From an uncultured Opitutia bacterium (lineage in GTDB: Bacteria; Verrucomicrobiota; Verrucomicrobiia; Opitutales; UBA953): 64,000 bases of DNA. Of the stretch, positions 1 through 64,000 are shown one piece after another. Each line of letters starts with the position of its first letter. Position 1 is the stretch's first letter. Location: assembly GCA_903855995.1 (NCBI GenBank), contig CAIOAN010000002.1, positions 124,001 to 188,000 of the forward strand, given 5' to 3'. The notes under the pieces are model-generated. The model was not told where the DNA came from, searched no databases, and worked only from the letters and a program-made list of their open reading frames with translations. A program made the position numbers and the translations under genes.

Positions 1-1
1 C

Positions 2-1048
2 GACCTGGGCGGTGGCGGCACCAATGACGTGAACATCAAGAACTGGCTGCAGGAAGGAAAGAAGCAGCTCGATGACTCACTCGAGGCCCTGCGCCACCTT
101 TGCGAGCCCGTCGCCCACCCTCGCGAGATCGAACAGTACCTACGCTACTTCTGCGGAGACGCAGCCGATGCCGAGGCCCTGGGCCAGACCGGCCCGATGC
201 GCGACTCGTTCTACAAGTCTGTCGCAGGCTTCGTACGAGCCTATGCAGCCATTTCGGCCGACATGACCGAGGCGGGCTATTCAGAGGCCCAGGCCACAGC
301 CATCCAGAAGGAGGTCGAGCTCTACAGCGAAATCCGCTCAGCCATCAAGAAGCACTCGGGCGAGGAGCTGGACACCAAGCCCTACGAGGCCGACATGCGC
401 CACCTGCTAAACACCTACGTCCAGGCCGATTCGGTCAGGGATCTGGGCAACCTGGGTAACCTCACCCTCACTGAGCTCATCATCAAGACCGGCATGCACG
501 ATGCCATCGCCCAGAAGCTTAACGCCAAGGGTAAGCTGTCCAAGAACGCCGTCGCTGAGAGCATCATCAACAACATCCGCATCACCCTGAAGCGCGACCA
601 GCTCACCGACCCCCAGTTCTACGAGCAGATGTCCAAGCTTCTGGATGACCTGATCGCCAAGCGCCGCGATGACTCCGCTGACTACGAGGCCTTCCTGAAG
701 GACGCCGAAGCCTTGGTGAAGAAGATCTCCACCAAGCACTACAGCGCCGGCGTACCCCAGGCCCTCCAAGGCAGGCCCCTGGCGACCGTGGTCTACAACA
801 ACCTGCCTCGAATCCTGACGGCAGCGGCCCCTGACGCCACGGCTGACCAGAGCGCTGAATACGGCGAACGGCTAGTAAACCTAGCCCTATCCATCGATCA
901 GGTGATGCGCGAAAGCGCGCCTGCCGGATGGAAGGGGGATTCGGCTCGCGAGGCCCAGGTACTGAACGCCCTCTTCCCGGTCATGAACTACGACCGTGCC
1001 GCGACTGAGGCGCTCTTTGAGCTACTCATGAATCAACCCGGCAACTGA
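2..1048 (+). CDS. hsdR: Type I restriction enzyme R subunit, C-terminal part (5' end outside window)
   Basis: The frame is open from the left edge of the window (DLGGGGTNDVN...) and no start is needed, so this is the tail of a longer gene. The roughly 350 visible residues are helical and match the C-terminal helical region of type I restriction translocase subunits (HsdR, DUF3387-like): a segment after the motor domains with the pattern SLEALRHLCEPVAHP, then YVQADSVRDLG. This domain is thought to anchor HsdR on the methylase core, while the nuclease and DEAD-type motor lie in the missing N-terminal part. The stop overlaps the ATG of the metallopeptidase gene by one base, so the two are probably translationally coupled. 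HsdM and HsdS are not in the window and may lie to the left. The GTG at 29 is an internal codon, not a start. Family identification is from pattern recognition, not from a search. Confidence 0.8.
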   Translation, partial: DLGGGGTNDVNIKNWLQEGKKQLDDSLEALRHLCEPVAHPREIEQYLRYFCGDAADAEALGQTGPMRDSFYKSVAGFVRAYAAISADMTEAGYSEAQATAIQKEVELYSEIRSAIKKHSGEELDTKPYEADMRHLLNTYVQADSVRDLGNLGNLTLTELIIKTGMHDAIAQKLNAKGKLSKNAVAESIINNIRITLKRDQLTDPQFYEQMSKLLDDLIAKRRDDSADYEAFLKDAEALVKKISTKHYSAGVPQALQGRPLATVVYNNLPRILTAAAPDATADQSAEYGERLVNLALSIDQVMRESAPAGWKGDSAREAQVLNALFPVMNYDRAATEALFELLMNQPGN

Positions 1049-1764
1049 TGTCTGAAACCATCAAGTTCGGGGACCTCGAGATCCCTGTCGCCCGGAAGTC
1101 GGTTAAGAACGTCCACCTATCCGTATACCCCCCTCACGGGAAGGTGACCCTGGTCGCGCCTAACGGGACACGGCTTGAGGTCGTACGCGCCTACGTGGCA
1201 ACGAAGCTCGCCTGGATCAAGGCCCAGCAGCGCAGGATGAAGGAACAGGCCAGAGAGACGCCCCGGATCTTCGTGGAACGGGAAAGCCATCACATCTGGG
1301 GGCGCCGCAGGCTCCTCAGCGTGGTCGAGAAGGACGAGAAGCCATCGGTCCGGATGGATCACCGCCGGCTCATCCTCACGGTCAGACCCAAAACCCCCAC
1401 CCCCAAGCGCAACGACATCATGCAGGAGTGGCATCGCTCCCTGCTGCATGAGGCCATCCCTCCCCTGATCGCCAAGTGGGAGCGGAAGCTACGCGTCAAG
1501 ACATCGGCCTACTTCCTTCAGCGCATGAAGACCCGCTGGGGTGGCTGCAACCCCAAGGCCAAGACGCTCCGGTTCAATACCGAGCTGATCAAGAAGCCCA
1601 AGGACCTGCTGGAGTACGTCGTCGTCCACGAGATGATCCACCTCCTGGAGCCAAGGCACAGCGAACGGTTCATGGCCCTCATGACCGAACACTACCCTTC
1701 CTGGCAGGAAGCCAGGGCCGAACTCAACGCCCTGCCCCTCGCCTCGGAGATCTGGCGCGAATGA
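1048..1764 (+). CDS. SprT/YgjP-like zinc metallopeptidase of a type I restriction operon
   Basis: This 238-residue protein has the YgjP/DUF45 layout. An N-terminal beta-rich half contains VHLSVYPPHGKVTLVAP (residues 22-38). It is followed by the family signature KTRWGGC (161-167) and the zinc site HEMIH (194-198), with a third histidine ligand likely at 204 in PRHSERF. The predicted activity is zinc-dependent proteolysis. Genes of this family are commonly found directly behind hsdR in type I restriction loci, and here the ATG overlaps the hsdR stop. What the protease cuts in such loci is unknown; control of the restriction complex is a reasonable guess. Its stop overlaps the next start (ATGA), which extends the coupled operon. 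Confidence 0.85.
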   Translation: MSETIKFGDLEIPVARKSVKNVHLSVYPPHGKVTLVAPNGTRLEVVRAYVATKLAWIKAQQRRMKEQARETPRIFVERESHHIWGRRRLLSVVEKDEKPSVRMDHRRLILTVRPKTPTPKRNDIMQEWHRSLLHEAIPPLIAKWERKLRVKTSAYFLQRMKTRWGGCNPKAKTLRFNTELIKKPKDLLEYVVVHEMIHLLEPRHSERFMALMTEHYPSWQEARAELNALPLASEIWRE

Positions 1765-2531
1765 AAGGCAACGAAGCATTCGGCGCCGATCTCCGACCAA
1801 AATCAGGGGCACACTATATTTCCATACTCGAGACCGGCTGCCAGGAACTCGAAGCGCTCGTGAAGCTCATCGCGGTGCACCACAACGCTTCAATTAGCAT
1901 AGTTGAACCAAAATCGAGGGCACTCGCAAGGGCCAGCGAGGAAGCAATCTCCCAGTTGGCATGCATTAAGGCCTGCTCGTTGCTCTTTGACGAGAGAAGG
2001 GACGTCGCCTCACTGCAGAACTTCCTCGCCAAGAATCCGATTGAGAGCAGCAGCGACGACCTGCTTAAGTCAATTAATGAGACGATATCCATCACGCCTG
2101 ACCTAACCAAGGAGAATCACTTTATCGCAATACCTCTAAGCATCGACGAAGTGGCAGAAGACAAGGGTCTCAAGGAGATGAACATCGAAGGCACAAAGGA
2201 AATTCTTAGCAGGCATAAAAGGATTTGCTCGGTATTCGAACGGCTCAAAAAACGCTCACAAAAGGTGAAGCTCAAAGAGGCTCGAGACCTATGGCTCGCA
2301 CACGCATCTCTTGCGTCTAAGGAAATGCGGTTCGTAGAACACTCTAATCAAATGATATACCACTTTCTGAAGCAGTGCTCGATGGTTCTACGTGTCTCTG
2401 TCGAGACCTACAAGCCTGCCGTGTTCGAAAGAAACGGTCGACACACATGGCATGCAGTGAACACGCTAATTCCCACCTTCAGCTCCTGTCAAAAAGAGCC
2501 CAATTCTGAAGAATCAGCTACTGGAGGCTAA
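1761..2531 (+). CDS. Unknown helical protein coupled to the hsdR operon, possibly HEPN-like
   Basis: The ATG at 1761 lies in the ATGA overlap with the metallopeptidase stop, which fixes the start and gives 256 residues. The protein is almost all helix with no signal peptide or membrane segment. I do not recognise the family. The stretch KLKEARDLWLAHASLASKEMRF (about residues 168-189) recalls the R-x(4)-H pattern of AbiU2-like HEPN proteins, which are often ribonucleases in defence loci, but this is weak. Base use changes sharply at its start: AT-rich codons such as ATA, AAT and TCA replace the GC-rich codons of the upstream genes. That suggests a separate origin despite the tight coupling. 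It may be an accessory or abortive-infection subunit attached to the restriction system. Confidence 0.7.
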   Translation: MKGNEAFGADLRPKSGAHYISILETGCQELEALVKLIAVHHNASISIVEPKSRALARASEEAISQLACIKACSLLFDERRDVASLQNFLAKNPIESSSDDLLKSINETISITPDLTKENHFIAIPLSIDEVAEDKGLKEMNIEGTKEILSRHKRICSVFERLKKRSQKVKLKEARDLWLAHASLASKEMRFVEHSNQMIYHFLKQCSMVLRVSVETYKPAVFERNGRHTWHAVNTLIPTFSSCQKEPNSEESATGG

Positions 2532-2539
2532 GCATAAGC

Positions 2540-3352
2540 TTAACCTTTTGCCTTCCAATTAAAGGGCCCCGACGCCGACCTAGCCAAGATCGCGCTAGCC
2601 GCGGCCGACCAGGAACTAAAGAGGTAGTCTTGCTTGAATACAAAGGCACCGCCATCAGGACTCAGCACCCCCTCCTTGACTAGATACTGCCGAAGGTTGC
2701 GAATACGTTCAGGGATGGCCGGGGTATCCTCTGTGACGGCAAAGCTACCGGCCTTGACCAGGAAGCCGTTGGGCATCTCCTGCCCCTGGGCTTTCACGCC
2801 CTTGGCAGACATCACGAGAAGGTTGCTGGCGGCCGTGGACTTGGCGGCCGAGCGGGTGAACATGCCGAGGCCGAGCGCCGGGAAGCAAAGAAGCATCTCG
2901 GTCAGGAAAGTTTCCGCGTCGGCCATATCGGACTCGGACATTGACGGTTGATCCGGCTTGTTACCGTTCTCAAGGACGCAGCGCTTCGCATGCCCAGCCA
3001 GCTCCACAAGCCTGGACTCGATGTATTGGATATGCGCCTTGTTGAGGCTCTCATCCTTGCTCGTGAACGAGACGCACATTGTCCAGAAGTCCTTCTTCAC
3101 GAAATGACTCTCCAGGCGACCAAGGACGGGGTCGCCCTCGCCGATGTAGACATGAGGCAAAGCGCTGTCCTCATCCTGCCCCACCAGAACATAGATGCCG
3201 GTCCGCTTCAGCTCCTTACGCTTCTTGGCTTCAGAGAGCAGAGCCCGCGGGAATACCAGCCCATGCCCGGTCCAGTTCGACTTCTCGATAGTACGGACGC
3301 CATCGGGGTCACCTTCAGGGAGAAAGATCTTAAGGCTATACGGGGATGCCAT
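2540..3352 (-). CDS. GIY-YIG nuclease family protein with DUF4357-like C-terminus
   Basis: The start at 3352 gives 270 residues beginning MASPYSLKIFLPEGDPDG, which matches the usual beginning of this family; a longer reading from 3493 adds an unsupported leader. The GIY-YIG core is plain: GIY at residues 52-54, YIG at 69-71, an arginine at 79 (GRLESH), a glutamate near 112 (YIESRLVE) and an asparagine near 131. These are the expected catalytic positions, so it should be an active DNA nuclease. The C-terminal 100 residues contain GFLVKAGSFAV, typical of the DUF4357 domain often fused to this nuclease. It converges with the preceding restriction operon, with 8 bases between the stops. Proteins of this type are common in restriction and mobile loci, but their exact role is not established. 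Confidence 0.8.
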   Translation of the reverse strand: MASPYSLKIFLPEGDPDGVRTIEKSNWTGHGLVFPRALLSEAKKRKELKRTGIYVLVGQDEDSALPHVYIGEGDPVLGRLESHFVKKDFWTMCVSFTSKDESLNKAHIQYIESRLVELAGHAKRCVLENGNKPDQPSMSESDMADAETFLTEMLLCFPALGLGMFTRSAAKSTAASNLLVMSAKGVKAQGQEMPNGFLVKAGSFAVTEDTPAIPERIRNLRQYLVKEGVLSPDGGAFVFKQDYLFSSWSAAASAILARSASGPFNWKAKG

Positions 3353-3705
3353 CCGGCAAAGAAACCACCCTGCCGGAATCATGGCAAGCGTCGGGCCGGA
3401 GCACCTGAAGGGCAACCCTGCCTTAGGCACGTCGTTGTCCGTACAGTCCATTTCTTTGCTATTGCCTGGTTTTCGGAGGCCGGAATCCGCCATAGGAATC
3501 CCTCCTCGGGAAAATAATATTCCGACCAGGCGCCCTCAGTCGCTGGTATATAAACCTCTATTAGGTAAGCCATTACGACCCAACCATCGTTCGCCGGAAT
3601 TGTCTGTGGATAGGTTGTGGGCACCGATTGATTAACTCCCACGCGGGGCCGTGACACTGTGACAGTGTGACGACCAACCCCCGCAAACCCGGCCATACAC
3701 ACCCT
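3353..3705. other. Intergenic region, candidate origin or control region of the replication block
   Basis: This 353-base gap lies between the divergently oriented GIY-YIG gene and the first gene of the replication block. It holds an AT-rich stretch near 3508-3560, a sequence one base away from a DnaA box on the minus strand (TGTGGATAG at 3605-3613), and a strong dyad at 3651-3672. The combination resembles a small replication origin, but a simple divergent promoter region is equally possible. Confidence 0.35.
3651..3672. repeat. Dyad repeat, left copy
   Basis: The core 3654-3668 is a perfect palindrome with 7-base arms, ACACTGT-G-ACAGTGT. The reverse complement of 3651-3672 recurs at 7778-7800 with one mismatch, so the two copies flank the four-gene replication block in inverted orientation. 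A GTG at 3667 lies inside the dyad, which argues against that codon as the start of the next gene. It is a candidate operator or replication-initiator site. Confidence 0.7.
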
Positions 3706-4854
3706 ATGAAGTCCAAGCGCAAGACCCCCTCCCCCTCCATTCATCTCCAGGCCAAGCTGAAGCCCAAAGCCCTGTCCGCGTCGAGACTCACGACCAACGC
3801 ATCCGCCACGACGCCGGCGACGAGTGCGAAGACGGCGGCGGGGACGGTGGCGGAGACGGCGGCAACATCTGCCGCGTCGTCAACGACATCAACATCGATA
3901 TCGGCATCGACGTCGACATCCTCGCAACCGACAACATCTGATCAGAAACCGAAGCCCACCCGCGAAAACATTAGCGGCACCGGCTCGAGCCTCAGCCAGA
4001 TGCTCTCGAACTTCCCCGAGATCGTCGGCCACGATGAGTACGATTTCCGCGGACTGGCGGACCAGAATGAGATGGCGGTCGCCAATAACTATGAAATTTG
4101 CCGCGAAGCGATTCGGCAGTCCTTGCTGCGCATACCGGCCCTGTACTCCCAGGCGCTCGCTGACACCTTGGCCGAGGTGCTCCGCTCGGAGCCAGCTCTC
4201 ATCGTATTGCCGGCCGAGCACGGCGACATGCACTACTTCAGTTCGATGTCTGAAGCCTTGTGCATCTGGCAGGCCTGCGCCCCCGGCACCCCCTTGCCAC
4301 CGCCTTTTCCGAGCATCATCGACAAGGTCCGTGAATACCGCAGCAAAGAACACTATGAGCCCGCGGTTGGCGTCGAACTCATGCAAGGACCGGTCTACGT
4401 CAAATCCGAGGCCAGCCAGCGAATCTCCAAGACCTTCCTGGTCCACGTGCCCATCGTCGGAGACATGGCTAGGCTGAATGACGCGTCCAGACAGATCGAG
4501 AAAGCCATCCAGGCCTCCGGACTACTTAACAACAACGGGGGCGGCCGAGAACCTACGCATGTCCTTGCAATGGGCTACTACCGGCTAAGTCAGGGCAACA
4601 AGCACACGAAGGCGCGGCTTTGGTACAAGGACAAGCTCCGCAAGGACGACGAGGGGGTCACCCCCTTCGGGAGGAAAATCTATGAGGTGGCGATCGACGG
4701 CAAAGAAGAGTCTCCTTCGGAGCCGGCATGGTCGGATGGCGTCAGCCGCATCGAGGAATTGGTGATGCCGCTCGCGAATCGGCTCATGCAGCTTGTCGCC
4801 TACGGACTGATCAAACCTACGCCCAAGGAAGACGATATGGCTGATGGGGCTTAA
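3706..4854 (+). CDS. Unknown protein with Ser/Thr/Ala-rich N-terminus, first gene of the replication block
   Basis: From the ATG at 3706 the protein has 382 residues; an in-frame GTG at 3667 lies within the dyad repeat and is less likely. Residues about 22-85 are low-complexity Ser/Thr/Ala/Gln, a probable disordered tail. From about residue 95 (SLSQMLSNFPEIVGHDEYDFRG) the sequence becomes compositionally normal and mixed alpha/beta. I recognise no family. A basic segment, THVLAMGYYRLSQGNKHTKARLWYKDKLRK, lies near residues 285-315 and could contact nucleic acid. Position argues for a role in replication or its control, since it precedes a helix-turn-helix gene and primase- and helicase-like genes on the same strand. 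An initiator-like function is possible but only inferred. The codon structure and the match to neighbouring GC content support it as a real gene. Confidence 0.65.
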   Translation: MKSKRKTPSPSIHLQAKLKPKALSASRLTTNASATTPATSAKTAAGTVAETAATSAASSTTSTSISASTSTSSQPTTSDQKPKPTRENISGTGSSLSQMLSNFPEIVGHDEYDFRGLADQNEMAVANNYEICREAIRQSLLRIPALYSQALADTLAEVLRSEPALIVLPAEHGDMHYFSSMSEALCIWQACAPGTPLPPPFPSIIDKVREYRSKEHYEPAVGVELMQGPVYVKSEASQRISKTFLVHVPIVGDMARLNDASRQIEKAIQASGLLNNNGGGREPTHVLAMGYYRLSQGNKHTKARLWYKDKLRKDDEGVTPFGRKIYEVAIDGKEESPSEPAWSDGVSRIEELVMPLANRLMQLVAYGLIKPTPKEDDMADGA

Positions 4855-4855
4855 T

Positions 4856-4886
4856 TTCGGATAACCCCATAGGGGGGTTATCCGAA
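4856..4886 (+). promoter_or_regulatory. 13-bp perfect hairpin immediately after the stop codon
   Basis: TTCGGATAACCCC (4856-4868) pairs completely with GGGGTTATCCGAA (4874-4886) across a 5-base loop. It begins 2 bases after the TAA of the upstream gene. There is no T-run on the plus strand, so it is not a standard intrinsic terminator. It may be an operator for the helix-turn-helix protein encoded next, an attenuator, or an RNA processing or stability element. Confidence 0.6.
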
Positions 4887-4944
4887 GGCCGAAAAATGGA
4901 TGCGGGAGGACTTTCGTGAACACTTGCGGACGAGAATCCCTCCC

Positions 4945-5292
4945 ATGTCCAACACTGACAAAGCCGGCGCCGTCCCGGCCAACAAAGACGGCACCACCCA
5001 GTCCCAGAACATCCGCCCCGAGTGGCTGCGCCTCCCCAAGCCGGGGCAGCGCTGCCCGGCCTCGGGCCTGTGCCGCTCGTACCTCCACACCCTGGTGCGC
5101 GACGGCAAGGTCAAGACGTCGAGCATCCGCGAGCGCGGCCGCAAGACGGGCATCCGGCTGATCAGCTACGACAGCCTGATGGCCTTCATCGAGAAGGGCG
5201 CCCAGCCCGCCGTGGAGCCCAAACCCGAGCCGGCCGAGCAGCCCAAGCCGGCACCCGTCGAGCAGGCCCATCAGGAAGGGGGTGCCCAGTGA
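4945..5292 (+). CDS. Small helix-turn-helix / excisionase-like DNA-binding protein
   Basis: The ATG at 4945 gives 115 residues; an in-frame ATG at 4900 would add 15. The core WLRLPKPGQRCPASGLCRSYLHTLVRDGKVKTSSIRERGRKTGIRLISYDSLMAFIE (about 22-78) has the layout of MerR/excisionase-type winged helices: a first helix, a recognition helix (CRSYLHTLVRDGKV), a basic wing (RERGRKTGIR) and a closing helix. The rest is a Pro/Glu/Ala-rich tail. Such proteins in mobile elements act as excisionases or as regulators of the replication or transfer genes. The stop overlaps the GTG of the primase gene, so the two are coupled. The hairpin at 4856-4886 and the dyads at 3651 and 7778 are the obvious candidate sites for it. 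Confidence 0.75.
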   Translation: MSNTDKAGAVPANKDGTTQSQNIRPEWLRLPKPGQRCPASGLCRSYLHTLVRDGKVKTSSIRERGRKTGIRLISYDSLMAFIEKGAQPAVEPKPEPAEQPKPAPVEQAHQEGGAQ

Positions 5293-6296
5293 TCGCCAAC
5301 CCCCTGCTCCGCCGGGCGACCTTCTCGGAGCTCTTCGGGCTCCTGGGCTTGCCGCCCATCAAGGGCACCAGCTGCCCCTGCCCGTTCCACGAAGACAAGA
5401 ACCCTTCGTGCTCGGTGTTCATCGGGGCCAACGGCCACGAGATCGCCAAGTGCTTCAAGGGCTGCTTCTGCGGGGACGTCTACGACATGTACGCCCGCGC
5501 CTTCCGCTGTGATCGCAAGACGGCCCTCATGGAGCTCAACCATAAGCTCGGCATCGCGATTGCGACTTTCCAGCTGGACCGCCCCCTCCATGAACGCTTC
5601 CAGCCGGCCCCTAAGTCGACTCAGCGCGACGAGCGCCTTCGCCCCTCCCTTTCCCTGGGCCTGGGCGACAATCGGATGGTAGTAGACCTGTCGACCCTAC
5701 GACGCATCCACGAGGGCGGCGTCCGGCTGGCCCTGGAGCGCGGCTTGCTGGGCTTCGGCGATTACATGGGCCGACCGGCCTGGGTCATGAAGGACAGGTC
5801 CGGAATGCTGATGCAGGCTAGGCGGCTGGACGGCAGGACCTGGTTTCGGGACACCAAGGCCATCACCCTGAAGGGATCCGACGCCAATCACCTGCTCGGG
5901 GTGCAAGAGGCCGCCGAGGCCGACCTGCTCTTCGTCTGCGAGGGCGGGCCCGACATGCTGGCCGCCCATGCCCTGGTGCACGAGATGGCCCTACTGAAGG
6001 CCGCCGATCCGTTAAGAATCGCCGTGACCGGTCTGATGGGGGCGTCCATGCGTCCCCGCCGGGCGACCCTGGCCGGCCTGAAGGCCAAGCGGGTGGTCAT
6101 CTGGTCCCATGCCGACGAGGCGGGCCGTGACGGTGCCAAGGAGTGGAAGCGCTGCTTCTGGTCCAAGGACCGGACGGTCGATATCATCGCGGCCGACGAA
6201 ATCCTCGCCGGCCTGAAGGACCTGAACGACGTGGTGTCGGCGGAGGGCGGCCTGGCCGCGATCATCAAGAAGCTCATGGAGGTGCGCCATGGCTGA
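5289..6296 (+). CDS. Primase-like protein with CHC2-type zinc finger and Toprim domain
   Basis: The GTG at 5289 overlaps the previous stop and follows a purine-rich ribosome site (AGGAAGGGGG), giving 335 residues. The N-terminus carries a cysteine-rich finger, CPCPFHEDKNPSC (29-41) with KCFKGCFCGD (54-63), matching the CHC2 finger of DnaG-type primases. The Toprim domain shows the acidic motif CEGGPD (217-222) and HADEAG (274-279); the first aspartate of the usual DxD is histidine here, a variant I recall from phage and plasmid Toprim primases. The protein should start or prime replication of the element. At 335 residues it is shorter than DnaG and lacks a recognisable helicase-binding domain; the next gene supplies a P-loop ATPase. 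The two genes overlap by 8 bases, so they are made together. Confidence 0.85.
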   Translation: MIANPLLRRATFSELFGLLGLPPIKGTSCPCPFHEDKNPSCSVFIGANGHEIAKCFKGCFCGDVYDMYARAFRCDRKTALMELNHKLGIAIATFQLDRPLHERFQPAPKSTQRDERLRPSLSLGLGDNRMVVDLSTLRRIHEGGVRLALERGLLGFGDYMGRPAWVMKDRSGMLMQARRLDGRTWFRDTKAITLKGSDANHLLGVQEAAEADLLFVCEGGPDMLAAHALVHEMALLKAADPLRIAVTGLMGASMRPRRATLAGLKAKRVVIWSHADEAGRDGAKEWKRCFWSKDRTVDIIAADEILAGLKDLNDVVSAEGGLAAIIKKLMEVRHG

Positions 6297-7719
6297 GGAG
6301 TTCGAACATCAACCCTTCCCCACGCACCTGTTGCCCCCGAAGGTCCGGGCGATGGCCGAGGCCGTGGAGGCCTACACGACCACCGGGCACGACATGCCCG
6401 GCGCCATCGCGGCTTCCGCCCTCAACTGCACCATCGGCGGCGGGGTCTACGTGAAGGCCAAGGGCGACCCCCAGGTCACCCCGACGACCACCTTCACCGT
6501 CGTCGTGGGGGTGAGCGGCGGCGGCAAGAGCATGGTCGGCAAGCTGCTGCTGGAAGCGATCGAGGTCGAACAGCAGCGCCTGCAGGAAGAATTCCGGAAG
6601 AGCACCCTGCCGGTCATGAGGGCCCGGTTGATGGAGATCGAAGACGAGCTCAAGCGTCTGGAACGGGAAGGCAGCCGGCCCCGCAAGGGCCAGGCCGACG
6701 ATCCCGATGCCAGGCGCAACCGACGCACCGAGCTCCTCGGGCTCAAAGACCAGCTCGAGTTCGCCTTGGATTGCCCGCAGATGATCAGCGAGGACCTGAC
6801 CGTCCAGGTCTTGGTCCGCATCCTCAACGCCAACAAGTCGCGGCTCATCCTGCTTTCGACCGACGCGCGGGAGACCATCAACAACATCATGGGCCGCTAC
6901 AACAACGGCAAGCCGGACGACAGCCTGCTGCTCAAGGCCTTCTCGGGGGAGTCCTACAACTTCTCCCGCCGGGGCCAGGGCAAGCTGATCGAGACCCTCA
7001 ACGTCCAGAAGATGGCCGTCTCGAGCCTGCTGATGCTGCAGCCGGATATCGCCGAGGAGATGGTCGAGAGCGAGGGCCTGCAGGGCAGCGGCTACCTGCA
7101 GCGCACGCTCTTCGCCTGGACCGACAACCATCCTGGACGCGCCACCCTCAGCAAGCCCATCCCGGGCGAGGTCAAGGAGGCCTACGACCAGCTTATCACC
7201 ACGCTCCTGCGGACCTACTACTGGTCCGACCCCAGGGTGCACTTCACCCTGTCGACGGAGGCCGACGAGGCGATCAAGGCCTACAAGCTGGCCAAGCAGA
7301 TCGCGGGCGGGGACGGCTCCCACCCCATGTGGACGTTCCAGACCCGCGACGCCGAGCTCGTGATCCGTATCTCGGCCGGGTTGCACGCCGGCCTCCACGA
7401 GGACAAGTCCCACGAGGTCGAGATCTCCCTGGAGACAGTCCAGGCCGCCATGCAGATCATGGACTGGTACAGCCGGTTCCGGATGATGATCGCCGACAAG
7501 ATGGCGGACAAGAGCGGCGACAAGGTCATGACCAAGCTCCGGGACCTCGCCACGCTGTTCCCGAACGGCTTCAGCTGCCGGGAAGCCCAGCGCAAGCGCA
7601 TCGCCGGCATGCACAAGGGCAAGGACGCCGTGCAGGCCATCCTGGACCAGAAGGTGAAGGACGGCGTGCTGCAGCCGACCGAAGACGACCCGCCAAGGTA
7701 CAAGTTCGCCCTCCGCTAG
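6289..7719 (+). CDS. DUF3987-type P-loop ATPase, helicase-like replication protein
   Basis: This 476-residue protein has a Walker A motif GVSGGGKS (74-81) after an N-terminal segment containing PGAIAASALNCTIGGGVYVKAKGD, the typical DUF3987 opening. Residues about 92-150 form a charged coiled coil inserted after the P-loop. The sequence then continues with SRLILLSTDARETINNIMGRYNNGKPDDSLLLKAFSGE and the arginine-rich YNFSRRGQGK, as in DUF3987 proteins of phages, satellites and integrative elements. The last 70 residues look like a winged helix (TKLRDLATLFPNGFSCREAQRKR). These proteins usually follow a Toprim or AEP primase and probably act as the replicative helicase or loader. It overlaps the primase gene by 8 bases and is followed by a strong terminator. 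Confidence 0.85.
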   Translation: MAEEFEHQPFPTHLLPPKVRAMAEAVEAYTTTGHDMPGAIAASALNCTIGGGVYVKAKGDPQVTPTTTFTVVVGVSGGGKSMVGKLLLEAIEVEQQRLQEEFRKSTLPVMRARLMEIEDELKRLEREGSRPRKGQADDPDARRNRRTELLGLKDQLEFALDCPQMISEDLTVQVLVRILNANKSRLILLSTDARETINNIMGRYNNGKPDDSLLLKAFSGESYNFSRRGQGKLIETLNVQKMAVSSLLMLQPDIAEEMVESEGLQGSGYLQRTLFAWTDNHPGRATLSKPIPGEVKEAYDQLITTLLRTYYWSDPRVHFTLSTEADEAIKAYKLAKQIAGGDGSHPMWTFQTRDAELVIRISAGLHAGLHEDKSHEVEISLETVQAAMQIMDWYSRFRMMIADKMADKSGDKVMTKLRDLATLFPNGFSCREAQRKRIAGMHKGKDAVQAILDQKVKDGVLQPTEDDPPRYKFALR

Positions 7720-7723
7720 GCAC

Positions 7724-7756
7724 AGGCCCGGAAGACCTAGGTTTTCCGGGCCTTTT
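7724..7756 (+). terminator. Intrinsic terminator of the replication block
   Basis: AGGCCCGGAA (7724-7733) pairs with TTCCGGGCCT (7744-7753) and runs into TTTT. It lies 5 bases after the DUF3987 stop. Confidence 0.85.
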
Positions 7757-7777
7757 CGCGTCCAACGTCGTCCGACC

Positions 7778-7800
7778 CGTCACACTGTCACAGCGTCACG
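7778..7800. repeat. Dyad repeat, right copy, inverted relative to the left copy
   Basis: The core 7782-7796 reads ACACTGT-C-ACAGCGT, one mismatch from a perfect palindrome. It is the reverse complement of the dyad at 3651-3672 with a single difference, so the two copies bracket the replication genes. Confidence 0.7.
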
Positions 7801-7868
7801 CCCGCCCGTGGCGAAAACGCACCAGGTGGACGGAATCAGCGGACGACTACATACCACCCATGCCTGAC

Positions 7869-8504
7869 TCACTTCAGGACATCAGGATGGAAACGGTCAA
7901 TCTCACCGACGATGAATTCCGCGAATCCGATGCCCTGCAAACCATAGGGATTGGAACGTGGTTGCCGGGCGAGATTGGCCTTCAAGTTGCGAAGGCTACT
8001 CTCTGAGACGAAGCCGGGAGGAATCGACCCTTTCTGGTATCCCTTGATGATCTTCCGGGCCCACTCCAAGCACGCTTCGGAACGACACGGGGACTCGAAA
8101 TGGCCTGCACTGCCGAAGCGCAGCCACGACTGAAAATCCTCCTCGTCCAGGTGCAACGCGAGAAAATCCTCGAAGTTATGGAACGAGAAATAGAAATCAG
8201 GGAGACTTTGTCCCTTGTTGATGTAGAGCCTGGAACAGCCATCGACGTCCCGATGATAAAGATCGAAGTCCGCCCATATGCTGATCTTGGTGTTCCTATT
8301 CTCCTTCTTGGCCTTAAGGAAATGTTTCTCGAGCTGTACGTAATGCCCATTGCCGGCCACGTACTCATCCTTGGTGAAGAACTTAAGCGGCACGCTCCAA
8401 ACATCAGGGGCTGCCGGAAGCTTATCGAGGAAGGCCTGCAGGCCTTGGATATAGGCCCGCTCCGAGTACCCCTCGCAGACGATGACATGTCGGACAGTTG
8501 GCAC
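7869..8504 (-). CDS. RloB / AbiLii-like Toprim-fold protein of an AbiL-like defence pair
   Basis: The 211-residue protein begins MPTVRHVIVCEGYSERAYIQGL, the acidic first motif of RloB-family proteins (VCEG-x-SE), and contains ISIWADFDLYHRD near residues 75-87, the DxD-like second motif. This matches the Toprim-like fold proposed for RloB and AbiLii, which pair with an SMC-like ATPase. The ATPase gene lies directly upstream on the same strand, 5 bases away, so the two form one operon. In known AbiL and RloA/RloB-type loci the ATPase is thought to sense infection and the Toprim partner to attack nucleic acid. The mechanism is not settled, and activity here is inferred from family and context. 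Confidence 0.8.
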   Translation of the reverse strand: MPTVRHVIVCEGYSERAYIQGLQAFLDKLPAAPDVWSVPLKFFTKDEYVAGNGHYVQLEKHFLKAKKENRNTKISIWADFDLYHRDVDGCSRLYINKGQSLPDFYFSFHNFEDFLALHLDEEDFQSWLRFGSAGHFESPCRSEACLEWARKIIKGYQKGSIPPGFVSESSLRNLKANLARQPRSNPYGLQGIGFAEFIVGEIDRFHPDVLK

Positions 8505-8509
8505 GGATT

Positions 8510-9799
8510 TCAGAGCGCCGGATGGGGAATCCCGGAGTAGAGTCCGTCCAGGTATTGTTTGCGGAAGTTGGTGACGTTGCGGATGTCCTCGCCCTCGTCG
8601 CGGATGTCAACCAGCCGGCGGGTGATCGTGCCATTGGCCATGGTCTTGCGTACCAGCGAGACCTCTGAAAGCCGCAGGACGGAATCATCCAGGATGTCCG
8701 TGTTATGGGTGCTGAACACGAGCTGCGCCCCCTTCGGGTTCCGGCTCCGCTTCTTGAAGAGCATGACGATTTCACGCATCAGCAAGGGATGAAGGGAGCA
8801 CTCCAGCTCATCGATGATCAGAAGGCCGCCAACATTGAGGGAATGGAGAACCAAACCCATCAACCCGACCAACCGCTGGGTTCCGGCAGATTCATGCTTC
8901 GCAAACTCGAATGAGATAACGTTGCCATCCACATCCTTGTGCTTGCTGATGGTATGAAATGCATGACGGGTCCCAGCCTGCGCATTAATTTGCATGAAAG
9001 TCCCGGAACGAAACGGCTCATTCTGCCCCACCTCCTTCTTCAGGATCTCTAGACCGTGGATATCGATGTCGAGCCTACGGACCACATCAACGATTTCCTG
9101 AAGTGCCGCATTGCCGTCGCCACCGAGGGACGAAGCCAGGATGTTCACTGCGATGACCGGATGTATCCCGGGCTGGTTGCTATCGAAAGAATTAAGCCGG
9201 CTGATGTAGCCGAAGGCCACCTTCAGGTCCGCGCTCAATCCAGAATAGGCGACCCCGATCCGATTCAGGACGGGACGCGTCTGCCTCCCTTCCCCGTCGG
9301 AACACTCAACGCGGATGACTTCGGCAAGCTTCTCAAAGGAATAAGTATCAGAAAGGATAGCTGGCGAAAATTCCGGATTCATCTGATGGATGCGGAAAAC
9401 ATCCTCACCGTCCTTGCTCAATGCCTCTTCCTTGATCGTTGAAGAATCGAAAACCAAGCGGTAGATGAAACTGCTCTGACCATTCACGAAAGTGAGTTCG
9501 AAAGTCGTGTCCTGGAACTTACGGTTCAGCATATTCGGGTCGAAGTGCTCGAGGAGATTAGCTTCTCCCCTGACCAGTGCTCCAAGCGTATTGAACGCCT
9601 TCAGGATGTTGGTCTTGCCTGAGGCGTTGGCACCGAAGAATGCCATGCACGGGACTAGGCGCTGCTTTCCGGGGCCATCCAGGAAAGGCATGACTTCCTG
9701 CTCCTTGTAACGGTTGGGAGCCTTACCCTCCCCAAAAGTGAAGTCTAAGCGCAGCTCCAAGATGGATCGGAAATTCCTGATTAAGAATGAAGACAACAT
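8510..9799 (-). CDS. AAA/ABC-type ATPase (AbiLi-like) paired with RloB
   Basis: This 429-residue protein has the standard AAA_15/SMC-like plan. It opens with MLSSFLIRNFRSILELRLDF, followed by Walker A GANASGKTNI (56-65). A middle section contains the long helices that would form the coil. Walker B is LLIIDELECSLHP (about 330-342), and QLVFSTHNTDILDD provides the switch histidine. There is no C-terminal Toprim domain; the separate RloB protein encoded 5 bases downstream probably supplies it. Two-gene ATPase/RloB loci correspond to AbiL-type phage defence. Codon use is more AT-rich than in the replication block, which hints at a separate acquisition. The start at 9799 gives the family's normal N-terminus. 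Confidence 0.85.
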   Translation of the reverse strand: MLSSFLIRNFRSILELRLDFTFGEGKAPNRYKEQEVMPFLDGPGKQRLVPCMAFFGANASGKTNILKAFNTLGALVRGEANLLEHFDPNMLNRKFQDTTFELTFVNGQSSFIYRLVFDSSTIKEEALSKDGEDVFRIHQMNPEFSPAILSDTYSFEKLAEVIRVECSDGEGRQTRPVLNRIGVAYSGLSADLKVAFGYISRLNSFDSNQPGIHPVIAVNILASSLGGDGNAALQEIVDVVRRLDIDIHGLEILKKEVGQNEPFRSGTFMQINAQAGTRHAFHTISKHKDVDGNVISFEFAKHESAGTQRLVGLMGLVLHSLNVGGLLIIDELECSLHPLLMREIVMLFKKRSRNPKGAQLVFSTHNTDILDDSVLRLSEVSLVRKTMANGTITRRLVDIRDEGEDIRNVTNFRKQYLDGLYSGIPHPAL

Positions 9800-10024
9800 G
9801 GAATAAGCCCTTGATTGTGAGTTTTTGGCAGCACCAAGCCGGCCGTCAACATCATATGAGCAAAAAAACTGTTTATATCAAAAGGCCCTCGATTCCTTCC
9901 TCAATTCTCGGAATTGAAGGCGTCGGCACCAATCAGGAGTCGACTGATAAAGTATATCACTTCGTTAAGCTTCTCGGGCGTAGCTCGCCTGGACAGCCGG
10001 CCGACGATCTGAAAGCTGCCCTGG

Positions 10025-11017
10025 GTGCGATACTGGTGGGTAAACCAAGGCCAGACTTACCGCGAGGAGCGGGAGGGTGGTTACCTATGGTCGCCGAAAC
10101 GCAAGCGCGGCCGGGATGGCGAAGCCACCGTCCGGAACCCTTTCTATGAGTACATGCGGGATGTCGCCCCCGGGGACATGGTCTTCTCCTACCGGGACGG
10201 CCATGTGGTCTCCTGCGGCCTGATCACCTCCTACGGCTACGATAGCCCGAAGCCTTCGGAATTCGGCAAGAACGGGAAGAACTGGTCGCAGTTCGGCTGG
10301 AGGGTCAACGTCACCTACTTCGACGCCAGCCCATTCCGGCCCAAGGACCGGCTGCAGCGCATCGCCCCCTTCCTCGAGGAGGAACACGCCCCCCTGAAGG
10401 CGGACGGCGGAGGCAAGGAGCTCTACTTGACGAAAATCTCACCCGAGTTCGCAGGGGTCATCATCGACGCCCTAGGCGCCCCGGCCCGGACCTGCCGCGA
10501 CGCGGCCCGCCACCTCAGCATGCACGACACCACCGAGGACTTCGCGGACACGCTCGCCGAGCAGGCCGGCGAGTACCTGGTCGACGCGGTGAAGCAGGAC
10601 ATCCAGATCCCCGAGACCACCCGGCTCGCGATCGTGAAGGCCCGCATCGGCCAGGGCCTCTTCCGGGAAGAGGTCGCCAAGGTGGAACGCCATTGCCGCC
10701 TGACAGGCGTCGAGGACCGCGACCATCTCGTCGCCAGCCACATCAAGCCCTGGAAGGACTCTGATAACCGGGAGCGCCTCAGCGGCCACAACGGCCTGAT
10801 GCTCACCCCCACCCCAGACCATCTGTTCGACAAGGGCTTCATCTCCTTCGCGGACGACGGCCGCCTCCTCTACGCCACCCGCGTCAACCGGGCCGCCCTG
10901 GCCAAGATGAAGATCCCGGAAGAAGGCTTCAGCGCCGGACGGTTCTCGCCCGACCAAGTCGACTTCCTGAAATACCACCGGGATTACGTGTTCAAGAAGG
11001 CCATCAAGGCGGCCTGA
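10025..11017 (+). CDS. HNH endonuclease with N-terminal PUA/EVE-like domain
   Basis: The 330-residue protein opens with MRYWWVNQGQTYREEREGGYLWSPKRK and continues with a pattern (VAPGDMVFSYRDGHVVSCGLITSYGY, about 47-72) typical of PUA/EVE-like modules that read modified bases or RNA. The C-terminal 110 residues hold an HNH nuclease: CRLTGVEDRDHLVASHIKPWKDSDNRERLSGHNGLMLTPTPDHLFDKGFISF, with the conserved SHIKPW, an N in HNGL and an H in DHLFDKG. Such fusions are candidates for restriction of phage DNA with modified bases. It stands alone between the divergent AbiL-like pair and the AbiE pair, without a methylase, which fits a modification-dependent enzyme. The start at 10025 is the first codon giving the complete module. 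The sequence upstream to 9800 may hold the promoters of both divergent units. Confidence 0.8.
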   Translation: MRYWWVNQGQTYREEREGGYLWSPKRKRGRDGEATVRNPFYEYMRDVAPGDMVFSYRDGHVVSCGLITSYGYDSPKPSEFGKNGKNWSQFGWRVNVTYFDASPFRPKDRLQRIAPFLEEEHAPLKADGGGKELYLTKISPEFAGVIIDALGAPARTCRDAARHLSMHDTTEDFADTLAEQAGEYLVDAVKQDIQIPETTRLAIVKARIGQGLFREEVAKVERHCRLTGVEDRDHLVASHIKPWKDSDNRERLSGHNGLMLTPTPDHLFDKGFISFADDGRLLYATRVNRAALAKMKIPEEGFSAGRFSPDQVDFLKYHRDYVFKKAIKAA

Positions 11018-11049
11018 GCCCTCTCCTGCCTAGTTTACGTTTCTCATTA

Positions 11050-11072
11050 TTTGCTCAATGTGGTTGAGTAAA
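11050..11072. promoter_or_regulatory. AbiEi operator-like dyad, upstream copy
   Basis: TTTGCTCAA (11050-11058), a 5-base spacer TGTGG, and TTGAGTAAA (11064-11072) form a 23-base inverted repeat with one mismatched pair. A second copy lies 65 bases downstream. AbiEi antitoxins are known to repress their own promoter by binding two 23-base inverted repeats, and the size and number match. Confidence 0.75.
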
Positions 11073-11114
11073 TGAGCCATAATTCAAACTTTACATTGTT
11101 TGAGTTTCCGTCAG

Positions 11115-11137
11115 ATTACTCAATGTGGTTAAGCAAA
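11115..11137. promoter_or_regulatory. AbiEi operator-like dyad, downstream copy overlapping the start codon
   Basis: The second copy has the same spacer TGTGG (11124-11128) between the diverged arms ATTACTCAA and TTAAGCAAA. The proposed GTG start of abiEi at 11125 lies in the spacer. Binding here could block transcription or translation start. Confidence 0.7.
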
Positions 11138-11988
11138 TAGAGGAAAAGTTAAACAACCTAGAGCTCCTGCTCGAGGGAGGTCTGCTCGTGGACTCACAGC
11201 TACTCAGGGACAAAGGATACTCCACCAGCCTGGTCAGTCACTACGTCTCCACGGGGCGCATCGAGCAGGTCACTCGGGGCGTCTACCGGCGTAAGCTTGG
11301 TCAGGCCGAGTGGCAGCAGGAGATCGGCAAGCTCACCTGGCAGCAGGCCGTGGTCTCGCTTCAGACCGTGCTGTTGCGCGACCCGCTCTACGTCGGAGGA
11401 CTCAGCGCCCTCGAACTGCAAGGCTTCGCCCACTTCGTGCAGCAAGGCCCTTCCACCGTCCACCTCTACGGTCCGAAGCCCCCGCCCTCCTGGATCCACA
11501 AGCTCCCGCTCGAGGCTAAGTTCAAGTACCACAACGACCGCACCCTGTTCGGCAACGAACCGATCCACCACGGCCTGACCAACCAGTCATGGAAAGACGA
11601 CCGGAACAAGGGGTTCATCAAGGTCGACGAGGATCACCACTTCAGGAGCCCGGCGGGTCCGCGCGGATGGCCCCTCACACTCTCCACGCCTGAACGCGCC
11701 GTTCTCGAGCTCCTCGACGAGATCCCCGAGGACGAGAGTTTCCATCACGTGGACAAGATCTTCGAGGGGCTATCCACGCTCGTCCCCCGGCGCGTCGACA
11801 AACTCCTCAAGGACTGCACGAGCATCAAGGTGAAGCGCCTGTTCCTCTTCTTCGCCTCAAAGCACCAGCACGCCTGGGCCAAGCAGCTCAAGACCCAGGA
11901 CTACGAACTGGGCGCCGGAAACCGGGTGATCGCCAAGGGCGGACGGCTGGACAAGCAGTTCAAGATCACCGTACCCTCCGACCTCTGA
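11125..11988 (+). CDS. abiEi: AbiEi-family antitoxin / transcriptional autorepressor
   Basis: The 287-residue protein has an N-terminal winged helix: LLLEGGLLVDSQLLRDKGYSTSLVSHYVSTGRIEQVTRGVYRR (about 13-56) ends in the characteristic RGVYRR turn of AbiEi antitoxins. The C-terminal part contains the family pattern VGGLSALELQGFAHFVQ and STPERAVLELLDEIPED. AbiEi represses its own operon and counteracts the AbiEii nucleotidyltransferase toxin without direct binding (type IV toxin-antitoxin). Two matching 23-base dyads lie in the promoter. The GTG at 11125 is inside the second dyad; a later GTG at 11188 is possible but would cut into the first helix. The stop overlaps the ATG of the toxin gene by one base, as is usual for this pair. 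Confidence 0.85.
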   Translation: MVKQIEEKLNNLELLLEGGLLVDSQLLRDKGYSTSLVSHYVSTGRIEQVTRGVYRRKLGQAEWQQEIGKLTWQQAVVSLQTVLLRDPLYVGGLSALELQGFAHFVQQGPSTVHLYGPKPPPSWIHKLPLEAKFKYHNDRTLFGNEPIHHGLTNQSWKDDRNKGFIKVDEDHHFRSPAGPRGWPLTLSTPERAVLELLDEIPEDESFHHVDKIFEGLSTLVPRRVDKLLKDCTSIKVKRLFLFFASKHQHAWAKQLKTQDYELGAGNRVIAKGGRLDKQFKITVPSDL

Positions 11989-12902
11989 TGGCCATGAACG
12001 AGCAATACAGACGTCAGGTAGCCTTGCTGGTCAGGACGCTGCCCGTCGTGGCCCAGGAACGGTGTTTCGCCCTCAAGGGCGGCACGGCTATCAACCTCTT
12101 CGTCCGGGACATGCCTCGACTGTCGGTCGACATCGACCTGACCTACATCCCCCTGAGCACCTGGGCCGAGAGCACCGCGGACATAAACCGGGCCATGGCG
12201 AAGATAGCCGGCGAGATCTCGCGCAGGATTCCCGGCGCAGTCTGCACCCTGCCGCCCGACAAGGACGGACTGTTGACCAAGATCTTGGTCCGCGCCGACG
12301 GCGTTCAGATCATGGTCGAGGTGACCCCGGTGCTCCGTGGCTGCGTCTACGAACCGGAACTCCGCTCGACGTCCGCCAAGGTCCAGAGGGACTTCGGCTT
12401 CGCCGAGACCCAGGTGGTGTCCTGGGCTGACCTCTACGCCGGCAAGGTCATGGCCGCGCTGGACCGTCAGCACCCCAGAGACCTCTTCGACGTGAAGGAC
12501 CTACTGTCGAAGGAAGGAGTGACCGCACAGCTTCGCGCAGCGTTCGTCGTCTACCTGCTCAGCCACCACAGGGCCATGCACGAGGTCCTCAATCCGACCC
12601 GCAAGGACATCTCAGGTGAATTCGTCCAGAGCTTCGCAGGCATGACCACTGAGCCGGTGCAACTAGATGAGTTGCTCGAAGCACGGGAAAAGCTGGTGGA
12701 CGAGATCGTGGGCCGGATGCCGACCAGCCATCGCGAGTTCCTGCTCTCCTTCGAGAAGGGCGAACCGGACTGGGGCAAGCTGGAGATCGCCCATGCCAAG
12801 GACCTGCCAGCCGTCAGGCACCGCATGCTTAACCTCGCGAAGGTGACGGAGGCCAAGCGCACCGAGCTTGTGAGCAAGCTGGAGCGCATCCTAAAGGCCT
12901 AA
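11988..12902 (+). CDS. abiEii: AbiEii-family nucleotidyltransferase toxin
   Basis: This 304-residue protein has the AbiEii/AbiGii nucleotidyltransferase signature: FALKGGTAINLFVRDMPRLSVDIDLTYIP (about 25-53), combining the GGTA loop with the DIDL metal-binding aspartates. It also has the second conserved block WADLYAGKVMAALDRQHPRDLFDVKDLL (about 147-174). AbiEii toxins transfer nucleotides to RNA targets and cause reversible growth arrest that blocks phage spread. All catalytic residues visible in the family are kept, so it should be active. It is co-translated with the antitoxin gene. The hairpin at 12909-12936 just after the stop probably ends the transcript. Confidence 0.88.
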   Translation: MAMNEQYRRQVALLVRTLPVVAQERCFALKGGTAINLFVRDMPRLSVDIDLTYIPLSTWAESTADINRAMAKIAGEISRRIPGAVCTLPPDKDGLLTKILVRADGVQIMVEVTPVLRGCVYEPELRSTSAKVQRDFGFAETQVVSWADLYAGKVMAALDRQHPRDLFDVKDLLSKEGVTAQLRAAFVVYLLSHHRAMHEVLNPTRKDISGEFVQSFAGMTTEPVQLDELLEAREKLVDEIVGRMPTSHREFLLSFEKGEPDWGKLEIAHAKDLPAVRHRMLNLAKVTEAKRTELVSKLERILKA

Positions 12903-12908
12903 GATCAT

Positions 12909-12936
12909 GTGGAGATTAGCAGGCCCTAATCTCCGC
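12909..12936 (+). terminator. Hairpin after abiEii, probable terminator
   Basis: GTGGAGATTAG (12909-12919) pairs with CTAATCTCCGC (12926-12936), with one G-T pair and a 6-base loop, 7 bases after the stop. It lacks a proper T-run, so termination may be weak. Confidence 0.5.
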
Positions 12937-13082
12937 AAATCCTACGTAAATAACCGTCTGACTAATAAGTTGGGGTTAATTGGTGCCCCCTTCAACTTAA
13001 TGCAAATTAATTGCAATAAGGAGACAGGGCAGACTCCCCCTATCCGATTGCAACGATGCACGCAGAGAGCGCTCCCGTGATG
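12937..13082. other. AT-rich convergent intergenic stretch
   Basis: This stretch lies between the converging abiEii and KAP genes and is clearly more AT-rich than its surroundings. It contains a TGCAA-attaa-TTGCA dyad at 13001-13015. No gene is evident. Confidence 0.5.
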
Positions 13083-14468
13083 CTATCTCTCAATCGCAAG
13101 GAGTGATTCAATCTTCCGGTATATTTCGGTGTATTTCACCCAACCCCGGAAACCAGAGTTATCGAACAGCGCCCTCATCTCAACAGGCGAACCTGTGAAG
13201 TAGTTCTTGAGGCGCCCCTTAAGTGCCTCGTTGGCATCCGAAGAAGATAAATTGAATCCGTGTGCAAGGAGCGAGAACCGATGCGGCACCAAATCACCGT
13301 GACGATAACGCTCCAATCGAGACAACCGTGCAATGATCTCATCAAGCCCCTCAAAGGAGTGCGCGGATAAGCCAAATTTCCTGTAATCTGAAGGAGACAC
13401 AACCTTCAGGAACGACATGAGGAAAAGTCTCACGTCGTTGATGTAATCAATGCGCTCAGGAGGCACACCCGGCCTAAAACGAGCATGTGCCATAACACGC
13501 ATTACTTCCTGAAACCCACGAAGAGGCACCTCGTAGACAGAGAGAAAATCCTCAACCATCTCAATCAGCGCCCTTGCATCACTGGATCCAACCGGAATGC
13601 GGAGATACTTACGAAAATAGTTTTCAACAAATGCAGTGCGCTCATGTGTGCGCAATTGCAGCAAAGAGGGCAAAGATACGCTTCGATGCACGAATTTCCG
13701 AAAGTACTCATTGAAGTTTAATCCTGCCCCAAAAACGGACTTCGCAGCCGACTCAAGCTGCCCCACGTCCACCGCCAGGACAAACACGACTCCCTTGATA
13801 TCGAACAGGTGCTTGATTACCTCAAGGTAAGCTATTGCGAAATCAGGACGACAACGATCGAGTTCGTCTACGAAGATGTAAGTGCGGACACCCTCGCCCC
13901 CACAGGCTAAACGCAAGCAATCCTTCACCTCAGCCATACACTTCTTCCGCTCGACCAGCTCCGTGAGGACTGAATTGCTAGGTGCCGATTCGGACGCGGC
14001 TCCAGCAGCCGCAGAAAGGTCGAAGCCGCCAATCGCAAGGGCTACATACTTGTTCACAACGCCCCTAAACCCTCCGGCCAGGAAGCGGGCAGCCTTCTCA
14101 AAACTTTTGGCAATCCTGTCGGCCGCATCATCATTCTTCCCCCTTAGGGATTCGACCACCGAAAGGGTTATTACCGCCAAAGGATCGGAATGATAATCGG
14201 ACTCCCAAGCATTAATGCATACAACCAAAGGAGGCCTTGAACCTACCCCATCACCAGGACCAGCGCCGCGATTCGCAAGCTCACGCTTCCACATCTCAAT
14301 AAAGGTTGTTTTCCCAGCGCCAAACGGAGCCCCGAGGCCAATAACCAAACTTCCATCTACAATGCTCTGCTCAGCCGCGACATAACCCTCCAGGTCCGAG
14401 AGAAAGGCCTTCCGGTTAAGCAAATCTGGCTGGACTGAAACAGAGGCAGTTTGGGCTTTGTTATCCAT
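13083..14468 (-). CDS. KAP-family P-loop NTPase
   Basis: The 461-residue protein shows Walker A GAPFGAGKTT (46-55) and Walker B with the KAP signature IFVDELDRCRPDFAIAYLEVIKHLFDIKGVVFVLAVD (about 203-239). KAP NTPases occur in phage-exclusion systems and often sit at the membrane through inserted helices. Here the segment around GGFRGVVNKYVALAIGGF (about 122-139) is only weakly hydrophobic, so membrane attachment is uncertain. The start at 14468 is the first ATG before the family N-terminus (LLNRKAFLSDLEGYV). No partner effector gene is obvious; the two small genes upstream on the same strand are possible partners. The gene is more AT-rich than the replication block. A defence role is inferred from family and location. 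Confidence 0.85.
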   Translation of the reverse strand: MDNKAQTASVSVQPDLLNRKAFLSDLEGYVAAEQSIVDGSLVIGLGAPFGAGKTTFIEMWKRELANRGAGPGDGVGSRPPLVVCINAWESDYHSDPLAVITLSVVESLRGKNDDAADRIAKSFEKAARFLAGGFRGVVNKYVALAIGGFDLSAAAGAASESAPSNSVLTELVERKKCMAEVKDCLRLACGGEGVRTYIFVDELDRCRPDFAIAYLEVIKHLFDIKGVVFVLAVDVGQLESAAKSVFGAGLNFNEYFRKFVHRSVSLPSLLQLRTHERTAFVENYFRKYLRIPVGSSDARALIEMVEDFLSVYEVPLRGFQEVMRVMAHARFRPGVPPERIDYINDVRLFLMSFLKVVSPSDYRKFGLSAHSFEGLDEIIARLSRLERYRHGDLVPHRFSLLAHGFNLSSSDANEALKGRLKNYFTGSPVEMRALFDNSGFRGWVKYTEIYRKIESLLAIER

Positions 14469-14546
14469 CGTTCATGGATACTGCCCACATCCTTGATTGG
14501 CGTCAACGCAGGCAAAGCCCTGACGTCGGATTAAATCGCTTACTAC

Positions 14547-14993
14547 TTAGACTAACAAAGCAAGGGCATCATCAATCCCGGAAGTTTCTAGGCCTTCCGG
14601 ACCAACCGGAAATCCATCCTCCGACTCCATCGCAGTAACGATAGCCCTGACAGTTGCCAGAGCCTCGGACATGGCCATGCGGGCCTGTGAGACAGAGAGC
14701 ACACAGGAAAAGGCCCCACCCTTCGGCAGGGAGCCAACCAAAGTCACCTGATCCTCTGAGATCCGCGACCGGACACCCTCGAAGATTCCCGCGCATCCAG
14801 CGTCACCGCATCCGCAGGTGAAGATGAAGTGCTCCCCTTCCCTCGTCAGGGCCTCCGTCAGCCGGCGGATGTCCACGACGTACCCTTCGCCGAGGCGGAT
14901 GCCATCGACGCGGAGATTCCCGATCAGGTGGGCCGGCGACTTGTCGGTCGCGGCCACCTGCCGGAAGAAGAGAGTTAGGGAGTTGGTTTTCAT
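14547..14993 (-). CDS. Unknown small protein with a CxCx(4)C motif
   Basis: The 148-residue protein has a central FTCGCGDAGCAGIFEGVR motif (cysteines 60, 62 and 67), like many phage- and element-encoded hypothetical proteins that may bind zinc or protect a cysteine site. The rest is a mixed alpha/beta fold with no signal peptide or membrane segment. I do not recognise a named family. It lies 7 bases downstream of the 87-residue gene on the same strand and 78 bases upstream of the KAP NTPase gene, so the three may be one transcript. Antisense readings of this region are shadows. Confidence 0.6.
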   Translation of the reverse strand: MKTNSLTLFFRQVAATDKSPAHLIGNLRVDGIRLGEGYVVDIRRLTEALTREGEHFIFTCGCGDAGCAGIFEGVRSRISEDQVTLVGSLPKGGAFSCVLSVSQARMAMSEALATVRAIVTAMESEDGFPVGPEGLETSGIDDALALLV

Positions 14994-15000
14994 TTTCGTG

Positions 15001-15264
15001 TCAGGCCTTGAGAGCCTTCGGGATGAAGAGTTGGGCGTCGTCGATGAGCATAGGCCCGATGATGACTGCGGAGACCGCTGGATCGATGGGCGGCAAATCC
15101 TTCAGGTGCTCGGCGTGCATAAGGTGGACCCTGCCCGACTTCAGCCGGACAGCTACGATCCCAGCATTCGCAGGAACTTCAGCAGGAGAAACCTCCGGCC
15201 CCCAGTCATCGATAAAGCCCAGCTGAGCGAGCCAGCCAGGTGATGGATTAATGTCATATGTCAT
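15001..15264 (-). CDS. Unknown 87-residue protein
   Basis: The start at 15264 gives 87 residues beginning MTYDINPSPGWLAQLGFIDDWGPEVSPAEVPANAGIVAVRLKSGRVHLM. It is acidic to neutral, apparently a small beta-rich fold, with no recognised motif. It is followed 7 bases later by the CxCx(4)C gene, which suggests co-expression. The 190 bases upstream, to the end of the OLD-type gene, presumably hold the promoter. Its reality rests on codon structure and on pairing with the next gene. Confidence 0.5.
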   Translation of the reverse strand: MTYDINPSPGWLAQLGFIDDWGPEVSPAEVPANAGIVAVRLKSGRVHLMHAEHLKDLPPIDPAVSAVIIGPMLIDDAQLFIPKALKA

Positions 15265-15454
15265 GTGTTGTGTGTTGGAAACGCGTGCGCACGGCTCCTT
15301 TCGGAACCTTCAGCTTTCAGCTCTGGTGAGTATAGTCACCCAGGGCGGAGTCCTTATTTGCGCGGAGGGTGCCCCCCCTCATTTCAGAAAAGGTTGCACC
15401 GCTCAGACGCCGAATCAAGCACCCGAATGACTTGGCATAATTACTGCGCCTTCC

Positions 15455-16990
15455 TCATGCCGAGAGCGGCGCGTCCTGAGCGAGCGCCCTCTCGATATCA
15501 AGCAAGTAATCAATCACCTCCTTAGCTGATTCAGCAAACTCCGTCTTTGCCAAATCCGGATTACCCTTAGCCCAATCCAGCACCTCCAAGATCAACTTAC
15601 GCTTTGAGCCATTAATCTCTGGGAATTCCTTCATAAGAACTTCAGCGGCAGATGTCTGGAACCTTTCCGGCAAGTATTTCTCAAACTGAGCCTGCTGTAA
15701 GCAGGAAACATTATCGCGATACTTCTCATAGCGAGGCGCACCCCAAAAGGCACTCCTGACACGCTGACCTGCCTCATCGCCATCTAAAAGAACCCAGCAA
15801 CGATGAGCGTACATCTCGGATAAATGCGTAAAAACAAACAAGTTTTTGAAGTTATCCAGGAGTACAGTGCAACGATCGACTCCCATCGCAGAGACAGTTC
15901 GCAACTTGCCAGCCAGACCAGGAACAAAAAAAGGAATTAAAATGCCATTTATAATCGATTCTGCGGATGACTCTTCGAGTATTAAAAAGGCGTGATACAG
16001 ACCGAAATCAGAAAAGTCATAGCCGAGTTCCTGAAGAAGATTGTGCCGCCCTTGGCTATCATCCCCGACCTCAATTATCTCGCTCGTAGGCACATCGAAA
16101 GGCTTTGCTTGATGAACTTTAAATATCTTCGAACCTACCTCGGCGCCCAACCGAAGAGTAACTATGTTGGAATGCGTTGAGATGAAAAACTGGTTATCTT
16201 TACTGCACTCCGCAATAACCTCCAAGAGGGCTTTCAAAGCAGCTGGATGAATGTCGTTCTCCAGCTCCTCAATGAGGAAAATTTTGCCGCGCGCACCAAT
16301 CAATCCGACAAGTAAACCGAGTATCTGGGCGGTTCCCTCGCCCATTTCAGACAATGGGATCTTTGCGGAATCCAAAGCAGTCAGCCCAGCAGTAACCCCA
16401 CGCGTGGATGAGAACGTCTCAATATTATGACCCAGTATCTTCAAGCAAGCATCCGAGAAGGCCTGCTTTAGCCTCTTCGAGTTAGCCACCTCATTTATCT
16501 TAGCATATAGGTTCTCATTCGTGACCCGGATTGAGGCAACCTTCTCTTGATTCACCTCATCCGAGTACATGTGCGGCTTGCGCGATGCCAAGTAAGGATA
16601 AAACAGATAGCCAGGCTCAGTTGAGGCAAAGCGCGCCTGATTCACGATCTGCCAACCATTGCCGCTTACAACGCCAACATACGTTTTATCCTGCTTATGA
16701 AACTCATTCTTAATTGCAGGGCGAAAGCTCGCAGGGGGAGCGTTGATCTTAAATGGGGAAGCACATTCATCTAACTCATCGAATTCTAACAAGATCTCGC
16801 CATGCGCTACTCCAATTCGCCGAACATCTATGCCAGACGCAAGGCCTTGATTAAAGCCAATACACCTAAGAATAGTGGATTTTCCACTACTATTTTGTCC
16901 CACAAACAAATTTATCCCCCTTGAGATGACCAGCGTATTAACTCCGGAAAAGCATCGAATATTCTCTAGGGTGATTCTGGTAATTTTCAT
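15455..16990 (-). CDS. OLD-family ATPase with C-terminal Toprim nuclease domain
   Basis: The ATG at 16990 gives 511 residues starting MKITRITLENIRCFSG, the normal opening of the family; a longer reading from 17119 adds an unlikely leader. Walker A is GQNSSGKST (31-39). Walker B is KIFLIEELENDIHPAALKALLEV, and QFFISTHSNIVTLRL supplies the switch histidine. The C-terminal Toprim domain shows LILEESSAES as the glutamate motif and VLLDGDEAG as the DxD motif. This is the OLD-type ATPase-nuclease architecture, also seen in the GajA subunit of Gabija. No UvrD-like helicase gene follows, so it is not a complete Gabija locus. It probably cuts DNA in response to phage infection or nucleotide depletion. 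It is AT-rich compared with its neighbours, consistent with separate acquisition. Confidence 0.85.
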   Translation of the reverse strand: MKITRITLENIRCFSGVNTLVISRGINLFVGQNSSGKSTILRCIGFNQGLASGIDVRRIGVAHGEILLEFDELDECASPFKINAPPASFRPAIKNEFHKQDKTYVGVVSGNGWQIVNQARFASTEPGYLFYPYLASRKPHMYSDEVNQEKVASIRVTNENLYAKINEVANSKRLKQAFSDACLKILGHNIETFSSTRGVTAGLTALDSAKIPLSEMGEGTAQILGLLVGLIGARGKIFLIEELENDIHPAALKALLEVIAECSKDNQFFISTHSNIVTLRLGAEVGSKIFKVHQAKPFDVPTSEIIEVGDDSQGRHNLLQELGYDFSDFGLYHAFLILEESSAESIINGILIPFFVPGLAGKLRTVSAMGVDRCTVLLDNFKNLFVFTHLSEMYAHRCWVLLDGDEAGQRVRSAFWGAPRYEKYRDNVSCLQQAQFEKYLPERFQTSAAEVLMKEFPEINGSKRKLILEVLDWAKGNPDLAKTEFAESAKEVIDYLLDIERALAQDAPLSA

Positions 16991-17154
16991 GTTCTGACGA
17001 TCGACGTTAGTCTTTCTTTTTGCGAATTGATACGCAGGATTCCAAAAAGTGACACTGCTCCTAGAGAGTTTTAGTGTCAAGAACAGCCCCGAGGCCGTGA
17101 AGCGGCTTCGTCGGAGCATGAGCTAATCTCACTAAGAATTTCAACTTGCACATC

Positions 17155-17373
17155 TCAGCGTGACCTGCCCACTGAGCACATCTGGATGAAGAACGCGGGA
17201 CCATAGCCCAACTTGTCGAGCTCGCGCAGAGTCCACACCAGGGTGATCGTAAGGACTATGACGACGAGGAGCAGGACGAGGAAGAAGAAGCTGAGCGCGA
17301 TGAGCAACCGGCACCATGCTTCGAGCTTAGCCGGCGTGAAGGCGGCCAGGTCCTTGAGCAACCGATGACTCAT
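17155..17373 (-). CDS. Small single-pass membrane protein at the tRNA end of the island
   Basis: The 72-residue protein has a basic/amphipathic N-terminus and one long hydrophobic segment (LLIALSFFFLVLLLVVIVLTITLVWTL, about 23-49). The tail is short and polar. I recognise no family. It is the last gene before the tRNA-Ser, about 280 bases away, on the same strand as the OLD-type gene. Small membrane proteins in defence islands can be effectors or holin-like, but nothing here shows that. Codon content is GC-rich with a good start, so it is probably real. Confidence 0.5.
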   Translation of the reverse strand: MSHRLLKDLAAFTPAKLEAWCRLLIALSFFFLVLLLVVIVLTITLVWTLRELDKLGYGPAFFIQMCSVGRSR

Positions 17374-17654
17374 GCGGCTACCGAGGAACTGGTAAGGCTC
17401 TGCCCCTTACGCTGGGAGGGGAAAAATGATAGGTGCCGCATTCTACCTTTGGCCAAGTGTCAACCTGCCCCCTCCCTAGACCCCGACAGACACCCCAAAA
17501 AGCGAGTCGCCCGGCGGGTCGTTTTTAGGGTAAAAATCACCCCTCAGACGGCTACAGATTCGGACAGCCTTTTGCTAGAGTATTTGCTAGAGTACTGCCC
17601 TTTTTAGACCCCCTAAAAAACATTAAACCCCTTATAATAATGGGTTAATGAAAG
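17374..17654. other. Gene-free element end next to the tRNA 3' terminus
   Basis: This gap lies between the last island gene and the tRNA CCA end. It contains a tandem repeat of TTTGCTAGAGTA near 17571-17595 and an imperfect GC-rich hairpin flanked by A- and T-runs near 17496-17526, then an AT-rich stretch to 17650. It is the expected place for an attachment site and its accessory binding sites. The matching second copy of the tRNA end is not in the window. Confidence 0.4.
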
Positions 17655-17745
17655 TGGCGGAGAGGATGGGATTCGAACCCACGATACCCTTTTGGGGTAT
17701 ACCCATTTAGCAAACGGGCGCTTTCGGCCACTCAGCCACCTCTCC
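17655..17745 (-). tRNA. tRNA-Ser(GCU)
   Basis: Read on the minus strand the gene starts GGAGAGGTGGC and ends CCTCTCC-G-CCA, so the CCA is encoded. The 7-base acceptor arms pair fully. The anticodon arm is CCCGT-TTGCTAA-ATGGG, giving GCU, followed by a long type II variable arm (TATACCCCAAAAGGGTATC region) and the GGTTCGAATCC T-arm. The long variable arm confirms a serine tRNA. Its 3' end faces the defence island, which suggests the island integrated here. Confidence 0.97.
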
Positions 17746-17913
17746 AGGTCCCTCGTTAATTCGAAGGAAGGTCAGTAATGGGGAGCATGGGGCGATGGTC
17801 AAGCCAAGGCCAAGGCCCGCGCAAGCCGGCAGGCCGGCGGCGGGAAAACCCCTTATTAAACCAGCCAGATTCCCTGCTTTGATAAGCCAGCATGGGTTCG
17901 GTCAATCGGGATC

Positions 17914-18642
17914 ATGCATCTGCTCTACGTCGATGAAAGCGGCGATACTGGCCGCCAAGGCTCACAAACACGGACGTTCACCCTGAGCGGACTATTGGTA
18001 CATCATGCAGAGTGGCACGAAACTCAGGCTTCGATCGCGAGGATGAGACGCCGGATCCACGAGAAGTACGGCTACCCGCCTCAGGCCGAGCTGCATGCTA
18101 GCGAAATGCTTGGTCGTAGCCAAGAACATCACGGGACTAAAAGAAGCCAGCGCGTGCAATCAGTCCTGCATGCGGTCGAAATGATCCGGAGAGAGAAACG
18201 ACTGACGCCCCTACGGGTAGTCGTCGAGAAGCACCCTTGCCCGCAAGATGTGATACGTGCTGCCTGGCTTGCCTTGCTCGGCGCAGCCTCGAGGCATATC
18301 GCTTCAAGCGATGGACACCCCCTCTGTTCCGCCCCGGGGCTCGCCGTCATCTGCGACGACCATCGCACAGCGCCTTCAGCCGCTTGGCTGTGTGAAATCA
18401 ACTCGCAGCTAGAACTCGATAGCCTGCTCATAGACGAACCCTTCGGCCGTGACTCCAAGCAAAGCCCGCTTCTCCAACTTTGCGACCTCTTGGCTTACCT
18501 AACCAAACAGACCGTGGAACCCAACGCGCTATTCAAGCAGACGCATGCTCATAACATGCTCAAACGCTGCGAAGCGCTCTTCACGGAACGAGGCGTCACG
18601 ATCACCATCAAAGAAGAAGGGGGCGCTTTTGCGCCCCCCTAA
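17914..18642 (+). CDS. DUF3800 domain protein
   Basis: The 242-residue protein begins MHLLYVDESGDTG, the first acidic motif of DUF3800. It also has ICDDHRTAPS (about 145-154) and the closing block SPLLQLCDLLAYLTKQ (about 188-203), with the conserved aspartate. DUF3800 is thought to have an RNase H-like fold and is frequent in mobile elements and defence regions; its function is not established. It lies on the 5' side of tRNA-Ser, outside the presumed element, and could be a relic of an earlier insertion. A GGGGGCGC-tttt-GCGCCCCC hairpin (18619-18638) overlaps the last codons and may act as a terminator despite lacking a T-run. Confidence 0.85.
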   Translation: MHLLYVDESGDTGRQGSQTRTFTLSGLLVHHAEWHETQASIARMRRRIHEKYGYPPQAELHASEMLGRSQEHHGTKRSQRVQSVLHAVEMIRREKRLTPLRVVVEKHPCPQDVIRAAWLALLGAASRHIASSDGHPLCSAPGLAVICDDHRTAPSAAWLCEINSQLELDSLLIDEPFGRDSKQSPLLQLCDLLAYLTKQTVEPNALFKQTHAHNMLKRCEALFTERGVTITIKEEGGAFAPP

Positions 18643-18779
18643 GAGGAATCTCGGCGGGTCTTAGCCGCTTACACACCTGAGATTGAAAATGGATAAGCGG
18701 ATACCGGCCGCAAGTCGGAAGTGATGGGGGATATAATGGGGCACGCGAAAGGTGTCAGCGGTTGGGAACACAAAGAGAC

Positions 18780-18951
18780 AGGAGGGCGCGGCGGAGCCAC
18801 GCCCCACCCGTCGGCCGCACTGCGGCGGTCAGCATGAGGTAGGGGCGCGACTGCGTCGCGTCCGTTGACCAACGGCAGTCGAGGATAGCTAAGAAGTAAG
18901 TAACGACAGCGTGGCCATACGAACGGACGCCACGCAGTGGCGCCCCTACCA
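18780..18951. repeat. Paired-hairpin intergenic repeat (REPIN-like), copy 1
   Basis: This lies in the 359-base gap between the DUF3800 gene and the dihaem oxidoreductase. One hairpin (GGGCGCGAC/GTCGCGTCC, 18843-18863) follows GGTAGG and precedes GTTGACC. A second (GGACGCCAC/GTGGCGCCC, 18925-18945) follows CGAACGG and precedes CTACC. The outer ends are therefore inverted copies of each other. A third hairpin (GGGCGCGGC/GCCACGCCC, 18784-18804) lies to the left. Confidence 0.75.
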
Positions 18952-18978
18952 ATAAAAAGGGCGGCCCGAAGGCCGCCC
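18951..18978 (-). terminator. Terminator of the dihaem oxidoreductase gene
   Basis: On the minus strand GGGCGGCC-ttcg-GGCCGCCC (18959-18978) is followed by TTTTTATT. It lies 23 bases past the stop at 19002. Confidence 0.85.
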
Positions 18979-19001
18979 TAGTTAGGCGATGGACCGACGA
19001 C

Positions 19002-20261
19002 TCAGAGCGACAGGACGAAGTCGGTGAGGAGCTTCTGCTGCGCCTTGTTGAGCTTGAGGTAGCGATCCTTGACGACCTTGCCTTCACCTTCATGCGCCTT
19101 GATGGCTTCGTCAATCGTCAGCGCGCGTCCGTCGTGCAGGTAAGGAGCGCTCTGGCTGATGCCCCACAGAGGAGGCGTGCGGAACTCGCGGCCGGTGGCG
19201 GTCTCCTGAACGATGCCGTCGCCGAGCGAGCCCATGTCATGGAGCAGGAGATCGGAGAAGAGACGGACATCCTTGTTATTCAAGGCAGCAACCGGGCTGT
19301 AGCCGGTGCGCATCACGGGCGTGTGGCAGAGGGCGCAACCGAGGGTTGTGAAGATTTGCTGGCCGGCGGCGGTGGTGGGCGTGGGCTTATTGACGGGAGG
19401 AGCCGCGAGGAACTTCATGAAGTTCGCGACCTTCTCGAAGTCAGCGATGCTCGTGGCCGTAGCCTGATCTTCGGGGTCCTGCACGAGGTCATACTTCTTC
19501 AGGAGCTCTTGATTGCCGTTAGGCGCGTTCTCCGTGGGGAAATACTTATTCGTGACACCCATCTCGTTGCGGTAGGCGTCGGCGGCGAAAGCCGTGACGG
19601 TAGCCTGCTGGGCCTTCCAGCCGAAGCGGCCGGCCATGCGCTTGCCGCTGACGATATCCGTGACCCAACCCACGCGGCCGTGGATCTGCTCATTGCCATA
19701 CTGACGGGCGTTGCGGACGATTTCCGCATCAGGGATGGCTTCCATCAGACCGAGGCCGAAGAGCGGCGTGGAGTTGCGGTGGATGACCACGTTGGCGATC
19801 GAGGGTACGAACTCCTGAGCCTCCGGCACGATGGAGTTCTCCTGGAGCAACGAGCCGCCCAGGGAGTCGAGCGGATCGAACTTTCCGTGGACCGTCATGC
19901 CGAAGCGCGGGACGTTGACCGAGCTGCCGCCACCGGTGACGGGCGACGAGTGACACGAGACGCACGAGTCGCGGTTGAAGATCGGACCAAGGCCACCCTC
20001 GACCGTTTCGGCCTTCTCGAAGTCGTCCTTGCCATCGAGGAACAGATTGACCTGTTCGGCGGTGAGGCCGTTGAGGTGATCACCGAACTGCGTGATTGCA
20101 GGCCAGGTGAAGGGACGGTTGTCGCCGACGTGACCAGGCTTATGGGCGCGGACCGCGGGAGCCTTGCCGGGCTGTCCGGTGGCGGAGGGCGAATCGTTCG
20201 CAACGGCCTGTTCGGCCGCGGCGAGCACCGCGAGAAGAGCGATGATGCGTGGGTTGATCAT
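19002..20261 (-). CDS. Dihaem oxidoreductase (DHOR, DUF1111) c-type cytochrome
   Basis: The ATG at 20261 gives 419 residues with a Sec signal peptide (MINPRIIALLAVLAAAEQAVA). Two haem-binding motifs are present: CVSCH at about 100-104 and CALCH about 200 residues later. The pattern around them (RDSCVSCHSSPVTGGGS, TPPLWGISQSAPYLHDGRA) is that of dihaem oxidoreductases related to the cytochrome c peroxidase/MauG superfamily, often labelled thiol oxidoreductase. It should act in the periplasm on an unknown donor. The gene stands alone with its own terminator. The repeats on both sides are unrelated to its function. Confidence 0.88.
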   Translation of the reverse strand: MINPRIIALLAVLAAAEQAVANDSPSATGQPGKAPAVRAHKPGHVGDNRPFTWPAITQFGDHLNGLTAEQVNLFLDGKDDFEKAETVEGGLGPIFNRDSCVSCHSSPVTGGGSSVNVPRFGMTVHGKFDPLDSLGGSLLQENSIVPEAQEFVPSIANVVIHRNSTPLFGLGLMEAIPDAEIVRNARQYGNEQIHGRVGWVTDIVSGKRMAGRFGWKAQQATVTAFAADAYRNEMGVTNKYFPTENAPNGNQELLKKYDLVQDPEDQATATSIADFEKVANFMKFLAAPPVNKPTPTTAAGQQIFTTLGCALCHTPVMRTGYSPVAALNNKDVRLFSDLLLHDMGSLGDGIVQETATGREFRTPPLWGISQSAPYLHDGRALTIDEAIKAHEGEGKVVKDRYLKLNKAQQKLLTDFVLSL

Positions 20262-20394
20262 GGTTTTTTGGTTTTGGTTACGGAGCCCTGTGCGCTTCCG
20301 TAGAGACAATTAAACCATGTGCTCCGCCGATGGGAAGATATGTAGAGTTACTTTTGGATGAAGGCTAAATGAAGAGAGTATCGAGTATGGGGTG

Positions 20395-20610
20395 ACGCCA
20401 AGGCCGCCGCAGGGCGGTCGTAGTTAGGGGCGTGGCTTCGCCGCGCCCTTCTGCCTCGCTATGTTCCCAACCGCTAGCCGCCAATACCTGTTACGGAGTG
20501 CACGATGAATCGTGCCCCTACCTTGGTTCGCCCTGCGGCGAACACTCAGACAAAGACCCCCGCGCCCGGCAGGGGCGCTGTATCGTGCATTTACCAATCG
20601 ATTAAAGGGG
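20395..20610. repeat. Paired-hairpin intergenic repeat (REPIN-like), copy 2
   Basis: This fills most of the 383-base gap between 20261 and 20645. The left hairpin is GGGCGTGGC/GCCGCGCCC (20428-20448) after TTAGG. The right hairpin is GCACGAT/ATCGTGC (20500-20515) before CCCTACC. A further GTTCGCC/GGCGAAC hairpin follows (20526-20543), then degraded pieces of the same family to about 20,610. A GGCCGCC/GGCGGTC hairpin lies just left, at about 20402-20418. Confidence 0.7.
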
Positions 20611-20644
20611 TGGTCACGCATGAAGGAGTCATTAAAAAGACCTA

Positions 20645-22321
20645 ATGCCCCTGAAGCGTTTCTTTACGTACCTGCTCACCCTCCCCTGCCTGGCGTTGTC
20701 GGCCAACGAGGTCGGGCTGGAATCCACCAACCCCAGTCGCTTCGGCGCTAAGTTCGTTGAAGCCAGCGGCAAGTTCGCCGCGGAGTTCAACGGCGAGCAT
20801 GGCATATTCTCCTTCGTGAGTTTTGCCGAGAAGGGCGAATGGTCCGTCGAGGCACAGGTCTCGATGCCCAAGGGCAAGAGCGCCACGCTGACCGGCAAGA
20901 TCGCTGGCAAGGCTTTCACGGCGGACGGCAAAGTCGAAGGCTCGGGCAAACCTGAATGGGTCGTGCTCGGAACGTTCAACACGCTCGCGGACACCCCGAC
21001 CTTTCTGCAACTTGAAGCCAAGGACCGCAAAGGCAACGTGACGTTGCACGGTTATCGCTTCACCTGCACGGCGAACAAGCAGGCCAAAGCCAGTGCCACC
21101 CCGCTGTTGCATCTCAAGACCGCGTATACGGAGTCGCCGGAAATTTCCATCGGCGACCGCGGCGGCGTCGGGGCGGCCACCATTCAAAAAGCCGGTGGTC
21201 GTCTGCTCATCCCCGTCGTGGTGGAGAAACCCGGTGCGAAGAAACTCGCCGTCCGCTTCACCGCCAGCAACAGCGCCAAGGCCACGCTCAATGTTCACAC
21301 CATCAATAATCTCAAAGTCGATGCGCTCGCCAAGACCACCCGGATCACCGTGCAACTCGACGGCACGGGCAAGCCCGCGACCTCGAAAGAATTCGCCCTC
21401 ACCTTCCCCGCCGCGGGCACTTATTTAATCGCCCTCGATGCCCAACAGGCAGTGGGAACCGTGACACTCAACGGCCTGCTGCTGGTCGGCGCGGCCAACC
21501 CCGAGCTCTGGGCGCTCCCGAACGGCAATGCGCAGTCGGTGCACTTCGGCTACGCCCTACCCAAGGGAGAGACCGCCCTCTGGGCCTATGCGGAGGCCAA
21601 GTCCCTGCCTGGGCCGCCCACAACCTACAATTGTGTACTCGGCTTCGGCCATGGCTACTTCGGTTTCCAGCGTAAGACGCCCGGCACCGAGGCGAAAGAC
21701 CGCGTGTTCATCTACTCGCTCTGGGATAACGGGTACGTAAAGAACGACGCCAAGAAGGTCAGCGCTGAAGAATTGCGCGACCTCGTCGTCACGACTGTCG
21801 CCAAAGGCGAAGGCGTCAACGCATCGGCCTTCGACCACGAGGGATCCGGCGGCCACAGCGACCTTCCGTACGCCTGGAAGGACAACGCGACGTATTCTTT
21901 CCTACTCGGCGTGAAGCCGGACGGCGATGCCGCGGTGTATTCCGCCTGGGTCAAGTTCGCCGAGACGGGCCAGTGGCGCTTTCTCACCGCCTTCCGCCGC
22001 CCCAAGACCGAGGCCAAGATCGACGGCCTGTATTCGTTCGTCGAAGACTGGTCGGGCTCCTTCGGTCAGGCCGAGCGCAAATGCCTCTACTCCAATCTGT
22101 GGATTCGGAACACCGCCGGCAAATGGGTGCCCATCAAGGAAGCCAAGAGTAGCGCCACCGCCGAACTCGGCCGCAAAGACTTCGCGCACACCATCGAAGG
22201 CAATGCCGTCGCGCTCACCACCGGCGGCTACTCCAGTAACGATGGCAAGCGCGGGGTGGTCCTCGCCATCCCTACGGGCAAAGAACCCGTGGTGGAGGTG
22301 GAGAAGTTGCCTGCGAAGTAA
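20645..22321 (+). CDS. Exported DUF5077-DUF3472 protein
   Basis: The 558-residue protein begins with a Sec signal (MPLKRFFTYLLTLPCLALSA). A beta-rich N-terminal module up to about residue 130 has no clear name. It is followed by a carbohydrate-binding-like DUF5077 region (about 150-285, with KAGGRLLIPVVVEKPGAKKLAVRF). The C-terminal DUF3472 domain (about 300-530) contains SVHFGYALP, FGHGYFGFQ and SFVEDWSGSFGQAERKCLYSNLWI. These architectures are common in Bacteroidota and Verrucomicrobiota and are linked to glycan use, but no activity is established. The gene is monocistronic, with repeats on both sides. Confidence 0.8.
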   Translation: MPLKRFFTYLLTLPCLALSANEVGLESTNPSRFGAKFVEASGKFAAEFNGEHGIFSFVSFAEKGEWSVEAQVSMPKGKSATLTGKIAGKAFTADGKVEGSGKPEWVVLGTFNTLADTPTFLQLEAKDRKGNVTLHGYRFTCTANKQAKASATPLLHLKTAYTESPEISIGDRGGVGAATIQKAGGRLLIPVVVEKPGAKKLAVRFTASNSAKATLNVHTINNLKVDALAKTTRITVQLDGTGKPATSKEFALTFPAAGTYLIALDAQQAVGTVTLNGLLLVGAANPELWALPNGNAQSVHFGYALPKGETALWAYAEAKSLPGPPTTYNCVLGFGHGYFGFQRKTPGTEAKDRVFIYSLWDNGYVKNDAKKVSAEELRDLVVTTVAKGEGVNASAFDHEGSGGHSDLPYAWKDNATYSFLLGVKPDGDAAVYSAWVKFAETGQWRFLTAFRRPKTEAKIDGLYSFVEDWSGSFGQAERKCLYSNLWIRNTAGKWVPIKEAKSSATAELGRKDFAHTIEGNAVALTTGGYSSNDGKRGVVLAIPTGKEPVVEVEKLPAK

Positions 22322-22386
22322 GCTGTGCTTACTTCGCGTGGGAACGGCTGGTAGGCTGGCATGCTGCGGACGCGCGTGAGTTGTCT

Positions 22387-22540
22387 TGGGTAGGGCGGGT
22401 TGTCCCCAACCCGCCGTTGACCGAGAGAGGACATTAAGTCGAAGGAGGTGCGCATCTCTATCCGCGAACGGACGGCTGGGGACAGCCGTCCCTACCCGAG
22501 ACAGAGGCAGGCACTAGGCGTAGCACGCGGTGCTGCACCT
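22387..22540. repeat. Paired-hairpin intergenic repeat (REPIN-like), copy 3
   Basis: The left hairpin is GGCGGGTTG/CAACCCGCC (22394-22415), preceded by GGGTAG and followed by GTTGACC. The right hairpin is GGACGGCTG/CAGCCGTCC (22470-22491), preceded by CGAAC and followed by CTACCC. Both stems are perfect and differ in sequence from the other copies. A third hairpin, AGGCGTAGCAC/GTGCTGCACCT (22516-22540), follows and also ends in ACCC. Confidence 0.8.
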
Positions 22541-22611
22541 ACCCAGTGCGACGGAGTCTTGCGGGGACACGGGGACAGGGTGAACGGCTGCCCCCTTGCC
22601 CGACAGCAACA

Positions 22612-23070
22612 CTATCGGGCAATATCATTCCGCCCGAGGACGGTGATGCCGTGGCTAGAGAGGACGGAGGCGGCGAGTTCCTGGGCTTCGGTGCGGACGA
22701 CTAGGCCGTAGCGACCGTTCGGGCGAAAGAGGAAGGGGTAGACGTAATGGATGTTGATCTCGGCGCGCAGCAGCACGCCCGTGACATCCTTCAACTGGGC
22801 TTCGGATTGAAGTTCGATGGCGACGACCGGAACGTCGTCGTGCGCGAAGTGATGCTCGTCGAGAATCTGTTCCGCGCGCTCGGGATAATCGACCACGATG
22901 CGGATGATGGTGGAATCCGTCGTGTCGACCAGGCAAAGCGCCATGATATGAACATCGGCGCCGGCCAGCGATTCGACCAACTCGTGGAGTCGGCCGACCT
23001 TGTTCTCGACAAAGATGGAGAACTGGCGGACAGGTCCGAGGTCAGGTTGCTGGGAGATATCTGCGGCCAT
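22612..23070 (-). CDS. Tandem ACT-domain protein
   Basis: The start at 23070 gives 152 residues (MAADISQQPDLGPVRQFSIFVENKVGRL). Two ACT-like repeats are visible: VRQFSIFVENKVGRLHELVESLAGADVHIMALCLVD (about 14-49), and a second from about 80 with AIELQSEAQLKDVTGVLLRAEINIHYVYPF. ACT domains bind amino acids and regulate metabolic enzymes. Stand-alone tandem ACT proteins are often called acetolactate synthase-like or amino-acid-binding proteins, but no partner is encoded nearby. It is divergent from the TonB receptor gene, with a 65-base shared promoter gap. Confidence 0.85.
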   Translation of the reverse strand: MAADISQQPDLGPVRQFSIFVENKVGRLHELVESLAGADVHIMALCLVDTTDSTIIRIVVDYPERAEQILDEHHFAHDDVPVVAIELQSEAQLKDVTGVLLRAEINIHYVYPFLFRPNGRYGLVVRTEAQELAASVLSSHGITVLGRNDIAR

Positions 23071-23135
23071 CGGAAAGACATGATGACAATCCCGCCGATT
23101 TTCTCCAGCCCCTTTTAGATTGAGGGGGAGAAACA

Positions 23136-25025
23136 ATGCTGAATTGTCCCGAAGTGCTGCCCTTGTTCGCATTCTTCCTCGCCCAGACCCCCACCCGCCT
23201 GCCCGAGACGGTCGTGGTGGAAACTCGGCAGGCCGCCCCGCTGGCAGAGGCCTCGCCTTCGGTTTCGCGCCTAGATGCGGGTACTGCCAGCGAACAAGGT
23301 ATCTCCACCCTGACAGGTCTCCTCGGCTCGGCACCCGGAGTCTACGCCACCGAACAATCCGGCGAAGGCTCGGTCGGCTCTCTCCTCATTCGTGGCACCA
23401 ATTCGTCACAGACCGCGGTGCTACTCGATGGCCGCCGCCTGCCGCAGGGCTTCTCCAATAGCTACGAAATCGGGCGCTACCGGATCTTCGGATTATCGTC
23501 GGTCGAGATCATGCGCGGCCCGTCGTCGACCCTCTACGGCGCCAACGCTCTCGGCGGGGTCGTGGACCTGCGCCTACCCGACCCGTTGACCGACAAGAGC
23601 GGCGGCACCCTCAATCTGGAGGCCGGCGCCTACGGACGTACCTCGCTAGGTTTCAGTTATCTCACCAATAACGCGGATGGGAAATCTGCGGCCACGCAGG
23701 GCACCGCCTTCGCGCTGACCACGTCGCACGACGACGGCTGGCGCGTGAACGGCGCAAGGGAAGCCTCGACCGGGCTGCTCAAATCGGAATGGCGCCTATC
23801 CGCGAATCTCGTCTTCGACCTGATCGGCTCCGTCGATCGCGGCAACGCCGGTCTCCCCGGGCAAGCCACGAACAGCATCCCTGCGAGCGGCGACCCCAAC
23901 GACTGGCAGAAAGACCGCGGCTGGATGCTTTCGCCCGGCCTCCGTTACGACACCGACACCTTGAGCGCCGTCGCTTTCTGGTCACATGGCGGCTCGACCG
24001 TCACCAGCTACGTCGACGGCACCGACCCTTTCTACGGGCCTTATCTTTATTATCAGAAATTCAACCTCGACCGCGACGAGCTCACCGCGTTCGCCGACTG
24101 GAAGGTGCGGCGCAACCTCACCCTGGGACTCGGCCTGAGTTATGAGAACTCGCGCTACGACCAGCAGGCCCTTGCCGCTGGCTCCACCCATTGGGAGGAC
24201 ACCATGGAAAGTTTCGGCGTGTGGACGCGCGCGGATTGGCGGGCGACCGAGGCGGATCGTTTCCGCGCCGCGGTGCGTCGCGATTCCTTCAGTGATTTCG
24301 CCGGCAAGACCACCGGCGAGTTCTCCTATGCGCGCACCCTGAGCAAGGAGCTCACCCTGCACGCCAAGGCCGCCACCGCAGACCGCGCCCCGTCGGCCAA
24401 CGACCTCGCTTACGGCACGTCGGGCGGCCTGCCGCTACGCCCCGAAGCGAACACCGGCTACGAAGTCGGCTTGCGGCACGAGGACGCCGTCCCCAACGCA
24501 CTCAACTGGACGCTCGTTGCCTTCCAGAACAACCTCACCGACCTGATCGACTACAACCCCGTCGACTACAAGACCTTCAACATCGCCAAAGCCCGCACCC
24601 AGGGCATCGAACTGGGCGCGGAGGCCCGGCCCGCCAAAGGCTTGCGCGTGTTCGGGGCAGCCACCTACCTCGATAGCAAAGCCCTGACCGATTACGCCGG
24701 CGTCGTGACTGCCGGCCAGCCCTTGCTCCGCCGGCCGCACTTCGTCCTTTCGCTCGGCACGGAAATCACCCCAAACGAAAACTGGACCTTCGGCGCCGCC
24801 CTCAATGTGCAGCACGGGCGCGTCGACTATGACTGGAACAGTTATGCGCGGATTAACCTACCCGACGCGACGTTCTGCCGCCTGTGGGTGCGCTATGCCT
24901 GGAACGATCAGACCGAACTCTCCCTACGCATTGAAAACCTTTTCGGTGAAACCGCCCCACCCACCGCCCTTGGCTACGGAGCCCAGCCGCGGTCGGCGTA
25001 TGTGGGGCTGACGCGTAAATTCTGA
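23136..25025 (+). CDS. TonB-dependent outer-membrane receptor (BtuB-like)
   Basis: The 629-residue protein has a short N-terminal export segment and a TonB-box-like TRLPETVVVETR. The plug domain follows (TLTGLLGSAPGVYATEQSGEGSVGSLLIRGTNSSQTAVLLDGRRLP and RVEIMRGPSSTLYGANALGGVVDLR-like). The 22-strand barrel ends in the aromatic terminus YVGLTRKF that outer-membrane assembly needs. The size and plug resemble the BtuB/FepA class rather than the large SusC class, so cobalamin or a metal chelate is a plausible substrate. A good ribosome site (GAGGGGGAG) stands 6 bases before the ATG. No transporter genes adjoin it. Confidence 0.9.
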   Translation: MLNCPEVLPLFAFFLAQTPTRLPETVVVETRQAAPLAEASPSVSRLDAGTASEQGISTLTGLLGSAPGVYATEQSGEGSVGSLLIRGTNSSQTAVLLDGRRLPQGFSNSYEIGRYRIFGLSSVEIMRGPSSTLYGANALGGVVDLRLPDPLTDKSGGTLNLEAGAYGRTSLGFSYLTNNADGKSAATQGTAFALTTSHDDGWRVNGAREASTGLLKSEWRLSANLVFDLIGSVDRGNAGLPGQATNSIPASGDPNDWQKDRGWMLSPGLRYDTDTLSAVAFWSHGGSTVTSYVDGTDPFYGPYLYYQKFNLDRDELTAFADWKVRRNLTLGLGLSYENSRYDQQALAAGSTHWEDTMESFGVWTRADWRATEADRFRAAVRRDSFSDFAGKTTGEFSYARTLSKELTLHAKAATADRAPSANDLAYGTSGGLPLRPEANTGYEVGLRHEDAVPNALNWTLVAFQNNLTDLIDYNPVDYKTFNIAKARTQGIELGAEARPAKGLRVFGAATYLDSKALTDYAGVVTAGQPLLRRPHFVLSLGTEITPNENWTFGAALNVQHGRVDYDWNSYARINLPDATFCRLWVRYAWNDQTELSLRIENLFGETAPPTALGYGAQPRSAYVGLTRKF

Positions 25026-25267
25026 AGAATTTGCGAAGGGGCGCCTAGTTTGGTGAACGGCTGCGGCGCCGGCGCGAGGGGGGACTGCTGGCAGGCTGCG
25101 AAGCAAAGCCTTAACCCGAATCTGCAAGTTATTAACAGCCAGCCGCACGGACGTTGGGCGGCGATTCCTGAAATATCTTCGCCGCCGTTCACCAAGCCAG
25201 CCGACCCCCGCCCTTGGTTGCATGATTGCATCTCCGGCCGAGATGGGCAAAGTTCGGCTCCCTCCGC

Positions 25268-25720
25268 ATGAGCCGGTATTACTTCGCCTACGCTTCCAAT
25301 CTGGATTCCGCCCAGATGGAACGCCGTTGCCCTGGCTCCAGCTACCGCGGCAAGGCCTTTCTACCCAAGCACCGCATGGCTTTCACGCATCCCAGCACCA
25401 CGTGGGGTGGCGGCGCGGCGGATATTCTGGAAGACCAAGACACCCCAGGCGTCTGGGGAGCAATCTACGAGATGAGTGCCGACGACTGGAAGCGCATGGA
25501 TGAGGCGGAAGGCACGCCCTACAAGCGCATCCCACTCACCGTTCTCGAAGCCGGTTTGGAAGACTGCCCGCTCGATTGCCAGGCCTATAAAGTCGTCGAC
25601 CCGACCGGCCCGCACCTGCCTTCGAAGCTCTATCACGAGAAGATCGTCCGCGGCGCCCTGGCCCGCGGCCTGCCCGCCGGATGGATTGCCTGGCTGCGCG
25701 GCCTGTCGACCAAATCCTAA
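25268..25720 (+). CDS. Gamma-glutamylcyclotransferase-like protein
   Basis: The ATG at 25268 gives 150 residues opening MSRYYFAYASNLDSAQMERRCPGS, the YxSNL nucleotide/substrate loop of the GGCT/AIG2 family. The catalytic glutamate region follows (GVWGAIYEMSADDWKRMDEAEG), and the end is a typical HEKIVRGALARGLPAGWIAWLRGL. These enzymes release 5-oxoproline from gamma-glutamyl peptides. It is followed after one base by the glycosylase gene, so the two are co-transcribed, although the functions look unrelated. An in-frame TTG upstream would lengthen it without adding conserved sequence. Confidence 0.88.
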   Translation: MSRYYFAYASNLDSAQMERRCPGSSYRGKAFLPKHRMAFTHPSTTWGGGAADILEDQDTPGVWGAIYEMSADDWKRMDEAEGTPYKRIPLTVLEAGLEDCPLDCQAYKVVDPTGPHLPSKLYHEKIVRGALARGLPAGWIAWLRGLSTKS

Positions 25721-25721
25721 G

Positions 25722-26273
25722 GTGGCCAAGCCGAAGCCACGTTGCTTCTGGTGCGGAGAGGATCCGCTTTATGTGGCGTATCACGACGACGAATGGGGCG
25801 TGCCCGTGCACGATGATCGCCTGCTCTTCGAACAACTCATCCTCGAAGGCGCGCAAGCCGGCCTCTCGTGGATCACCGTGCTGAAGAAGCGTGAACATTA
25901 CCGTAAAGCCTTCGCGAACTTCGACGTCCGCAAGGTCGCACGCTTCGACGCCAAGAAGGTCGACACGCTCATGGATAATCCCGGCTTGATTCGTCATCGC
26001 GGCAAACTCGAATCCGTCGCCCTCAACGCGCGCGCCTTCGTTGCGATGCAGGACGAGTTCGGCAGCTTTTCGAAATGGCTCTGGGCGCACGTCGACGGCA
26101 AGCCGATCGTCCGACGCTCGCGCACCCATCAGCCGACTTCGCCCTTGGCCGAACAGATTTCCAAAGAACTTAAGCAGCGCGGCATGAAATTCGTCGGCCC
26201 GACCATCATCCAAGCCACCCTGCAGGCCGTGGGCGTGCTCGACGAACACCTCCCGGGGTGCTGGAAGGCGTAA
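25722..26273 (+). CDS. tag: DNA-3-methyladenine glycosylase I
   Basis: The GTG at 25722, one base after the upstream stop, gives 183 residues that line up with E. coli Tag from end to end: CFWCGEDPLYVAYHDDEWGVP, LEGAQAGLSWITVLKKREHYRKAF, NPGLIRHRGKLESVALNARAF and KFVGPTIIQATLQAVGVLDEHLPGC. The zinc ligands are present: the N-terminal cysteine, the histidine in YHDDEWG, and the C-terminal His and Cys in DEHLPGC. It removes 3-methyladenine from alkylated DNA in the cytoplasm. Coupling to the GGCT-like gene suggests a shared promoter. Confidence 0.95.
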   Translation: MAKPKPRCFWCGEDPLYVAYHDDEWGVPVHDDRLLFEQLILEGAQAGLSWITVLKKREHYRKAFANFDVRKVARFDAKKVDTLMDNPGLIRHRGKLESVALNARAFVAMQDEFGSFSKWLWAHVDGKPIVRRSRTHQPTSPLAEQISKELKQRGMKFVGPTIIQATLQAVGVLDEHLPGCWKA

Positions 26274-26324
26274 GCACAAAGAGGACCGGAGGCCCAGAGG
26301 CTCGGAGGGCCAGAAAATTGATTA

Positions 26325-26365
26325 ATCGCCCCTACCCTCGGCCGCCCTGCGGCGGCCTTTATCGT
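26325..26365. repeat. GGCCGCC hairpin fragment of the intergenic repeat family
   Basis: CGCCCCTACCC precedes a GGCCGCC-ctgc-GGCGGCC hairpin. It is an isolated piece of the same family seen at 18.8, 20.4, 22.4, 37.9 and 58.9 kb. Confidence 0.55.
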
Positions 26366-26489
26366 CCATCCGCCATCTTTCATCTTCGGGAGGAACTTCC
26401 CGCCCGCATATCACTCCAATACGGTGGACAGCGGGGGGCGGTTTAATCAATCCTGCCCCCTGCCCCCACCCAACCCCATTTCCAATCAC

Positions 26490-29048
26490 ATGAAATCCCT
26501 GACCCGCACCAGCCTGTTGCTCGCCCTCGTGGCCGGCACAGTCTTCGCCGCCGACGAGGCCAAGAAACCGCTCCCCAAGTGGGAAGCGATGGACTACGGC
26601 CGCTTCCTCTCCGCCTCGATTGACAACACCCAGGGCAAGAGCCCCTTCGAGCAGAAAGGCTGCGCGGCGAACAAGGCCGTGCTCGTGAATCTCGGCAATA
26701 AGGATGCGGGCTATGCTTTCGACACCGAAACCCTCCGTGGCGCGGGCGCCTGGATCGGCGGATGGATGCAGACCAAAGGTGTCGCCTTCGACGGCAAGCA
26801 CGGCCCAAACCCCGGACCCGCCGTCGGTGCCAAGGTCTACTTCGAAACCAATCCCGGACCCGGCTGGAGCTTCAACGGCACCTTCGCCGAGACGCGCGCC
26901 CTGCCGGTCGGCCCCAACGCCGCCACGATTCCGCTCGGCCCGCTGCCCCGCGAGCACGCCAAGTACCAGGGACTCTACCTCCATGGCGACCGCGTCGTCT
27001 TCGCTTACACCGTCGGCACCGCCGAAGTCCTTGAATCCGCCGAAATCGAAACCATCGGCACCAACATCGTGCTCAGCCGCTCCTTCACGGTCGTCAAAGG
27101 TGAACTCGATTCTTCCGTCAAACTCATGGACCTGCCGTATGGCGGCAAGGTCGACCTCGCCGACGGCGCCAACGCCATCGTGCGCATGGAACTCCCGATG
27201 CCCGCCACGCCAGCCGCCAAGAAAGTCGACCCCAAGGGCAAGCCCGTGAAAGTCGCCAAGGATGCGCCCGCCATCGTCAAGCCGGCCGACGAGCTCACCA
27301 CGGTAACCGTCAACGCCCTGCCTGCCGGTTCGATCTTGAACGCCAAGGGCAACGTGCTCTCGCTCAAACTTTCTAAAGTCACGGCCGGCACCTCTTTCAA
27401 GGTGTCGTTCGCCCACGGCAGCATCAACGCCGGCGACGTGCTCCGCAAAATCACCTCGAAGACCGCCGCGCCAGCTGACCTGCGCACCTTCACCACCGGC
27501 GGCCCCGCCCACTGGGCTCAGGACGTCGTGACCGAAGGCGTGCTCGGCGAAATCGACCAGACGAAGAAAATCGAGGACCTCCAAGCCAAGATCGCGAGCG
27601 AACAGGACGCCGCGCAGAAACAAACGATGAAGGACCAGCTCGGCGAACTCCTCGCCGCGCCTTACGTCGTCGACAATGTCTCCGTCCCCTCCGACAACCC
27701 GTACAACGCCTGGATTCGCGTCGGCGCTTTCGACTTCTTCAAAGACGGCCGCATCGCCTTCGCCACCTGGAGCGGCGACGTCTGGGTCGGTAAGTTCGCT
27801 GACGAAAAACTCAGCAAGATCACCTGGCACCGCTACGCCACTGGCATCTTCCACGGCCTCGGCCTGAAAATCGTCAACGACCAGATTTATGTCCTCGGCC
27901 GCGACCAGATCACCCTGCTCCACGATCTCAACAACGACGGCGAAGCGGACTTCTACGAAAACTTCAACAACGACGTCCAGGTCACCTCGAACTTCCACGA
28001 GTTCACCTTCGACCTGCAGACCGACTCGCAGGGCAACTTCTACTTCCTCAAGGGCGGACCCGTGAATCCGGGAGGCCGCGGCTGGGGCCCCCTCAGCAAC
28101 CACCACGGTTGCATCTTCAAGGTCTCCCCGGATGGCAAGAAGTTCGAAGTCTACGCCACGGGCATCCGTGCGCCCAACGGCATGTGCGTCGGGCCTAACA
28201 ATGAAATCTCCAACGGCGACAACCAGGGAACCTGGGTTCCGGTCGACTACATCCACTTCTCGAAGCCGGGTGAGTTCATCGAAGTCCCTGACCTCTCGCA
28301 CCTCAGCCCGCCGCCCACAAATTACAGCACGCACCTCTGCTGGGTACCGTACGACGTCGATAATTCCAACGGCACCCAGATCTGGGTGCCCGCGAACAAG
28401 GGCAAGTGGGGCCCCTTCGAAGGCCGCATGCTTTACCTCTCCTACGGCAAATCCTCGCTCTTCGCAGTGCTCCAAGAACGCGTCGGTGAAATCCCGCAGG
28501 GCGGCGTGGTCAAGTTCCCCCTCAAATTCACCACGGGCCTGATGCGAGCGCGCTTCAGCCCCATCGATGGTCAGCTGTATGTCGGTGGCCTCAAAGGCTG
28601 GCAGACCAATGGCGTGAAGGACGGCGCCATCCACCGCGTCCGCTACACCGGCAAATCCGTGACCATGCAGGAATCGCTCCACGTCTCCAAGCACGGCATC
28701 ACCATCGGCTTCACTGGCGCCCTCGACAAGAAGACCGCCAGCGACATCCAGAACTGGGCCGTCACGCAGTACAACTACCGCTGGACGAGTTCCTACGGCT
28801 CGGACGAATACAAGGTCAGCAAGCCGGAAGAAAAGGGCAACGACACCCTGCAGATCGAATCCGTCAAGCTCTCCGAAGACGGCAAGAGCGTCTTCCTGGA
28901 GATCCACGGACTCGTGCCCGTGATGCAGATGCGCATCAAGATGAACGTGAAGGCCGTCGATGGTTCTCGCGTGCCGGATGACATCGGCAGCACGATCAAC
29001 GTGGTGCCGGAGAAAGAAGGCCAGGACTACCGCAGCTTCGCCAAGTAA
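26490..29048 (+). CDS. Exported DUF6797 protein with sugar-dehydrogenase-like propeller
   Basis: The ATG at 26490 gives 852 residues with a Sec signal (MKSLTRTSLLLALVAGTVFA). The N-terminal DUF6797 region (about 30-230; MDYGRFLSASIDN, LRGAGAWIGGWMQTKG) precedes a beta-propeller part from about 395 (SVPSDNPYNAWIRVGAFDFFKDGRIAFATWSGDVWVG) that resembles PQQ-type glucose/sorbosone dehydrogenase folds. Unlike many relatives it has no CxxCH haem motif, so any electron transfer would need the cytochrome encoded next. A strong terminator separates the two genes. The family is typical of Verrucomicrobiota and Planctomycetota and is linked to periplasmic polysaccharide or sugar oxidation by context only. 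Confidence 0.85.
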   Translation: MKSLTRTSLLLALVAGTVFAADEAKKPLPKWEAMDYGRFLSASIDNTQGKSPFEQKGCAANKAVLVNLGNKDAGYAFDTETLRGAGAWIGGWMQTKGVAFDGKHGPNPGPAVGAKVYFETNPGPGWSFNGTFAETRALPVGPNAATIPLGPLPREHAKYQGLYLHGDRVVFAYTVGTAEVLESAEIETIGTNIVLSRSFTVVKGELDSSVKLMDLPYGGKVDLADGANAIVRMELPMPATPAAKKVDPKGKPVKVAKDAPAIVKPADELTTVTVNALPAGSILNAKGNVLSLKLSKVTAGTSFKVSFAHGSINAGDVLRKITSKTAAPADLRTFTTGGPAHWAQDVVTEGVLGEIDQTKKIEDLQAKIASEQDAAQKQTMKDQLGELLAAPYVVDNVSVPSDNPYNAWIRVGAFDFFKDGRIAFATWSGDVWVGKFADEKLSKITWHRYATGIFHGLGLKIVNDQIYVLGRDQITLLHDLNNDGEADFYENFNNDVQVTSNFHEFTFDLQTDSQGNFYFLKGGPVNPGGRGWGPLSNHHGCIFKVSPDGKKFEVYATGIRAPNGMCVGPNNEISNGDNQGTWVPVDYIHFSKPGEFIEVPDLSHLSPPPTNYSTHLCWVPYDVDNSNGTQIWVPANKGKWGPFEGRMLYLSYGKSSLFAVLQERVGEIPQGGVVKFPLKFTTGLMRARFSPIDGQLYVGGLKGWQTNGVKDGAIHRVRYTGKSVTMQESLHVSKHGITIGFTGALDKKTASDIQNWAVTQYNYRWTSSYGSDEYKVSKPEEKGNDTLQIESVKLSEDGKSVFLEIHGLVPVMQMRIKMNVKAVDGSRVPDDIGSTINVVPEKEGQDYRSFAK

Positions 29049-29070
29049 GTAAGGCGAAAGCCTCAGGATA

Positions 29071-29100
29071 AAAGGCCCGGTTCACGCCGGGCCTTTTTGT
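29071..29100 (+). terminator. Intrinsic terminator after the DUF6797 gene
   Basis: AAAGGCCCGG (29071-29080) pairs with CCGGGCCTTT (29087-29096), with a 6-base loop and then TT. It is nearly symmetric and could work in both directions. Confidence 0.85.
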
Positions 29101-29153
29101 TGGGGGCTTGCCTGACACGCGGATTATCGCCCCAATGCAGGCAGCCCGCTGCC

Positions 29154-31148
29154 ATGTCGCTCCGCCTCTTCAGCCTTTTCGCCACGCTCCTCGCCCACAC
29201 CCTCTGCGCACAGGATACGCCAGGACTCGCGGTCTCATTCTCCGCTGCCGGCAAGACCGACAGCCGCGTCGATCGCCTCCTCTCGCTCTACGTCCCCGGC
29301 GGCCAGGCGCCGACCCCGTTCCTCGCCGCCGGTGCTTTCACCGCCAAATGGGAAGGCGACATCCAGTCACCACTGCGGGGGATCTTCAAACTCGGCGTCG
29401 AGACTTCCGGTAAATTTAAACTGAGCCTCAACGGCCAACCGCTCCTCGACGGCGTCGGACTTAAAACCGTCCAGCTCAACAAAGGCGCTAATCACCTCGT
29501 CGCGGAAATCACCAGCGCGGAAAAAGGCGACACGTTCGTGCGACTTAACTGGGCCTCGAAAGATTTCCCGCTCGAGCCCGTCCCGCCGACGATTCTCACG
29601 CACGCGGTCAAACCAGAGCTCACCGCCGCATCGCAGTTACGCGAAGGTCGCCTGCTCTTCGCACAACTGAACTGCGCCGCCTGCCACGCCGACGCCGCGC
29701 TGCTGCCCGCCAAAGGCATCGGCATGCCCGAGTTTGGCCAGAACGCCCCGTTGCTGGCGGACTTAGGCGCGAAATACAAACCGGCCTTCCTCGCTGACTG
29801 GATCGCCGACCCGCACGCGATCCGTCCGCACACGCTGATGCCGAAGCTTTTCGCCGGAGCTGACACCGCTCAGAAAGCCGCCGACCTCGCCGCGATGCTC
29901 ACGCAGGGCGCGGCACCTGCGACCGAGAAACCGCTCGATCCGAAACTCGCGTCCGCCGGCGGCGGCCTCTTCGCCAACCTCGGTTGCATCGCCTGCCACC
30001 AACGACCTGACGCCACGGGGGCTGATGCCCATGACCGTATCCCGCTGGGGCATGTCCGCGACAAGTGGCAGGCCGCAGCATTGATCGAATTCCTCAAAGA
30101 CCCCGCCAAGAATTACCCCGCGACGCGCATGCCGCATTTCCGCCTGAGCGACGAGGAATCCGCACAGATCGCCACTTATCTTTTGATCAACGGCATGCAG
30201 ATTAAGCGCCAGGCCATCGCCGGTGATGCCGCCCGCGGGGCCACCCTACTCGTCAGCGCTGGTTGTCTCAATTGCCATGCCGGCATGCCGGCCACGACCC
30301 AGCCTGCCTTGGCCAAGATCATCAAGGCGGGCGAAAAAGGCTGCCTCGGCGCCGATGACAAGACGCGCGCAGCCGCGCCTGACTTCGCCCTGTCCGCCCC
30401 GCAGCGCGCTTCGCTCAAAGCCTTCCTCACCACCGACCTCGCTTCGCTCAAGCAGGACACCGCGGCTGAATTCGCTGAACGCCAGATCAAGAACCTCAAC
30501 TGCATCGCCTGCCACGCGCGCGACGGCAACGTCAGCACATGGACCAAGGTCGACGGCGAAGCCAAGAAGCTGCGCGACGCCCTGCCCGCGAAGGAACATG
30601 TCGAAGGCGAAGCTGTGCCCGACGCGCCGATTCCTCCGCTCACCTGGCTCGGGGAAAAACTCCAGCACGAGTGGATGAGCAAATTCATCGCCGGGAAGAT
30701 TGAGTATAAACCGCGCACCTGGCTCATCGGCCGCATGCCCGGCTTCCCGGCGCACCTCGCCAGCGGCATCGCTCTCGGCCTCAACCATCAGCACGGCCTG
30801 CCCCAGAAGGAAGCCGATGAACCCGCACCCAACGCTGAGAAGATCGCTCTCGGCGAAAAACTCCTCGGCGCGGACGGTGGCTTCAACTGCATCACCTGCC
30901 ACGCCGTGGGCGAACAAGCCGCCACCGCCGTCTTCGAAGCACCAGCCATCAATTTCGTCCAGACGGTGGAACGCGTCCGCAAGGGCTACTTCCAACGCTG
31001 GGTCATGGCGCCCATCCGGATCGACCCTGATACCAAGATGCCGAAATACGCCGACCCCGAAGGCCTAACCCAACTGACCGACCCGTTTGACGGCAAAGGG
31101 GCCCAGCAGTTCGAGGCTATCCGGGAATATCTCCGGACGGTTAAATAG
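29154..31148 (+). CDS. Exported five-haem c-type cytochrome with PA14-like N-terminal domain
   Basis: The ATG at 29154 gives 664 residues with a Sec signal (MSLRLFSLFATLLAHTLCAQ). Residues about 22-150 look like a PA14 or similar sugar-binding beta domain (FTAKWEGDIQSPLRGIFKLGVETSGKFKLSLNGQPLLDG). Five haem sites follow in order: CAACH, CIACH, CLNCH, CIACH and CITCH. This fits planctomycete/verrucomicrobial cytochrome proteins that pass electrons from periplasmic dehydrogenases to the respiratory chain. The preceding DUF6797 protein, which lacks haem, is the likely functional neighbour. A GC/AT-mixed repeat lies immediately downstream. Confidence 0.85.
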   Translation: MSLRLFSLFATLLAHTLCAQDTPGLAVSFSAAGKTDSRVDRLLSLYVPGGQAPTPFLAAGAFTAKWEGDIQSPLRGIFKLGVETSGKFKLSLNGQPLLDGVGLKTVQLNKGANHLVAEITSAEKGDTFVRLNWASKDFPLEPVPPTILTHAVKPELTAASQLREGRLLFAQLNCAACHADAALLPAKGIGMPEFGQNAPLLADLGAKYKPAFLADWIADPHAIRPHTLMPKLFAGADTAQKAADLAAMLTQGAAPATEKPLDPKLASAGGGLFANLGCIACHQRPDATGADAHDRIPLGHVRDKWQAAALIEFLKDPAKNYPATRMPHFRLSDEESAQIATYLLINGMQIKRQAIAGDAARGATLLVSAGCLNCHAGMPATTQPALAKIIKAGEKGCLGADDKTRAAAPDFALSAPQRASLKAFLTTDLASLKQDTAAEFAERQIKNLNCIACHARDGNVSTWTKVDGEAKKLRDALPAKEHVEGEAVPDAPIPPLTWLGEKLQHEWMSKFIAGKIEYKPRTWLIGRMPGFPAHLASGIALGLNHQHGLPQKEADEPAPNAEKIALGEKLLGADGGFNCITCHAVGEQAATAVFEAPAINFVQTVERVRKGYFQRWVMAPIRIDPDTKMPKYADPEGLTQLTDPFDGKGAQQFEAIREYLRTVK

Positions 31149-31154
31149 GACCTG

Positions 31155-31275
31155 ATTAGGATTAGGGGCGGGGGTAGGGATAGGGGTGGGTAATATTTAA
31201 TTACGCCTAAGTAATTAATGAATAAGTTCTTAGGAAAATAATCCTGCCCCTACCCCTGCCCCGACCCCTTCTTCT
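31155..31275. repeat. Inverted G-rich/C-rich intergenic element
   Basis: A G-rich arm (GGGGCGGGGGTAGGGATAGG, about 31163-31182) is answered by a C-rich arm (CTGCCCCTACCCCTGCCCCG, about 31244-31263) across an AT-rich centre containing TAATATTTAATTACGCC and TTAGGAAAATAA. The ends resemble the GGTAGGG/CCCTACC ends of the hairpin repeats. The remaining sequence to 31373 shows no gene. Confidence 0.55.
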
Positions 31276-31373
31276 CGGATACTTTTTACCGTTATTCGGT
31301 TAGGTCGCGCCTAGGAACAATCTCGACTAAGGCGGTATCTTATTATGCTCCGTCTCTACCCCCAGTCCTATCT

Positions 31374-32927
31374 ATGTCCCAACTACATCGTCGTACGTTC
31401 ATCAAGAACTCTGCCTTGGCTGCCGCCGTGGCGGGCCTCAGCGCCCAGACCTACGCCCAGTCCGCTGGCGCCAACGGTGACCTCCGCGTCGCCGTTGTCG
31501 GCTTCCGCAGCCGTGGTCAGGAGCACATCAAGGAGCTCCAGAAGATCAAAGGCGTCCGCATCGTCGCGCTATGCGATCCAGACTCGAAGGTCCTCGCCAA
31601 GAGCATGAAGGCCATTCCTGGCGCCAAGGGATATGCCGACATCCGCAAGATGCTCGAAGACAAGGATATCGACGCCGTCTCCATCGCCTCCCCGAACCAC
31701 CAGCACTCCATCCAGGGTATCTGGTCCCTCCAGGCCGGCAAGCACCTCTACGTCGAGAAGCCCCTCTCGCATAATATCTTCGAAGGCCAGCAGCTCGTCG
31801 CCGCCTCGCAGCACTTCTCCAAGCAGATCGTCCAGGCTGGCACGCAGAGCCGCTCGGGCGCTGGTATCCGCGCCGCCATTAAGGACGTCCACGCCGGCAA
31901 GTACGGCAAGGTGAAGCTCGCCCGCGCCATCTGCTACAAGCGCCGCAAGTCCATCGGCGCCGCCAAGAAGAGCGAAATCCCTTCCGAAATCGATTACGAC
32001 CTCTGGAACGGCCCGGCCGACATCCAAGAATCCGTCCGCGGCCATGAGTCCGACAAGGTCAACGAGGCAGCGAACAATGGCCCGGTGCACTATGATTGGC
32101 ACTGGTTCTGGAACTACGGCGGCGGCGACCTTTGCAACCAGGCGATCCACGAGATCGACATCGCCCGCTGGTTCCTCGGGACCCATGAAGTCGCCCCTGA
32201 GGTCGTCTCCGTCGGCGGTCGCTTCGGCTACGTCGATTGCGCCGAGACCCCGAACACCTTCGTCTCCATCCACAACTACGCCGCCGCCCCGCTCATCACC
32301 GAAGTCTACGGCCTCACCGCCGACGGCAAGATGAACGGCCCGTCGAACAAGTTCGGCCAGTTCAAGGAGAGCAACTCCGGCGAGAAGTCCGCCAAGTCCC
32401 CTGAGATCGGCATCATCGTCGAGTGCGAGAACGCCACCATCGTCGTGCCTGACTACAACTCCGCCCAGGTCTATGACAAGGACGGTAAGTTCGTGAAGTC
32501 CTACGGTAAGACCGTCGACGCCGTCGACCTCACCGGCGGAGCCTCCGGCCACCACGCCAACTGGGTCGAATGTATTCGCAAGGGTTCCGCTGCGAACATC
32601 CACGCCCCGGTGCGCGAATGTTTCCTCTCCACCGCCCTCGTCCACTCCGCCAACATCTCCTACCGCGTCGGCGCGAAGAAGAGCGCCGGCGAGATCAAGG
32701 AAGCCATCAAGGCAAGTTCCGGTCTCTCCGAGGCCTTCGGTCGCATGGCCGAGCACCTCGGCCGTAACGGCGTCAACCTCGACGAAGCCAAGGCCACCCT
32801 TGGCGCTCCGCTTACCGTGGACACCAAGACCGAGCTCTTCACCGGCGCCAACGCCGAGGTCGCCAACCGCGACCTCGTGGCCAAGCGCACCGGCCGCAAG
32901 GGCTTCGAGATCCCAACCACGTTCTAA
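31374..32927 (+). CDS. Tat-exported Gfo/Idh/MocA-family oxidoreductase
   Basis: The 517-residue protein starts with a twin-arginine signal (MSQLHRRTFIKNSALAAAVAGLSAQTYAQ). The Rossmann fold follows (DLRVAVVGFRSRGQEHIKELQKIKGVRIVALCDPD), with the EKP catalytic motif in HLYVEKPLSHN and a C-terminal domain containing NWVECIRKGSAANIHAPVRE. Such proteins bind NAD(P) and oxidise or epimerise sugars or polyols. The Tat signal means it is exported folded, with cofactor bound. Gfo/Idh/MocA and DUF1080 proteins are often encoded together, as here. A terminator separates it from the DUF1080 gene. Confidence 0.9.
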   Translation: MSQLHRRTFIKNSALAAAVAGLSAQTYAQSAGANGDLRVAVVGFRSRGQEHIKELQKIKGVRIVALCDPDSKVLAKSMKAIPGAKGYADIRKMLEDKDIDAVSIASPNHQHSIQGIWSLQAGKHLYVEKPLSHNIFEGQQLVAASQHFSKQIVQAGTQSRSGAGIRAAIKDVHAGKYGKVKLARAICYKRRKSIGAAKKSEIPSEIDYDLWNGPADIQESVRGHESDKVNEAANNGPVHYDWHWFWNYGGGDLCNQAIHEIDIARWFLGTHEVAPEVVSVGGRFGYVDCAETPNTFVSIHNYAAAPLITEVYGLTADGKMNGPSNKFGQFKESNSGEKSAKSPEIGIIVECENATIVVPDYNSAQVYDKDGKFVKSYGKTVDAVDLTGGASGHHANWVECIRKGSAANIHAPVRECFLSTALVHSANISYRVGAKKSAGEIKEAIKASSGLSEAFGRMAEHLGRNGVNLDEAKATLGAPLTVDTKTELFTGANAEVANRDLVAKRTGRKGFEIPTTF

Positions 32928-32940
32928 GCTCCTCCGATTA

Positions 32941-32973
32941 AGCGGAGCGGTCGCAAGGCCGCTCCGCTTTTTC
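32941..32973 (+). terminator. Intrinsic terminator after the oxidoreductase gene
   Basis: AGCGGAGCGG (32941-32950) pairs with CCGCTCCGCT (32959-32968) and runs into TTTT. Confidence 0.88.
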
Positions 32974-32998
32974 ATTTCTAAACCAAATCACACACACC

Positions 32999-34573
32999 AT
33001 GAAAAAGACCCCGCTCACCCTGAGCCTTACCACGGCCGCCGCCCTCTTCATCGCGGGCTGCGCCAGCAATGACAAGAACACTACCCAGCCCGGCGCCACG
33101 AAGACCGCCGCCGCGGCCACCAACCCCGCTCCGGCCACCCCCGGCGCACCAAAGGCCAACCCGAACAAGGTCGAGATCTTCAACGGCAAGGACCTCGCTG
33201 GTCTCGTCGCCAAGGGCGGCGCGGCCAAATATTCCGTCAGCCCCGAGGGCTACCTCGTCGGCACGGCCGTCGCCAACACGCCGAACTCGTTCCTCGCGAC
33301 CGATAAGAACTACGCGAACTTCGTCCTGGAATATGAATTCCTCGACGATCCGCGCCTGAACTCCGGCGTGCAGATTCGCAGCCACGCCGAGGCCAAGGAC
33401 GTCAACTACAAGGACTACGCCACCGGCAAGATGATCAAGATCCCCGCCGGCCGTGTCCACGGCTACCAGGCCGAGATCGACACCAACCCGAAGAACATGA
33501 ACAAGGCCGACGGCGCCGCCCGCCAGTGGACTGCTGGACTTTATGAAGAAGGCCGCCGCGGCTGGCTCTCGCCTCGTATCGAGACCCCCGAAGCCCTCGC
33601 CTTTTCTGTGCAAGGCCGCAAGCTGACCAAGGTCAACGAGTGGAACAAGGTGAAGATCGAAGCCAACGGCCCCCACATCCGCATGTGGCTCAACGGCGAA
33701 CCGCGCGTCGATCTCCGCGACGACGGCTATGCGACCGGTTTCATTGCCTTCCAGGTGCATGGCATCGGCAAGGACACCGCGATGGAAGGCGCCGAAGTCA
33801 AGTTCCGCAACATCGCCCTCACGAAGATCAATGACAACAGCCTGACCGACTCCGAGAAGGCCGACGGCTGGAAGCTCCTCTTCGACGGTCGTAGCAACAA
33901 GGGCTGGCGCTCCGCCAAGGGCCCGGACTTCCCCAAGGAAGGCTGGACCATCGAACGGGGCCAATTCCATACCGCCGCTTCGGGCGGCAAGGAATCCGCC
34001 GCCGCCGGCGACATCATCACCATCGCCCGCTTCAAGCAGTTCGAAGTCTCCGTCGACTTCAAGCTCACCAAGGGTGCGAACAGCGGCCTGAAATATTACG
34101 TGCAGCCCGACCTCAACCAGGGCGCCGGTTCGGCCTTCGGTCTGGAATTCCAGATGCTCGACGACGCCGTCCACCCGGACGCCAAGCTCGGCCGCGACGG
34201 CAACCGCACCGTGGGTTCGTTGTACGACCTGATCACCGCGCAAAACAAGCGCCCCAACCCGATTGGCCAGTGGAACAACGCCTACGTGATTACCAAGGGC
34301 AGCAAGGTCGAACACTGGCTCAACGGCCGCCTCATCGTCTCCTACGATCGAAACACCGATGACTTCCGCGCCCTCGTGGCGAAGTCGAAATATGCCGACC
34401 CCAAGTATGGCAAGAACTTCGGCGAGTGGGCCGACGGTCACATCCTCCTCCAGGAGCACGGGGACGAAGTCTGGTTCAAGAACGTGAAGCTCCGCGACCT
34501 CGCCCCCAAGCCGGCCGCCAAGGGTGCGAAGAAGGCTCCGGCCAAGAAGGCCGACGCCCCTGCTCAGAAGTAA
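32999..34573 (+). CDS. Lipoprotein with two DUF1080 (3-keto-disaccharide hydrolase-like) domains
   Basis: The 524-residue protein has a lipoprotein signal (MKKTPLTLSLTTAAALFIAGC; lipobox cysteine 21). An Ala/Thr/Pro linker follows, then two DUF1080 concanavalin-like folds. The first runs from about 58 (VEIFNGKDLAGLVAKGGAAKYSVSPEGYLVG) to 280. The second runs from about 292 (WKLLFDGRSNKGWRSAKGPDFPKEGWTIERGQFHT) to 500. The end is a Lys/Ala-rich tail. DUF1080 enzymes hydrolyse 3-keto-glycosides, and a Gfo/Idh/MocA oxidoreductase that could make the 3-keto sugar is encoded just upstream. Two domains in one lipoprotein suggest either two activities or one catalytic and one binding domain. Confidence 0.88.
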   Translation: MKKTPLTLSLTTAAALFIAGCASNDKNTTQPGATKTAAAATNPAPATPGAPKANPNKVEIFNGKDLAGLVAKGGAAKYSVSPEGYLVGTAVANTPNSFLATDKNYANFVLEYEFLDDPRLNSGVQIRSHAEAKDVNYKDYATGKMIKIPAGRVHGYQAEIDTNPKNMNKADGAARQWTAGLYEEGRRGWLSPRIETPEALAFSVQGRKLTKVNEWNKVKIEANGPHIRMWLNGEPRVDLRDDGYATGFIAFQVHGIGKDTAMEGAEVKFRNIALTKINDNSLTDSEKADGWKLLFDGRSNKGWRSAKGPDFPKEGWTIERGQFHTAASGGKESAAAGDIITIARFKQFEVSVDFKLTKGANSGLKYYVQPDLNQGAGSAFGLEFQMLDDAVHPDAKLGRDGNRTVGSLYDLITAQNKRPNPIGQWNNAYVITKGSKVEHWLNGRLIVSYDRNTDDFRALVAKSKYADPKYGKNFGEWADGHILLQEHGDEVWFKNVKLRDLAPKPAAKGAKKAPAKKADAPAQK

Positions 34574-34594
34574 GCCTCGACTGAGGCTCCCGCG

Positions 34595-34628
34595 AAGGCC
34601 GGACGACGCAAGTCGCCCGGCCTTTTCT
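34595..34628 (+). terminator. Intrinsic terminator after the DUF1080 gene
   Basis: AAGGCCGGACGAC (34595-34607) pairs with GTCGCCCGGCCTT (34612-34624), with one mismatch, across a GCAA loop. A short T-rich tract follows. Confidence 0.8.
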
Positions 34629-34693
34629 TTGGTCCAGCAGGTGAGGCGTTGCATGGGCCAAGCAACCGGCTTTATTAGCCCTCACCCCGAGCC

Positions 34694-36253
34694 ATGCGCC
34701 CCTCTCTGCTCCTTGCCGCCCTCTTCGCCGCCTTCACGGCGCTCGGCGCCGCCGAGACGAAGCGTACCAATATCCTCTTCATCATCGCCGACGACTGGGG
34801 CCACGGCCATGCCGGAGCCTATGGCTGCCCCTGGGTCAAGACCCCGAACTTCGATCGAGTGGCCAAAGAAGGCCTGCTCTTCCTCAACGCCTACACGCCG
34901 ACCGCCAAGTGCACGCCCTCGCGCTCTTCAATCCTGACCGGCCGCCACCCTTGGCTGCTCGGCGCCGGCGCCAATCACCAGTGCATCTTCCCGCCGGAAC
35001 ATGAGACCTTCCCCGACGTCCTGGAACGCAACGGCTACACCTACGCCAGCTGCGGAAAAGTCTGGGCCCCCGGACTCTCGCTCAAAGCTGACGGCTCCAA
35101 ACGCAGTATGGCCGGGAAGCTTTTCAACAAACGCTGGGCGACGCCGCCCGCCACAGGCATCGCCCAGACCGATTACGCCGCTAACTTCCACGACTTCCTC
35201 CAACAAACCAAAGTCGATCAACCTTGGTTCTTCTGGCTGGGCTTCCATGAACCGCACCGCGATTACGAAGAAGGCAGCGGCCTACGTCTCGGCAAGAAAC
35301 TGACCGACGTCGATCATGTCCCCGCCTACTGGCCCGACAACGCCGTCATCCGCGGCGACATGCTCGATTACGCAATCGAAGTGGAGCACTGTGACCGCCA
35401 TCTCGGCTTGATTCTCGATGACCTCGAGAAGCGCGGTGAACTGGACCGCACGCTCATCATCGTCACCAGCGACAACGGCATGCCTTTCCCCCGCGTGAAA
35501 GGCAGCACCTACGAGGACGCCAATCATCTCCCGATGGCGGCCCGCTGGCCGGCGGGCATCAAGAACCCCGGCCGCAAGGTCACCGATTACATCAGCTTCA
35601 CTGATTTCGCCCCGACCTTCCTCGAGGTCGCCGGCGTGGCCTGGCCTGATCACGGGCTCGCACCCACCTCCGGACGCAGCTTGACCGATACGTTCCGCAG
35701 CGGCGTCGACGGCCGCAGCAACCCCGCCCGCGACCACGTGCTCATCGGTCGCGAGCGTAATGACCTAGGCCGACCCGGCGACGTCGGCTATCCGATTCGC
35801 GGCATCGTCAAAGACGGACTCGCCTATCTTGAGAACTGCGAACCCTCCCGCTGGCCGGCCTGCAACCCCGAGACAGGCTACCTAGATACGGACGCCAGCC
35901 CGACCAAGTCTTTCATTCTCCATGCGCGCCGCGAGAAAGGCAGCGACCCCTTCTGGAACCTTTGCTTCGGTATGCGCCCCGGGCGGGAATTCTACGATCT
36001 CGCCGCGGACCGCGACTGCGTGGAGAACCTGGCCGCGGCGCGCGCCGCGGACGTCGAGAAACTACGCGCGCAAATGTGGTCCGAGCTCAAGGCCGCCGGC
36101 GATCTCCGCGCGATCGGTCGCGGCGCCGAATACGAAGCCCATCCTTCCGCCGACGTGAAGAAACTCCGTTTCTACGAACGTTATATGGGCGGGGAACTCC
36201 TTGAGGCCAACTGGGTCAAACGTGACGACTTCGAGAAAGAACCCCTTAAATGA
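34694..36253 (+). CDS. Exported sulfatase 1 (iduronate/N-sulfoglucosamine type)
   Basis: The 519-residue protein has a Sec signal (MRPSLLLAALFAAFTALGAA) and the formylglycine signature CTPSR at 73-77, where Cys73 would be converted to formylglycine. The metal-binding aspartates are in IADDW (31-35) and SDNGMP, and VKTPNFDRVAKEGLLF is the second family motif. The length suits the type I sulfatase family. It should remove sulfate esters from sulfated glycans in the periplasm. Its stop overlaps the ATG of the next sulfatase gene, so the two enzymes are made together and probably act on successive sulfates of one polymer. No formylglycine-generating enzyme is encoded in the window. Confidence 0.92.
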   Translation: MRPSLLLAALFAAFTALGAAETKRTNILFIIADDWGHGHAGAYGCPWVKTPNFDRVAKEGLLFLNAYTPTAKCTPSRSSILTGRHPWLLGAGANHQCIFPPEHETFPDVLERNGYTYASCGKVWAPGLSLKADGSKRSMAGKLFNKRWATPPATGIAQTDYAANFHDFLQQTKVDQPWFFWLGFHEPHRDYEEGSGLRLGKKLTDVDHVPAYWPDNAVIRGDMLDYAIEVEHCDRHLGLILDDLEKRGELDRTLIIVTSDNGMPFPRVKGSTYEDANHLPMAARWPAGIKNPGRKVTDYISFTDFAPTFLEVAGVAWPDHGLAPTSGRSLTDTFRSGVDGRSNPARDHVLIGRERNDLGRPGDVGYPIRGIVKDGLAYLENCEPSRWPACNPETGYLDTDASPTKSFILHARREKGSDPFWNLCFGMRPGREFYDLAADRDCVENLAAARAADVEKLRAQMWSELKAAGDLRAIGRGAEYEAHPSADVKKLRFYERYMGGELLEANWVKRDDFEKEPLK

Positions 36254-37845
36254 AAACCGTTCTCTTGCTGCTGGCCTTGGCCGCCGCTTCGCTTTCCGCC
36301 GCGGAGACGACCGAGCGCCCTAATATCGTCTTCTGCTTCGCCGATGACTGGGGTCGCTATGCGGGCTTCCTGGATAAGGTCGACGGCGGCCGCCCGAGCC
36401 TCAATCAAATCATCAAGACGCCCAACATCGACCGCATGGCCGGCGAAGGCGCCGTCTTCCGCAACGCCTTCGTGACCGCCCCGAGCTGCACCCCGTGCCG
36501 CAGTTCCCTGCTCTCCGGGCAATACTTCTTCCGCACGCACATGGGGGCGATCCTCAGCGGCGCACGCTGGGATAGCGCCATCCCGACCTACCCGCTTATG
36601 CTGCAAGACGCCGGTTATCATATCGGCAAAATGTATAAAGTCTGGAGCCCTGGTACGCCAGCCGACGCCCCCTACGGCGGACAGAAAAATGCCTTCGAAA
36701 AAGCCGGTCGCGCCTACAACCGCTTCTCCTCCAACGCCACGCTGATGGTCAAGGACGGCAGCACGTTCGAAGCCGCCAAGGCGAAGCTCCTCGGCCAAGT
36801 CCGCACAAACTTCCAATCCTTCCTCGACGCCAACAAAGCGGGGAAGCCTTTCTGCTTCTGGTTCGGGCCCACGCTCACCCACCGCAGTTTTGAGAAACAT
36901 TCAGGCGTCAACCTCTGGAAGATCAATCCCGACGACCTCAAAGGGAAACTGCCCTCCTTCCTCCCTGATGTTCCCGAAATCCGGGATGACGTGGCCGACT
37001 ACATGGGCGAAATCCAGGCCTGGGATGCCGGCGTCGGTGAAATCATCGCCGAGCTCAAGGCCCGCGGACAATTTGACAACACCATCTTGGTCATCAGCGG
37101 CGATCACGGCATGCCCGGTGTCCCGGCCGGCAAGTGCAACCTCTACGACCACGGCACCAACGTCGCGCTCATCGTGCGCGGACCCGGCGTGAAGCCCGGG
37201 CGGATCATCGATGACTTCGTGAACCTGATGGACTTAGCTCCCACGTTTCTCGATATCGGCCACGTCGCGACCCCTGCCGTCATGACTGGACGCAGCATCC
37301 TGCCGCTCCTGAAGTCGGAACAAGCCGGCCAGGTCGATCCCACCCGCACCTGGGTCGTGACCGGACGCGAACGCCATGTCGGTATCGCCCGCGAAGGCAA
37401 CCTGCCCTACCCGCACCGGGCACTACGCACTAAGGATTTTCTCTATATCCGTAATTTCGCACCCGAACGCTGGCCCATGGGTTCACCCAATTTCACCGGG
37501 CGCACGGACATGCCCTCGCTCGAAGAAATTGAGAAGACCACTTTTGTGACCTTCGCCGACATGGACGCCAGCCCCACCAAGGCTTGGGTCGTGAATCAGT
37601 TCGATAATCCCCAGTTCAAATGGAGCTTCGACCACGCCTTTGCCAAGCGCCCGGCCGACGAACTCTACGACCTGGCCAAAGATCGCGATCAGATGAAGAA
37701 CGTGGCCGAGGATCCAGCCTACGCAGATACCCTCAAGCGCATGCGCAGCCAACTTATGACGACGCTCGTCAAAGCCGAAGACCCGCGCGTCACCGGCGAC
37801 GGCTCCACGTTCGATAAACCGCCCTTCACGGTCCAGGCGAAGTAA
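36250..37845 (+). CDS. Exported sulfatase 2
   Basis: The start overlaps the previous stop (ATGA). The 531-residue protein has a Sec signal (MKTVLLLLALAAASLSAAE), the acidic metal site FADDW (30-34), and the formylglycine signature CTPCR at 80-84. Cysteine replaces the more usual serine at position 4 of the motif, which still fits CxPxR. The block VISGDHGMP supplies further metal ligands. It differs clearly from sulfatase 1, so it is a distinct member and not a recent duplicate. It is the last gene of the pair; a hairpin repeat follows. Confidence 0.92.
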   Translation: MKTVLLLLALAAASLSAAETTERPNIVFCFADDWGRYAGFLDKVDGGRPSLNQIIKTPNIDRMAGEGAVFRNAFVTAPSCTPCRSSLLSGQYFFRTHMGAILSGARWDSAIPTYPLMLQDAGYHIGKMYKVWSPGTPADAPYGGQKNAFEKAGRAYNRFSSNATLMVKDGSTFEAAKAKLLGQVRTNFQSFLDANKAGKPFCFWFGPTLTHRSFEKHSGVNLWKINPDDLKGKLPSFLPDVPEIRDDVADYMGEIQAWDAGVGEIIAELKARGQFDNTILVISGDHGMPGVPAGKCNLYDHGTNVALIVRGPGVKPGRIIDDFVNLMDLAPTFLDIGHVATPAVMTGRSILPLLKSEQAGQVDPTRTWVVTGRERHVGIAREGNLPYPHRALRTKDFLYIRNFAPERWPMGSPNFTGRTDMPSLEEIEKTTFVTFADMDASPTKAWVVNQFDNPQFKWSFDHAFAKRPADELYDLAKDRDQMKNVAEDPAYADTLKRMRSQLMTTLVKAEDPRVTGDGSTFDKPPFTVQAK

Positions 37846-37893
37846 GCGGAAATGAGAGTATAGAGTTTGGAGTATTGAGTATCGGGGCTAACA

Positions 37894-37967
37894 GGTAGGG
37901 ACAGCACCACGTGCTGTCCTTAGTCCGAACCTACAGCCTAGGTCAGCACGCAGTGCTGACCCTACCC
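37894..37967. repeat. Paired-hairpin intergenic repeat (REPIN-like), copy 4
   Basis: This is the most compact copy. GGTAG is followed by GGACAGCAC-cac-GTGCTGTCC (37899-37919), and GGTCAGCAC-gca-GTGCTGACC (37941-37961) is followed by CTACCC. Both stems are perfect 9-base pairings. The element lies between the converging sulfatase and proC genes. Confidence 0.85.
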
Positions 37968-37985
37968 GCAACTTTCGGCGGTCGC

Positions 37986-38789
37986 TCACTTCTTTCCGAG
38001 CTCTTCGCCGCGCTGCTTGGCGGCGATGAGGGCGGAGGCGACGATCGCGCGGAACTTACCGGCTTCCATGGCATCGAGGCCGGCCTTGGTTGTGCCGCCC
38101 GGCGAGGTCACCTGGATGCGCAGGTTCACGGGACTCTCGCCGGTGGCGGCGAGGAGCGCGAGCGAACCGGAGAAAGTCTGACGGACAAGGAGCTTGGCCT
38201 GCTCAGGGGTGAAGCCGAGGGCGACGGTGGCTTCTTCGTAAGCGGCGACGTATTCGAAGAAGAAACCAGGGCCGCTGCCCGAGACGGCGGTGACGGCGTC
38301 GAACATGGATTCAGGGAGTTCGATCACGGGACCGAGTCCGGAGAGGATTGAGTCGACGATCTTGGCATCGGCGGCGACCAGCGGGAGCGCGGAACAACGC
38401 GCGCTGATACCATGCCCGACCGCTCCAGGCGTATTCGGCATGGCGCGAGCGACATTACGGGCAGAAGAGAAGAAGTCACCAATCGTTGCCAGACGCGTAC
38501 CCGCGAGAATGGAGAGCACGAGCTTACCCTGTGCGAGCGAGGCGTAGGACTTGTCGAGATCGGCGAACTGCTGCGGCTTGCAGGCGAGCACGACTGCATC
38601 GGCGTCGGCTAGGAGTTCGGCCGGGGTCACGGCCACGCGGACACCAGTGGCCTTCGACAGGTCGACGGCAGTGGAGTCATTGCCACCGATGACGGTGATA
38701 TCAGCCGGGGCGCAGGCGCCCGAACGGAGAAGGCCCTGCACCATGGCACCTGCCATGCGTCCGGAACCGATGAAAGCGAGTTTAGGCAT
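37986..38789 (-). CDS. proC: Pyrroline-5-carboxylate reductase
   Basis: The 267-residue protein starts MPKLAFIGSGRMAGAMVQGL, the GxGxMA Rossmann loop of ProC. It keeps VLACKPQQFADL, NTPGAVGHGISA and the C-terminal family block TSPGGTTKAGLDAMEAGKFRAIV. It makes proline from pyrroline-5-carboxylate with NAD(P)H. It is 2 bases downstream of hemL on the same strand, so the two are co-transcribed; both use glutamate-derived intermediates, but the link may be chance. Confidence 0.95.
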   Translation of the reverse strand: MPKLAFIGSGRMAGAMVQGLLRSGACAPADITVIGGNDSTAVDLSKATGVRVAVTPAELLADADAVVLACKPQQFADLDKSYASLAQGKLVLSILAGTRLATIGDFFSSARNVARAMPNTPGAVGHGISARCSALPLVAADAKIVDSILSGLGPVIELPESMFDAVTAVSGSGPGFFFEYVAAYEEATVALGFTPEQAKLLVRQTFSGSLALLAATGESPVNLRIQVTSPGGTTKAGLDAMEAGKFRAIVASALIAAKQRGEELGKK

Positions 38790-38791
38790 AA

Positions 38792-40069
38792 TCAGAGGGC
38801 GCGCACGGCGGCGTTGAGGACTTCGCAGGCCTTGTCGATGTCCGCTCCTTCGTGGGCAGTTGACAGGAACGCGGTCTCGTAAGGCGAAGGCGCGAGGTAC
38901 ACGCCCTTGTCGAGCGCGGTGCGGAAGACCTTGCGATACAGGTCGCCGTTGGAGGCGATAGCCTGGTCGTAGTTACGGACTTTCTGGGTATTGAAGTAGA
39001 GCGAGAACATCGAGCCGACCTGCGGCACCTGCAGCGGGATGCCCTTGGCCTGCGCGGCGGCGAGCAGCGTGTCACGGACGCGACGGCCGAGGACGTCGAG
39101 TCGCGCGTACGGATTCTGCGCCTTCAGTTTGCGGACCGCGGCGAGGCCGGCGGCCATGGCGAGCGGGTTACCCGAGAGCGTGCCAGCCTGGTAGACCGGG
39201 CCGAGCGGGGCGAGCTTGTCCATAATCTCGGCCTTACCGCCGAAAGCGCCGACCGGGAGGCCGCCACCGATAATTTTGCCCAAGCAGACCAAATCAGGGA
39301 CGACGTCGTGCAGGCCCTGCGTGCCCGCGAGGGAAAGACGGAAGCCCGTCATCACTTCATCGAAGATGAGCACCGTGCCATGCTTCGTACACAGTTCGCG
39401 GAGACCGGCGAGGAAGCCGGCGTCGGGCAGGATTAGGCCGACGTTGGCCGGGAACGGCTCGACGATGAGACCGGCGATCTGGCCGGCGTTGGCGTCGAAG
39501 AGCGCGGAGAGCGCCGGGAGATTATTATATTCGGCGACGAGCGTGTCGGCGGCGGTGCCGGGCGTGACGCCGGCAGAATCGGGATTGCCCTGCGTGAGCG
39601 CGCCGGAGCCGGCCTTCACGAGGAGCGAATCGACGTGGCCGTGGTAGCAGCCCGAGAACTTGATGATCTTATTACGGCCGGTGTAACCGCGCGCGAGGCG
39701 GATGGCGGACATGGTGGCTTCGGTGCCACTGTTGGTCATGCGAACCTTCTTCACCGCCGGGACGCAGGAAAGGATTAGCTCCGCCATCTCGACCTCGAGG
39801 GGGTTCGGGGTACCGAAGCTCGTACCACGGTCGAGGGCCTCGCGGATCGCCGCGCGGATGTCTGGGTCGTTGTGGCCGTGGATGGCCGGACCCCAGGTCA
39901 GGACGAAGTCCACCAGCTCCTGGCCGTCGGCCGTCGTCAGACGGGCGCCATTGGCCGACTTCGTGAAGAAAGGGGTGCCACCGACCGAGCGGAAAGCCCG
40001 GACCGGGGAATTGACGCCGCCCGGGATCATCGTGAGGGCGCGTTGGAAAAGCTGCTCCGAGGTATTCAC
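38792..40069 (-). CDS. hemL: Glutamate-1-semialdehyde 2,1-aminomutase
   Basis: The 425-residue protein opens with [32 protein letters not shown] and carries the PLP motifs [13 protein letters not shown]-like ([15 protein letters not shown]) and [16 protein letters not shown], whose lysine binds PLP. The length is normal. It forms 5-aminolevulinate in the C5 haem pathway; the next enzyme, HemB, is encoded 2.2 kb away on the other strand. The two genes flank dnaK rather than forming an operon. Confidence 0.96.
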
Positions 40070-40117
40070 ACCACCAGACCTAGGGAGTCGGCCGTGAGGG
40101 GCAAGACGTCATGCGAC

Positions 40118-40148
40118 AAAAAGGGCCGGCGTCTCGCGACTCCGGCCC
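40118..40148 (-). terminator. Intrinsic terminator of dnaK
   Basis: On the minus strand GGGCCGGAGTC-gcga-GACGCCGGCCC (40123-40148) has one mismatch and is followed by TTTTT. It lies 25 bases past the dnaK stop. Confidence 0.85.
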
Positions 40149-40172
40149 GTCTTCGGCGCAACCTAGGGCTGC

Positions 40173-42104
<1,932 letters not shown>

Positions 42105-42139
42105 ATGTTTGTTTTGGTAGATGGGTTATGCCGTCTTAT

Positions 42140-42157
42140 TGGCAGGGCTTGTGCCAA
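42140..42157 (-). promoter_or_regulatory. Sigma-54-like promoter or dyad upstream of dnaK
   Basis: The minus strand reads TTGGCACAAGCCCTGCCA, which has GG-N10-GC spacing and a perfect TTGGCAC -24 element; the -12 element is CTGCC rather than TTGCA. Transcription would start about 26 bases before dnaK. The same bases form TTGGCA-N7-TGCCAA, so a repressor site is the alternative. Confidence 0.4.
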
Positions 42158-42315
42158 GGGAATAACCGCGTTTTTATATGATTTTCAAAGGTCTGGCAGA
42201 TGCCTGTCCCTGTCCCAATGGGGTCAGGATGACAAAGTGTCCCACCCCAAAGCGTCCCACCTGGGCAGGCTTCGCCGTTGCCCTGCCCCAGAGGTCCGCC
42301 AATCTCCACCCTCCG

Positions 42316-43326
42316 ATGTCGGCCTCCCTCGATCAATCCGTCCGCCTCCGCCGCCTCCGGGCTTCGGCCGGCATCCGTGCCATGCTCGGCGAGACGGTCG
42401 TCGAACCCCGCCACCTCATCCAGCCCCTCTTCGTGACCGAAGGCGAAGTCGCCGAGCCGGTTGGCTCGTTGCCCGGCGTCAGCCGGATCCCGCTCGCCCA
42501 GCTCGGCGCCAAGTGCGCCGAACTCCTCGCCCTCGGTATCCATGGCGTGGCCCTCTTCCCGAAGGTCGACGCCGCCCGTAAGACCGCCGAAGGCGCCGAA
42601 GCCCTCAACCCGTCGAACCTCGCCTTACGCGCCATCCGCGAAATCAAGGCGAAGTCTCCCGGCACAGTGATTTTCGCCGACATCGCCCTCGACCCTTACA
42701 CCACGCACGGCCACGACGGCATCCTGAACGCCGCTGGTACCGACGTGGATAATGACCGCACCGTCGAAGCGCTCGTGAAGATGTCGCTCTTCACCGCCCA
42801 GGCCGGCGCCGATTTCGTCGCCCCCTCCGACATGATGGACGGACGCGTAAAGGCTATCCGCAAGGCCCTCGATACTTCCGGCCACACCGGCACCGGCATC
42901 CTCGCCTACTCCGCCAAATTCGCCTCGGCCTTCTACGGCCCTTTCCGCGACGCCATCGGCAGTGCCCGCAAGGCCGGCGAAGCCCCCATCTCCAAGGCCA
43001 CCTACCAGATGAACCCGGCCAATCGCCGCGAGGCCGCCCGCGAGGCGATTCTCGACGCGGAAGAGGGCGCCGACCTCCTGATGGTGAAGCCAGCGGGCGC
43101 CTATCTCGACATCATCCGCGACCTGCGCGAGTCGACGAATCTCCCGATCGCCGCCTACCAGGTCTCGGGCGAATACGCCCAGCTGCACGCCGCCGCCGAA
43201 AAAGGCTGGCTCGACCTCCGCGCCACGCGCGACGAATCCCTTCTCGCCATCCGGCGCGCCGGCGCCGACGTAATCCTCAGCTACTTCGCTGAGGCTTACG
43301 CCCGCGACTTCGCGGCGAGAAAATAA
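42316..43326 (+). CDS. hemB: Porphobilinogen synthase (5-aminolevulinate dehydratase), non-zinc type
   Basis: The ATG at 42316 gives 336 residues. The active-site lysines are in AYSAKFASAFYGPFRDA and MVKPAGAYLDIIRD. The metal-binding loop reads FADIALDPYTTHGHDG: the three cysteines of zinc enzymes (DxCxCxYTxHGHCG in E. coli) are replaced by Ala, Asp and Asp, the pattern of magnesium/potassium-type enzymes such as that of Pseudomonas. It condenses two 5-aminolevulinate molecules into porphobilinogen. It is divergent from dnaK. The small membrane protein gene follows after 4 bases. Confidence 0.95.
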   Translation: MSASLDQSVRLRRLRASAGIRAMLGETVVEPRHLIQPLFVTEGEVAEPVGSLPGVSRIPLAQLGAKCAELLALGIHGVALFPKVDAARKTAEGAEALNPSNLALRAIREIKAKSPGTVIFADIALDPYTTHGHDGILNAAGTDVDNDRTVEALVKMSLFTAQAGADFVAPSDMMDGRVKAIRKALDTSGHTGTGILAYSAKFASAFYGPFRDAIGSARKAGEAPISKATYQMNPANRREAAREAILDAEEGADLLMVKPAGAYLDIIRDLRESTNLPIAAYQVSGEYAQLHAAAEKGWLDLRATRDESLLAIRRAGADVILSYFAEAYARDFAARK

Positions 43327-43330
43327 GCAG

Positions 43331-43741
43331 GTGAACGTGCGGCGGCTCACTTACGGCCTAGCCGTCGTCTTCGGGCTCATCGGCCCAATCGTTCTAGGCA
43401 GTGGCATGCACGACAAAGATAGTCTCAAACCAGTAGAGATTGGGGTTTATTACATGTGGTTAGTAATGAACGCTTGGATGCTCGCACCATGCGCCATCTT
43501 GGCGGTGGTAGCCTGGAAAGCAAAGTCCCCTATCGTAGTCGTCGGCAATCTGGTCCTGACCCTCATCGTCGGCCTCTTGGGTGCTTGGATGTATTTGATG
43601 CCCAAAGAAGCGGGCATGATCGTAGGCAGCGAGGGCAATTGGAGTGTCATATTTGTACCACCGCTTCAGTGCGGTATGATTCTCGTGGGCGAAATCTGTC
43701 TTCACGCCTTTAGCGACTACTGGATTGGTAGGAAAAAATAA
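43331..43741 (+). CDS. Small membrane protein with about four transmembrane segments
   Basis: The GTG at 43331 gives 136 residues with hydrophobic stretches at about 7-24, 38-61, 68-88 and 104-125. I recognise no family. Base use is much more AT-rich than in hemB, and the reading has a fully consistent codon structure in this frame only. It follows hemB by 4 bases, so it may be read through from the hemB promoter. A hairpin (43740-43763, AAGGCGCGGA/TCCGCGCCTT) overlaps the stop and probably ends the transcript. Confidence 0.6.
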   Translation: MNVRRLTYGLAVVFGLIGPIVLGSGMHDKDSLKPVEIGVYYMWLVMNAWMLAPCAILAVVAWKAKSPIVVVGNLVLTLIVGLLGAWMYLMPKEAGMIVGSEGNWSVIFVPPLQCGMILVGEICLHAFSDYWIGRKK

Positions 43742-43788
43742 GGCGCGGATCGCTCCGCGCCTTCATGGACCTCTCGCCGCTTCCGCTT

Positions 43789-43842
43789 ACGGGAAGAGCG
43801 GCTTGAGGTGGCGGATGTTGGCGTTGTAGAGCGGGTTCTTCT
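43789..43842 (-). pseudogene. 17-codon 3' remnant of a tagaturonate-epimerase-like gene
   Basis: On the minus strand the fragment reads in frame as KNPLYNANIRHLKPLFP followed by TAA. The first ten residues are identical to part of the C-terminus of the gene at 44582-45841 (KNPLYNANIRQL...), and the last residues resemble its end (HIKPLFL). The DNA is also nearly identical: the copy joins two segments of that gene's 3' end (44579-44609 and 44723-44754). Nothing recognisable lies upstream of it. It is a scrap of a lost tandem paralogue or of a deleted duplicate. Confidence 0.75.
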
Positions 43843-43933
43843 AAGTTAGACCCAAGCCACGATTGAGGGCTAACCCTTGGGTATATTTTGAAGTGGCGAA
43901 CCTAGCGCACGGCAACTAACACCTGCATACCCC

Positions 43934-44560
43934 ATGAAAATACCATTCATCTGCTGCCTTGTGTTTCTGGGCGCCGTTAGTTTCGCCGCGGACGCCAAGC
44001 CGGCCGCCCCGACACCGGCCGCGCCCGCGAAGCCGAAAATCGGCAAGGTGCCGGAAGTCCCCGCGACACCTCCCCGCCTGACTGTCGAAGGCACCCCGGG
44101 AGCAGCCTACGCCATCGCCTTCTACGAGAATCAGCAAATCAAGGTCACCCCTGATAAACTCACGGTACTCAACGCCTCCATCACGGAGGTCGCCACGGCG
44201 AACCTGATCACACTGCACAGCGCCCTGCGGTCGTCTTACAGTATCGCCAATCAGACCGCCAAGGACGCTACCTTGGTCACCAAGGACAACGATCGCGACC
44301 AGGAGCGCGTCGATCGCTGTCAAAAAGCGTACGATGCCGATAAGACCAATGTCACCAAGGGCAAGCAGCTCGCTTTCGCCAAGAAAGACATCGGCCTCTC
44401 GACCACCTTGCGCCGGAAACGCGAAGAGCAGGCAGCCGCCGCACTCGAGACCTACACCAAAGCGCTGGAGGCCTACAATCAGGCCTTCGCAGGAATCACC
44501 CCGGCGATCGATCGTTTCGTCAGCACCGCCGGCTTCCCCAAGGACCGGGTCGGCAAGTAA
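43934..44560 (+). CDS. Exported protein of unknown function with a helical C-terminal half
   Basis: The 208-residue protein has a Sec signal (MKIPFICCLVFLGAVSFAADA), then a Pro/Ala-rich linker (about 22-50). A helical part follows, from RLTVEGTPGAAYAIAFYENQQIKV to the end, with a long charged coiled coil around RDQERVDRCQKAYDADKTNVTKG. I recognise no family. It stands between the paralogue remnant and the converging epimerase-like gene. The single cysteine in the mature part (RVDRCQKAY) could form a disulfide dimer. Codon use matches the chromosome. Confidence 0.65.
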   Translation: MKIPFICCLVFLGAVSFAADAKPAAPTPAAPAKPKIGKVPEVPATPPRLTVEGTPGAAYAIAFYENQQIKVTPDKLTVLNASITEVATANLITLHSALRSSYSIANQTAKDATLVTKDNDRDQERVDRCQKAYDADKTNVTKGKQLAFAKKDIGLSTTLRRKREEQAAAALETYTKALEAYNQAFAGITPAIDRFVSTAGFPKDRVGK

Positions 44561-44581
44561 GCCGACCAGGCCTTAGTCCGC

Positions 44582-45841
44582 TCAAAGGAAGAGCGGCTTG
44601 ATGTGGCGGTCGAAGAGGTTGCCGGTCACATTACGTGCGCAATCAGCCCGATAAGTCTTTAGGGCGTTCAGGTAGCGCGGCCCCATCTTGGCCGCGACCT
44701 TGAAGCCGACGTGAATCAACTGACGGATGTTGGCGTTGTAGAGGGGGTTCTTCTGATCGTGGCGCAGGGCACCGACATATTGGGCGCTCGTCCAGCCATT
44801 CACTTCTGACACGGAGGGCAGTTTGGAACGGTCGATATCGATGACCGTCGCGTAAGGCAGGCAGAGTTCGTCCATATGGGCATAGGCTTCGGCGTAGATT
44901 TCCTTCGCGATGACGAGCCCTTCGCCACCGGCTTCAGCCAGGCCGATGCATTCTTCGAGCCAATTGGTCCCCGCAGTCTTCACATGGACGCCGGCGCCGT
45001 GCTTGGCGAGGGCGCGGCGGATGGCCGGGTAGATGGAGAACTTGTCGCTGCCGCTGTGCACGGAGAGCTTCAAGTTGGCCGGGAGACCGTACTGCTTCAC
45101 CGCATGAGCGATGACGCAAAGGTCGTCATTGAATTCGCGTTCGAACTGGATGACGTCGCCGACGTAATCGACGCCCTTGTTGAAACGACCGGTGAACTTC
45201 GGGGCGATGGTCTGGATCGGCACCCCTTCGTCGGCAATCGCTGCTAGAATGATGAGCAGCTCAGGCGGGGTCTGCGGGCTATCGGTCTCGTCCATCGAGA
45301 TCTCAGGGACGAAGCGACCCACGCCCTTCACCGAGACGATGTGGCGGTAGACCTTGCCGGCTTCCTGGACGGCCAGAAGGAACTTGGCGGCGGTGCGCTC
45401 GACGTCGGCGCGCGTGGTCGTAAACGGACGGTCGATGCCGGCGAGGGTGATCGTGCCGACGAGCTCAGGATGGCGATCGACGAAGGCCTTGACCGCGGCG
45501 GGATCGGCCGGCTGGGCGATGAAGTCGGCGACATCGATCGTGAAGAAATCGGAGACACCTACGAATCGGTCGACCGTTTTCAGGCCGATGTGGTCGGCAT
45601 CGAGGAAGTAAGGGGCGGTCCAGCCGAGGGTCTTCACGGCGGCGTCGGCCGCGGCGCGGGTGCTGGTCGGTTCGGAGCCGATGATATTGTGCTCGCGGTT
45701 GGACTTATTCCAGACCGGGACAATCTCGACGCCGAGTTTCTGGGCCGCAATGCAGGCGGCCAGCTGGGCTTCGGCTTCGTGGGCGAAGCGGTCGCCCATG
45801 CCGAGGGAGAATTTACCGATGACGAGAGGTTGGGAGGACAT
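44582..45841 (-). CDS. Tagaturonate epimerase family protein (UxaE-like)
   Basis: The start at 45841 gives 419 residues (MSSQPLVIGKFSLGMGDRFAHEAEAQLAACIAA). The pattern is that of the UxaE-type family: a TIM-barrel-like fold with SVKGVGRFVPEISMDETDSPQTPPELL, APKFTGRFNKGVDYVGD and KLSVHSGSDKFSIYPAIRRAL. Known UxaE enzymes interconvert tagaturonate and fructuronate in galacturonate breakdown and need a divalent metal, consistent with the His and Asp residues in these motifs. No uxaB or uxaC gene adjoins it, so the actual substrate is uncertain. A scrap of a near-identical 3' end lies 740 bases away. Confidence 0.75.
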   Translation of the reverse strand: MSSQPLVIGKFSLGMGDRFAHEAEAQLAACIAAQKLGVEIVPVWNKSNREHNIIGSEPTSTRAAADAAVKTLGWTAPYFLDADHIGLKTVDRFVGVSDFFTIDVADFIAQPADPAAVKAFVDRHPELVGTITLAGIDRPFTTTRADVERTAAKFLLAVQEAGKVYRHIVSVKGVGRFVPEISMDETDSPQTPPELLIILAAIADEGVPIQTIAPKFTGRFNKGVDYVGDVIQFEREFNDDLCVIAHAVKQYGLPANLKLSVHSGSDKFSIYPAIRRALAKHGAGVHVKTAGTNWLEECIGLAEAGGEGLVIAKEIYAEAYAHMDELCLPYATVIDIDRSKLPSVSEVNGWTSAQYVGALRHDQKNPLYNANIRQLIHVGFKVAAKMGPRYLNALKTYRADCARNVTGNLFDRHIKPLFL

Positions 45842-45981
45842 GTTGAGAGAAGTAAGCAGGCCAGAGTAGAGGCCTGATTCCGACGTTGGCAACCACCCGG
45901 AGGTATGAAATTCGGCATCCCTTATCCTCGCTTCTCCTTGCCCTCCGCGCCGCCGTTCATCTTTACTCCCCTCCCTCTCCT

Positions 45982-47076
45982 ATGCACCTGAAGATTGCTG
46001 TCCTGCCTGGCGATTACATCGGCCCTGAAGTCATGGTCGCCGCCCTGCCCGTCCTCGAGGCCGTCCTGAAGAAGTCAGGCCACACCCTCGAGCACTCCAC
46101 CCACGACGTGGGCGGCGCGGGCATCGACAACCATGGCAAGGCCCTGCCGGACTCGACCCTCGAGGCCTGCCGCGCCGCGGACGCCATCCTCTTCGGTTCC
46201 GTCGGCGGCCCAAAGTGGGAAAAGCTCCCTCCGGCCGAACAGCCTGAACGCGCCTCCCTCCTGCCCCTCCGCAAGCACTTCACCCTCTACGCCAACGTCC
46301 GCCCGGGCCTCCTACTGAAGAACCTCATCGACACCTCGCCGATTCGTCCGGACCGCATCCCGAACGGCGTGGACATGGTCTGCATCCGCGAACTCACCGG
46401 CGGCCTCTACTTCGGACCGAAATCCACCACGACCCTCGCCGACGGCGACATCGAAGCCATCGACACCATGGTCTACCGCAAGTCGGAGATCGAACGCATC
46501 ACTGACGTCGCCATCGCCACCGCGCGCGCCCGTCGCAAGCACATCACCCTCGTCGACAAGGCTAACGTCCTGCAGACCTCCGTCCTCTGGCGCAAGGTCG
46601 TCGCCGACCGCCTCAAGGCCACCGCGCCGGACATCACCCTCGCGGTGATGTACATCGACAACGCCGCGATGCAGCTCGTCCTGAAGCCATCGCAGTTCGA
46701 CGTGCTCCTCACCGAAAACATGTTCGGCGACATCCTTTCCGACGAGATGGCCGTCATCTGCGGCTCCCTCGGCATGATGGCCTCCGCCTCCTTGGGCGCG
46801 AACCGCAACCAGCACGGCTACGGCTACGGCCTGTACGAGCCCTCCGGAGGCACCGCCCCTGACATCGCCGGCCAGGACAAGGCCAACCCTTGCGCCCAGA
46901 TCCTCTCCGTCGCCCTGATGCTCCGCCACTCCTTCGGCCTCGAAGCCGAAGCCAAGGCCATCGAACTCGCGGTCGAGAAGACCATCGCCGAAGGTATCCG
47001 CACCGCGGACATCGCTGCTGGCGGCAAGGCCGTGGGCACCAAGGCCATGGGCGCGGCCATCCTCGCCCGCCTCTGA
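45982..47076 (+). CDS. leuB: 3-isopropylmalate dehydrogenase
   Basis: The ATG at 45982 gives 364 residues beginning MHLKIAVLPGDYIGPEVM. The substrate and NAD motifs are all present: LLPLRKHFTLYANVRP, VRELTGGLYFG-like IRELTGGLYFG, YIDNAAMQLVLKPSQFDVLLTENMFGDILSDE and YEPSGGTAPDIAGQDKANP. It oxidises 3-isopropylmalate in leucine synthesis. It is followed after 2 bases by the small HhH-type gene and is divergent from the epimerase-like gene. Confidence 0.96.
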   Translation: MHLKIAVLPGDYIGPEVMVAALPVLEAVLKKSGHTLEHSTHDVGGAGIDNHGKALPDSTLEACRAADAILFGSVGGPKWEKLPPAEQPERASLLPLRKHFTLYANVRPGLLLKNLIDTSPIRPDRIPNGVDMVCIRELTGGLYFGPKSTTTLADGDIEAIDTMVYRKSEIERITDVAIATARARRKHITLVDKANVLQTSVLWRKVVADRLKATAPDITLAVMYIDNAAMQLVLKPSQFDVLLTENMFGDILSDEMAVICGSLGMMASASLGANRNQHGYGYGLYEPSGGTAPDIAGQDKANPCAQILSVALMLRHSFGLEAEAKAIELAVEKTIAEGIRTADIAAGGKAVGTKAMGAAILARL

Positions 47077-47078
47077 TC

Positions 47079-47372
47079 GTGGACGAAGCCGAACGACAGC
47101 GCGCGGCCGAACGACGTCGGGAGGCCGTGTGCAGTCCGTTCATGCGCATCTCACGCTTCCCCGTGGAAGTCGCACGCGACCTGCTTGATGCCGGCTACTA
47201 CCGGGTCGACCAGCTCGCTGGCCGCTCGCCCGAGACCCTGCTCTCGGAAATCAAAGCCCGCTCTAAAGAAAAGCCCGGCCTGCACTATTTGCCCGCCCTG
47301 AAGATGGCCGTCTACTTCGCCGAGTCCGACAGCCCGGACCCGAAGAAGCTCTTCCTGGATCAGTGGCAGTGA
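47079..47372 (+). CDS. Small helix-hairpin-helix-like protein
   Basis: The GTG at 47079 starts 2 bases after the leuB stop and gives 97 residues. A basic N-terminal helix (DEAERQRAAERRREAVC) precedes FPVEVARDLLDAGYYRVDQLAGRSPETLLSEIKARS, the pattern of helix-hairpin-helix / DUF4332-like modules that bind nucleic acid or another protein. No named family is certain. The tight spacing to leuB suggests translational coupling. A 21-base inverted repeat follows the gene. Confidence 0.6.
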   Translation: MDEAERQRAAERRREAVCSPFMRISRFPVEVARDLLDAGYYRVDQLAGRSPETLLSEIKARSKEKPGLHYLPALKMAVYFAESDSPDPKKLFLDQWQ

Positions 47373-47399
47373 CCACGGCGGGCGATAGAGTGCTGCATC

Positions 47400-47486
47400 G
47401 ATGACAGAGGGCTGAGTCGATTTCGGAAAGCAGAATGATCCCGTCTTCGATTCAGTCCTCTGTCATCGACTCAGTCATCTGTCATC
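47400..47486. repeat. Long inverted repeat with a third degenerate copy
   Basis: GATGACAGAGGGCTGAGTCG (from 47400) is answered by a reverse-complementary arm at 47447-47467 (19 of 21 bases pair). A direct, degenerate copy of the second arm follows at about 47465-47486. It lies between the converging HhH-like and FAD-oxidoreductase genes and could end both transcripts or be a small repeat family. Confidence 0.65.
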
Positions 47487-47493
47487 CATTCCG

Positions 47494-49341
47494 CTATTTC
47501 TTCAGCAACTCGCGCCAATCCTGGTGATCTTCCTTGTAGTGCTGGAAAGCTTCGTATTCGGAAAGGTCAAGGAAGCCGTCTCCATTGAGGTCGATCTTCG
47601 GGAAGAGCCAATCCCAGCCGGGCTTATGCGTCTCCCATTCCTGAAGTGAGATCTTACCGTCATGATCATCGTCCGCCACCTTCATGAAAGCCTGCGCGAC
47701 GGAACGGGTGTCGGTCTTGGTCGGGATGCGTAGAGATTCGTCCCAGGCAATCAGCATGCCTGACGCCAGCAAGGCCTTGCGGTAGGCCGCCGGGTCGATG
47801 CGCTGCACAGAGACCTCCGCCTCGATGGCCTGGCTCGCGGCGATACCAGCAGCCTCGCCACACATCATGAACGTGGGCTCCATACGCGCGGAAGCATAGC
47901 CGAGGAACGAAGCTGAGAAGCAGACCGAGACGAGCAGGTTCGGCGCATCGGCCTCCTGCGGCGTGAGCGATCGATAAGGAATCGGGTAAGGTGTCTTAGT
48001 CGGTCCATGAGCCCCGCCGACAAACATCCAGCCCTCGAGACCGACATAAGTCCGGCCGTCCTTCTCGACGACGACCCGACGGGAAGGATAGGTATCAATG
48101 CCGTATTGGGCGAGGGCCACAGGGTCGGCGACCTTCGTGCGATTATAGACGTCGGCCGCGGTGATCACATAACGACCCTGCAGGCGACGCGTCAGTCGAA
48201 CATACAACTGGCCCGGCCAGCCGGCGGTGTCGGGGTGACGCGGCAAGTCGAGCCCGAGTTCGGCGGTCTCCTGGCGGAAATCTGCCGGCACGCGCGGATC
48301 GGTGCTCATAAAATGGTGCAGCCCGCGGAGGTAATCCTGGTGCGCCTTCCAGACCTTCGCCTTCGTCACGTAATCCCCATCGGCGTAAAGATAACTGATG
48401 CCGACCGGGGCCATCGTGATGAGCGAGTTGCGGTGGTAGTTGTATTCGCCGGCGTTCATCCAGCCGGGGAAGATGCGCGCGAGGCTCTTCTTCAGTTCTT
48501 TCGGGTCGGTGATGCTGGCCTTGAGAAATTCCACGTAGCGACCGACGAGTTCGAAGTCCTTGGCGTCATAGCCAGCCGGAGGCGTGAGGGGCGCACGACG
48601 GGCCGGATCGGACGTCACATAATAACGGTAGTTATAAGCCTGGATACGAGGGTCTGCTGAACCGATGGTTTCGGTGAAGCGACCGGTGATACCGGGAAGC
48701 AGGCCGCTGGCGGCATCGCCGGCCTTCACATAAGGATCAATCGGCGTGAGCTCCACCGGCTCGCGTACGCCGGCGGCTTCTTCGCCGTATTCCTGCGTCG
48801 ATTCGCGGGCCACATGATACGGTACGCCGGCGCGGGACATCAGGTCGCCTTCGTAGCCGGCATCGATGAACACCTTGGCCTTCACGCGTAGGCGGCCGAC
48901 TTCGGTGGCGGCCGCCGGCGGGCTGCCCAAGGCGTCGAAAGGCGCGTAGTCGAAAGAAGCCGAGAGGATCTTACCGCCGGACTTCTCGACCGAGCCCACG
49001 CGCAGTTCGCGGACGACTTCGATGCCTTGGTCGGCGAGGAGCTTCTCGAAGGAGGCCCGAATGATCTCGGGCGAATTACCCAGCGTGTTCAGCAACGGCT
49101 TGGTCATGCCGCCCGTCGCGGCGGGGTTCGGGCAGTCCTCCAAAGGCTTGATGCCCGCGCCCAGAATGCCACCGACCCAGCGAGACGGCTCGACGATCAC
49201 CACCGTGCGCCCGGCACGCTTCACCGCCGACGCGGCCATGATCCCGGAAGGCGTAGCGCCATAGACGCAGACATCGACCTCCTTGACCGTGCCCGCCACG
49301 AGGGCGAACGGCAGTAACGCGGACCAGACAAGCAGCTTCAT
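47494..49341 (-). CDS. Exported FAD-dependent oxidoreductase with C-terminal EF hands
   Basis: The 615-residue protein has a Sec signal (MKLLVWSALLPFALVAG) and an FAD-binding Rossmann motif in a variant form, VDVCVYGATPSGIMAASAVKRAG (22-44), as in the PF12831 family, with RLRVKAKVFIDAGYEGDLMSRAGVPYHVARES as the second FAD block. The last 75 residues carry two calcium-binding EF hands, DDDHDGKISLQEWE and DLNGDGFLDLSEYE. Exported FAD enzymes of this kind are common in Verrucomicrobiota and are thought to oxidise sugars or polyols. Fusion to EF hands suggests calcium stabilisation outside the cytoplasm, as in seawater. Confidence 0.88.
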   Translation of the reverse strand: MKLLVWSALLPFALVAGTVKEVDVCVYGATPSGIMAASAVKRAGRTVVIVEPSRWVGGILGAGIKPLEDCPNPAATGGMTKPLLNTLGNSPEIIRASFEKLLADQGIEVVRELRVGSVEKSGGKILSASFDYAPFDALGSPPAAATEVGRLRVKAKVFIDAGYEGDLMSRAGVPYHVARESTQEYGEEAAGVREPVELTPIDPYVKAGDAASGLLPGITGRFTETIGSADPRIQAYNYRYYVTSDPARRAPLTPPAGYDAKDFELVGRYVEFLKASITDPKELKKSLARIFPGWMNAGEYNYHRNSLITMAPVGISYLYADGDYVTKAKVWKAHQDYLRGLHHFMSTDPRVPADFRQETAELGLDLPRHPDTAGWPGQLYVRLTRRLQGRYVITAADVYNRTKVADPVALAQYGIDTYPSRRVVVEKDGRTYVGLEGWMFVGGAHGPTKTPYPIPYRSLTPQEADAPNLLVSVCFSASFLGYASARMEPTFMMCGEAAGIAASQAIEAEVSVQRIDPAAYRKALLASGMLIAWDESLRIPTKTDTRSVAQAFMKVADDDHDGKISLQEWETHKPGWDWLFPKIDLNGDGFLDLSEYEAFQHYKEDHQDWRELLKK

Positions 49342-49432
49342 GCGCCTATCCTGCGCCCATCCCCTACGCCATCAAAGCAATTAGGTGTTCTCCGCCTGAC
49401 CATGGCTCTCGAACCAGCCTCTTTCGTAAGGC

Positions 49433-50713
49433 CTATTTGATCCTACGCACGGCGCGTTCCAGGAGGAGCGCGCAGGCTTCGGGCCCGGCGGAGGACTTGC
49501 GCCGCATGACACCATCAGCGACATGACGCTCCAGGACATCCAGCGCCTCGGTGATATCGCATGGGCCTAATTCTTCCCGAATCGCCGCGGGCAAATTCTC
49601 CACGGCGACCAGCGCCTCGATACTGCTATCGATATTCATGATGCCTTTGGAAGTGAACTCGGGGTTCCGTGCCCGGAGCGCGAGCCGCAGGCAAGCAAGC
49701 AACGCGGGGCGCTCGGCATCGTCCTTGGGTACGACTGCGACCAGCGAAGCAAGGGCTCGGACCATGATGTAGTGGTAGGCCGGCCGGGCGTTGTGCGCGT
49801 CTGCCCAGCGTCCCGCCCGATGTCCATCGACCAGCTGCCCAGGTTGGACGCCGATGAGGAACTTCCTCCGCGCAGCGAGGAGGTAACCTTCTTCGTGCGT
49901 TGCCTGATAAGCCTGAGCCAGCAGCTGCAGGCTGAAAGAGTTGTAATTCCAATTAGGAACCACCGGGGCGGACGCCGCCCAGTCGGCGGCTTTCCGGGCG
50001 CCGTCGAGATAGCGCTGATCCTTGGTCGCGACGAACAGTTCGAGCAAAGCGCAGCCTCCTAGTCCGTTGTCGAACTGCAGACCGCCATCCTCCATCGGGT
50101 CGGCGCTCACCCAACCCTTACGCACGACGGACGTCAGCTGGCCGGACTTCTCCAAGCCGGCTAGGAAGCGTTCGCTCACTTCGAAAGAACGACCAGAGCC
50201 GCTGCGCAATGCGGGAAAAGGAATGACGCCCGTACCCGCTTCGGACTGCGCCCAGAGCATGAAGTCGCCGCACTCACGCGCGATCGGCAACAACCGAGCC
50301 GCGAGCTTGGGCTCGGCGCGAGCGACGGCAATGCAGGCGCGGGTGACCGTGGCGGTCTCGCGGAGCGCGTGGTTGAGCTTCGCTGGATCAAGGCCAGCCT
50401 TCCACCAACGGATCTTCTCGATATGGTCCGCATAGGGACCGAAGGCCTCCGCGACGCGGTCGGCCGAGAACAACGGGGCTCCGACGACAGGCGGGCGATA
50501 GACATCCTTCACTTCGGGCAGTCCGGCCTGGTCGCCCAAGATCCGCAGAGACTCCGCCACGACGGCGCGAACCGCCGCAGGGTCATTCCCACGCTGCGCC
50601 AAGACCAGCTTCGGCTTGAGTTCCCCCAATGCCTTCCGCTGCACCGAGTTCAGTTCCTGCACCTGAGCCTGAAGCGCCCCGGCAAACAGGAGCACGGCAA
50701 GGAACAGACGCAT
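49433..50713 (-). CDS. Exported alpha/alpha-toroid protein, possibly glycan-active
   Basis: The 426-residue protein has a Sec signal (MRLFLAVLLFAGALQAQ) and then repeated helical hairpins with Gly/Trp/Asn-rich loops: DGGLQFDNGLGGCALLELFVATKDQRYLDGARKAADWAASAPVVPNWNYNSFSLQLLAQAYQATHEEGYLLAARRKFLIG. This is the look of an (alpha/alpha)6 barrel as in glycosidases, epimerases and polysaccharide lyases. No catalytic motif is certain. It follows the FAD-oxidoreductase gene on the same strand by position and is divergent from the ThuA-like gene, consistent with a sugar-related locus. Confidence 0.7.
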   Translation of the reverse strand: MRLFLAVLLFAGALQAQVQELNSVQRKALGELKPKLVLAQRGNDPAAVRAVVAESLRILGDQAGLPEVKDVYRPPVVGAPLFSADRVAEAFGPYADHIEKIRWWKAGLDPAKLNHALRETATVTRACIAVARAEPKLAARLLPIARECGDFMLWAQSEAGTGVIPFPALRSGSGRSFEVSERFLAGLEKSGQLTSVVRKGWVSADPMEDGGLQFDNGLGGCALLELFVATKDQRYLDGARKAADWAASAPVVPNWNYNSFSLQLLAQAYQATHEEGYLLAARRKFLIGVQPGQLVDGHRAGRWADAHNARPAYHYIMVRALASLVAVVPKDDAERPALLACLRLALRARNPEFTSKGIMNIDSSIEALVAVENLPAAIREELGPCDITEALDVLERHVADGVMRRKSSAGPEACALLLERAVRRIK

Positions 50714-50818
50714 GGCGAGAGGCTGGAAGCCAGGCCGGACGCGTCAAGGCATGAGCGTCAGGCGGGTAAGCCGCAGAGGCGGGTTGACCCCTGTCGGCAT
50801 AAGATAATAAAAGAGGCC

Positions 50819-51850
50819 ATGCGCCCCCTCGCTCTGCTCTGTCTCGTCTTCATAGGCCTCGTCGCCCGCGCGGCGGACGCCCCGCTCACCTACGTCGGCA
50901 CCGACGGAGCCGGCAAGGGCAAGAAGGTCGTCCTCATCGCCAACGACCACGAATACAAATCCGAAGAAGCGCTCCCAGAGCTCGCCCGCATCCTAGCCAA
51001 GCACCATGGCTTCAGCTGCACGGTGCTCTTCGGCATCGACCCCAAAACCGGCAACATCGCGCAGGGCAACCCGAGCGACATCCCCGGCACCGGTGCGCTG
51101 AAGGACGCGGACCTGATGGTGATCTTCACGCGTTTCCAATCGATCCCGGTCGAGCAGATGCAGCCGATCCTGGATTACCTCAATCGTGGCGGCGCGGTCA
51201 TTGGCCTGCGTACCTCCACGCACGGCTTCCGTTACCCGAAGGATAGCCCGCTCTACAAATACTCCTTCGACTACAAAGGCGAAGACTACAAGGGCGGCTT
51301 CGGTCGTCAGATCCTCGGCGAAACCTGGGTCGGCCACTACGGCCCTAATCACAAGTCCAGCACGCGCCTCGACCTCGTCGCCGAGCAATCCGGCCATCCC
51401 GTGCTCCGCGGCGTGAAGGACGCTTGGGCCGAGATCGGTGCCTATAACGCCGCCCCCATCGAAGGCAGCACCATCCTCGCCATGGCCCAGCCGCTCACCG
51501 GTATGACGCCTGATTCGCCCGCCGACGCGGCCAAGAAGCCCATGCCGGGCGCCTGGGTACGCACTTATAAATCCGCCTCGGGCAAAGAAGGTCGCGTCTT
51601 CGCTTCCACTTACGGCGCCTCGGGCGACCTCGCGAATGACGGCTTCCGCCGCATGCTCGTGAATGCCTGCTTCTGGACCACCGGCCTCGAAGCCGCCATT
51701 AAGCCTAATCTGGAAATCAGCCTCGTTGGCCCGTTCAATCCGACCTGGCTCGGCACCTTCAAGCGAGCAGGCGCCGCGAAGCCTGCGGATCTCGCCAGCT
51801 ACGATAGCCCGATCTTCCCGGTCGTCGCCAATAAGCCGAAGTCGAAGTAA
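50819..51850 (+). CDS. Exported ThuA-like (trehalose utilisation-type) protein
   Basis: The ATG at 50819 follows AAGAGG closely and gives 343 residues with a Sec signal (MRPLALLCLVFIGLVARAA). The class I glutamine-amidotransferase-like fold of ThuA is seen in KKVVLIANDHEYKSEEALPELARILAKHHGFSCTVLFG, DADLMVIFTRFQSIPVEQMQPILDYLNRGGAVIGLRTSTHGF and EGRVFASTYGASGDLANDGFRRMLVNACFW. ThuA proteins act in trehalose or other disaccharide oxidation pathways, and in Verrucomicrobiota they are usually exported. It is next to two other exported sugar-related genes. Confidence 0.88.
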   Translation: MRPLALLCLVFIGLVARAADAPLTYVGTDGAGKGKKVVLIANDHEYKSEEALPELARILAKHHGFSCTVLFGIDPKTGNIAQGNPSDIPGTGALKDADLMVIFTRFQSIPVEQMQPILDYLNRGGAVIGLRTSTHGFRYPKDSPLYKYSFDYKGEDYKGGFGRQILGETWVGHYGPNHKSSTRLDLVAEQSGHPVLRGVKDAWAEIGAYNAAPIEGSTILAMAQPLTGMTPDSPADAAKKPMPGAWVRTYKSASGKEGRVFASTYGASGDLANDGFRRMLVNACFWTTGLEAAIKPNLEISLVGPFNPTWLGTFKRAGAAKPADLASYDSPIFPVVANKPKSK

Positions 51851-51904
51851 GCCTAACTGGCCGCCTCGCTTGCGGCGGGGAAGTTTTTACACAGACTGGA
51901 CGCC

Positions 51905-52567
51905 ATGGTTCCCACCGTCGTCGTTCCCGTCATGACCTTGGGCAACTGCGTCTTCTTGCCGCAGCAACTCTTGCCGCTGCGCATCTTCGAGCCCCGCTAC
52001 CGTAAGATGCTCAAGGAGACCCTCGCCGGCAGCCGCATGTTCGCGATCTCACAACTGGATGAGGACAGCCTGACGCCGGACAACGAAGAACCGCCCTGCC
52101 CCTTCACGTGTGTCGGACGTATCGTCGGCCACGTCGAACTCGAGGACGGAACCTCGCACATCATCCTCGAAGGCCTGCGGCGCGCGAAGGTCATCAAGGT
52201 GAAGCGCAAGACGCCGTATCCGCAGCTCGAGATCGCCCCGGTCGTCGACGAAGCCTCGAAAGACCTTCTCGGCAGCACGCGCGACATCGCCCGCGTGCTC
52301 GCCTTCGCCGAGAACATCGTCAGCGAGCTCGGTGAGGATGCTGCGCCGATGATGCAGCGCCTGCGCGGCTTGGCCAATCAGCCTGGTGCCCTAGCGGACG
52401 CCGCCGCCGGACACCTTGTCGCCGACGCCGCTACACGCCGCGCCCTTCTCGAGTGCCTTTCCCAGGATCAGCGCATCAAGGCCGTGGCCGACGAACTCAC
52501 CCGCCTCGACGCCCAGCGGAAGCTGGACGAACAAGGCGGCGGCGAAGAAGTCCGCGGACTTAATTAG
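51905..52567 (+). CDS. LON N-terminal (substrate-binding) domain protein
   Basis: The 220-residue protein consists of the Lon-type PUA-like domain alone: VVVPVMTLGNCVFLPQQLLPLRIFEPRYRKMLKETL is the typical opening, then GRIVGHVELEDGTSHIILEGLRRAKVIKVKRKTPYPQLEIAPV. A helical C-terminal part follows. There is no AAA or protease domain. Stand-alone LON-domain proteins are widespread and their role is unknown. Its stop overlaps the converging beta-propeller gene by 8 bases. Confidence 0.9.
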   Translation: MVPTVVVPVMTLGNCVFLPQQLLPLRIFEPRYRKMLKETLAGSRMFAISQLDEDSLTPDNEEPPCPFTCVGRIVGHVELEDGTSHIILEGLRRAKVIKVKRKTPYPQLEIAPVVDEASKDLLGSTRDIARVLAFAENIVSELGEDAAPMMQRLRGLANQPGALADAAAGHLVADAATRRALLECLSQDQRIKAVADELTRLDAQRKLDEQGGGEEVRGLN

Positions 52568-54026
52568 ACCCCGCGAAGCGGAGGGAGTAGACGTCCGCGT
52601 CCTTCAGCACGAAGCGTAGGCGGATCACGCGGCCTGCAAGGTCGGAAAGATCCGCGCCTTTCTTCCAGCGAAAGTCATGCTCCAGTCGATTACCCGCAAA
52701 GTCCTGCGAGTCGGCCAGCGTGTGCCCTGGCAAAGGCTTAGCGTCAGCGTCTAGGATTTCGACGCGCACCGAACCAGCGGCCGAAGTCGCGAGATTAAGT
52801 CGTAAGGCACGTCCGGAGAAACGGAGAGGCTTCGTGGTGAACTCGCCCCCGGCGTAAGACGCAGACATCGAGGCGATGCCGTCCAGTCGCCACGAATAGC
52901 GCCGGATATGGGACGACGGCTGCGCGTAATCCTGATTCGTATAAAGAGACATCTCAGCCGCCCCGGTCTGCACGAGATTCAGGACCGGGTAACCCGTGCG
53001 CGAGACCCACTGGCTGAGGTCGAGCCCGGGCCGGATCAGAGACTGGGGAAAATTCTGCTCGAGCGTCACGCCGTCGCGCGAAGTCATGAAGACGCAGTCG
53101 GAGGCGTCCTTGGCGGACTTGTAATACGCCGGATCAACCTTCAGGGTAGCAGCCTCGTCATCGGTCAGCGGACGGCGACCCGGCACCCAACGGGCCGCAG
53201 TGGAGATGAGCAAGTGGGGGGCGCGGAAGTAAGGCTGTGCCTGCGACGTATAGAAGTGGTGCTCTTGGGCGGGCGTAAAGGCCATCGCCATAGGTTCGCT
53301 CCAATGCAGGAAGTCAGGCGAAGTCGCCCGGGAGACCGTGCGGAGGCCTGATGGTCGCCAAACGCCGCCGGTCGTGGTCCCGCCCGTGAACGTCCGGAAA
53401 TACGCGACATAGCAGCCCTCCTTCTCGGACCAGAACGCGACGTTCTGCGAATCAAAGGCACCCTTCGTGAGGACTGGGGCCGTCTGCAACTTACGCCAGT
53501 GCACGCCATCCGCGGAAGTCAGGGCGAAAAGACCCGAGGGACCATCCTTGCTCATGATGCCGCCCAGCGCCTTGAAGCGCTCATCGGCCGGCACGCCCGG
53601 ACGTACGTCGAGCATCGGGCTGAAGTTATGCGTCACGCCGGCTTCATCGAGGATCACATTGCTGCCTTCAGGCGCTCCCGGCAGATTTGTCGCCGGCTTC
53701 GTCCAGCTCAGCCCGTCGCGACTTTCCGCGTGGCAGGTCACTTCGCCCGTACCGTCCGCGCCGCCCGCCTTCTTGCCCCGATAATAAAGATGCAGACGGT
53801 CGCCATCGCGGAGGATTGTGCAGTAACCGGAAAAGGCACCTTCCCAGGGGCGATCGAACTTCATGACGACGCCCTCGTCCCTCGGTTCATGGAGGCGCAG
53901 GTCAGCCCCCTTGGACTCCGCGATGAGGGCCCGATCGAAGAAGGGCTCAAGCCGACCCCCGAGCTCGATGACCTGCCCCGGGAGCACGGCGGCCCAAAGT
54001 AGACCGGGCAGGAGCAGTAGGCGCAT
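52560..54026 (-). CDS. Exported five-bladed beta-propeller protein, glycoside-hydrolase-like
   Basis: The 488-residue protein has a Sec signal (MRLLLLPGLLWAAVLPGQ) and a propeller made of repeated blades with SxDGxxW turns: AESRDGLSWTKP, TSADGVHWRKL, ATSPDFLHWSEP and TSRDGVTLEQ. This is the GH43/GH32-like fold. A beta-sandwich module follows from about 385 (GGEFTTKPLRFSGRALRLNLATSAAGSVRVEILDADAKPL). Catalytic acids cannot be assigned with confidence. Related proteins in Verrucomicrobiota lie in sulfated-polysaccharide loci. It has no obvious operon partner and is divergent from the Fur-like gene. Confidence 0.75.
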   Translation of the reverse strand: MRLLLLPGLLWAAVLPGQVIELGGRLEPFFDRALIAESKGADLRLHEPRDEGVVMKFDRPWEGAFSGYCTILRDGDRLHLYYRGKKAGGADGTGEVTCHAESRDGLSWTKPATNLPGAPEGSNVILDEAGVTHNFSPMLDVRPGVPADERFKALGGIMSKDGPSGLFALTSADGVHWRKLQTAPVLTKGAFDSQNVAFWSEKEGCYVAYFRTFTGGTTTGGVWRPSGLRTVSRATSPDFLHWSEPMAMAFTPAQEHHFYTSQAQPYFRAPHLLISTAARWVPGRRPLTDDEAATLKVDPAYYKSAKDASDCVFMTSRDGVTLEQNFPQSLIRPGLDLSQWVSRTGYPVLNLVQTGAAEMSLYTNQDYAQPSSHIRRYSWRLDGIASMSASYAGGEFTTKPLRFSGRALRLNLATSAAGSVRVEILDADAKPLPGHTLADSQDFAGNRLEHDFRWKKGADLSDLAGRVIRLRFVLKDADVYSLRFAGSN

Positions 54027-54140
54027 AGGGATACCCCCAAGACCACTTGCTCAGTCCTAAGTTCCGACTTTAAGCCCTCCCCCACCCCTATCCCGACCCC
54101 TACCCCTTCTTTTCAGCCCTTTCTTATTGCGGATTAGACT

Positions 54141-54168
54141 CATTCTAACTGATTAAACGGTTAGAATG
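54141..54168. promoter_or_regulatory. Operator-like inverted repeat overlapping the Fur-family start codon
   Basis: CATTCTAAC (54141-54149) and GTTAGAATG (54160-54168) are perfect inverted arms with a 10-base spacer. The ATG of the Fur-like gene is 54166-54168, inside the right arm. This is probably the autoregulatory site of the Fur-like protein and may control the whole suf operon. Confidence 0.7.
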
Positions 54169-54612
54169 ATTCAAAGTCTCACTGATTCGGATAGAGAGCA
54201 TCTTCAAGAAGCCCTCAATAGAAGCGGCCAGAAGGTCACCGCCCAGCGCGAGACCGTGTTCTCCGTCCTCCTCGCCGAGCGAGACCACCCCACGGTCGAT
54301 GAAGTCTTCAACCGCGCCCGCGAGGCCATGCCGGGCCTCTCGCTGGCCACGGTCTATAACTGCCTGGAGACTTTCGTGAGCTGCGGCCTCGTCCGCCAGG
54401 TCAACCACGAGCGTGAATCGACCCGCTACTGCCCCAACCTGGCCCCGCACGCCCACTTCCGCGACAAGGAGACCGGCCGGGTCCACGACATCGAGCTCCC
54501 GCCCGAAGTCATCAAGAGCCTCCGCTCCATCCTCCCCCCGGGCTTCGACTCCGAAGTCATCGAGATCAGCTTCCTCGGCCGCGCCCAGGGCACAGATAAA
54601 AACTCCAACTAA
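54166..54612 (+). CDS. Fur-family transcriptional regulator of the suf operon
   Basis: The 148-residue protein has the Fur layout. A winged helix is at about 8-75 ([67 protein letters not shown]). A shortened dimerisation domain contains [19 protein letters not shown]. It lacks the CxxC pair that holds structural zinc in classical Fur and PerR, so it is an atypical member, perhaps closer to Irr-like or Fe-S-sensing variants. It lies directly upstream of sufC (8 bases between stop and start), so it almost certainly regulates iron-sulfur cluster assembly. The start codon lies in an operator-like dyad and has no ribosome site, suggesting a nearly leaderless message. Confidence 0.85.
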
Positions 54613-54620
54613 TTTCAACC

Positions 54621-55379
54621 ATGTCCGACTCTCTCGTCATCAAGAACCTCAACGCCTCGATCGGCGAACGACAGATCCTCAAGGATTTCTCGCTCACCGT
54701 GCCTAAGGGCGAAGTGCACGCCATCATGGGCCCGAACGGCACTGGTAAAAGCACGCTCTCCAAGGTCCTCGCCGGCCATCCTGACTACTCCGTACAATCC
54801 GGTGAAGCCTTCCTCGACGGCGAACAGCTCCTCGGCCTCGAGCCGGATGTCATCGCCCGTGCGGGCCTCTTCCTCGCGTTCCAATACCCGAGCGAAATCC
54901 CTGGCGTGACCATCGCCAACTTCATCCGCGCCGCCATTGTCGCCCGCCAAGCCAAGGGCGCGCCCTTCGACGCCAAGGCCTACTACACCGAGCTCTACGC
55001 GAAGATGGACGCCCTTAAGATGGACCGAAAGTTCACCGCTCGCTTCGTCAATGAAGGCTTCTCTGGCGGCGAGAAGAAGCGCTGCGAAATCCTCCAGCTG
55101 ATGATGCTCAAGCCAAAGTACGCCGTGCTCGACGAAACCGACTCCGGCCTCGATATCGACGCCCTCCGCATCGTCTCCGAAGGCGTCAACCGCATGCGCG
55201 GCCCCGACACGGGCTTCCTTGTCATCACCCACTACCAGCGCCTGCTCGAGTACATCGTCCCCGACCGCGTCCACATCATGTGGGACGGAAGGATCGTGCA
55301 CAGCGGCGGCAAGGAACTCGCCCTTGAACTCGAAGCCAAGGGCTACGACTGGGTGAAGACCGAACTCGCCTCCGCCTAA
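54621..55379 (+). CDS. sufC: Fe-S cluster assembly ATPase SufC
   Basis: The 252-residue ABC ATPase has Walker [10 protein letters not shown], the signature [11 protein letters not shown] and Walker [18 protein letters not shown], with the switch histidine in FLVITHYQR. All are the SufC forms. It powers the SufBCD scaffold that builds iron-sulfur clusters in the cytoplasm. It is the first structural gene after the Fur-like regulator, followed after 5 bases by sufB. The gene order C-B-D differs from the E. coli order A-B-C-D-S-E, and no SufS, SufE or SufU is encoded in the window. Confidence 0.97.
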
Positions 55380-55384
55380 ATCCC

Positions 55385-56812
55385 ATGGCTGAAATTGACG
55401 AATCCCAGGCGCAGCGCGAAGCGATCGAAGTCGATCGTTCCAAGGGCGATTTCAAATACGAGGAGAACTATGCCTTCGACGCCGGCATCGGCCTCACGCC
55501 CGCGACCGTCGACTACATCTCGAAGGTCAAAGGTGAGGAGGAATGGATCCGCGAGTTCCGCCAGAAGTCGCTGAAGATCTTCGAAGACCAGCCTATGCCG
55601 ACGCATTGGGCGACCGAAGACCTCGCGAACATTAAGTTCGAGGCTATCCGCTACTACCTTTCGAAAGGCCAGAAACCCGTCCGCACCTGGGAAGAAGTCC
55701 CGGACGACGTGAAAAAGACCTTCGAGCGCCTCGGCATCCCGGAGTCGGAACGCAAGTTCCTCGCCGGCGTCGAAGCGCAGTTCGACTCCGAAGCGGTCTA
55801 CTCCCGCATGAAAGAAGAACTCGAGAAGCTCGGGGTCATCTTCTGCGGCCCGACCGAGGGCCTGCGCGACCATCCGGAGATTTTCCGTAAATATTTCGGC
55901 AAAGTCATCCCCGCCGGCGACAATAAGTTCGCCGCGCTGAACTCCGCGGTCTTCTCGGGCGGCTCCTTCATCTACATCCCCAAGGGCGTGAAAGTGGCCC
56001 AGCCTCTACAGGCCTACTTCCGTATCAATGCCGAGAACTTCGGCCAGTTCGAACGCACGCTGATCATCGCCGACGAAGGCTCCGAGGTCACTTACATGGA
56101 AGGCTGCACGGCCCCTAAGTTCGAGACCGCCACACTCCACTCCGCCGTCGTCGAACTCGTCGCCCTCAAAGGCGCCAAGATCCAATACATCACGGTCCAG
56201 AACTGGTCGGCCAACGTCTTCAATCTGGTGACAAAGCGCGGCATGGCCGAAGAAGACGCCGAAGTCCGCTGGATCGATTGCAACATCGGCTCCCGCCTCA
56301 CGATGAAGTACCCCGGCGTGGTCCTGCGCGGCAAGCGTGCCCGCGGCGAGGTGCTCTCGATCGCCCTGGCCAACGATGGTCAGCACCAAGACACGGGGGC
56401 GAAGATGATTCACGCGGCGGACGACACGACTTCTAACATCATCGCGAAATCGATCTCTGTCGGCTCGGGCCGCTCGACTTACCGCGGCCTGGTCCACATC
56501 CCGAAGACGCTGAAGAACTGCCGTAACAACACGGAGTGCGACGCGTTGCTGATCAACGAGCACAGCCGCACCGACACCTACCCGGCCATCTCCGTCCGCG
56601 GCCAGAAAAACTCCGTCCAGCATGAGGCGAGCGTCTCGAAGGTCTCGGCGGAACAGATTTTCTACATGATGCAGCGGGGCCTCAGCGAAGGCGAGGCGAT
56701 GTCCCTCGCGGTGAACGGCTTCGTCAACGACCTAGTGAAGGAATTCCCGATGGAATATTCCGTCGAACTGAAGCGCCTCATCGAACTGCAGATGGAAGGG
56801 TCCGTCGGATGA
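55385..56812 (+). CDS. sufB: Fe-S cluster assembly protein SufB
   Basis: The 475-residue protein has the SufB core: [104 protein letters not shown], and the C-terminal [38 protein letters not shown]. The length is normal. It is the scaffold subunit on which clusters form. Its stop overlaps the sufD start (ATGA), giving translational coupling. Confidence 0.97.
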
Positions 56813-58134
56813 ACGCCGTCGCCCCCGTCGGCACGGGCGTCCTCGACGTCGCCCTGCAATCCGCAGAAACGGGACGCTTCCGCGCCCAAGACTGGTTCGC
56901 CGTCCTCCGTCAACAGGGCTGGCATACCTTCCAGTCTCTGCCGATGCCCAAGCTTGCCCACGAGAAGTGGCGCTTCTCGGACACGCGCACGCTTTCACTC
57001 GAAGGCTACGCCCCGGCACCGGAGCCGTCCGCAGCCCAGGCCGCCGAGCTAATCGCCCGCTCCCACCTCATCTCGGACGCTGCCGGCCTGATCGTCCACA
57101 TCGACGGGCATTGCGTGCTCAAGCCGTCGCTCTCGCCGGAACTAATCGCCCAAGGCGTGATCTTCGAATCCCTCGAAGACGCCATCAAGCACCACCCCGC
57201 CCTGCTGAAGGAACATCTCCTCAAACACCCCGTGCTGCTCGGCGGCGATAAGTTCGCCGCCCTTCACCGCGCGTGGCTCCGCGCCGGCTACATCCTTCAC
57301 GTCCCCACAGGCGTGGAAGTTTCGCAGCCGTTCGTTTCCATCACTTGGACGCTCACCGATGGCGTCGCGGTCTTCCCGCATGCGCTCATCATCGCCGGCA
57401 AACACGCCAAGGCCGACATCCACGACTTCCATCTCAGCGCGAAGCCCGACCAGAAGGCCCTCGCGATCTCGGCCGCCGACATCCACGCCGACACCGGCTC
57501 GCAGGTGCGCCGCCTCGCCGTCCAAGCCTGGGGCACGGGCACGCAATCCTTCCAGGTCGATAACACCTGCGGCGGTCGTGACTCCCTTATCAGTTCCGTC
57601 AACGCTGCCGTCGGCTCCCGCCGTGCGCGTCTCGAGAACACCGTGCGTATCGACGGCGCCGGCGCCGACGTCCGCCTCTACGGTATCTCTGTCGCCTCGG
57701 GCATACAGGAATTCGATCAACGGACGCTGCAGATCCACGCCGCCGGTCATGCGAAGTCCGATCTGCTCTTCAAGAACGCCCTGCTCGGCAAGGCTCGGAC
57801 GATTTTCTCTGGCCTGATCAAAGTCGAGCCCGACGCCCAGCGCACCGACGCCTTCCAGACGAACCGCAACCTGCTCCTCTCCCCGGAAGCCGAAGCAGAT
57901 TCGCTGCCTGGACTCGAGATCGAAGCCAATGACGTCAAGTGCTCGCACGGGGCCACCACCGGCCAGATCGACCCTGCCGAACTCTTCTACCTACAGGCCC
58001 GCGGCATTCCGCTGGCCACCGCCCAGGAACTGCTCGCCCAAGGCTTCCTCGAGGAAGTTCTGGCCAAAGTCGGCCACGAAGAAGCCGCCGCCGCCGTACG
58101 CGAGATGCTCCGCGAAAAATTCCACCAAGCCTGA
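56809..58134 (+). CDS. sufD: Fe-S cluster assembly protein SufD
   Basis: The 441-residue protein is related to SufB, with the right-handed beta-helix core and the end [45 protein letters not shown], the standard SufD block. The N-terminal part ([22 protein letters not shown]) is the SufD-specific WRxT-like region. It forms the SufBC2D complex with the two preceding gene products. It overlaps sufB by 4 bases and is followed by the sufT-like gene after 2 bases. Confidence 0.95.
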
Positions 58135-58136
58135 AC

Positions 58137-58763
58137 ATGAGCGACGACACCACCGGCCAGCGCCACACGCCCAGCCCTCACGATCGCACGCTCACGCGCG
58201 ACGTCCAGGCCACGGTCATTCCCGCGGGCGACCCCGCCGTGCTGCCCGCCGGCACCAAGGTCACCATCACGCATCGCCTCGGCGGCAACTTCACCGTTGT
58301 CTGCGATAACGGCATGTTCCGCATCAAGGGGAGCGACGCCGACAGCCTCAGCGAAACGATTCCCTCCGACGCGACGGAGAACGAAGGCAAGACCGACGCC
58401 TATGGTTCTGTCGGCACCGCCGAACACCCCGGCCACACCGGCAAGCCTTCCGATGAAGCCGTCTGGGAGAGCCTCAAGAAGGTCTTTGATCCGGAAATCC
58501 CCGTGAACATTGTCGACCTCGGCCTGGTGTATTCACTCAAGGTCGACCCGTTGGAAAATTCGCCTGACCGCCATAGCGTCGTCGTCGCCATGACGCTCAC
58601 CGCTCCGGGGTGCGGCATGGGGCCGGTGATTGCTGAAGACGCGCGTAATCGCGTGCTCGGCGTGCCGGGGATCAATCAGGCCCGCGTCGACATCGTCTGG
58701 GACCCGCCGTGGACCCAGACCATGATCTCCGAGGACGGCAAGATGCAGCTCGGGTTGATCTGA
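58137..58763 (+). CDS. sufT: SufT-like Fe-S assembly protein (DUF59/MIP18 family)
   Basis: The ATG at 58137 gives 208 residues. The N-terminal half has a short beta-rich module with [30 protein letters not shown], the extra domain seen in SufT proteins. The C-terminal half is a DUF59 domain: [28 protein letters not shown], with the conserved cysteine in [22 protein letters not shown] and the end [24 protein letters not shown]. SufT acts in cluster maturation or delivery. It ends the suf operon; a repeat region follows. Confidence 0.92.
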
Positions 58764-58779
58764 CCGCTTACGCGCCGTT

Positions 58780-58945
58780 GATCAGTTGAACCGTTGGTCA
58801 GTTGGCCAGAGGAGAGGCATGCACCCCAAAGGAGACCCGGGACCGGAATGTGAGATGGGGCACTGACCAAGAGAACGGGCACGCCGTAGCCGCGCCCCTA
58901 CCCGCGGCCGCCATTCGGCGGCCGTTCCCGCCCCTATAAATCGAT
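58780..58945. repeat. Decayed hairpin-repeat region before the sugar dehydrogenase-like gene
   Basis: The 271-base gap contains GTTGGTCAGTTGGCCAGA (about 58793-58810), which recurs in slightly changed form at about 61744-61760. It also holds a degraded GGGC...GCCC hairpin ending in CCCCTACCC (about 58876-58903), and a GCGGCCGCC-attc-GGCGGCCG hairpin. All are pieces of the intergenic repeat family. No gene is evident. Confidence 0.55.
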
Positions 58946-59034
58946 ACTCCGAGCGTAGCGCCCTCCCCGCTTGCGCTCCCGCATCTTTCCCTAACCCTGC
59001 GGGAACCCCCTCCATCCCCCAAGGTCACCCTCCC

Positions 59035-61716
59035 ATGGCTTCACATCCCCTCCGCCTCCTCTCACTTCTTGCCGCCGGCCTGCTGGCGGCCACCACGGCT
59101 ATCCGTGCCGCCGAAGCCGCGCCGGAAGATATTCGCTTCAAGGTCGATAAGCTGCTCGGCAATCTGCCGCAGCCGATGCACCTCGAGATCGCGCCTGATG
59201 GCCGCATCTGGCTCAACGAATATGGCGGTGCCCTCAAAATCTACGACCCGAAGAGCCGGCGCGTCTCGCTCGTCGCGGAGATGGAAGTCTTTAAATCGCA
59301 GGAAAATGGCTTCCTCGCGTTCGCGCTCGACCCGAAGTTCGCCCAGAACGGCTGGATTTATATCCTCTATTCACCGGTCGGCTTCGAAGGCCAATACCTG
59401 TCCCGCTTCGATGTCAAAGACGACAAACTTGTCGCTGGTAGCGAGAAGATGATCCTGAAGTATGACGAACAGCGGCTCCAGTGCTGCCACCACGGAGGCA
59501 CGGTGAAGTTCGGCCCAGACGGTTGCCTGTATTTCACGGCCGGCGACAACACCAGCCCCTTCGGCGACAGCGAAGGCTACGCCCCGCTTGATCAGCGCGT
59601 CGGCAAGGAGCCCTGGGACGGGCAGCGGACTTCGGCGAACACGAATAATCTGGTCGGCAAGGTCAGCCGTATCCGCGTCAACGCCGACGCCACCTACAGC
59701 ATCCCGGAGGGCAACCTCTTCCCTCCCGGCACTCCGAAGACACGTCCGGAGATTTTCGCGATGGGTTGCCGCAACCCCTGGCGCATGAACATCGACCAAA
59801 AAACCGGTTATGTCTACTGGGGTGAAGTCGGACCGGATTCACGTAACGACGGACCGCGGGGTTCGCGCGGTTATGATGAAATCAACCAAGCCAAGCATGC
59901 GGGGAATTTTGGTTACCCATTGTTTGTGGGCAATAATTCGCCCTACGCCGCTTACGACTACGAGACCAAGAAGGCCGGGGCGATGTTCGACCCCATCCAC
60001 CCGCGCAACACCAGCCGCAACAATACCGGCCTCACGGATCTGCCGCCCGCGGTACCGGCCTTCATCTACTGGCCCTACGCCGTCTCGGAAAAATGGCCTG
60101 AGCTCGGCGAAGGAGGCCGCACGGCCTGCGCCGGACCGGTGTTCTACTGGCAGGAATCGTTTGATAAGACCAATGGCTTCCCCAAGCACTTTGACCGCTC
60201 GTTACTGTTCTGGGATTGGCAGCGACCCTTCATCAAGTGGGCCCGCCTCGATAAGAATTCCGACCTCACCGGCATCGAATCTTTCACCAACGGCGCGGTC
60301 GTGCTCGGCAACACTGACGATCAGCTGAAGAAACAACAGGCGCTCATCGATGCCGGCGGCTACGTGATCAAACGCCCGGTCGACGCGACCTTCGGCCCCG
60401 ACGGCTGCCTCTACATGCTCGACTACGGCGAGACCTGGGGTGCCAACGCCGATGCCGCGCTGATCAAGATTTCCTACGTGCGCGGCAACCTGCCGCCCAT
60501 CGCCAAGGCCAGCGCCTCGGCGACCTCCGGCCCGGCGCCGCTGAAGACGAAACTCTCCGCCAAGGGTTCGCGCGACCCCGATGGGGGCAAACTCAGCTAC
60601 ACCTGGAAACTACAGCCGAGCGGCAAAACCCTCGGCACGGGCGAGGAGCTCGAGACCTCCCTCGCTCAAGCGGGTAACTTCTCCGTCGAACTCATCGTCA
60701 ACGACGGTCAGGGTGGCGAATCGTCCTTCACCGTCCCGGTCGTCGTCGGTAATTCCGCGCCCGTCGTGGCCTTCACCTCTCCCCAGAACGGCGACTTCTT
60801 CAAACCCGGCGCCAAGATCGCCTATGCCGTGAACGTGGCGGACAATGAAGATGGCGTCTCCAAGGGCAGGGAAGCCGAGTTTGGCATGCGCACCGTGGTG
60901 ACATCATCCTTCATGCCCGCCGACGGCAAAGGTGCCGCCGTCGACGCAGGCCTAGCCCTAATGCGCCAGAGCGACTGCTTTAATTGCCACGCCATCGAAA
61001 CGCCGCTCGTGGGGCCGGCGCTCGTCGCCATCGCCGACAAATATCGAAAGCAGGGAGGCGCGGATGAACTTCTGAATAAGAAAGTTCGCCTCGGCGGCAG
61101 CGGCGTCTGGGGCCAGATTCCGATGCTCGCGCACCCGCAGCACACCGAGGACGAAGTCGCCATCATGCTCCACTGGGTACTCTCCCTCGAGAAAGGCAAA
61201 GGCGGCCCGACGCTCACGCGCGGCCTAAGCGGCGAAGTCATCGCGCCCAAAGACGGCAAGCCGGGCAGCCTCGTCATCGAAGCGCTCTACACCGATCTCG
61301 GGGCTGCGCCCGCCAACGCCCTCACCGGCAAAGCCACCGTCTCCCTGCGCTACCCGCGCATCGAAGCCCGGAGCGGCGATGTCACCGGCGCCAAGAAGAA
61401 CAGCAAGAACGTCGGCTCGACCAACCATGGTGCGACCATTCGTTTCGCCGACCTGAATCTCGGCGCGACCAGCGGAGTCAACATCCACGCCTCGGCTGGC
61501 GGGATCAAAGGCAGTAAAGTCGAGGTCCGTCTCGATTCGCCCACGGGACCGCTCGTGGCCACCGTGGATATCAAGCATACCGGCGACTGGAATAAGTTCA
61601 TGGATAACAAAGGCCCCCTGACCGCCACGCCCGGCCGACATGACGTGTTCCTCGTCCTCGTCAATCCCGGCAAAGGCGGCCTGATGAACATCGACTGGGT
61701 GGAATTCGGCCAATAA
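59035..61716 (+). CDS. Exported glucose/sorbosone-dehydrogenase-like protein fused to PKD, cytochrome c and beta-sandwich domains
   Basis: The 893-residue protein has a Sec signal (MASHPLRLLSLLAAGLLAATTAIRAA). A PQQ-type sugar dehydrogenase propeller runs to about 480: GNLPQPMHLEIAPDGRIWLNEYGGALKIYDP, LQCCHHGGTVKFGPDGCLYFTAGDN and DATFGPDGCLYMLDYGETWG. A PKD domain follows (about 487-570; PLKTKLSAKGSRDPDGGKLSYTWKL). A single-haem cytochrome c domain carries CFNCH (about 648-652). The C-terminal beta-sandwich resembles a CBM6-like module (about 760-893, ending MNIDWVEFGQ). Such fusions oxidise sugars and pass electrons to their own haem in the periplasm. A strong terminator follows. Confidence 0.9.
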   Translation: MASHPLRLLSLLAAGLLAATTAIRAAEAAPEDIRFKVDKLLGNLPQPMHLEIAPDGRIWLNEYGGALKIYDPKSRRVSLVAEMEVFKSQENGFLAFALDPKFAQNGWIYILYSPVGFEGQYLSRFDVKDDKLVAGSEKMILKYDEQRLQCCHHGGTVKFGPDGCLYFTAGDNTSPFGDSEGYAPLDQRVGKEPWDGQRTSANTNNLVGKVSRIRVNADATYSIPEGNLFPPGTPKTRPEIFAMGCRNPWRMNIDQKTGYVYWGEVGPDSRNDGPRGSRGYDEINQAKHAGNFGYPLFVGNNSPYAAYDYETKKAGAMFDPIHPRNTSRNNTGLTDLPPAVPAFIYWPYAVSEKWPELGEGGRTACAGPVFYWQESFDKTNGFPKHFDRSLLFWDWQRPFIKWARLDKNSDLTGIESFTNGAVVLGNTDDQLKKQQALIDAGGYVIKRPVDATFGPDGCLYMLDYGETWGANADAALIKISYVRGNLPPIAKASASATSGPAPLKTKLSAKGSRDPDGGKLSYTWKLQPSGKTLGTGEELETSLAQAGNFSVELIVNDGQGGESSFTVPVVVGNSAPVVAFTSPQNGDFFKPGAKIAYAVNVADNEDGVSKGREAEFGMRTVVTSSFMPADGKGAAVDAGLALMRQSDCFNCHAIETPLVGPALVAIADKYRKQGGADELLNKKVRLGGSGVWGQIPMLAHPQHTEDEVAIMLHWVLSLEKGKGGPTLTRGLSGEVIAPKDGKPGSLVIEALYTDLGAAPANALTGKATVSLRYPRIEARSGDVTGAKKNSKNVGSTNHGATIRFADLNLGATSGVNIHASAGGIKGSKVEVRLDSPTGPLVATVDIKHTGDWNKFMDNKGPLTATPGRHDVFLVLVNPGKGGLMNIDWVEFGQ

Positions 61717-61769
61717 GCAAACCAGAGCGGGCAAGCGGGCCTGTTGACCAGTTGGCCAGATAACAGACC

Positions 61770-61800
61770 AAGCGGCGGGGAAACCCGCCGCTTTCTTTTT
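61770..61800 (+). terminator. Intrinsic terminator after the dehydrogenase-like gene
   Basis: AAGCGGCGGG-gaaa-CCCGCCGCTT (61770-61793) is followed by TCTTTTT. Confidence 0.9.
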
Positions 61801-61899
61801 GAGTCACGTCCACCATACGGTGGCCTAGGCCGCACTCTGCTCTCGCCTGCCCCACCCTAGAGGGCAAAATTCACCTTCCCCCTTTTTCCTTCCGCCCAC

Positions 61900-63204
61900 G
61901 TGTCTGACTCCGAAGATAAACCGCTCGACCCTTTCGACCCTGAGGTCATCGCCCGCTCTAATCGGGCGATTCTGGTCGGGCTCCAACGCTCCGAAGATAC
62001 GGAAGCCGAAGCCCAAACACTCCTCGACGAACTCCATGAGCTCGTCAGCAACGTCGGGGTCGAAATCCGCGGCTCTGTCCTCGCTAAAATCCGCGAAGTG
62101 AGCCCGCGCCACCTCGTCGGCTCCGGCAAGATGGAAGAGATCGCCCAGCTGGCCCGCGACAAGGAATGCGGGCTGATTATCTTCGACGACGAACTCACCC
62201 CCGCCCAGCAGCGCAACTGGGAACGCGACGCCAAACTCCGGGCCATCGACCGCCAGGAAATCATCCTGGATATCTTCATCACCCGAGCGAAGACGCGCGA
62301 GGCGGTGTTGCAGGTCGAGCTCGCACAGCTCCAGCAGATGCTGCCCCGCCTGAAGCGCCTCTGGTCGCACTTGGACCGCCAGCGCGGCGGGGGCACGATG
62401 CAGCGCGACGCCGGCGAAACGCAGCTGGAGATGGACCAGCGCAAGATCCGTGACAAGATCGCCAAAGTGCGTCGCGACCTCGCGGAAGTCGTCGCCCAGC
62501 GCGCGACCCAGCGCAAGCAGCGCAAACGCGTCCCGCTCCCGACCTTCTCGATCGTCGGCTACACCAACGCCGGGAAATCCTCGCTCCTCAACAAGTTGAC
62601 CGGTGCCGAGGTGCTTGCGGCGAATAAACTTTTCGCGACACTAGACCCGACCACCCGCCGACTCGCCCTGCCCTCCGGCCGCGCACTGCTTCTGACCGAC
62701 ACCGTCGGCTTCGTGCGTCGACTCCCGCACCGTCTCGTCGAAGCTTTCAAAGCCACGCTCGAAGAAGCCGTGCAGGCCGACTTCCTGATCCATGTCATCG
62801 ACCTAGGATCACCCGAACGCGAAAAGCACGCCGAGACGACCCTGCAGGTTCTGACCGAAATCGGGGCCGGCGACCGCCCGATCATCACCGTCCTCAACAA
62901 GGCCGACCTCTGCGACGAGGTCCAGCGGGCCGAGGCCTTAGCCGCCCACCCCGACGCCAGGCTCATCAGCACCCGGACGGGCGAAGGCCTCCCGGCCTTG
63001 CTGGAACGCCTCGAAGAATGCGCCTCTAGCCGAGATGAGCACATGACCCTGCTCATCCCCCATGATCAGTATGCCATGCTCTCCAGACTGCACGCAGGGG
63101 CCACGATCCTCAATTCCAAGGCCTTGCCAGAGGGCACCCGGGTCGAGGCCTACATTCCAACCCGCCTGCAGGAGGCCTGCCGGACCTGGACCGTCAAGGA
63201 ATAG
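61900..63204 (+). CDS. hflX: Ribosome-associated GTPase HflX
   Basis: The GTG at 61900 gives 434 residues. The N-terminal HflX domain (RAILVGLQRSEDTEAEAQTLLDELHELVSNVGVEI) is followed by the glycine-rich loop of the linker, RQRGGGTMQRDAGETQLEMDQRKIRDKI. The GTPase domain has G1 GYTNAGKSS, G3 DTVGFVRRLP and G4 NKAD. The C-terminal domain ends in TWTVKE. HflX splits stalled ribosomes, often under heat stress. The AT-containing gap upstream follows the terminator of the preceding gene. Confidence 0.96.
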   Translation: MSDSEDKPLDPFDPEVIARSNRAILVGLQRSEDTEAEAQTLLDELHELVSNVGVEIRGSVLAKIREVSPRHLVGSGKMEEIAQLARDKECGLIIFDDELTPAQQRNWERDAKLRAIDRQEIILDIFITRAKTREAVLQVELAQLQQMLPRLKRLWSHLDRQRGGGTMQRDAGETQLEMDQRKIRDKIAKVRRDLAEVVAQRATQRKQRKRVPLPTFSIVGYTNAGKSSLLNKLTGAEVLAANKLFATLDPTTRRLALPSGRALLLTDTVGFVRRLPHRLVEAFKATLEEAVQADFLIHVIDLGSPEREKHAETTLQVLTEIGAGDRPIITVLNKADLCDEVQRAEALAAHPDARLISTRTGEGLPALLERLEECASSRDEHMTLLIPHDQYAMLSRLHAGATILNSKALPEGTRVEAYIPTRLQEACRTWTVKE

Positions 63205-63270
63205 CCATTTTTTACTACCCAAGGCTGGAACTTTCCACATACCTTGGGGTTTCCCTAATACATACCTCCT

Positions 63271-63648
63271 ATGCGTATCCTCGCCCTCGTCTCCCTCCTC
63301 ACCGCCTCTTCGGCCTTTGCCGCCGTCGACCACGACGCCGCCTTCAAGGCTGACATCGCTCCGATCCTCCAGAAGAGCTGCGTCGGCTGCCACCAGGCCA
63401 AGGAAGGCAAGAAGCCCAAGGGCGGCTTCGACGCCACCTCCCTCGCCAACGTTGTCAAGGGCGGCAAGGAAGCCGGCGCAGGCATCACTTGGGGCGACAT
63501 CTCCAAGAGCTCCCTCTACAAGAGCTGCGAACTCGGCATCAGCAATCCTGATGACGACGCCGCCATGCCTCCTAAGAAGAAGAAGGACCGTGTTGCCCTC
63601 ACCAAGGAGCAGCTCGCCAAGCTCAAGGCCTTCATCGAAGCCAAGTAA
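63271..63648 (+). CDS. Small exported c-type cytochrome (planctomycete type)
   Basis: The 125-residue protein has a Sec signal (MRILALVSLLTASSAFAA) and one haem motif CVGCH, preceded by FKADIAPILQKS as in planctomycete/verrucomicrobial cytochrome C1 domains. The distal methionine is probably in DDDAAMPPKKKK. It should carry electrons in the periplasm. The partial membrane protein gene that follows after a terminator is often found next to such cytochromes, suggesting a linked function. Confidence 0.9.
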   Translation: MRILALVSLLTASSAFAAVDHDAAFKADIAPILQKSCVGCHQAKEGKKPKGGFDATSLANVVKGGKEAGAGITWGDISKSSLYKSCELGISNPDDDAAMPPKKKKDRVALTKEQLAKLKAFIEAK

Positions 63649-63666
63649 GCCCCACCGCTTACCCTC

Positions 63667-63697
63667 AAAAAGCCCGCGGCAACCCGCGGGCTTTTTT
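63667..63697 (+). terminator. Intrinsic terminator after the small cytochrome gene
   Basis: GCCCGCGG (63672-63679) pairs with CCGCGGGC (63684-63691), flanked by a run of A and then TTTTTT. Confidence 0.9.
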
Positions 63698-63782
63698 GTG
63701 TCTAATTACTAGCCGCCAACGATGTCGGCTTCCGTTTGACGAACCCCTCCGATAGATTACTTCCCAGACACCCCCTCCTCCG

Positions 63783-64000
63783 ATGCGCCACCGCCTCAAA
63801 GCCTTCTTCCAGTCCGTCCAGCACCATGTGCCGCTGACCGCCGCGATCGGCCTAAACCTAATCCTCATCCTTTGCGCTTTCGCGCTGAAGGCCGATGGCG
63901 ACATGCGGAGCTCGGCGCTCCTCTCCGTGGCCGGCAACTTCCACATCCTCGCCCTGCACCTGCCAGCCGCACTGCTGCTGATCGTGCCGCTCCTGGAGTT
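63783..64000 (+). CDS. Membrane protein, DUF2231-like N-terminus (3' end outside window)
   Basis: The ATG at 63783 opens a frame that runs to the window edge, giving 72 residues: a short basic start (MRHRLKAFFQSVQHHVPL), a first transmembrane helix (TAAIGLNLILILCAFAL) and then GNFHILALHLPAALLLIVPLLE. The pattern FHILALHLPAALLL is like the HxxxVHxPxAL motif of DUF2231 membrane proteins, which in Planctomycetota and Verrucomicrobiota often come with cytochrome c domains. The rest of the gene is not visible, so the assignment is tentative. Confidence 0.6.
   Translation, partial: MRHRLKAFFQSVQHHVPLTAAIGLNLILILCAFALKADGDMRSSALLSVAGNFHILALHLPAALLLIVPLLE

Follow-up and report, generated by a model that had tools for sequence, protein, structure and literature searches.

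A superfamily of REPs with a GTAG foot has been described that includes highly enriched repeats in Opitutus terrae, a member of the Verrucomicrobia (Di Nocera 2013, PMC3733652). Its members form head-to-head dimers, which in the O. terrae GTAG-17 repeats have 1–2 bp between the partners. Most stems comprise 6–9 bp, with alternative complementary stem residues within families, heterodimers are preferred in most families, and the G-T pairs were read as a sign of RNA-level function. For Stenotrophomonas and fluorescent Pseudomonas, 13 and 22 REP classes were reported, each with its own RAYT, which is sometimes accompanied by two REPs that differ slightly; in the stenotrophomonads, 8–9 perfect base pairs adjoin GTA/GG (Nunvar 2013, PMC3686654). 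The REPINs of P. fluorescens SBW25 are mobile inverted REP doublets tied to a RAYT (Bertels and Rainey 2011, PMC3116915). TnpAREP group 3, from Stenotrophomonas and Marinomonas, is characterized by short perfect stems and a GTAG guide, with critical loop bases, a largely replaceable stem and mismatches that harm cleavage (Corneloup 2021, PMC8266576); the passages of that paper on group 3 include no RAYT from Verrucomicrobiota. Within the literature searched, RAYT, heterodimers and REP were found together only in PMC3733652, and REP-associated tyrosine transposase was combined with Opitut- in no paper. Likewise, no paper there joined repetitive extragenic palindromic, wobble and transposase, which is not to say that the strand test presented below has never appeared in print.

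The DNA analysed here, hereafter the window, is a stretch of 64,000 nt from an uncultured Opitutae-like bacterium, and its paired hairpins are small mobile DNA of the known REPIN kind; what is new is the evidence on the rules of that kind. With the GTAG superfamily they share the GTAG foot, head-to-head dimers, the range of stem lengths and the alternative complementary stem residues; a sequence-only reading of the window knew of no named family with these features. The match to a described repeat family, which that reading had set as a refuting condition, is one of superfamily and mechanism, the named sequence families of O. terrae having been compared by description only. One RAYT per class, two slightly different REPs beside some RAYTs and perfectly paired stems next to the foot recall the groups of PMC3686654, from which the present repeats differ in the foot GTAGGG (partly imposed by the search) and in a two-stem/one-loop arrangement in about half of the classes. 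The RAYT-tied inverted doublets resemble those of SBW25, and the short perfect stems and GTAG guide those of TnpAREP group 3. It is highly probable that the repeats belong to the GTAG REPs linked to RAYTs, often arranged as head-to-head REPINs, and that they operate by the mechanism outlined below. In the window, Rfam at the gathering score returned tRNA only and no match for the repeats.

The four copies originally noticed are all present, with slightly shifted edges. Copy 1 (18838–18950) has the stems GGGCGCGAC on the left and GGGCGCCAC on the right, a TGC loop in both halves and a single G-T wobble per half, and its class adjoins RAYT genes at loci L048 and L051 of congeners. Copy 2 (20423–20522) comprises GGGCGTGGC-TTC with the tag GTTAG on the left and GGGCACGAT-TC on the right; its class adjoins the RAYT at L090. 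Copy 3 (22389–22496), with stems GGCGGGTTG (left) and GGACGGCTG (right) and a TCCC loop in both halves, has no exact RAYT-flanking match among the loci examined, the nearest class being TCC_d at a distance of 5 (left) and 3 (right). Copy 4 (37894–37966 overall) consists of the REP GGACAGCAC-CAC at 37894–37920 on the plus strand and the REP GGTCAGCAC-TGC at 37940–37966 on the minus strand. Stems of 9 bp characterize all copies except copy 2, in which they come close to this length. GTAGGG is found in seven of the eight halves, the exception being the left half of copy 2 (GTTAGGG), and the inner motifs GTTGACC and CGAACGG occur together only in copies 1 and 3. On the minus strand, a REP fragment at 18784–18808 (stem GGGCGTGGC-TCC-GCCGCGCCC) was missed by the hairpin scan because its tag is one base short, GGTG versus GGTAG; its surroundings resemble those of copy-2-type copies elsewhere. 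Degenerate REPs were located on the same strand at 22518–22543 (GGGCAGCAC-CGC class, distance 3) and 58877–58902 (near the GGGCGGGGC-TAC class, distance 4).

Orthologous sites were compared between congeners. Copy 2 is absent from L115–L118, in which both flanks aligned, and was not seen in L119–L121, in which one flank aligned. The copy 3 site holds the same class in L057, another class in L060 and no REPIN in L059 and L061–L064, and the copy 4 site lacks a REP in L078. The left half of copy 4 is orthologous to a solitary REP preceding an extra gene in L069, L071, L072, L073, L074 and L076, and its right half to the right-hand REP of a REPIN following that gene in L069, L071, L072 and L076. 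In copy 4, two elements that relatives carry separately thus form a chimera, explained most simply by loss of the gene between the solitary REP and the REPIN; this copy is not a single inserted unit. Precise insertion junctions, sought at all four copy sites, were not found, the spacers being too diverged, and individual site differences may thus be gain or loss alike; judged from these alignments, it is the presence or absence between congeners that suggests mobility. Ordinary MITEs, moved by a DDE transposase through GGTAGGG...CCCTACC terminal inverted repeats, would likewise vary between relatives and have symmetrical ends. Each half is, however, a hairpin on its own, the classes track Y1 transposases, and many hairpins occur outside head-to-head pairs (206, beside 112 dimers, duplicates included), so the repeats are almost certainly not MITEs.

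The abundance of the RAYT-linked hairpins was assessed in 464 kb of the own genome, a non-random sample comprising the window and 20 further stretches, of which C10:40001, C13:140001 and C3:1 were chosen with hits already known there. A hairpin (stem 5–14 bp, loop 3–12, fixed score) followed 81 of 268 GGTAGG sites, nearly always with a 9-bp stem and a loop of 3–4 nt, compared with 52/2144 for eight scrambled control anchors in the same 464 kb (individually 8/369, 1/113, 12/287, 7/232, 6/132, 10/534, 6/271 and 2/206). Across the 2.66-Mb genome, the strict pattern GGTAGGGN{20,50}CCCTACC occurred at 39 places and its reversed control at none. The looser pattern GTAGGGN{51,81}CCCTAC gave 37 matches versus 10 in its control, which means that some of the 37 are due to chance. 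Several of the looser matches resemble chance or other repeats. A repeat model yielded at least 173 matches at E≤10 in the own genome, a lower bound given that scoring covered 150 of the 1467 first-look candidates, and at E≤0.01 it had matches in 53/55 genomes of the genus and 9/24 other genomes of the family. Adjacent pairs in the scanned loci were head-to-head in 112 cases, tail-to-tail in 37 and head-to-tail in 87 (duplicates included); removal of duplicates left 90 distinct head-to-head dimers.

The proposed search for a RAYT-type transposase settled the matter and justified the label "REPIN-like": these are tagged hairpins in head-to-head pairs with a link to RAYTs. The own genome encodes short RAYTs at C10:43033, C13:144445 and C7:324505, each of which bears REPs of its own class on both sides. 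Against PF01797, L001 (C10:43033) scored 28.2, over the cut-off of 23, and L003 22.8, just under it. The NCBI RAYT model NF047646 was the best-scoring family for these proteins, with 74.8 (L001), 75.8 (L003) and 50.4 bits (L002), all below its cut-off of 80, and the name RAYT therefore rests on Pfam, the solved relative 4er8 (TnpArep; E 2.4e-7) and the flanking REPs. Residues H70, H72 and Y123 are invariant between L001 and L003; we take the two histidines to be the HUH motif and Y123 to be the catalytic Tyr. By analogy, the shape of the REPs would place these RAYTs in group 3. A search of genome contigs with a profile of the RAYT alignment returned two named loci, L024 and L025, both from Opitutae MAGs.

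In total, 53 RAYT loci were examined, namely 51 of 68 profile matches plus two others, the remaining 17 matches being mostly partial or weak. Tagged hairpins were present within about 420 bp at 51 of these loci, whereas the RAYTs L092 and L099 had none nearby. With a constant GTAGGG foot, a 9-bp stem and a loop of 2–4 nt, the family contains some 18 stem/loop classes, each adjoining its own RAYT clade, and about 16 of these RAYT/REP classes occur within one genus under one fixed geometry. About one class in two has a single RAYT accompanied by two different stems that carry one loop, and window copies 1, 2 and 4 match classes that have a RAYT in sister species. In a tree of 52 RAYTs, built without L049 (stop after 10 aa), each of the 11 multi-member classes, as well as the two-member "no REP" label, formed one side of a branch; the 20 labels required 19 changes, which is the minimum, compared with a mean of 40.6 after shuffling. 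The class reference stems and tree labels were assigned by eye from RAYT-flanking hairpins; the RAYTs of L024/L028 and of L025/L027 are identical, and several loci overlap on the same contigs.

The arms do pair over some 9 bases while their sequence differs, as first noticed. In 57 distinct hairpins, preselected as fully paired with 3-nt loops so that complete pairing is by construction, 180 cells were changed on both sides versus 51 in shuffles, none of 500 of which scored as high, and such changes affected seven of the nine stem positions. This spread is what free drift of the stems would produce, the apparent classes then being a side effect of copy number. Against it, of the 84 hairpins with GTAGGG that the own-genome sample contains, 81 fall within three differences (arms plus loop) of 13 RAYT-linked classes, whose references come partly from the same genome, and the classes fit the RAYT tree without extra change. 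Free drift is thus extremely improbable: the stems are discrete classes, each tied to its own RAYT, rather than the freely varying ones of the sequence-only reading. The RAYT/REP classes of one genus constitute a natural mutagenesis set, in which GTAGGG, length and pairing are common to all classes, and loop and apical pairs tend to be shared within a class.

What selection maintains is pairing in single-stranded DNA, namely in the strand of each half that bears GTAG. On that strand, G-T outnumbered A-C mismatches 61:12 in 149 distinct hairpins, compared with 86:88 in the control, which supports the suggested selection on structure. The ratio was 56:12 without the two basal pairs and 43:12 after collapse by position, letters and loop; since the copies are related by descent, p-values overstate their independence. 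Had the hairpins been kept by RNA folding, as terminators or mRNA stabilizers in transcripts, the position of all four window copies between long ORFs, where extragenic location was examined, and the tolerance of G-T in the stems would find an explanation. The GTAG strands of a head-to-head dimer are opposite, however, so that selection on a single transcript could raise G-T in no more than one half, and yet 64 distinct dimers showed 22:2 on the left and 16:1 on the right (38:3 in total). The combination predicted from RNA, G-T in one half and A-C in the other, was found in one dimer, whereas six had G-T in both halves. Maintenance at the RNA level is accordingly very unlikely, although a later, added RNA role of the hairpins may exist. 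For pairs of inverted repeats, sequence alone suffices to tell selection on DNA from selection on RNA, through a comparison of G-T with A-C mismatches in the tagged strand.

The same strand bias argues against the idea, also raised in the first reading, that one arm is copied onto the other. Template switching or hairpin-primed repair would let stems drift yet stay palindromic without selection, and 16 perfect-stem pairs among 51 perfect distinct hairpins are indeed one compensated base pair apart. Class-wide G-T wobbles (GGGCGCGAC...GTCGCGTCC) are nonetheless retained, by both halves and by more than one genome, the deficit of A-C relative to G-T is not expected from symmetrical copying, and stems are common within a RAYT clade. 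Arm-copying, which is needless here, remains unlikely as the general explanation; it may supply some of the compensated changes.

Identical stems were found in 0/150 distinct inverted pairs within 150 bp, in 15/299 inverted pairs 150–1500 bp apart and in 40/151 pairs in direct order, duplicates removed in each case, which compares with the preference for heterodimers in most families of the GTAG superfamily. The ban is weaker against within-family shuffles, in which about 4.3 identical dimers were expected and none occurred in 60/5000 (set with duplicates); for the own-genome pattern set, based on 33 of the 39 matches after six with a poor half were left out, 4.2 were expected and none occurred in 20/5000. 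Differences between halves lie mainly at stem positions 3, 4, 6 and 7 (44 dimers with loops at most one base apart), and the mid-stem is unlike even within one element. Of 64 distinct dimers, 30 have the same loop in both halves and 44 have loops no more than one base apart, and stem position 9 is unlike in 55% of the own-genome pattern set, which makes the sharing of loop and apical pairs only a tendency. The distance-dependent lack of identical inverted neighbours makes the published, unexplained preference for heterodimers directly testable, and the never-identical halves are relevant to a puzzle not yet solved for repeats of this kind.

By analogy with what experiments on other members have shown (PMC8266576), the RAYT, which is of the HUH/Y1 type, would bind the folded single-stranded REP, guided by GTAG and contacting the loop specifically, with the stem serving mainly as a paired rod; the enzyme would then cleave and move the unit. 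The sequence of such a rod would be free to change while pairing is kept, and new classes would emerge as a RAYT and its flanking REPs diverge together. We infer a need for unlike halves within one REPIN: identical facing REPs within about 150 bp would make an inverted repeat of 24–26 bp, which would be deleted or cut (SbcCD-like) or would fold as one long hairpin rather than as two. If GTAG and the loop carry RAYT specificity, one RAYT could move an element with two different stems. Taken jointly, a pairing-only rod, single-stranded DNA selection on both chromosome strands, unlike halves through palindrome purging, and specificity in GTAG plus loop form a reading on which we are evenly divided. 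If true, it would explain the preference of REP dimers for heterodimers, a question left open in PMC3733652, and the interpretation given there of G-T pairs, as evidence of a function in RNA, would be overturned.

The expectation of an obligatory two-hairpin fold for the dimers held only in part. Energy folding of 85 dimers predicted two hairpins for 44, one long interrupted hairpin for 37 and a mixed fold for four, whereas the SBW25 REPINs, the ends of which are alike, are predicted to form one long hairpin (PMC3116915). Artificial homodimers were predicted by the same approach to adopt the long hairpin in 170/170 cases.

The four paired hairpins of the window (18838-18950, 20423-20522, 22389-22496 and 37894-37966; copies 1 to 4), which the sequence-only reading had placed at slightly different coordinates, were recovered and belong to the already known GTAG REP/REPIN kind, an identity that rests firmly on anatomy, RAYT linkage and phylogeny. 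Within this kind, the points of specialist interest are a strand test, the large number of classes found in a single genus and a distance-dependent absence of neighbours that are both inverted and identical. Each half comprises, from the outer end inward, G-GTAG, directly followed by a 9-bp stem, a loop of 2-4 nt and the return arm; the left tag of copy 2 is mutated to GTTAG. In 464 kb of the source genome (2.66 Mb in 13 contigs, with the window at G000:C2:124001-188000), a hairpin followed GGTAGG at 81 of 268 sites, nearly all with the 9-bp-stem geometry, versus 52/2144 for eight scrambled anchors pooled. The strict paired pattern was found at 39 places genome-wide, compared with none for the reversed control. 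A covariance model built from 57 distinct loop-3 hairpins gave at least 173 matches in the source genome at E<=10, a lower bound obtained by scoring 150 of 1467 first-look candidates. With stricter filters and E<=0.01, it matched 62 of the 79 family genomes, including 53 of the 55 of the genus. An extra degenerate REP, absent from the original list, lies at window 58877-58902.

A search for a RAYT-type transposase, suggested along with the sequence-only reading, returned three short Y1 transposases in the source genome (C10:43033, C13:144445 and C7:324505), each with REPs of a single class on both sides. The classes are GGTTGAGCG/GGCTGACCA with loop CCCT, GGGCGTGCG/GGATGACCG with loop GCC, and GGATGCGAT with loop GAC. 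In one contig scan, RAYTs matched two named loci, both from uncultured Opitutae MAGs, with identities of 92% and 96% to two source-genome RAYTs. Congener RAYT loci follow the identical plan with different stems, and tagged hairpins lay within ~420 bp of the RAYT in 51 of 53 loci examined, forming ~18 classes, two of which come from another genus of the family. In a maximum-likelihood phylogeny of 52 RAYTs, a single branch separated each of the 11 multi-member classes from the rest, and the 20 labels (counting "no REP" and one unclear locus among them) required 19 changes, the minimum possible. Among the GTAGGG hairpins of the own-genome sample, 81 of 84 were within three differences of 13 RAYT-linked classes. 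The source genome carries the RAYT of three of these classes, which account for 31 hairpins; for the other 50, the cognate RAYT is located in different species. Copies 1, 2 and 4 are of such orphan classes, and copy 3 is a near match only. The stem diversity noted earlier is thus present, but it is not free variation: since the stems fall into RAYT-linked classes, it reflects the history of numerous RAYT lineages, as PMC3686654 describes for stenotrophomonads and fluorescent pseudomonads, which likewise have many REP classes with many RAYT lineages. Anatomy, linkage, phylogeny, site differences and the published biochemistry of other members together suggest that RAYTs probably move these REPINs. 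A longer RAYT relative of 310 aa (C13:102391; L002 1450-2382) matched REP_Tyr_transpos and Y1_Tnp, both under the cut-off, and its 3.3-kb locus has no GGTAGG site. Two RAYTs forming a clade of their own (L092 and L099) have no GGTAGG- or GGTGGG-tagged hairpin nearby and may use a substrate with a different foot.

Non-pairs in the stems were counted on the GTAG strand of 149 distinct hairpins with at least 7/9 Watson-Crick pairs, yielding 61 G-T, 12 A-C and 54 others, where random transitions would give equal G-T and A-C. With the two basal pairs left out, as the fixed G there permits no A-C, the counts were 56 versus 12. In 473 control hairpins at other anchors, G-T and A-C numbered 86 and 88. 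The G-T:A-C ratio was 22:2 in the left and 16:1 in the right halves of 64 distinct head-to-head dimers, and 35:9 in hairpins outside such dimers. All the counts share descent; after collapsing by position, letters and loop, the overall bias stood at 43:12. Because the bias is present in both halves, although their GTAG tags lie on opposite strands, selection acts on each half as folded from its own GTAG strand. An RNA-level reading of G-T pairs, as in PMC3733652, does not fit here, since one transcript cannot explain the bias in both halves of a dimer. Symmetrical arm-copying would keep stems paired but does not predict the bias, so that of the two mechanisms originally offered, structural selection or arm-copying, selection on the GTAG strand is the one sustained. 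This strand matches the TnpAREP substrate in Escherichia coli and Stenotrophomonas, where, according to PMC8266576, the enzyme uses the REP strand but leaves the complementary strand untouched; in Stenotrophomonas, stem mismatches and loop changes hurt cleavage more than swapped stem letters.

None of the 64 dimers has identical stems in both halves. For the position comparison, the 44 dimers with loops no more than one base apart were used: agreement between halves was 84-98% at stem positions 1, 2, 5, 8 and 9, and differences lay chiefly at positions 3, 4, 6 and 7. Of the 121 differing pairs in these dimers, 98 had changed on both sides, with Watson-Crick pairing in each half. Position 9 differed as well (55%) in the own-genome pattern set. 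Identical arms among distinct pairs 15-150 bp apart occurred in 0/150 inverted versus 40/151 direct pairs, and among like-loop pairs in 0/100 versus 32/72, the direct ones in 9 loci; for inverted pairs 150-1500 bp apart, the count was 15/299, in 13 loci. Within-family shuffles gave an expectation of ~4 identical head-to-head pairs, and none in 60 of 5000 shuffles. Identical REPs are therefore tolerated side by side or facing at longer distance, and only close facing identity was unseen. Uninterrupted matches between the halves extend to 6-13 bases at most in natural dimers, versus 24-26 in would-be homodimers. Together these findings suggest that the halves differ through purging of long palindromes, as proposed in PMC3733652 for a heterodimer preference that it found to lack an obvious explanation. 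Folding conflict between the halves is a second possibility, partly supported.

Orthologous sites were compared in loci fetched from relatives (L numbers). Copy 2 is absent from the four loci with both flanks aligned (L115-L118) and was not seen in L119-L121, with one flank aligned. It lies inside a larger repeated unit of ~142 bp (window 20402-20543), in which additional GC-rich inverted repeats flank the copy on each side; this composite, BIME-like unit has near full-length matches of 79-86% in several congeners and once in the source genome (C7:82256). Copy 3 is shared with L057, where class and preceding flank are alike and more copies follow, and is absent from the spacers of L059 and L061-L064; in L060 this spacer holds a REPIN of a different class. 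The surroundings of copy 1 hold other REP mixtures in relatives, with at most a fragment in L109 and L110; in L101 and L102, the nearest relatives by flank, the sequence enters another gene. At the copy 4 site, L069, L071, L072 and L076 carry a solitary CAC-class REP, an extra gene and then a REPIN (stems TCACGAC and TCAGCAC). This REPIN is missing in L073 and L074, which carry the left REP; in L077 it lies beside the left gene and the solitary REP is missing, and in L078 no REP is present. In the window, the solitary left REP is joined to the right half of the relatives' separate REPIN, which makes copy 4 a chimera. Loss of the intervening gene is the simplest route, and the varied arrangements allow others. 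That small gene (L069 821-1470), missing here at the gap at window 37921-37939, possibly encodes a membrane protein, judging from its sequence.

The spacers orthologous to those of copies 2 and 3 in L059, L061-L064, L115, L117 and L118 hold a different repeated element, one end of which resembles GGCATGGTGAACTGCTGCGAAGCAG; some copies also have the inverse near the opposite end. A remnant of such an element may lie where the copy 3 spacer of the window begins. Degenerate GAGTAT-type short repeats (e.g. GAGTATAGAGTTTGGAGTATTGAGTATCGGGG) adjoin several REPs, at window 37860-37886 and 20374-20396 and in L109 and L110.
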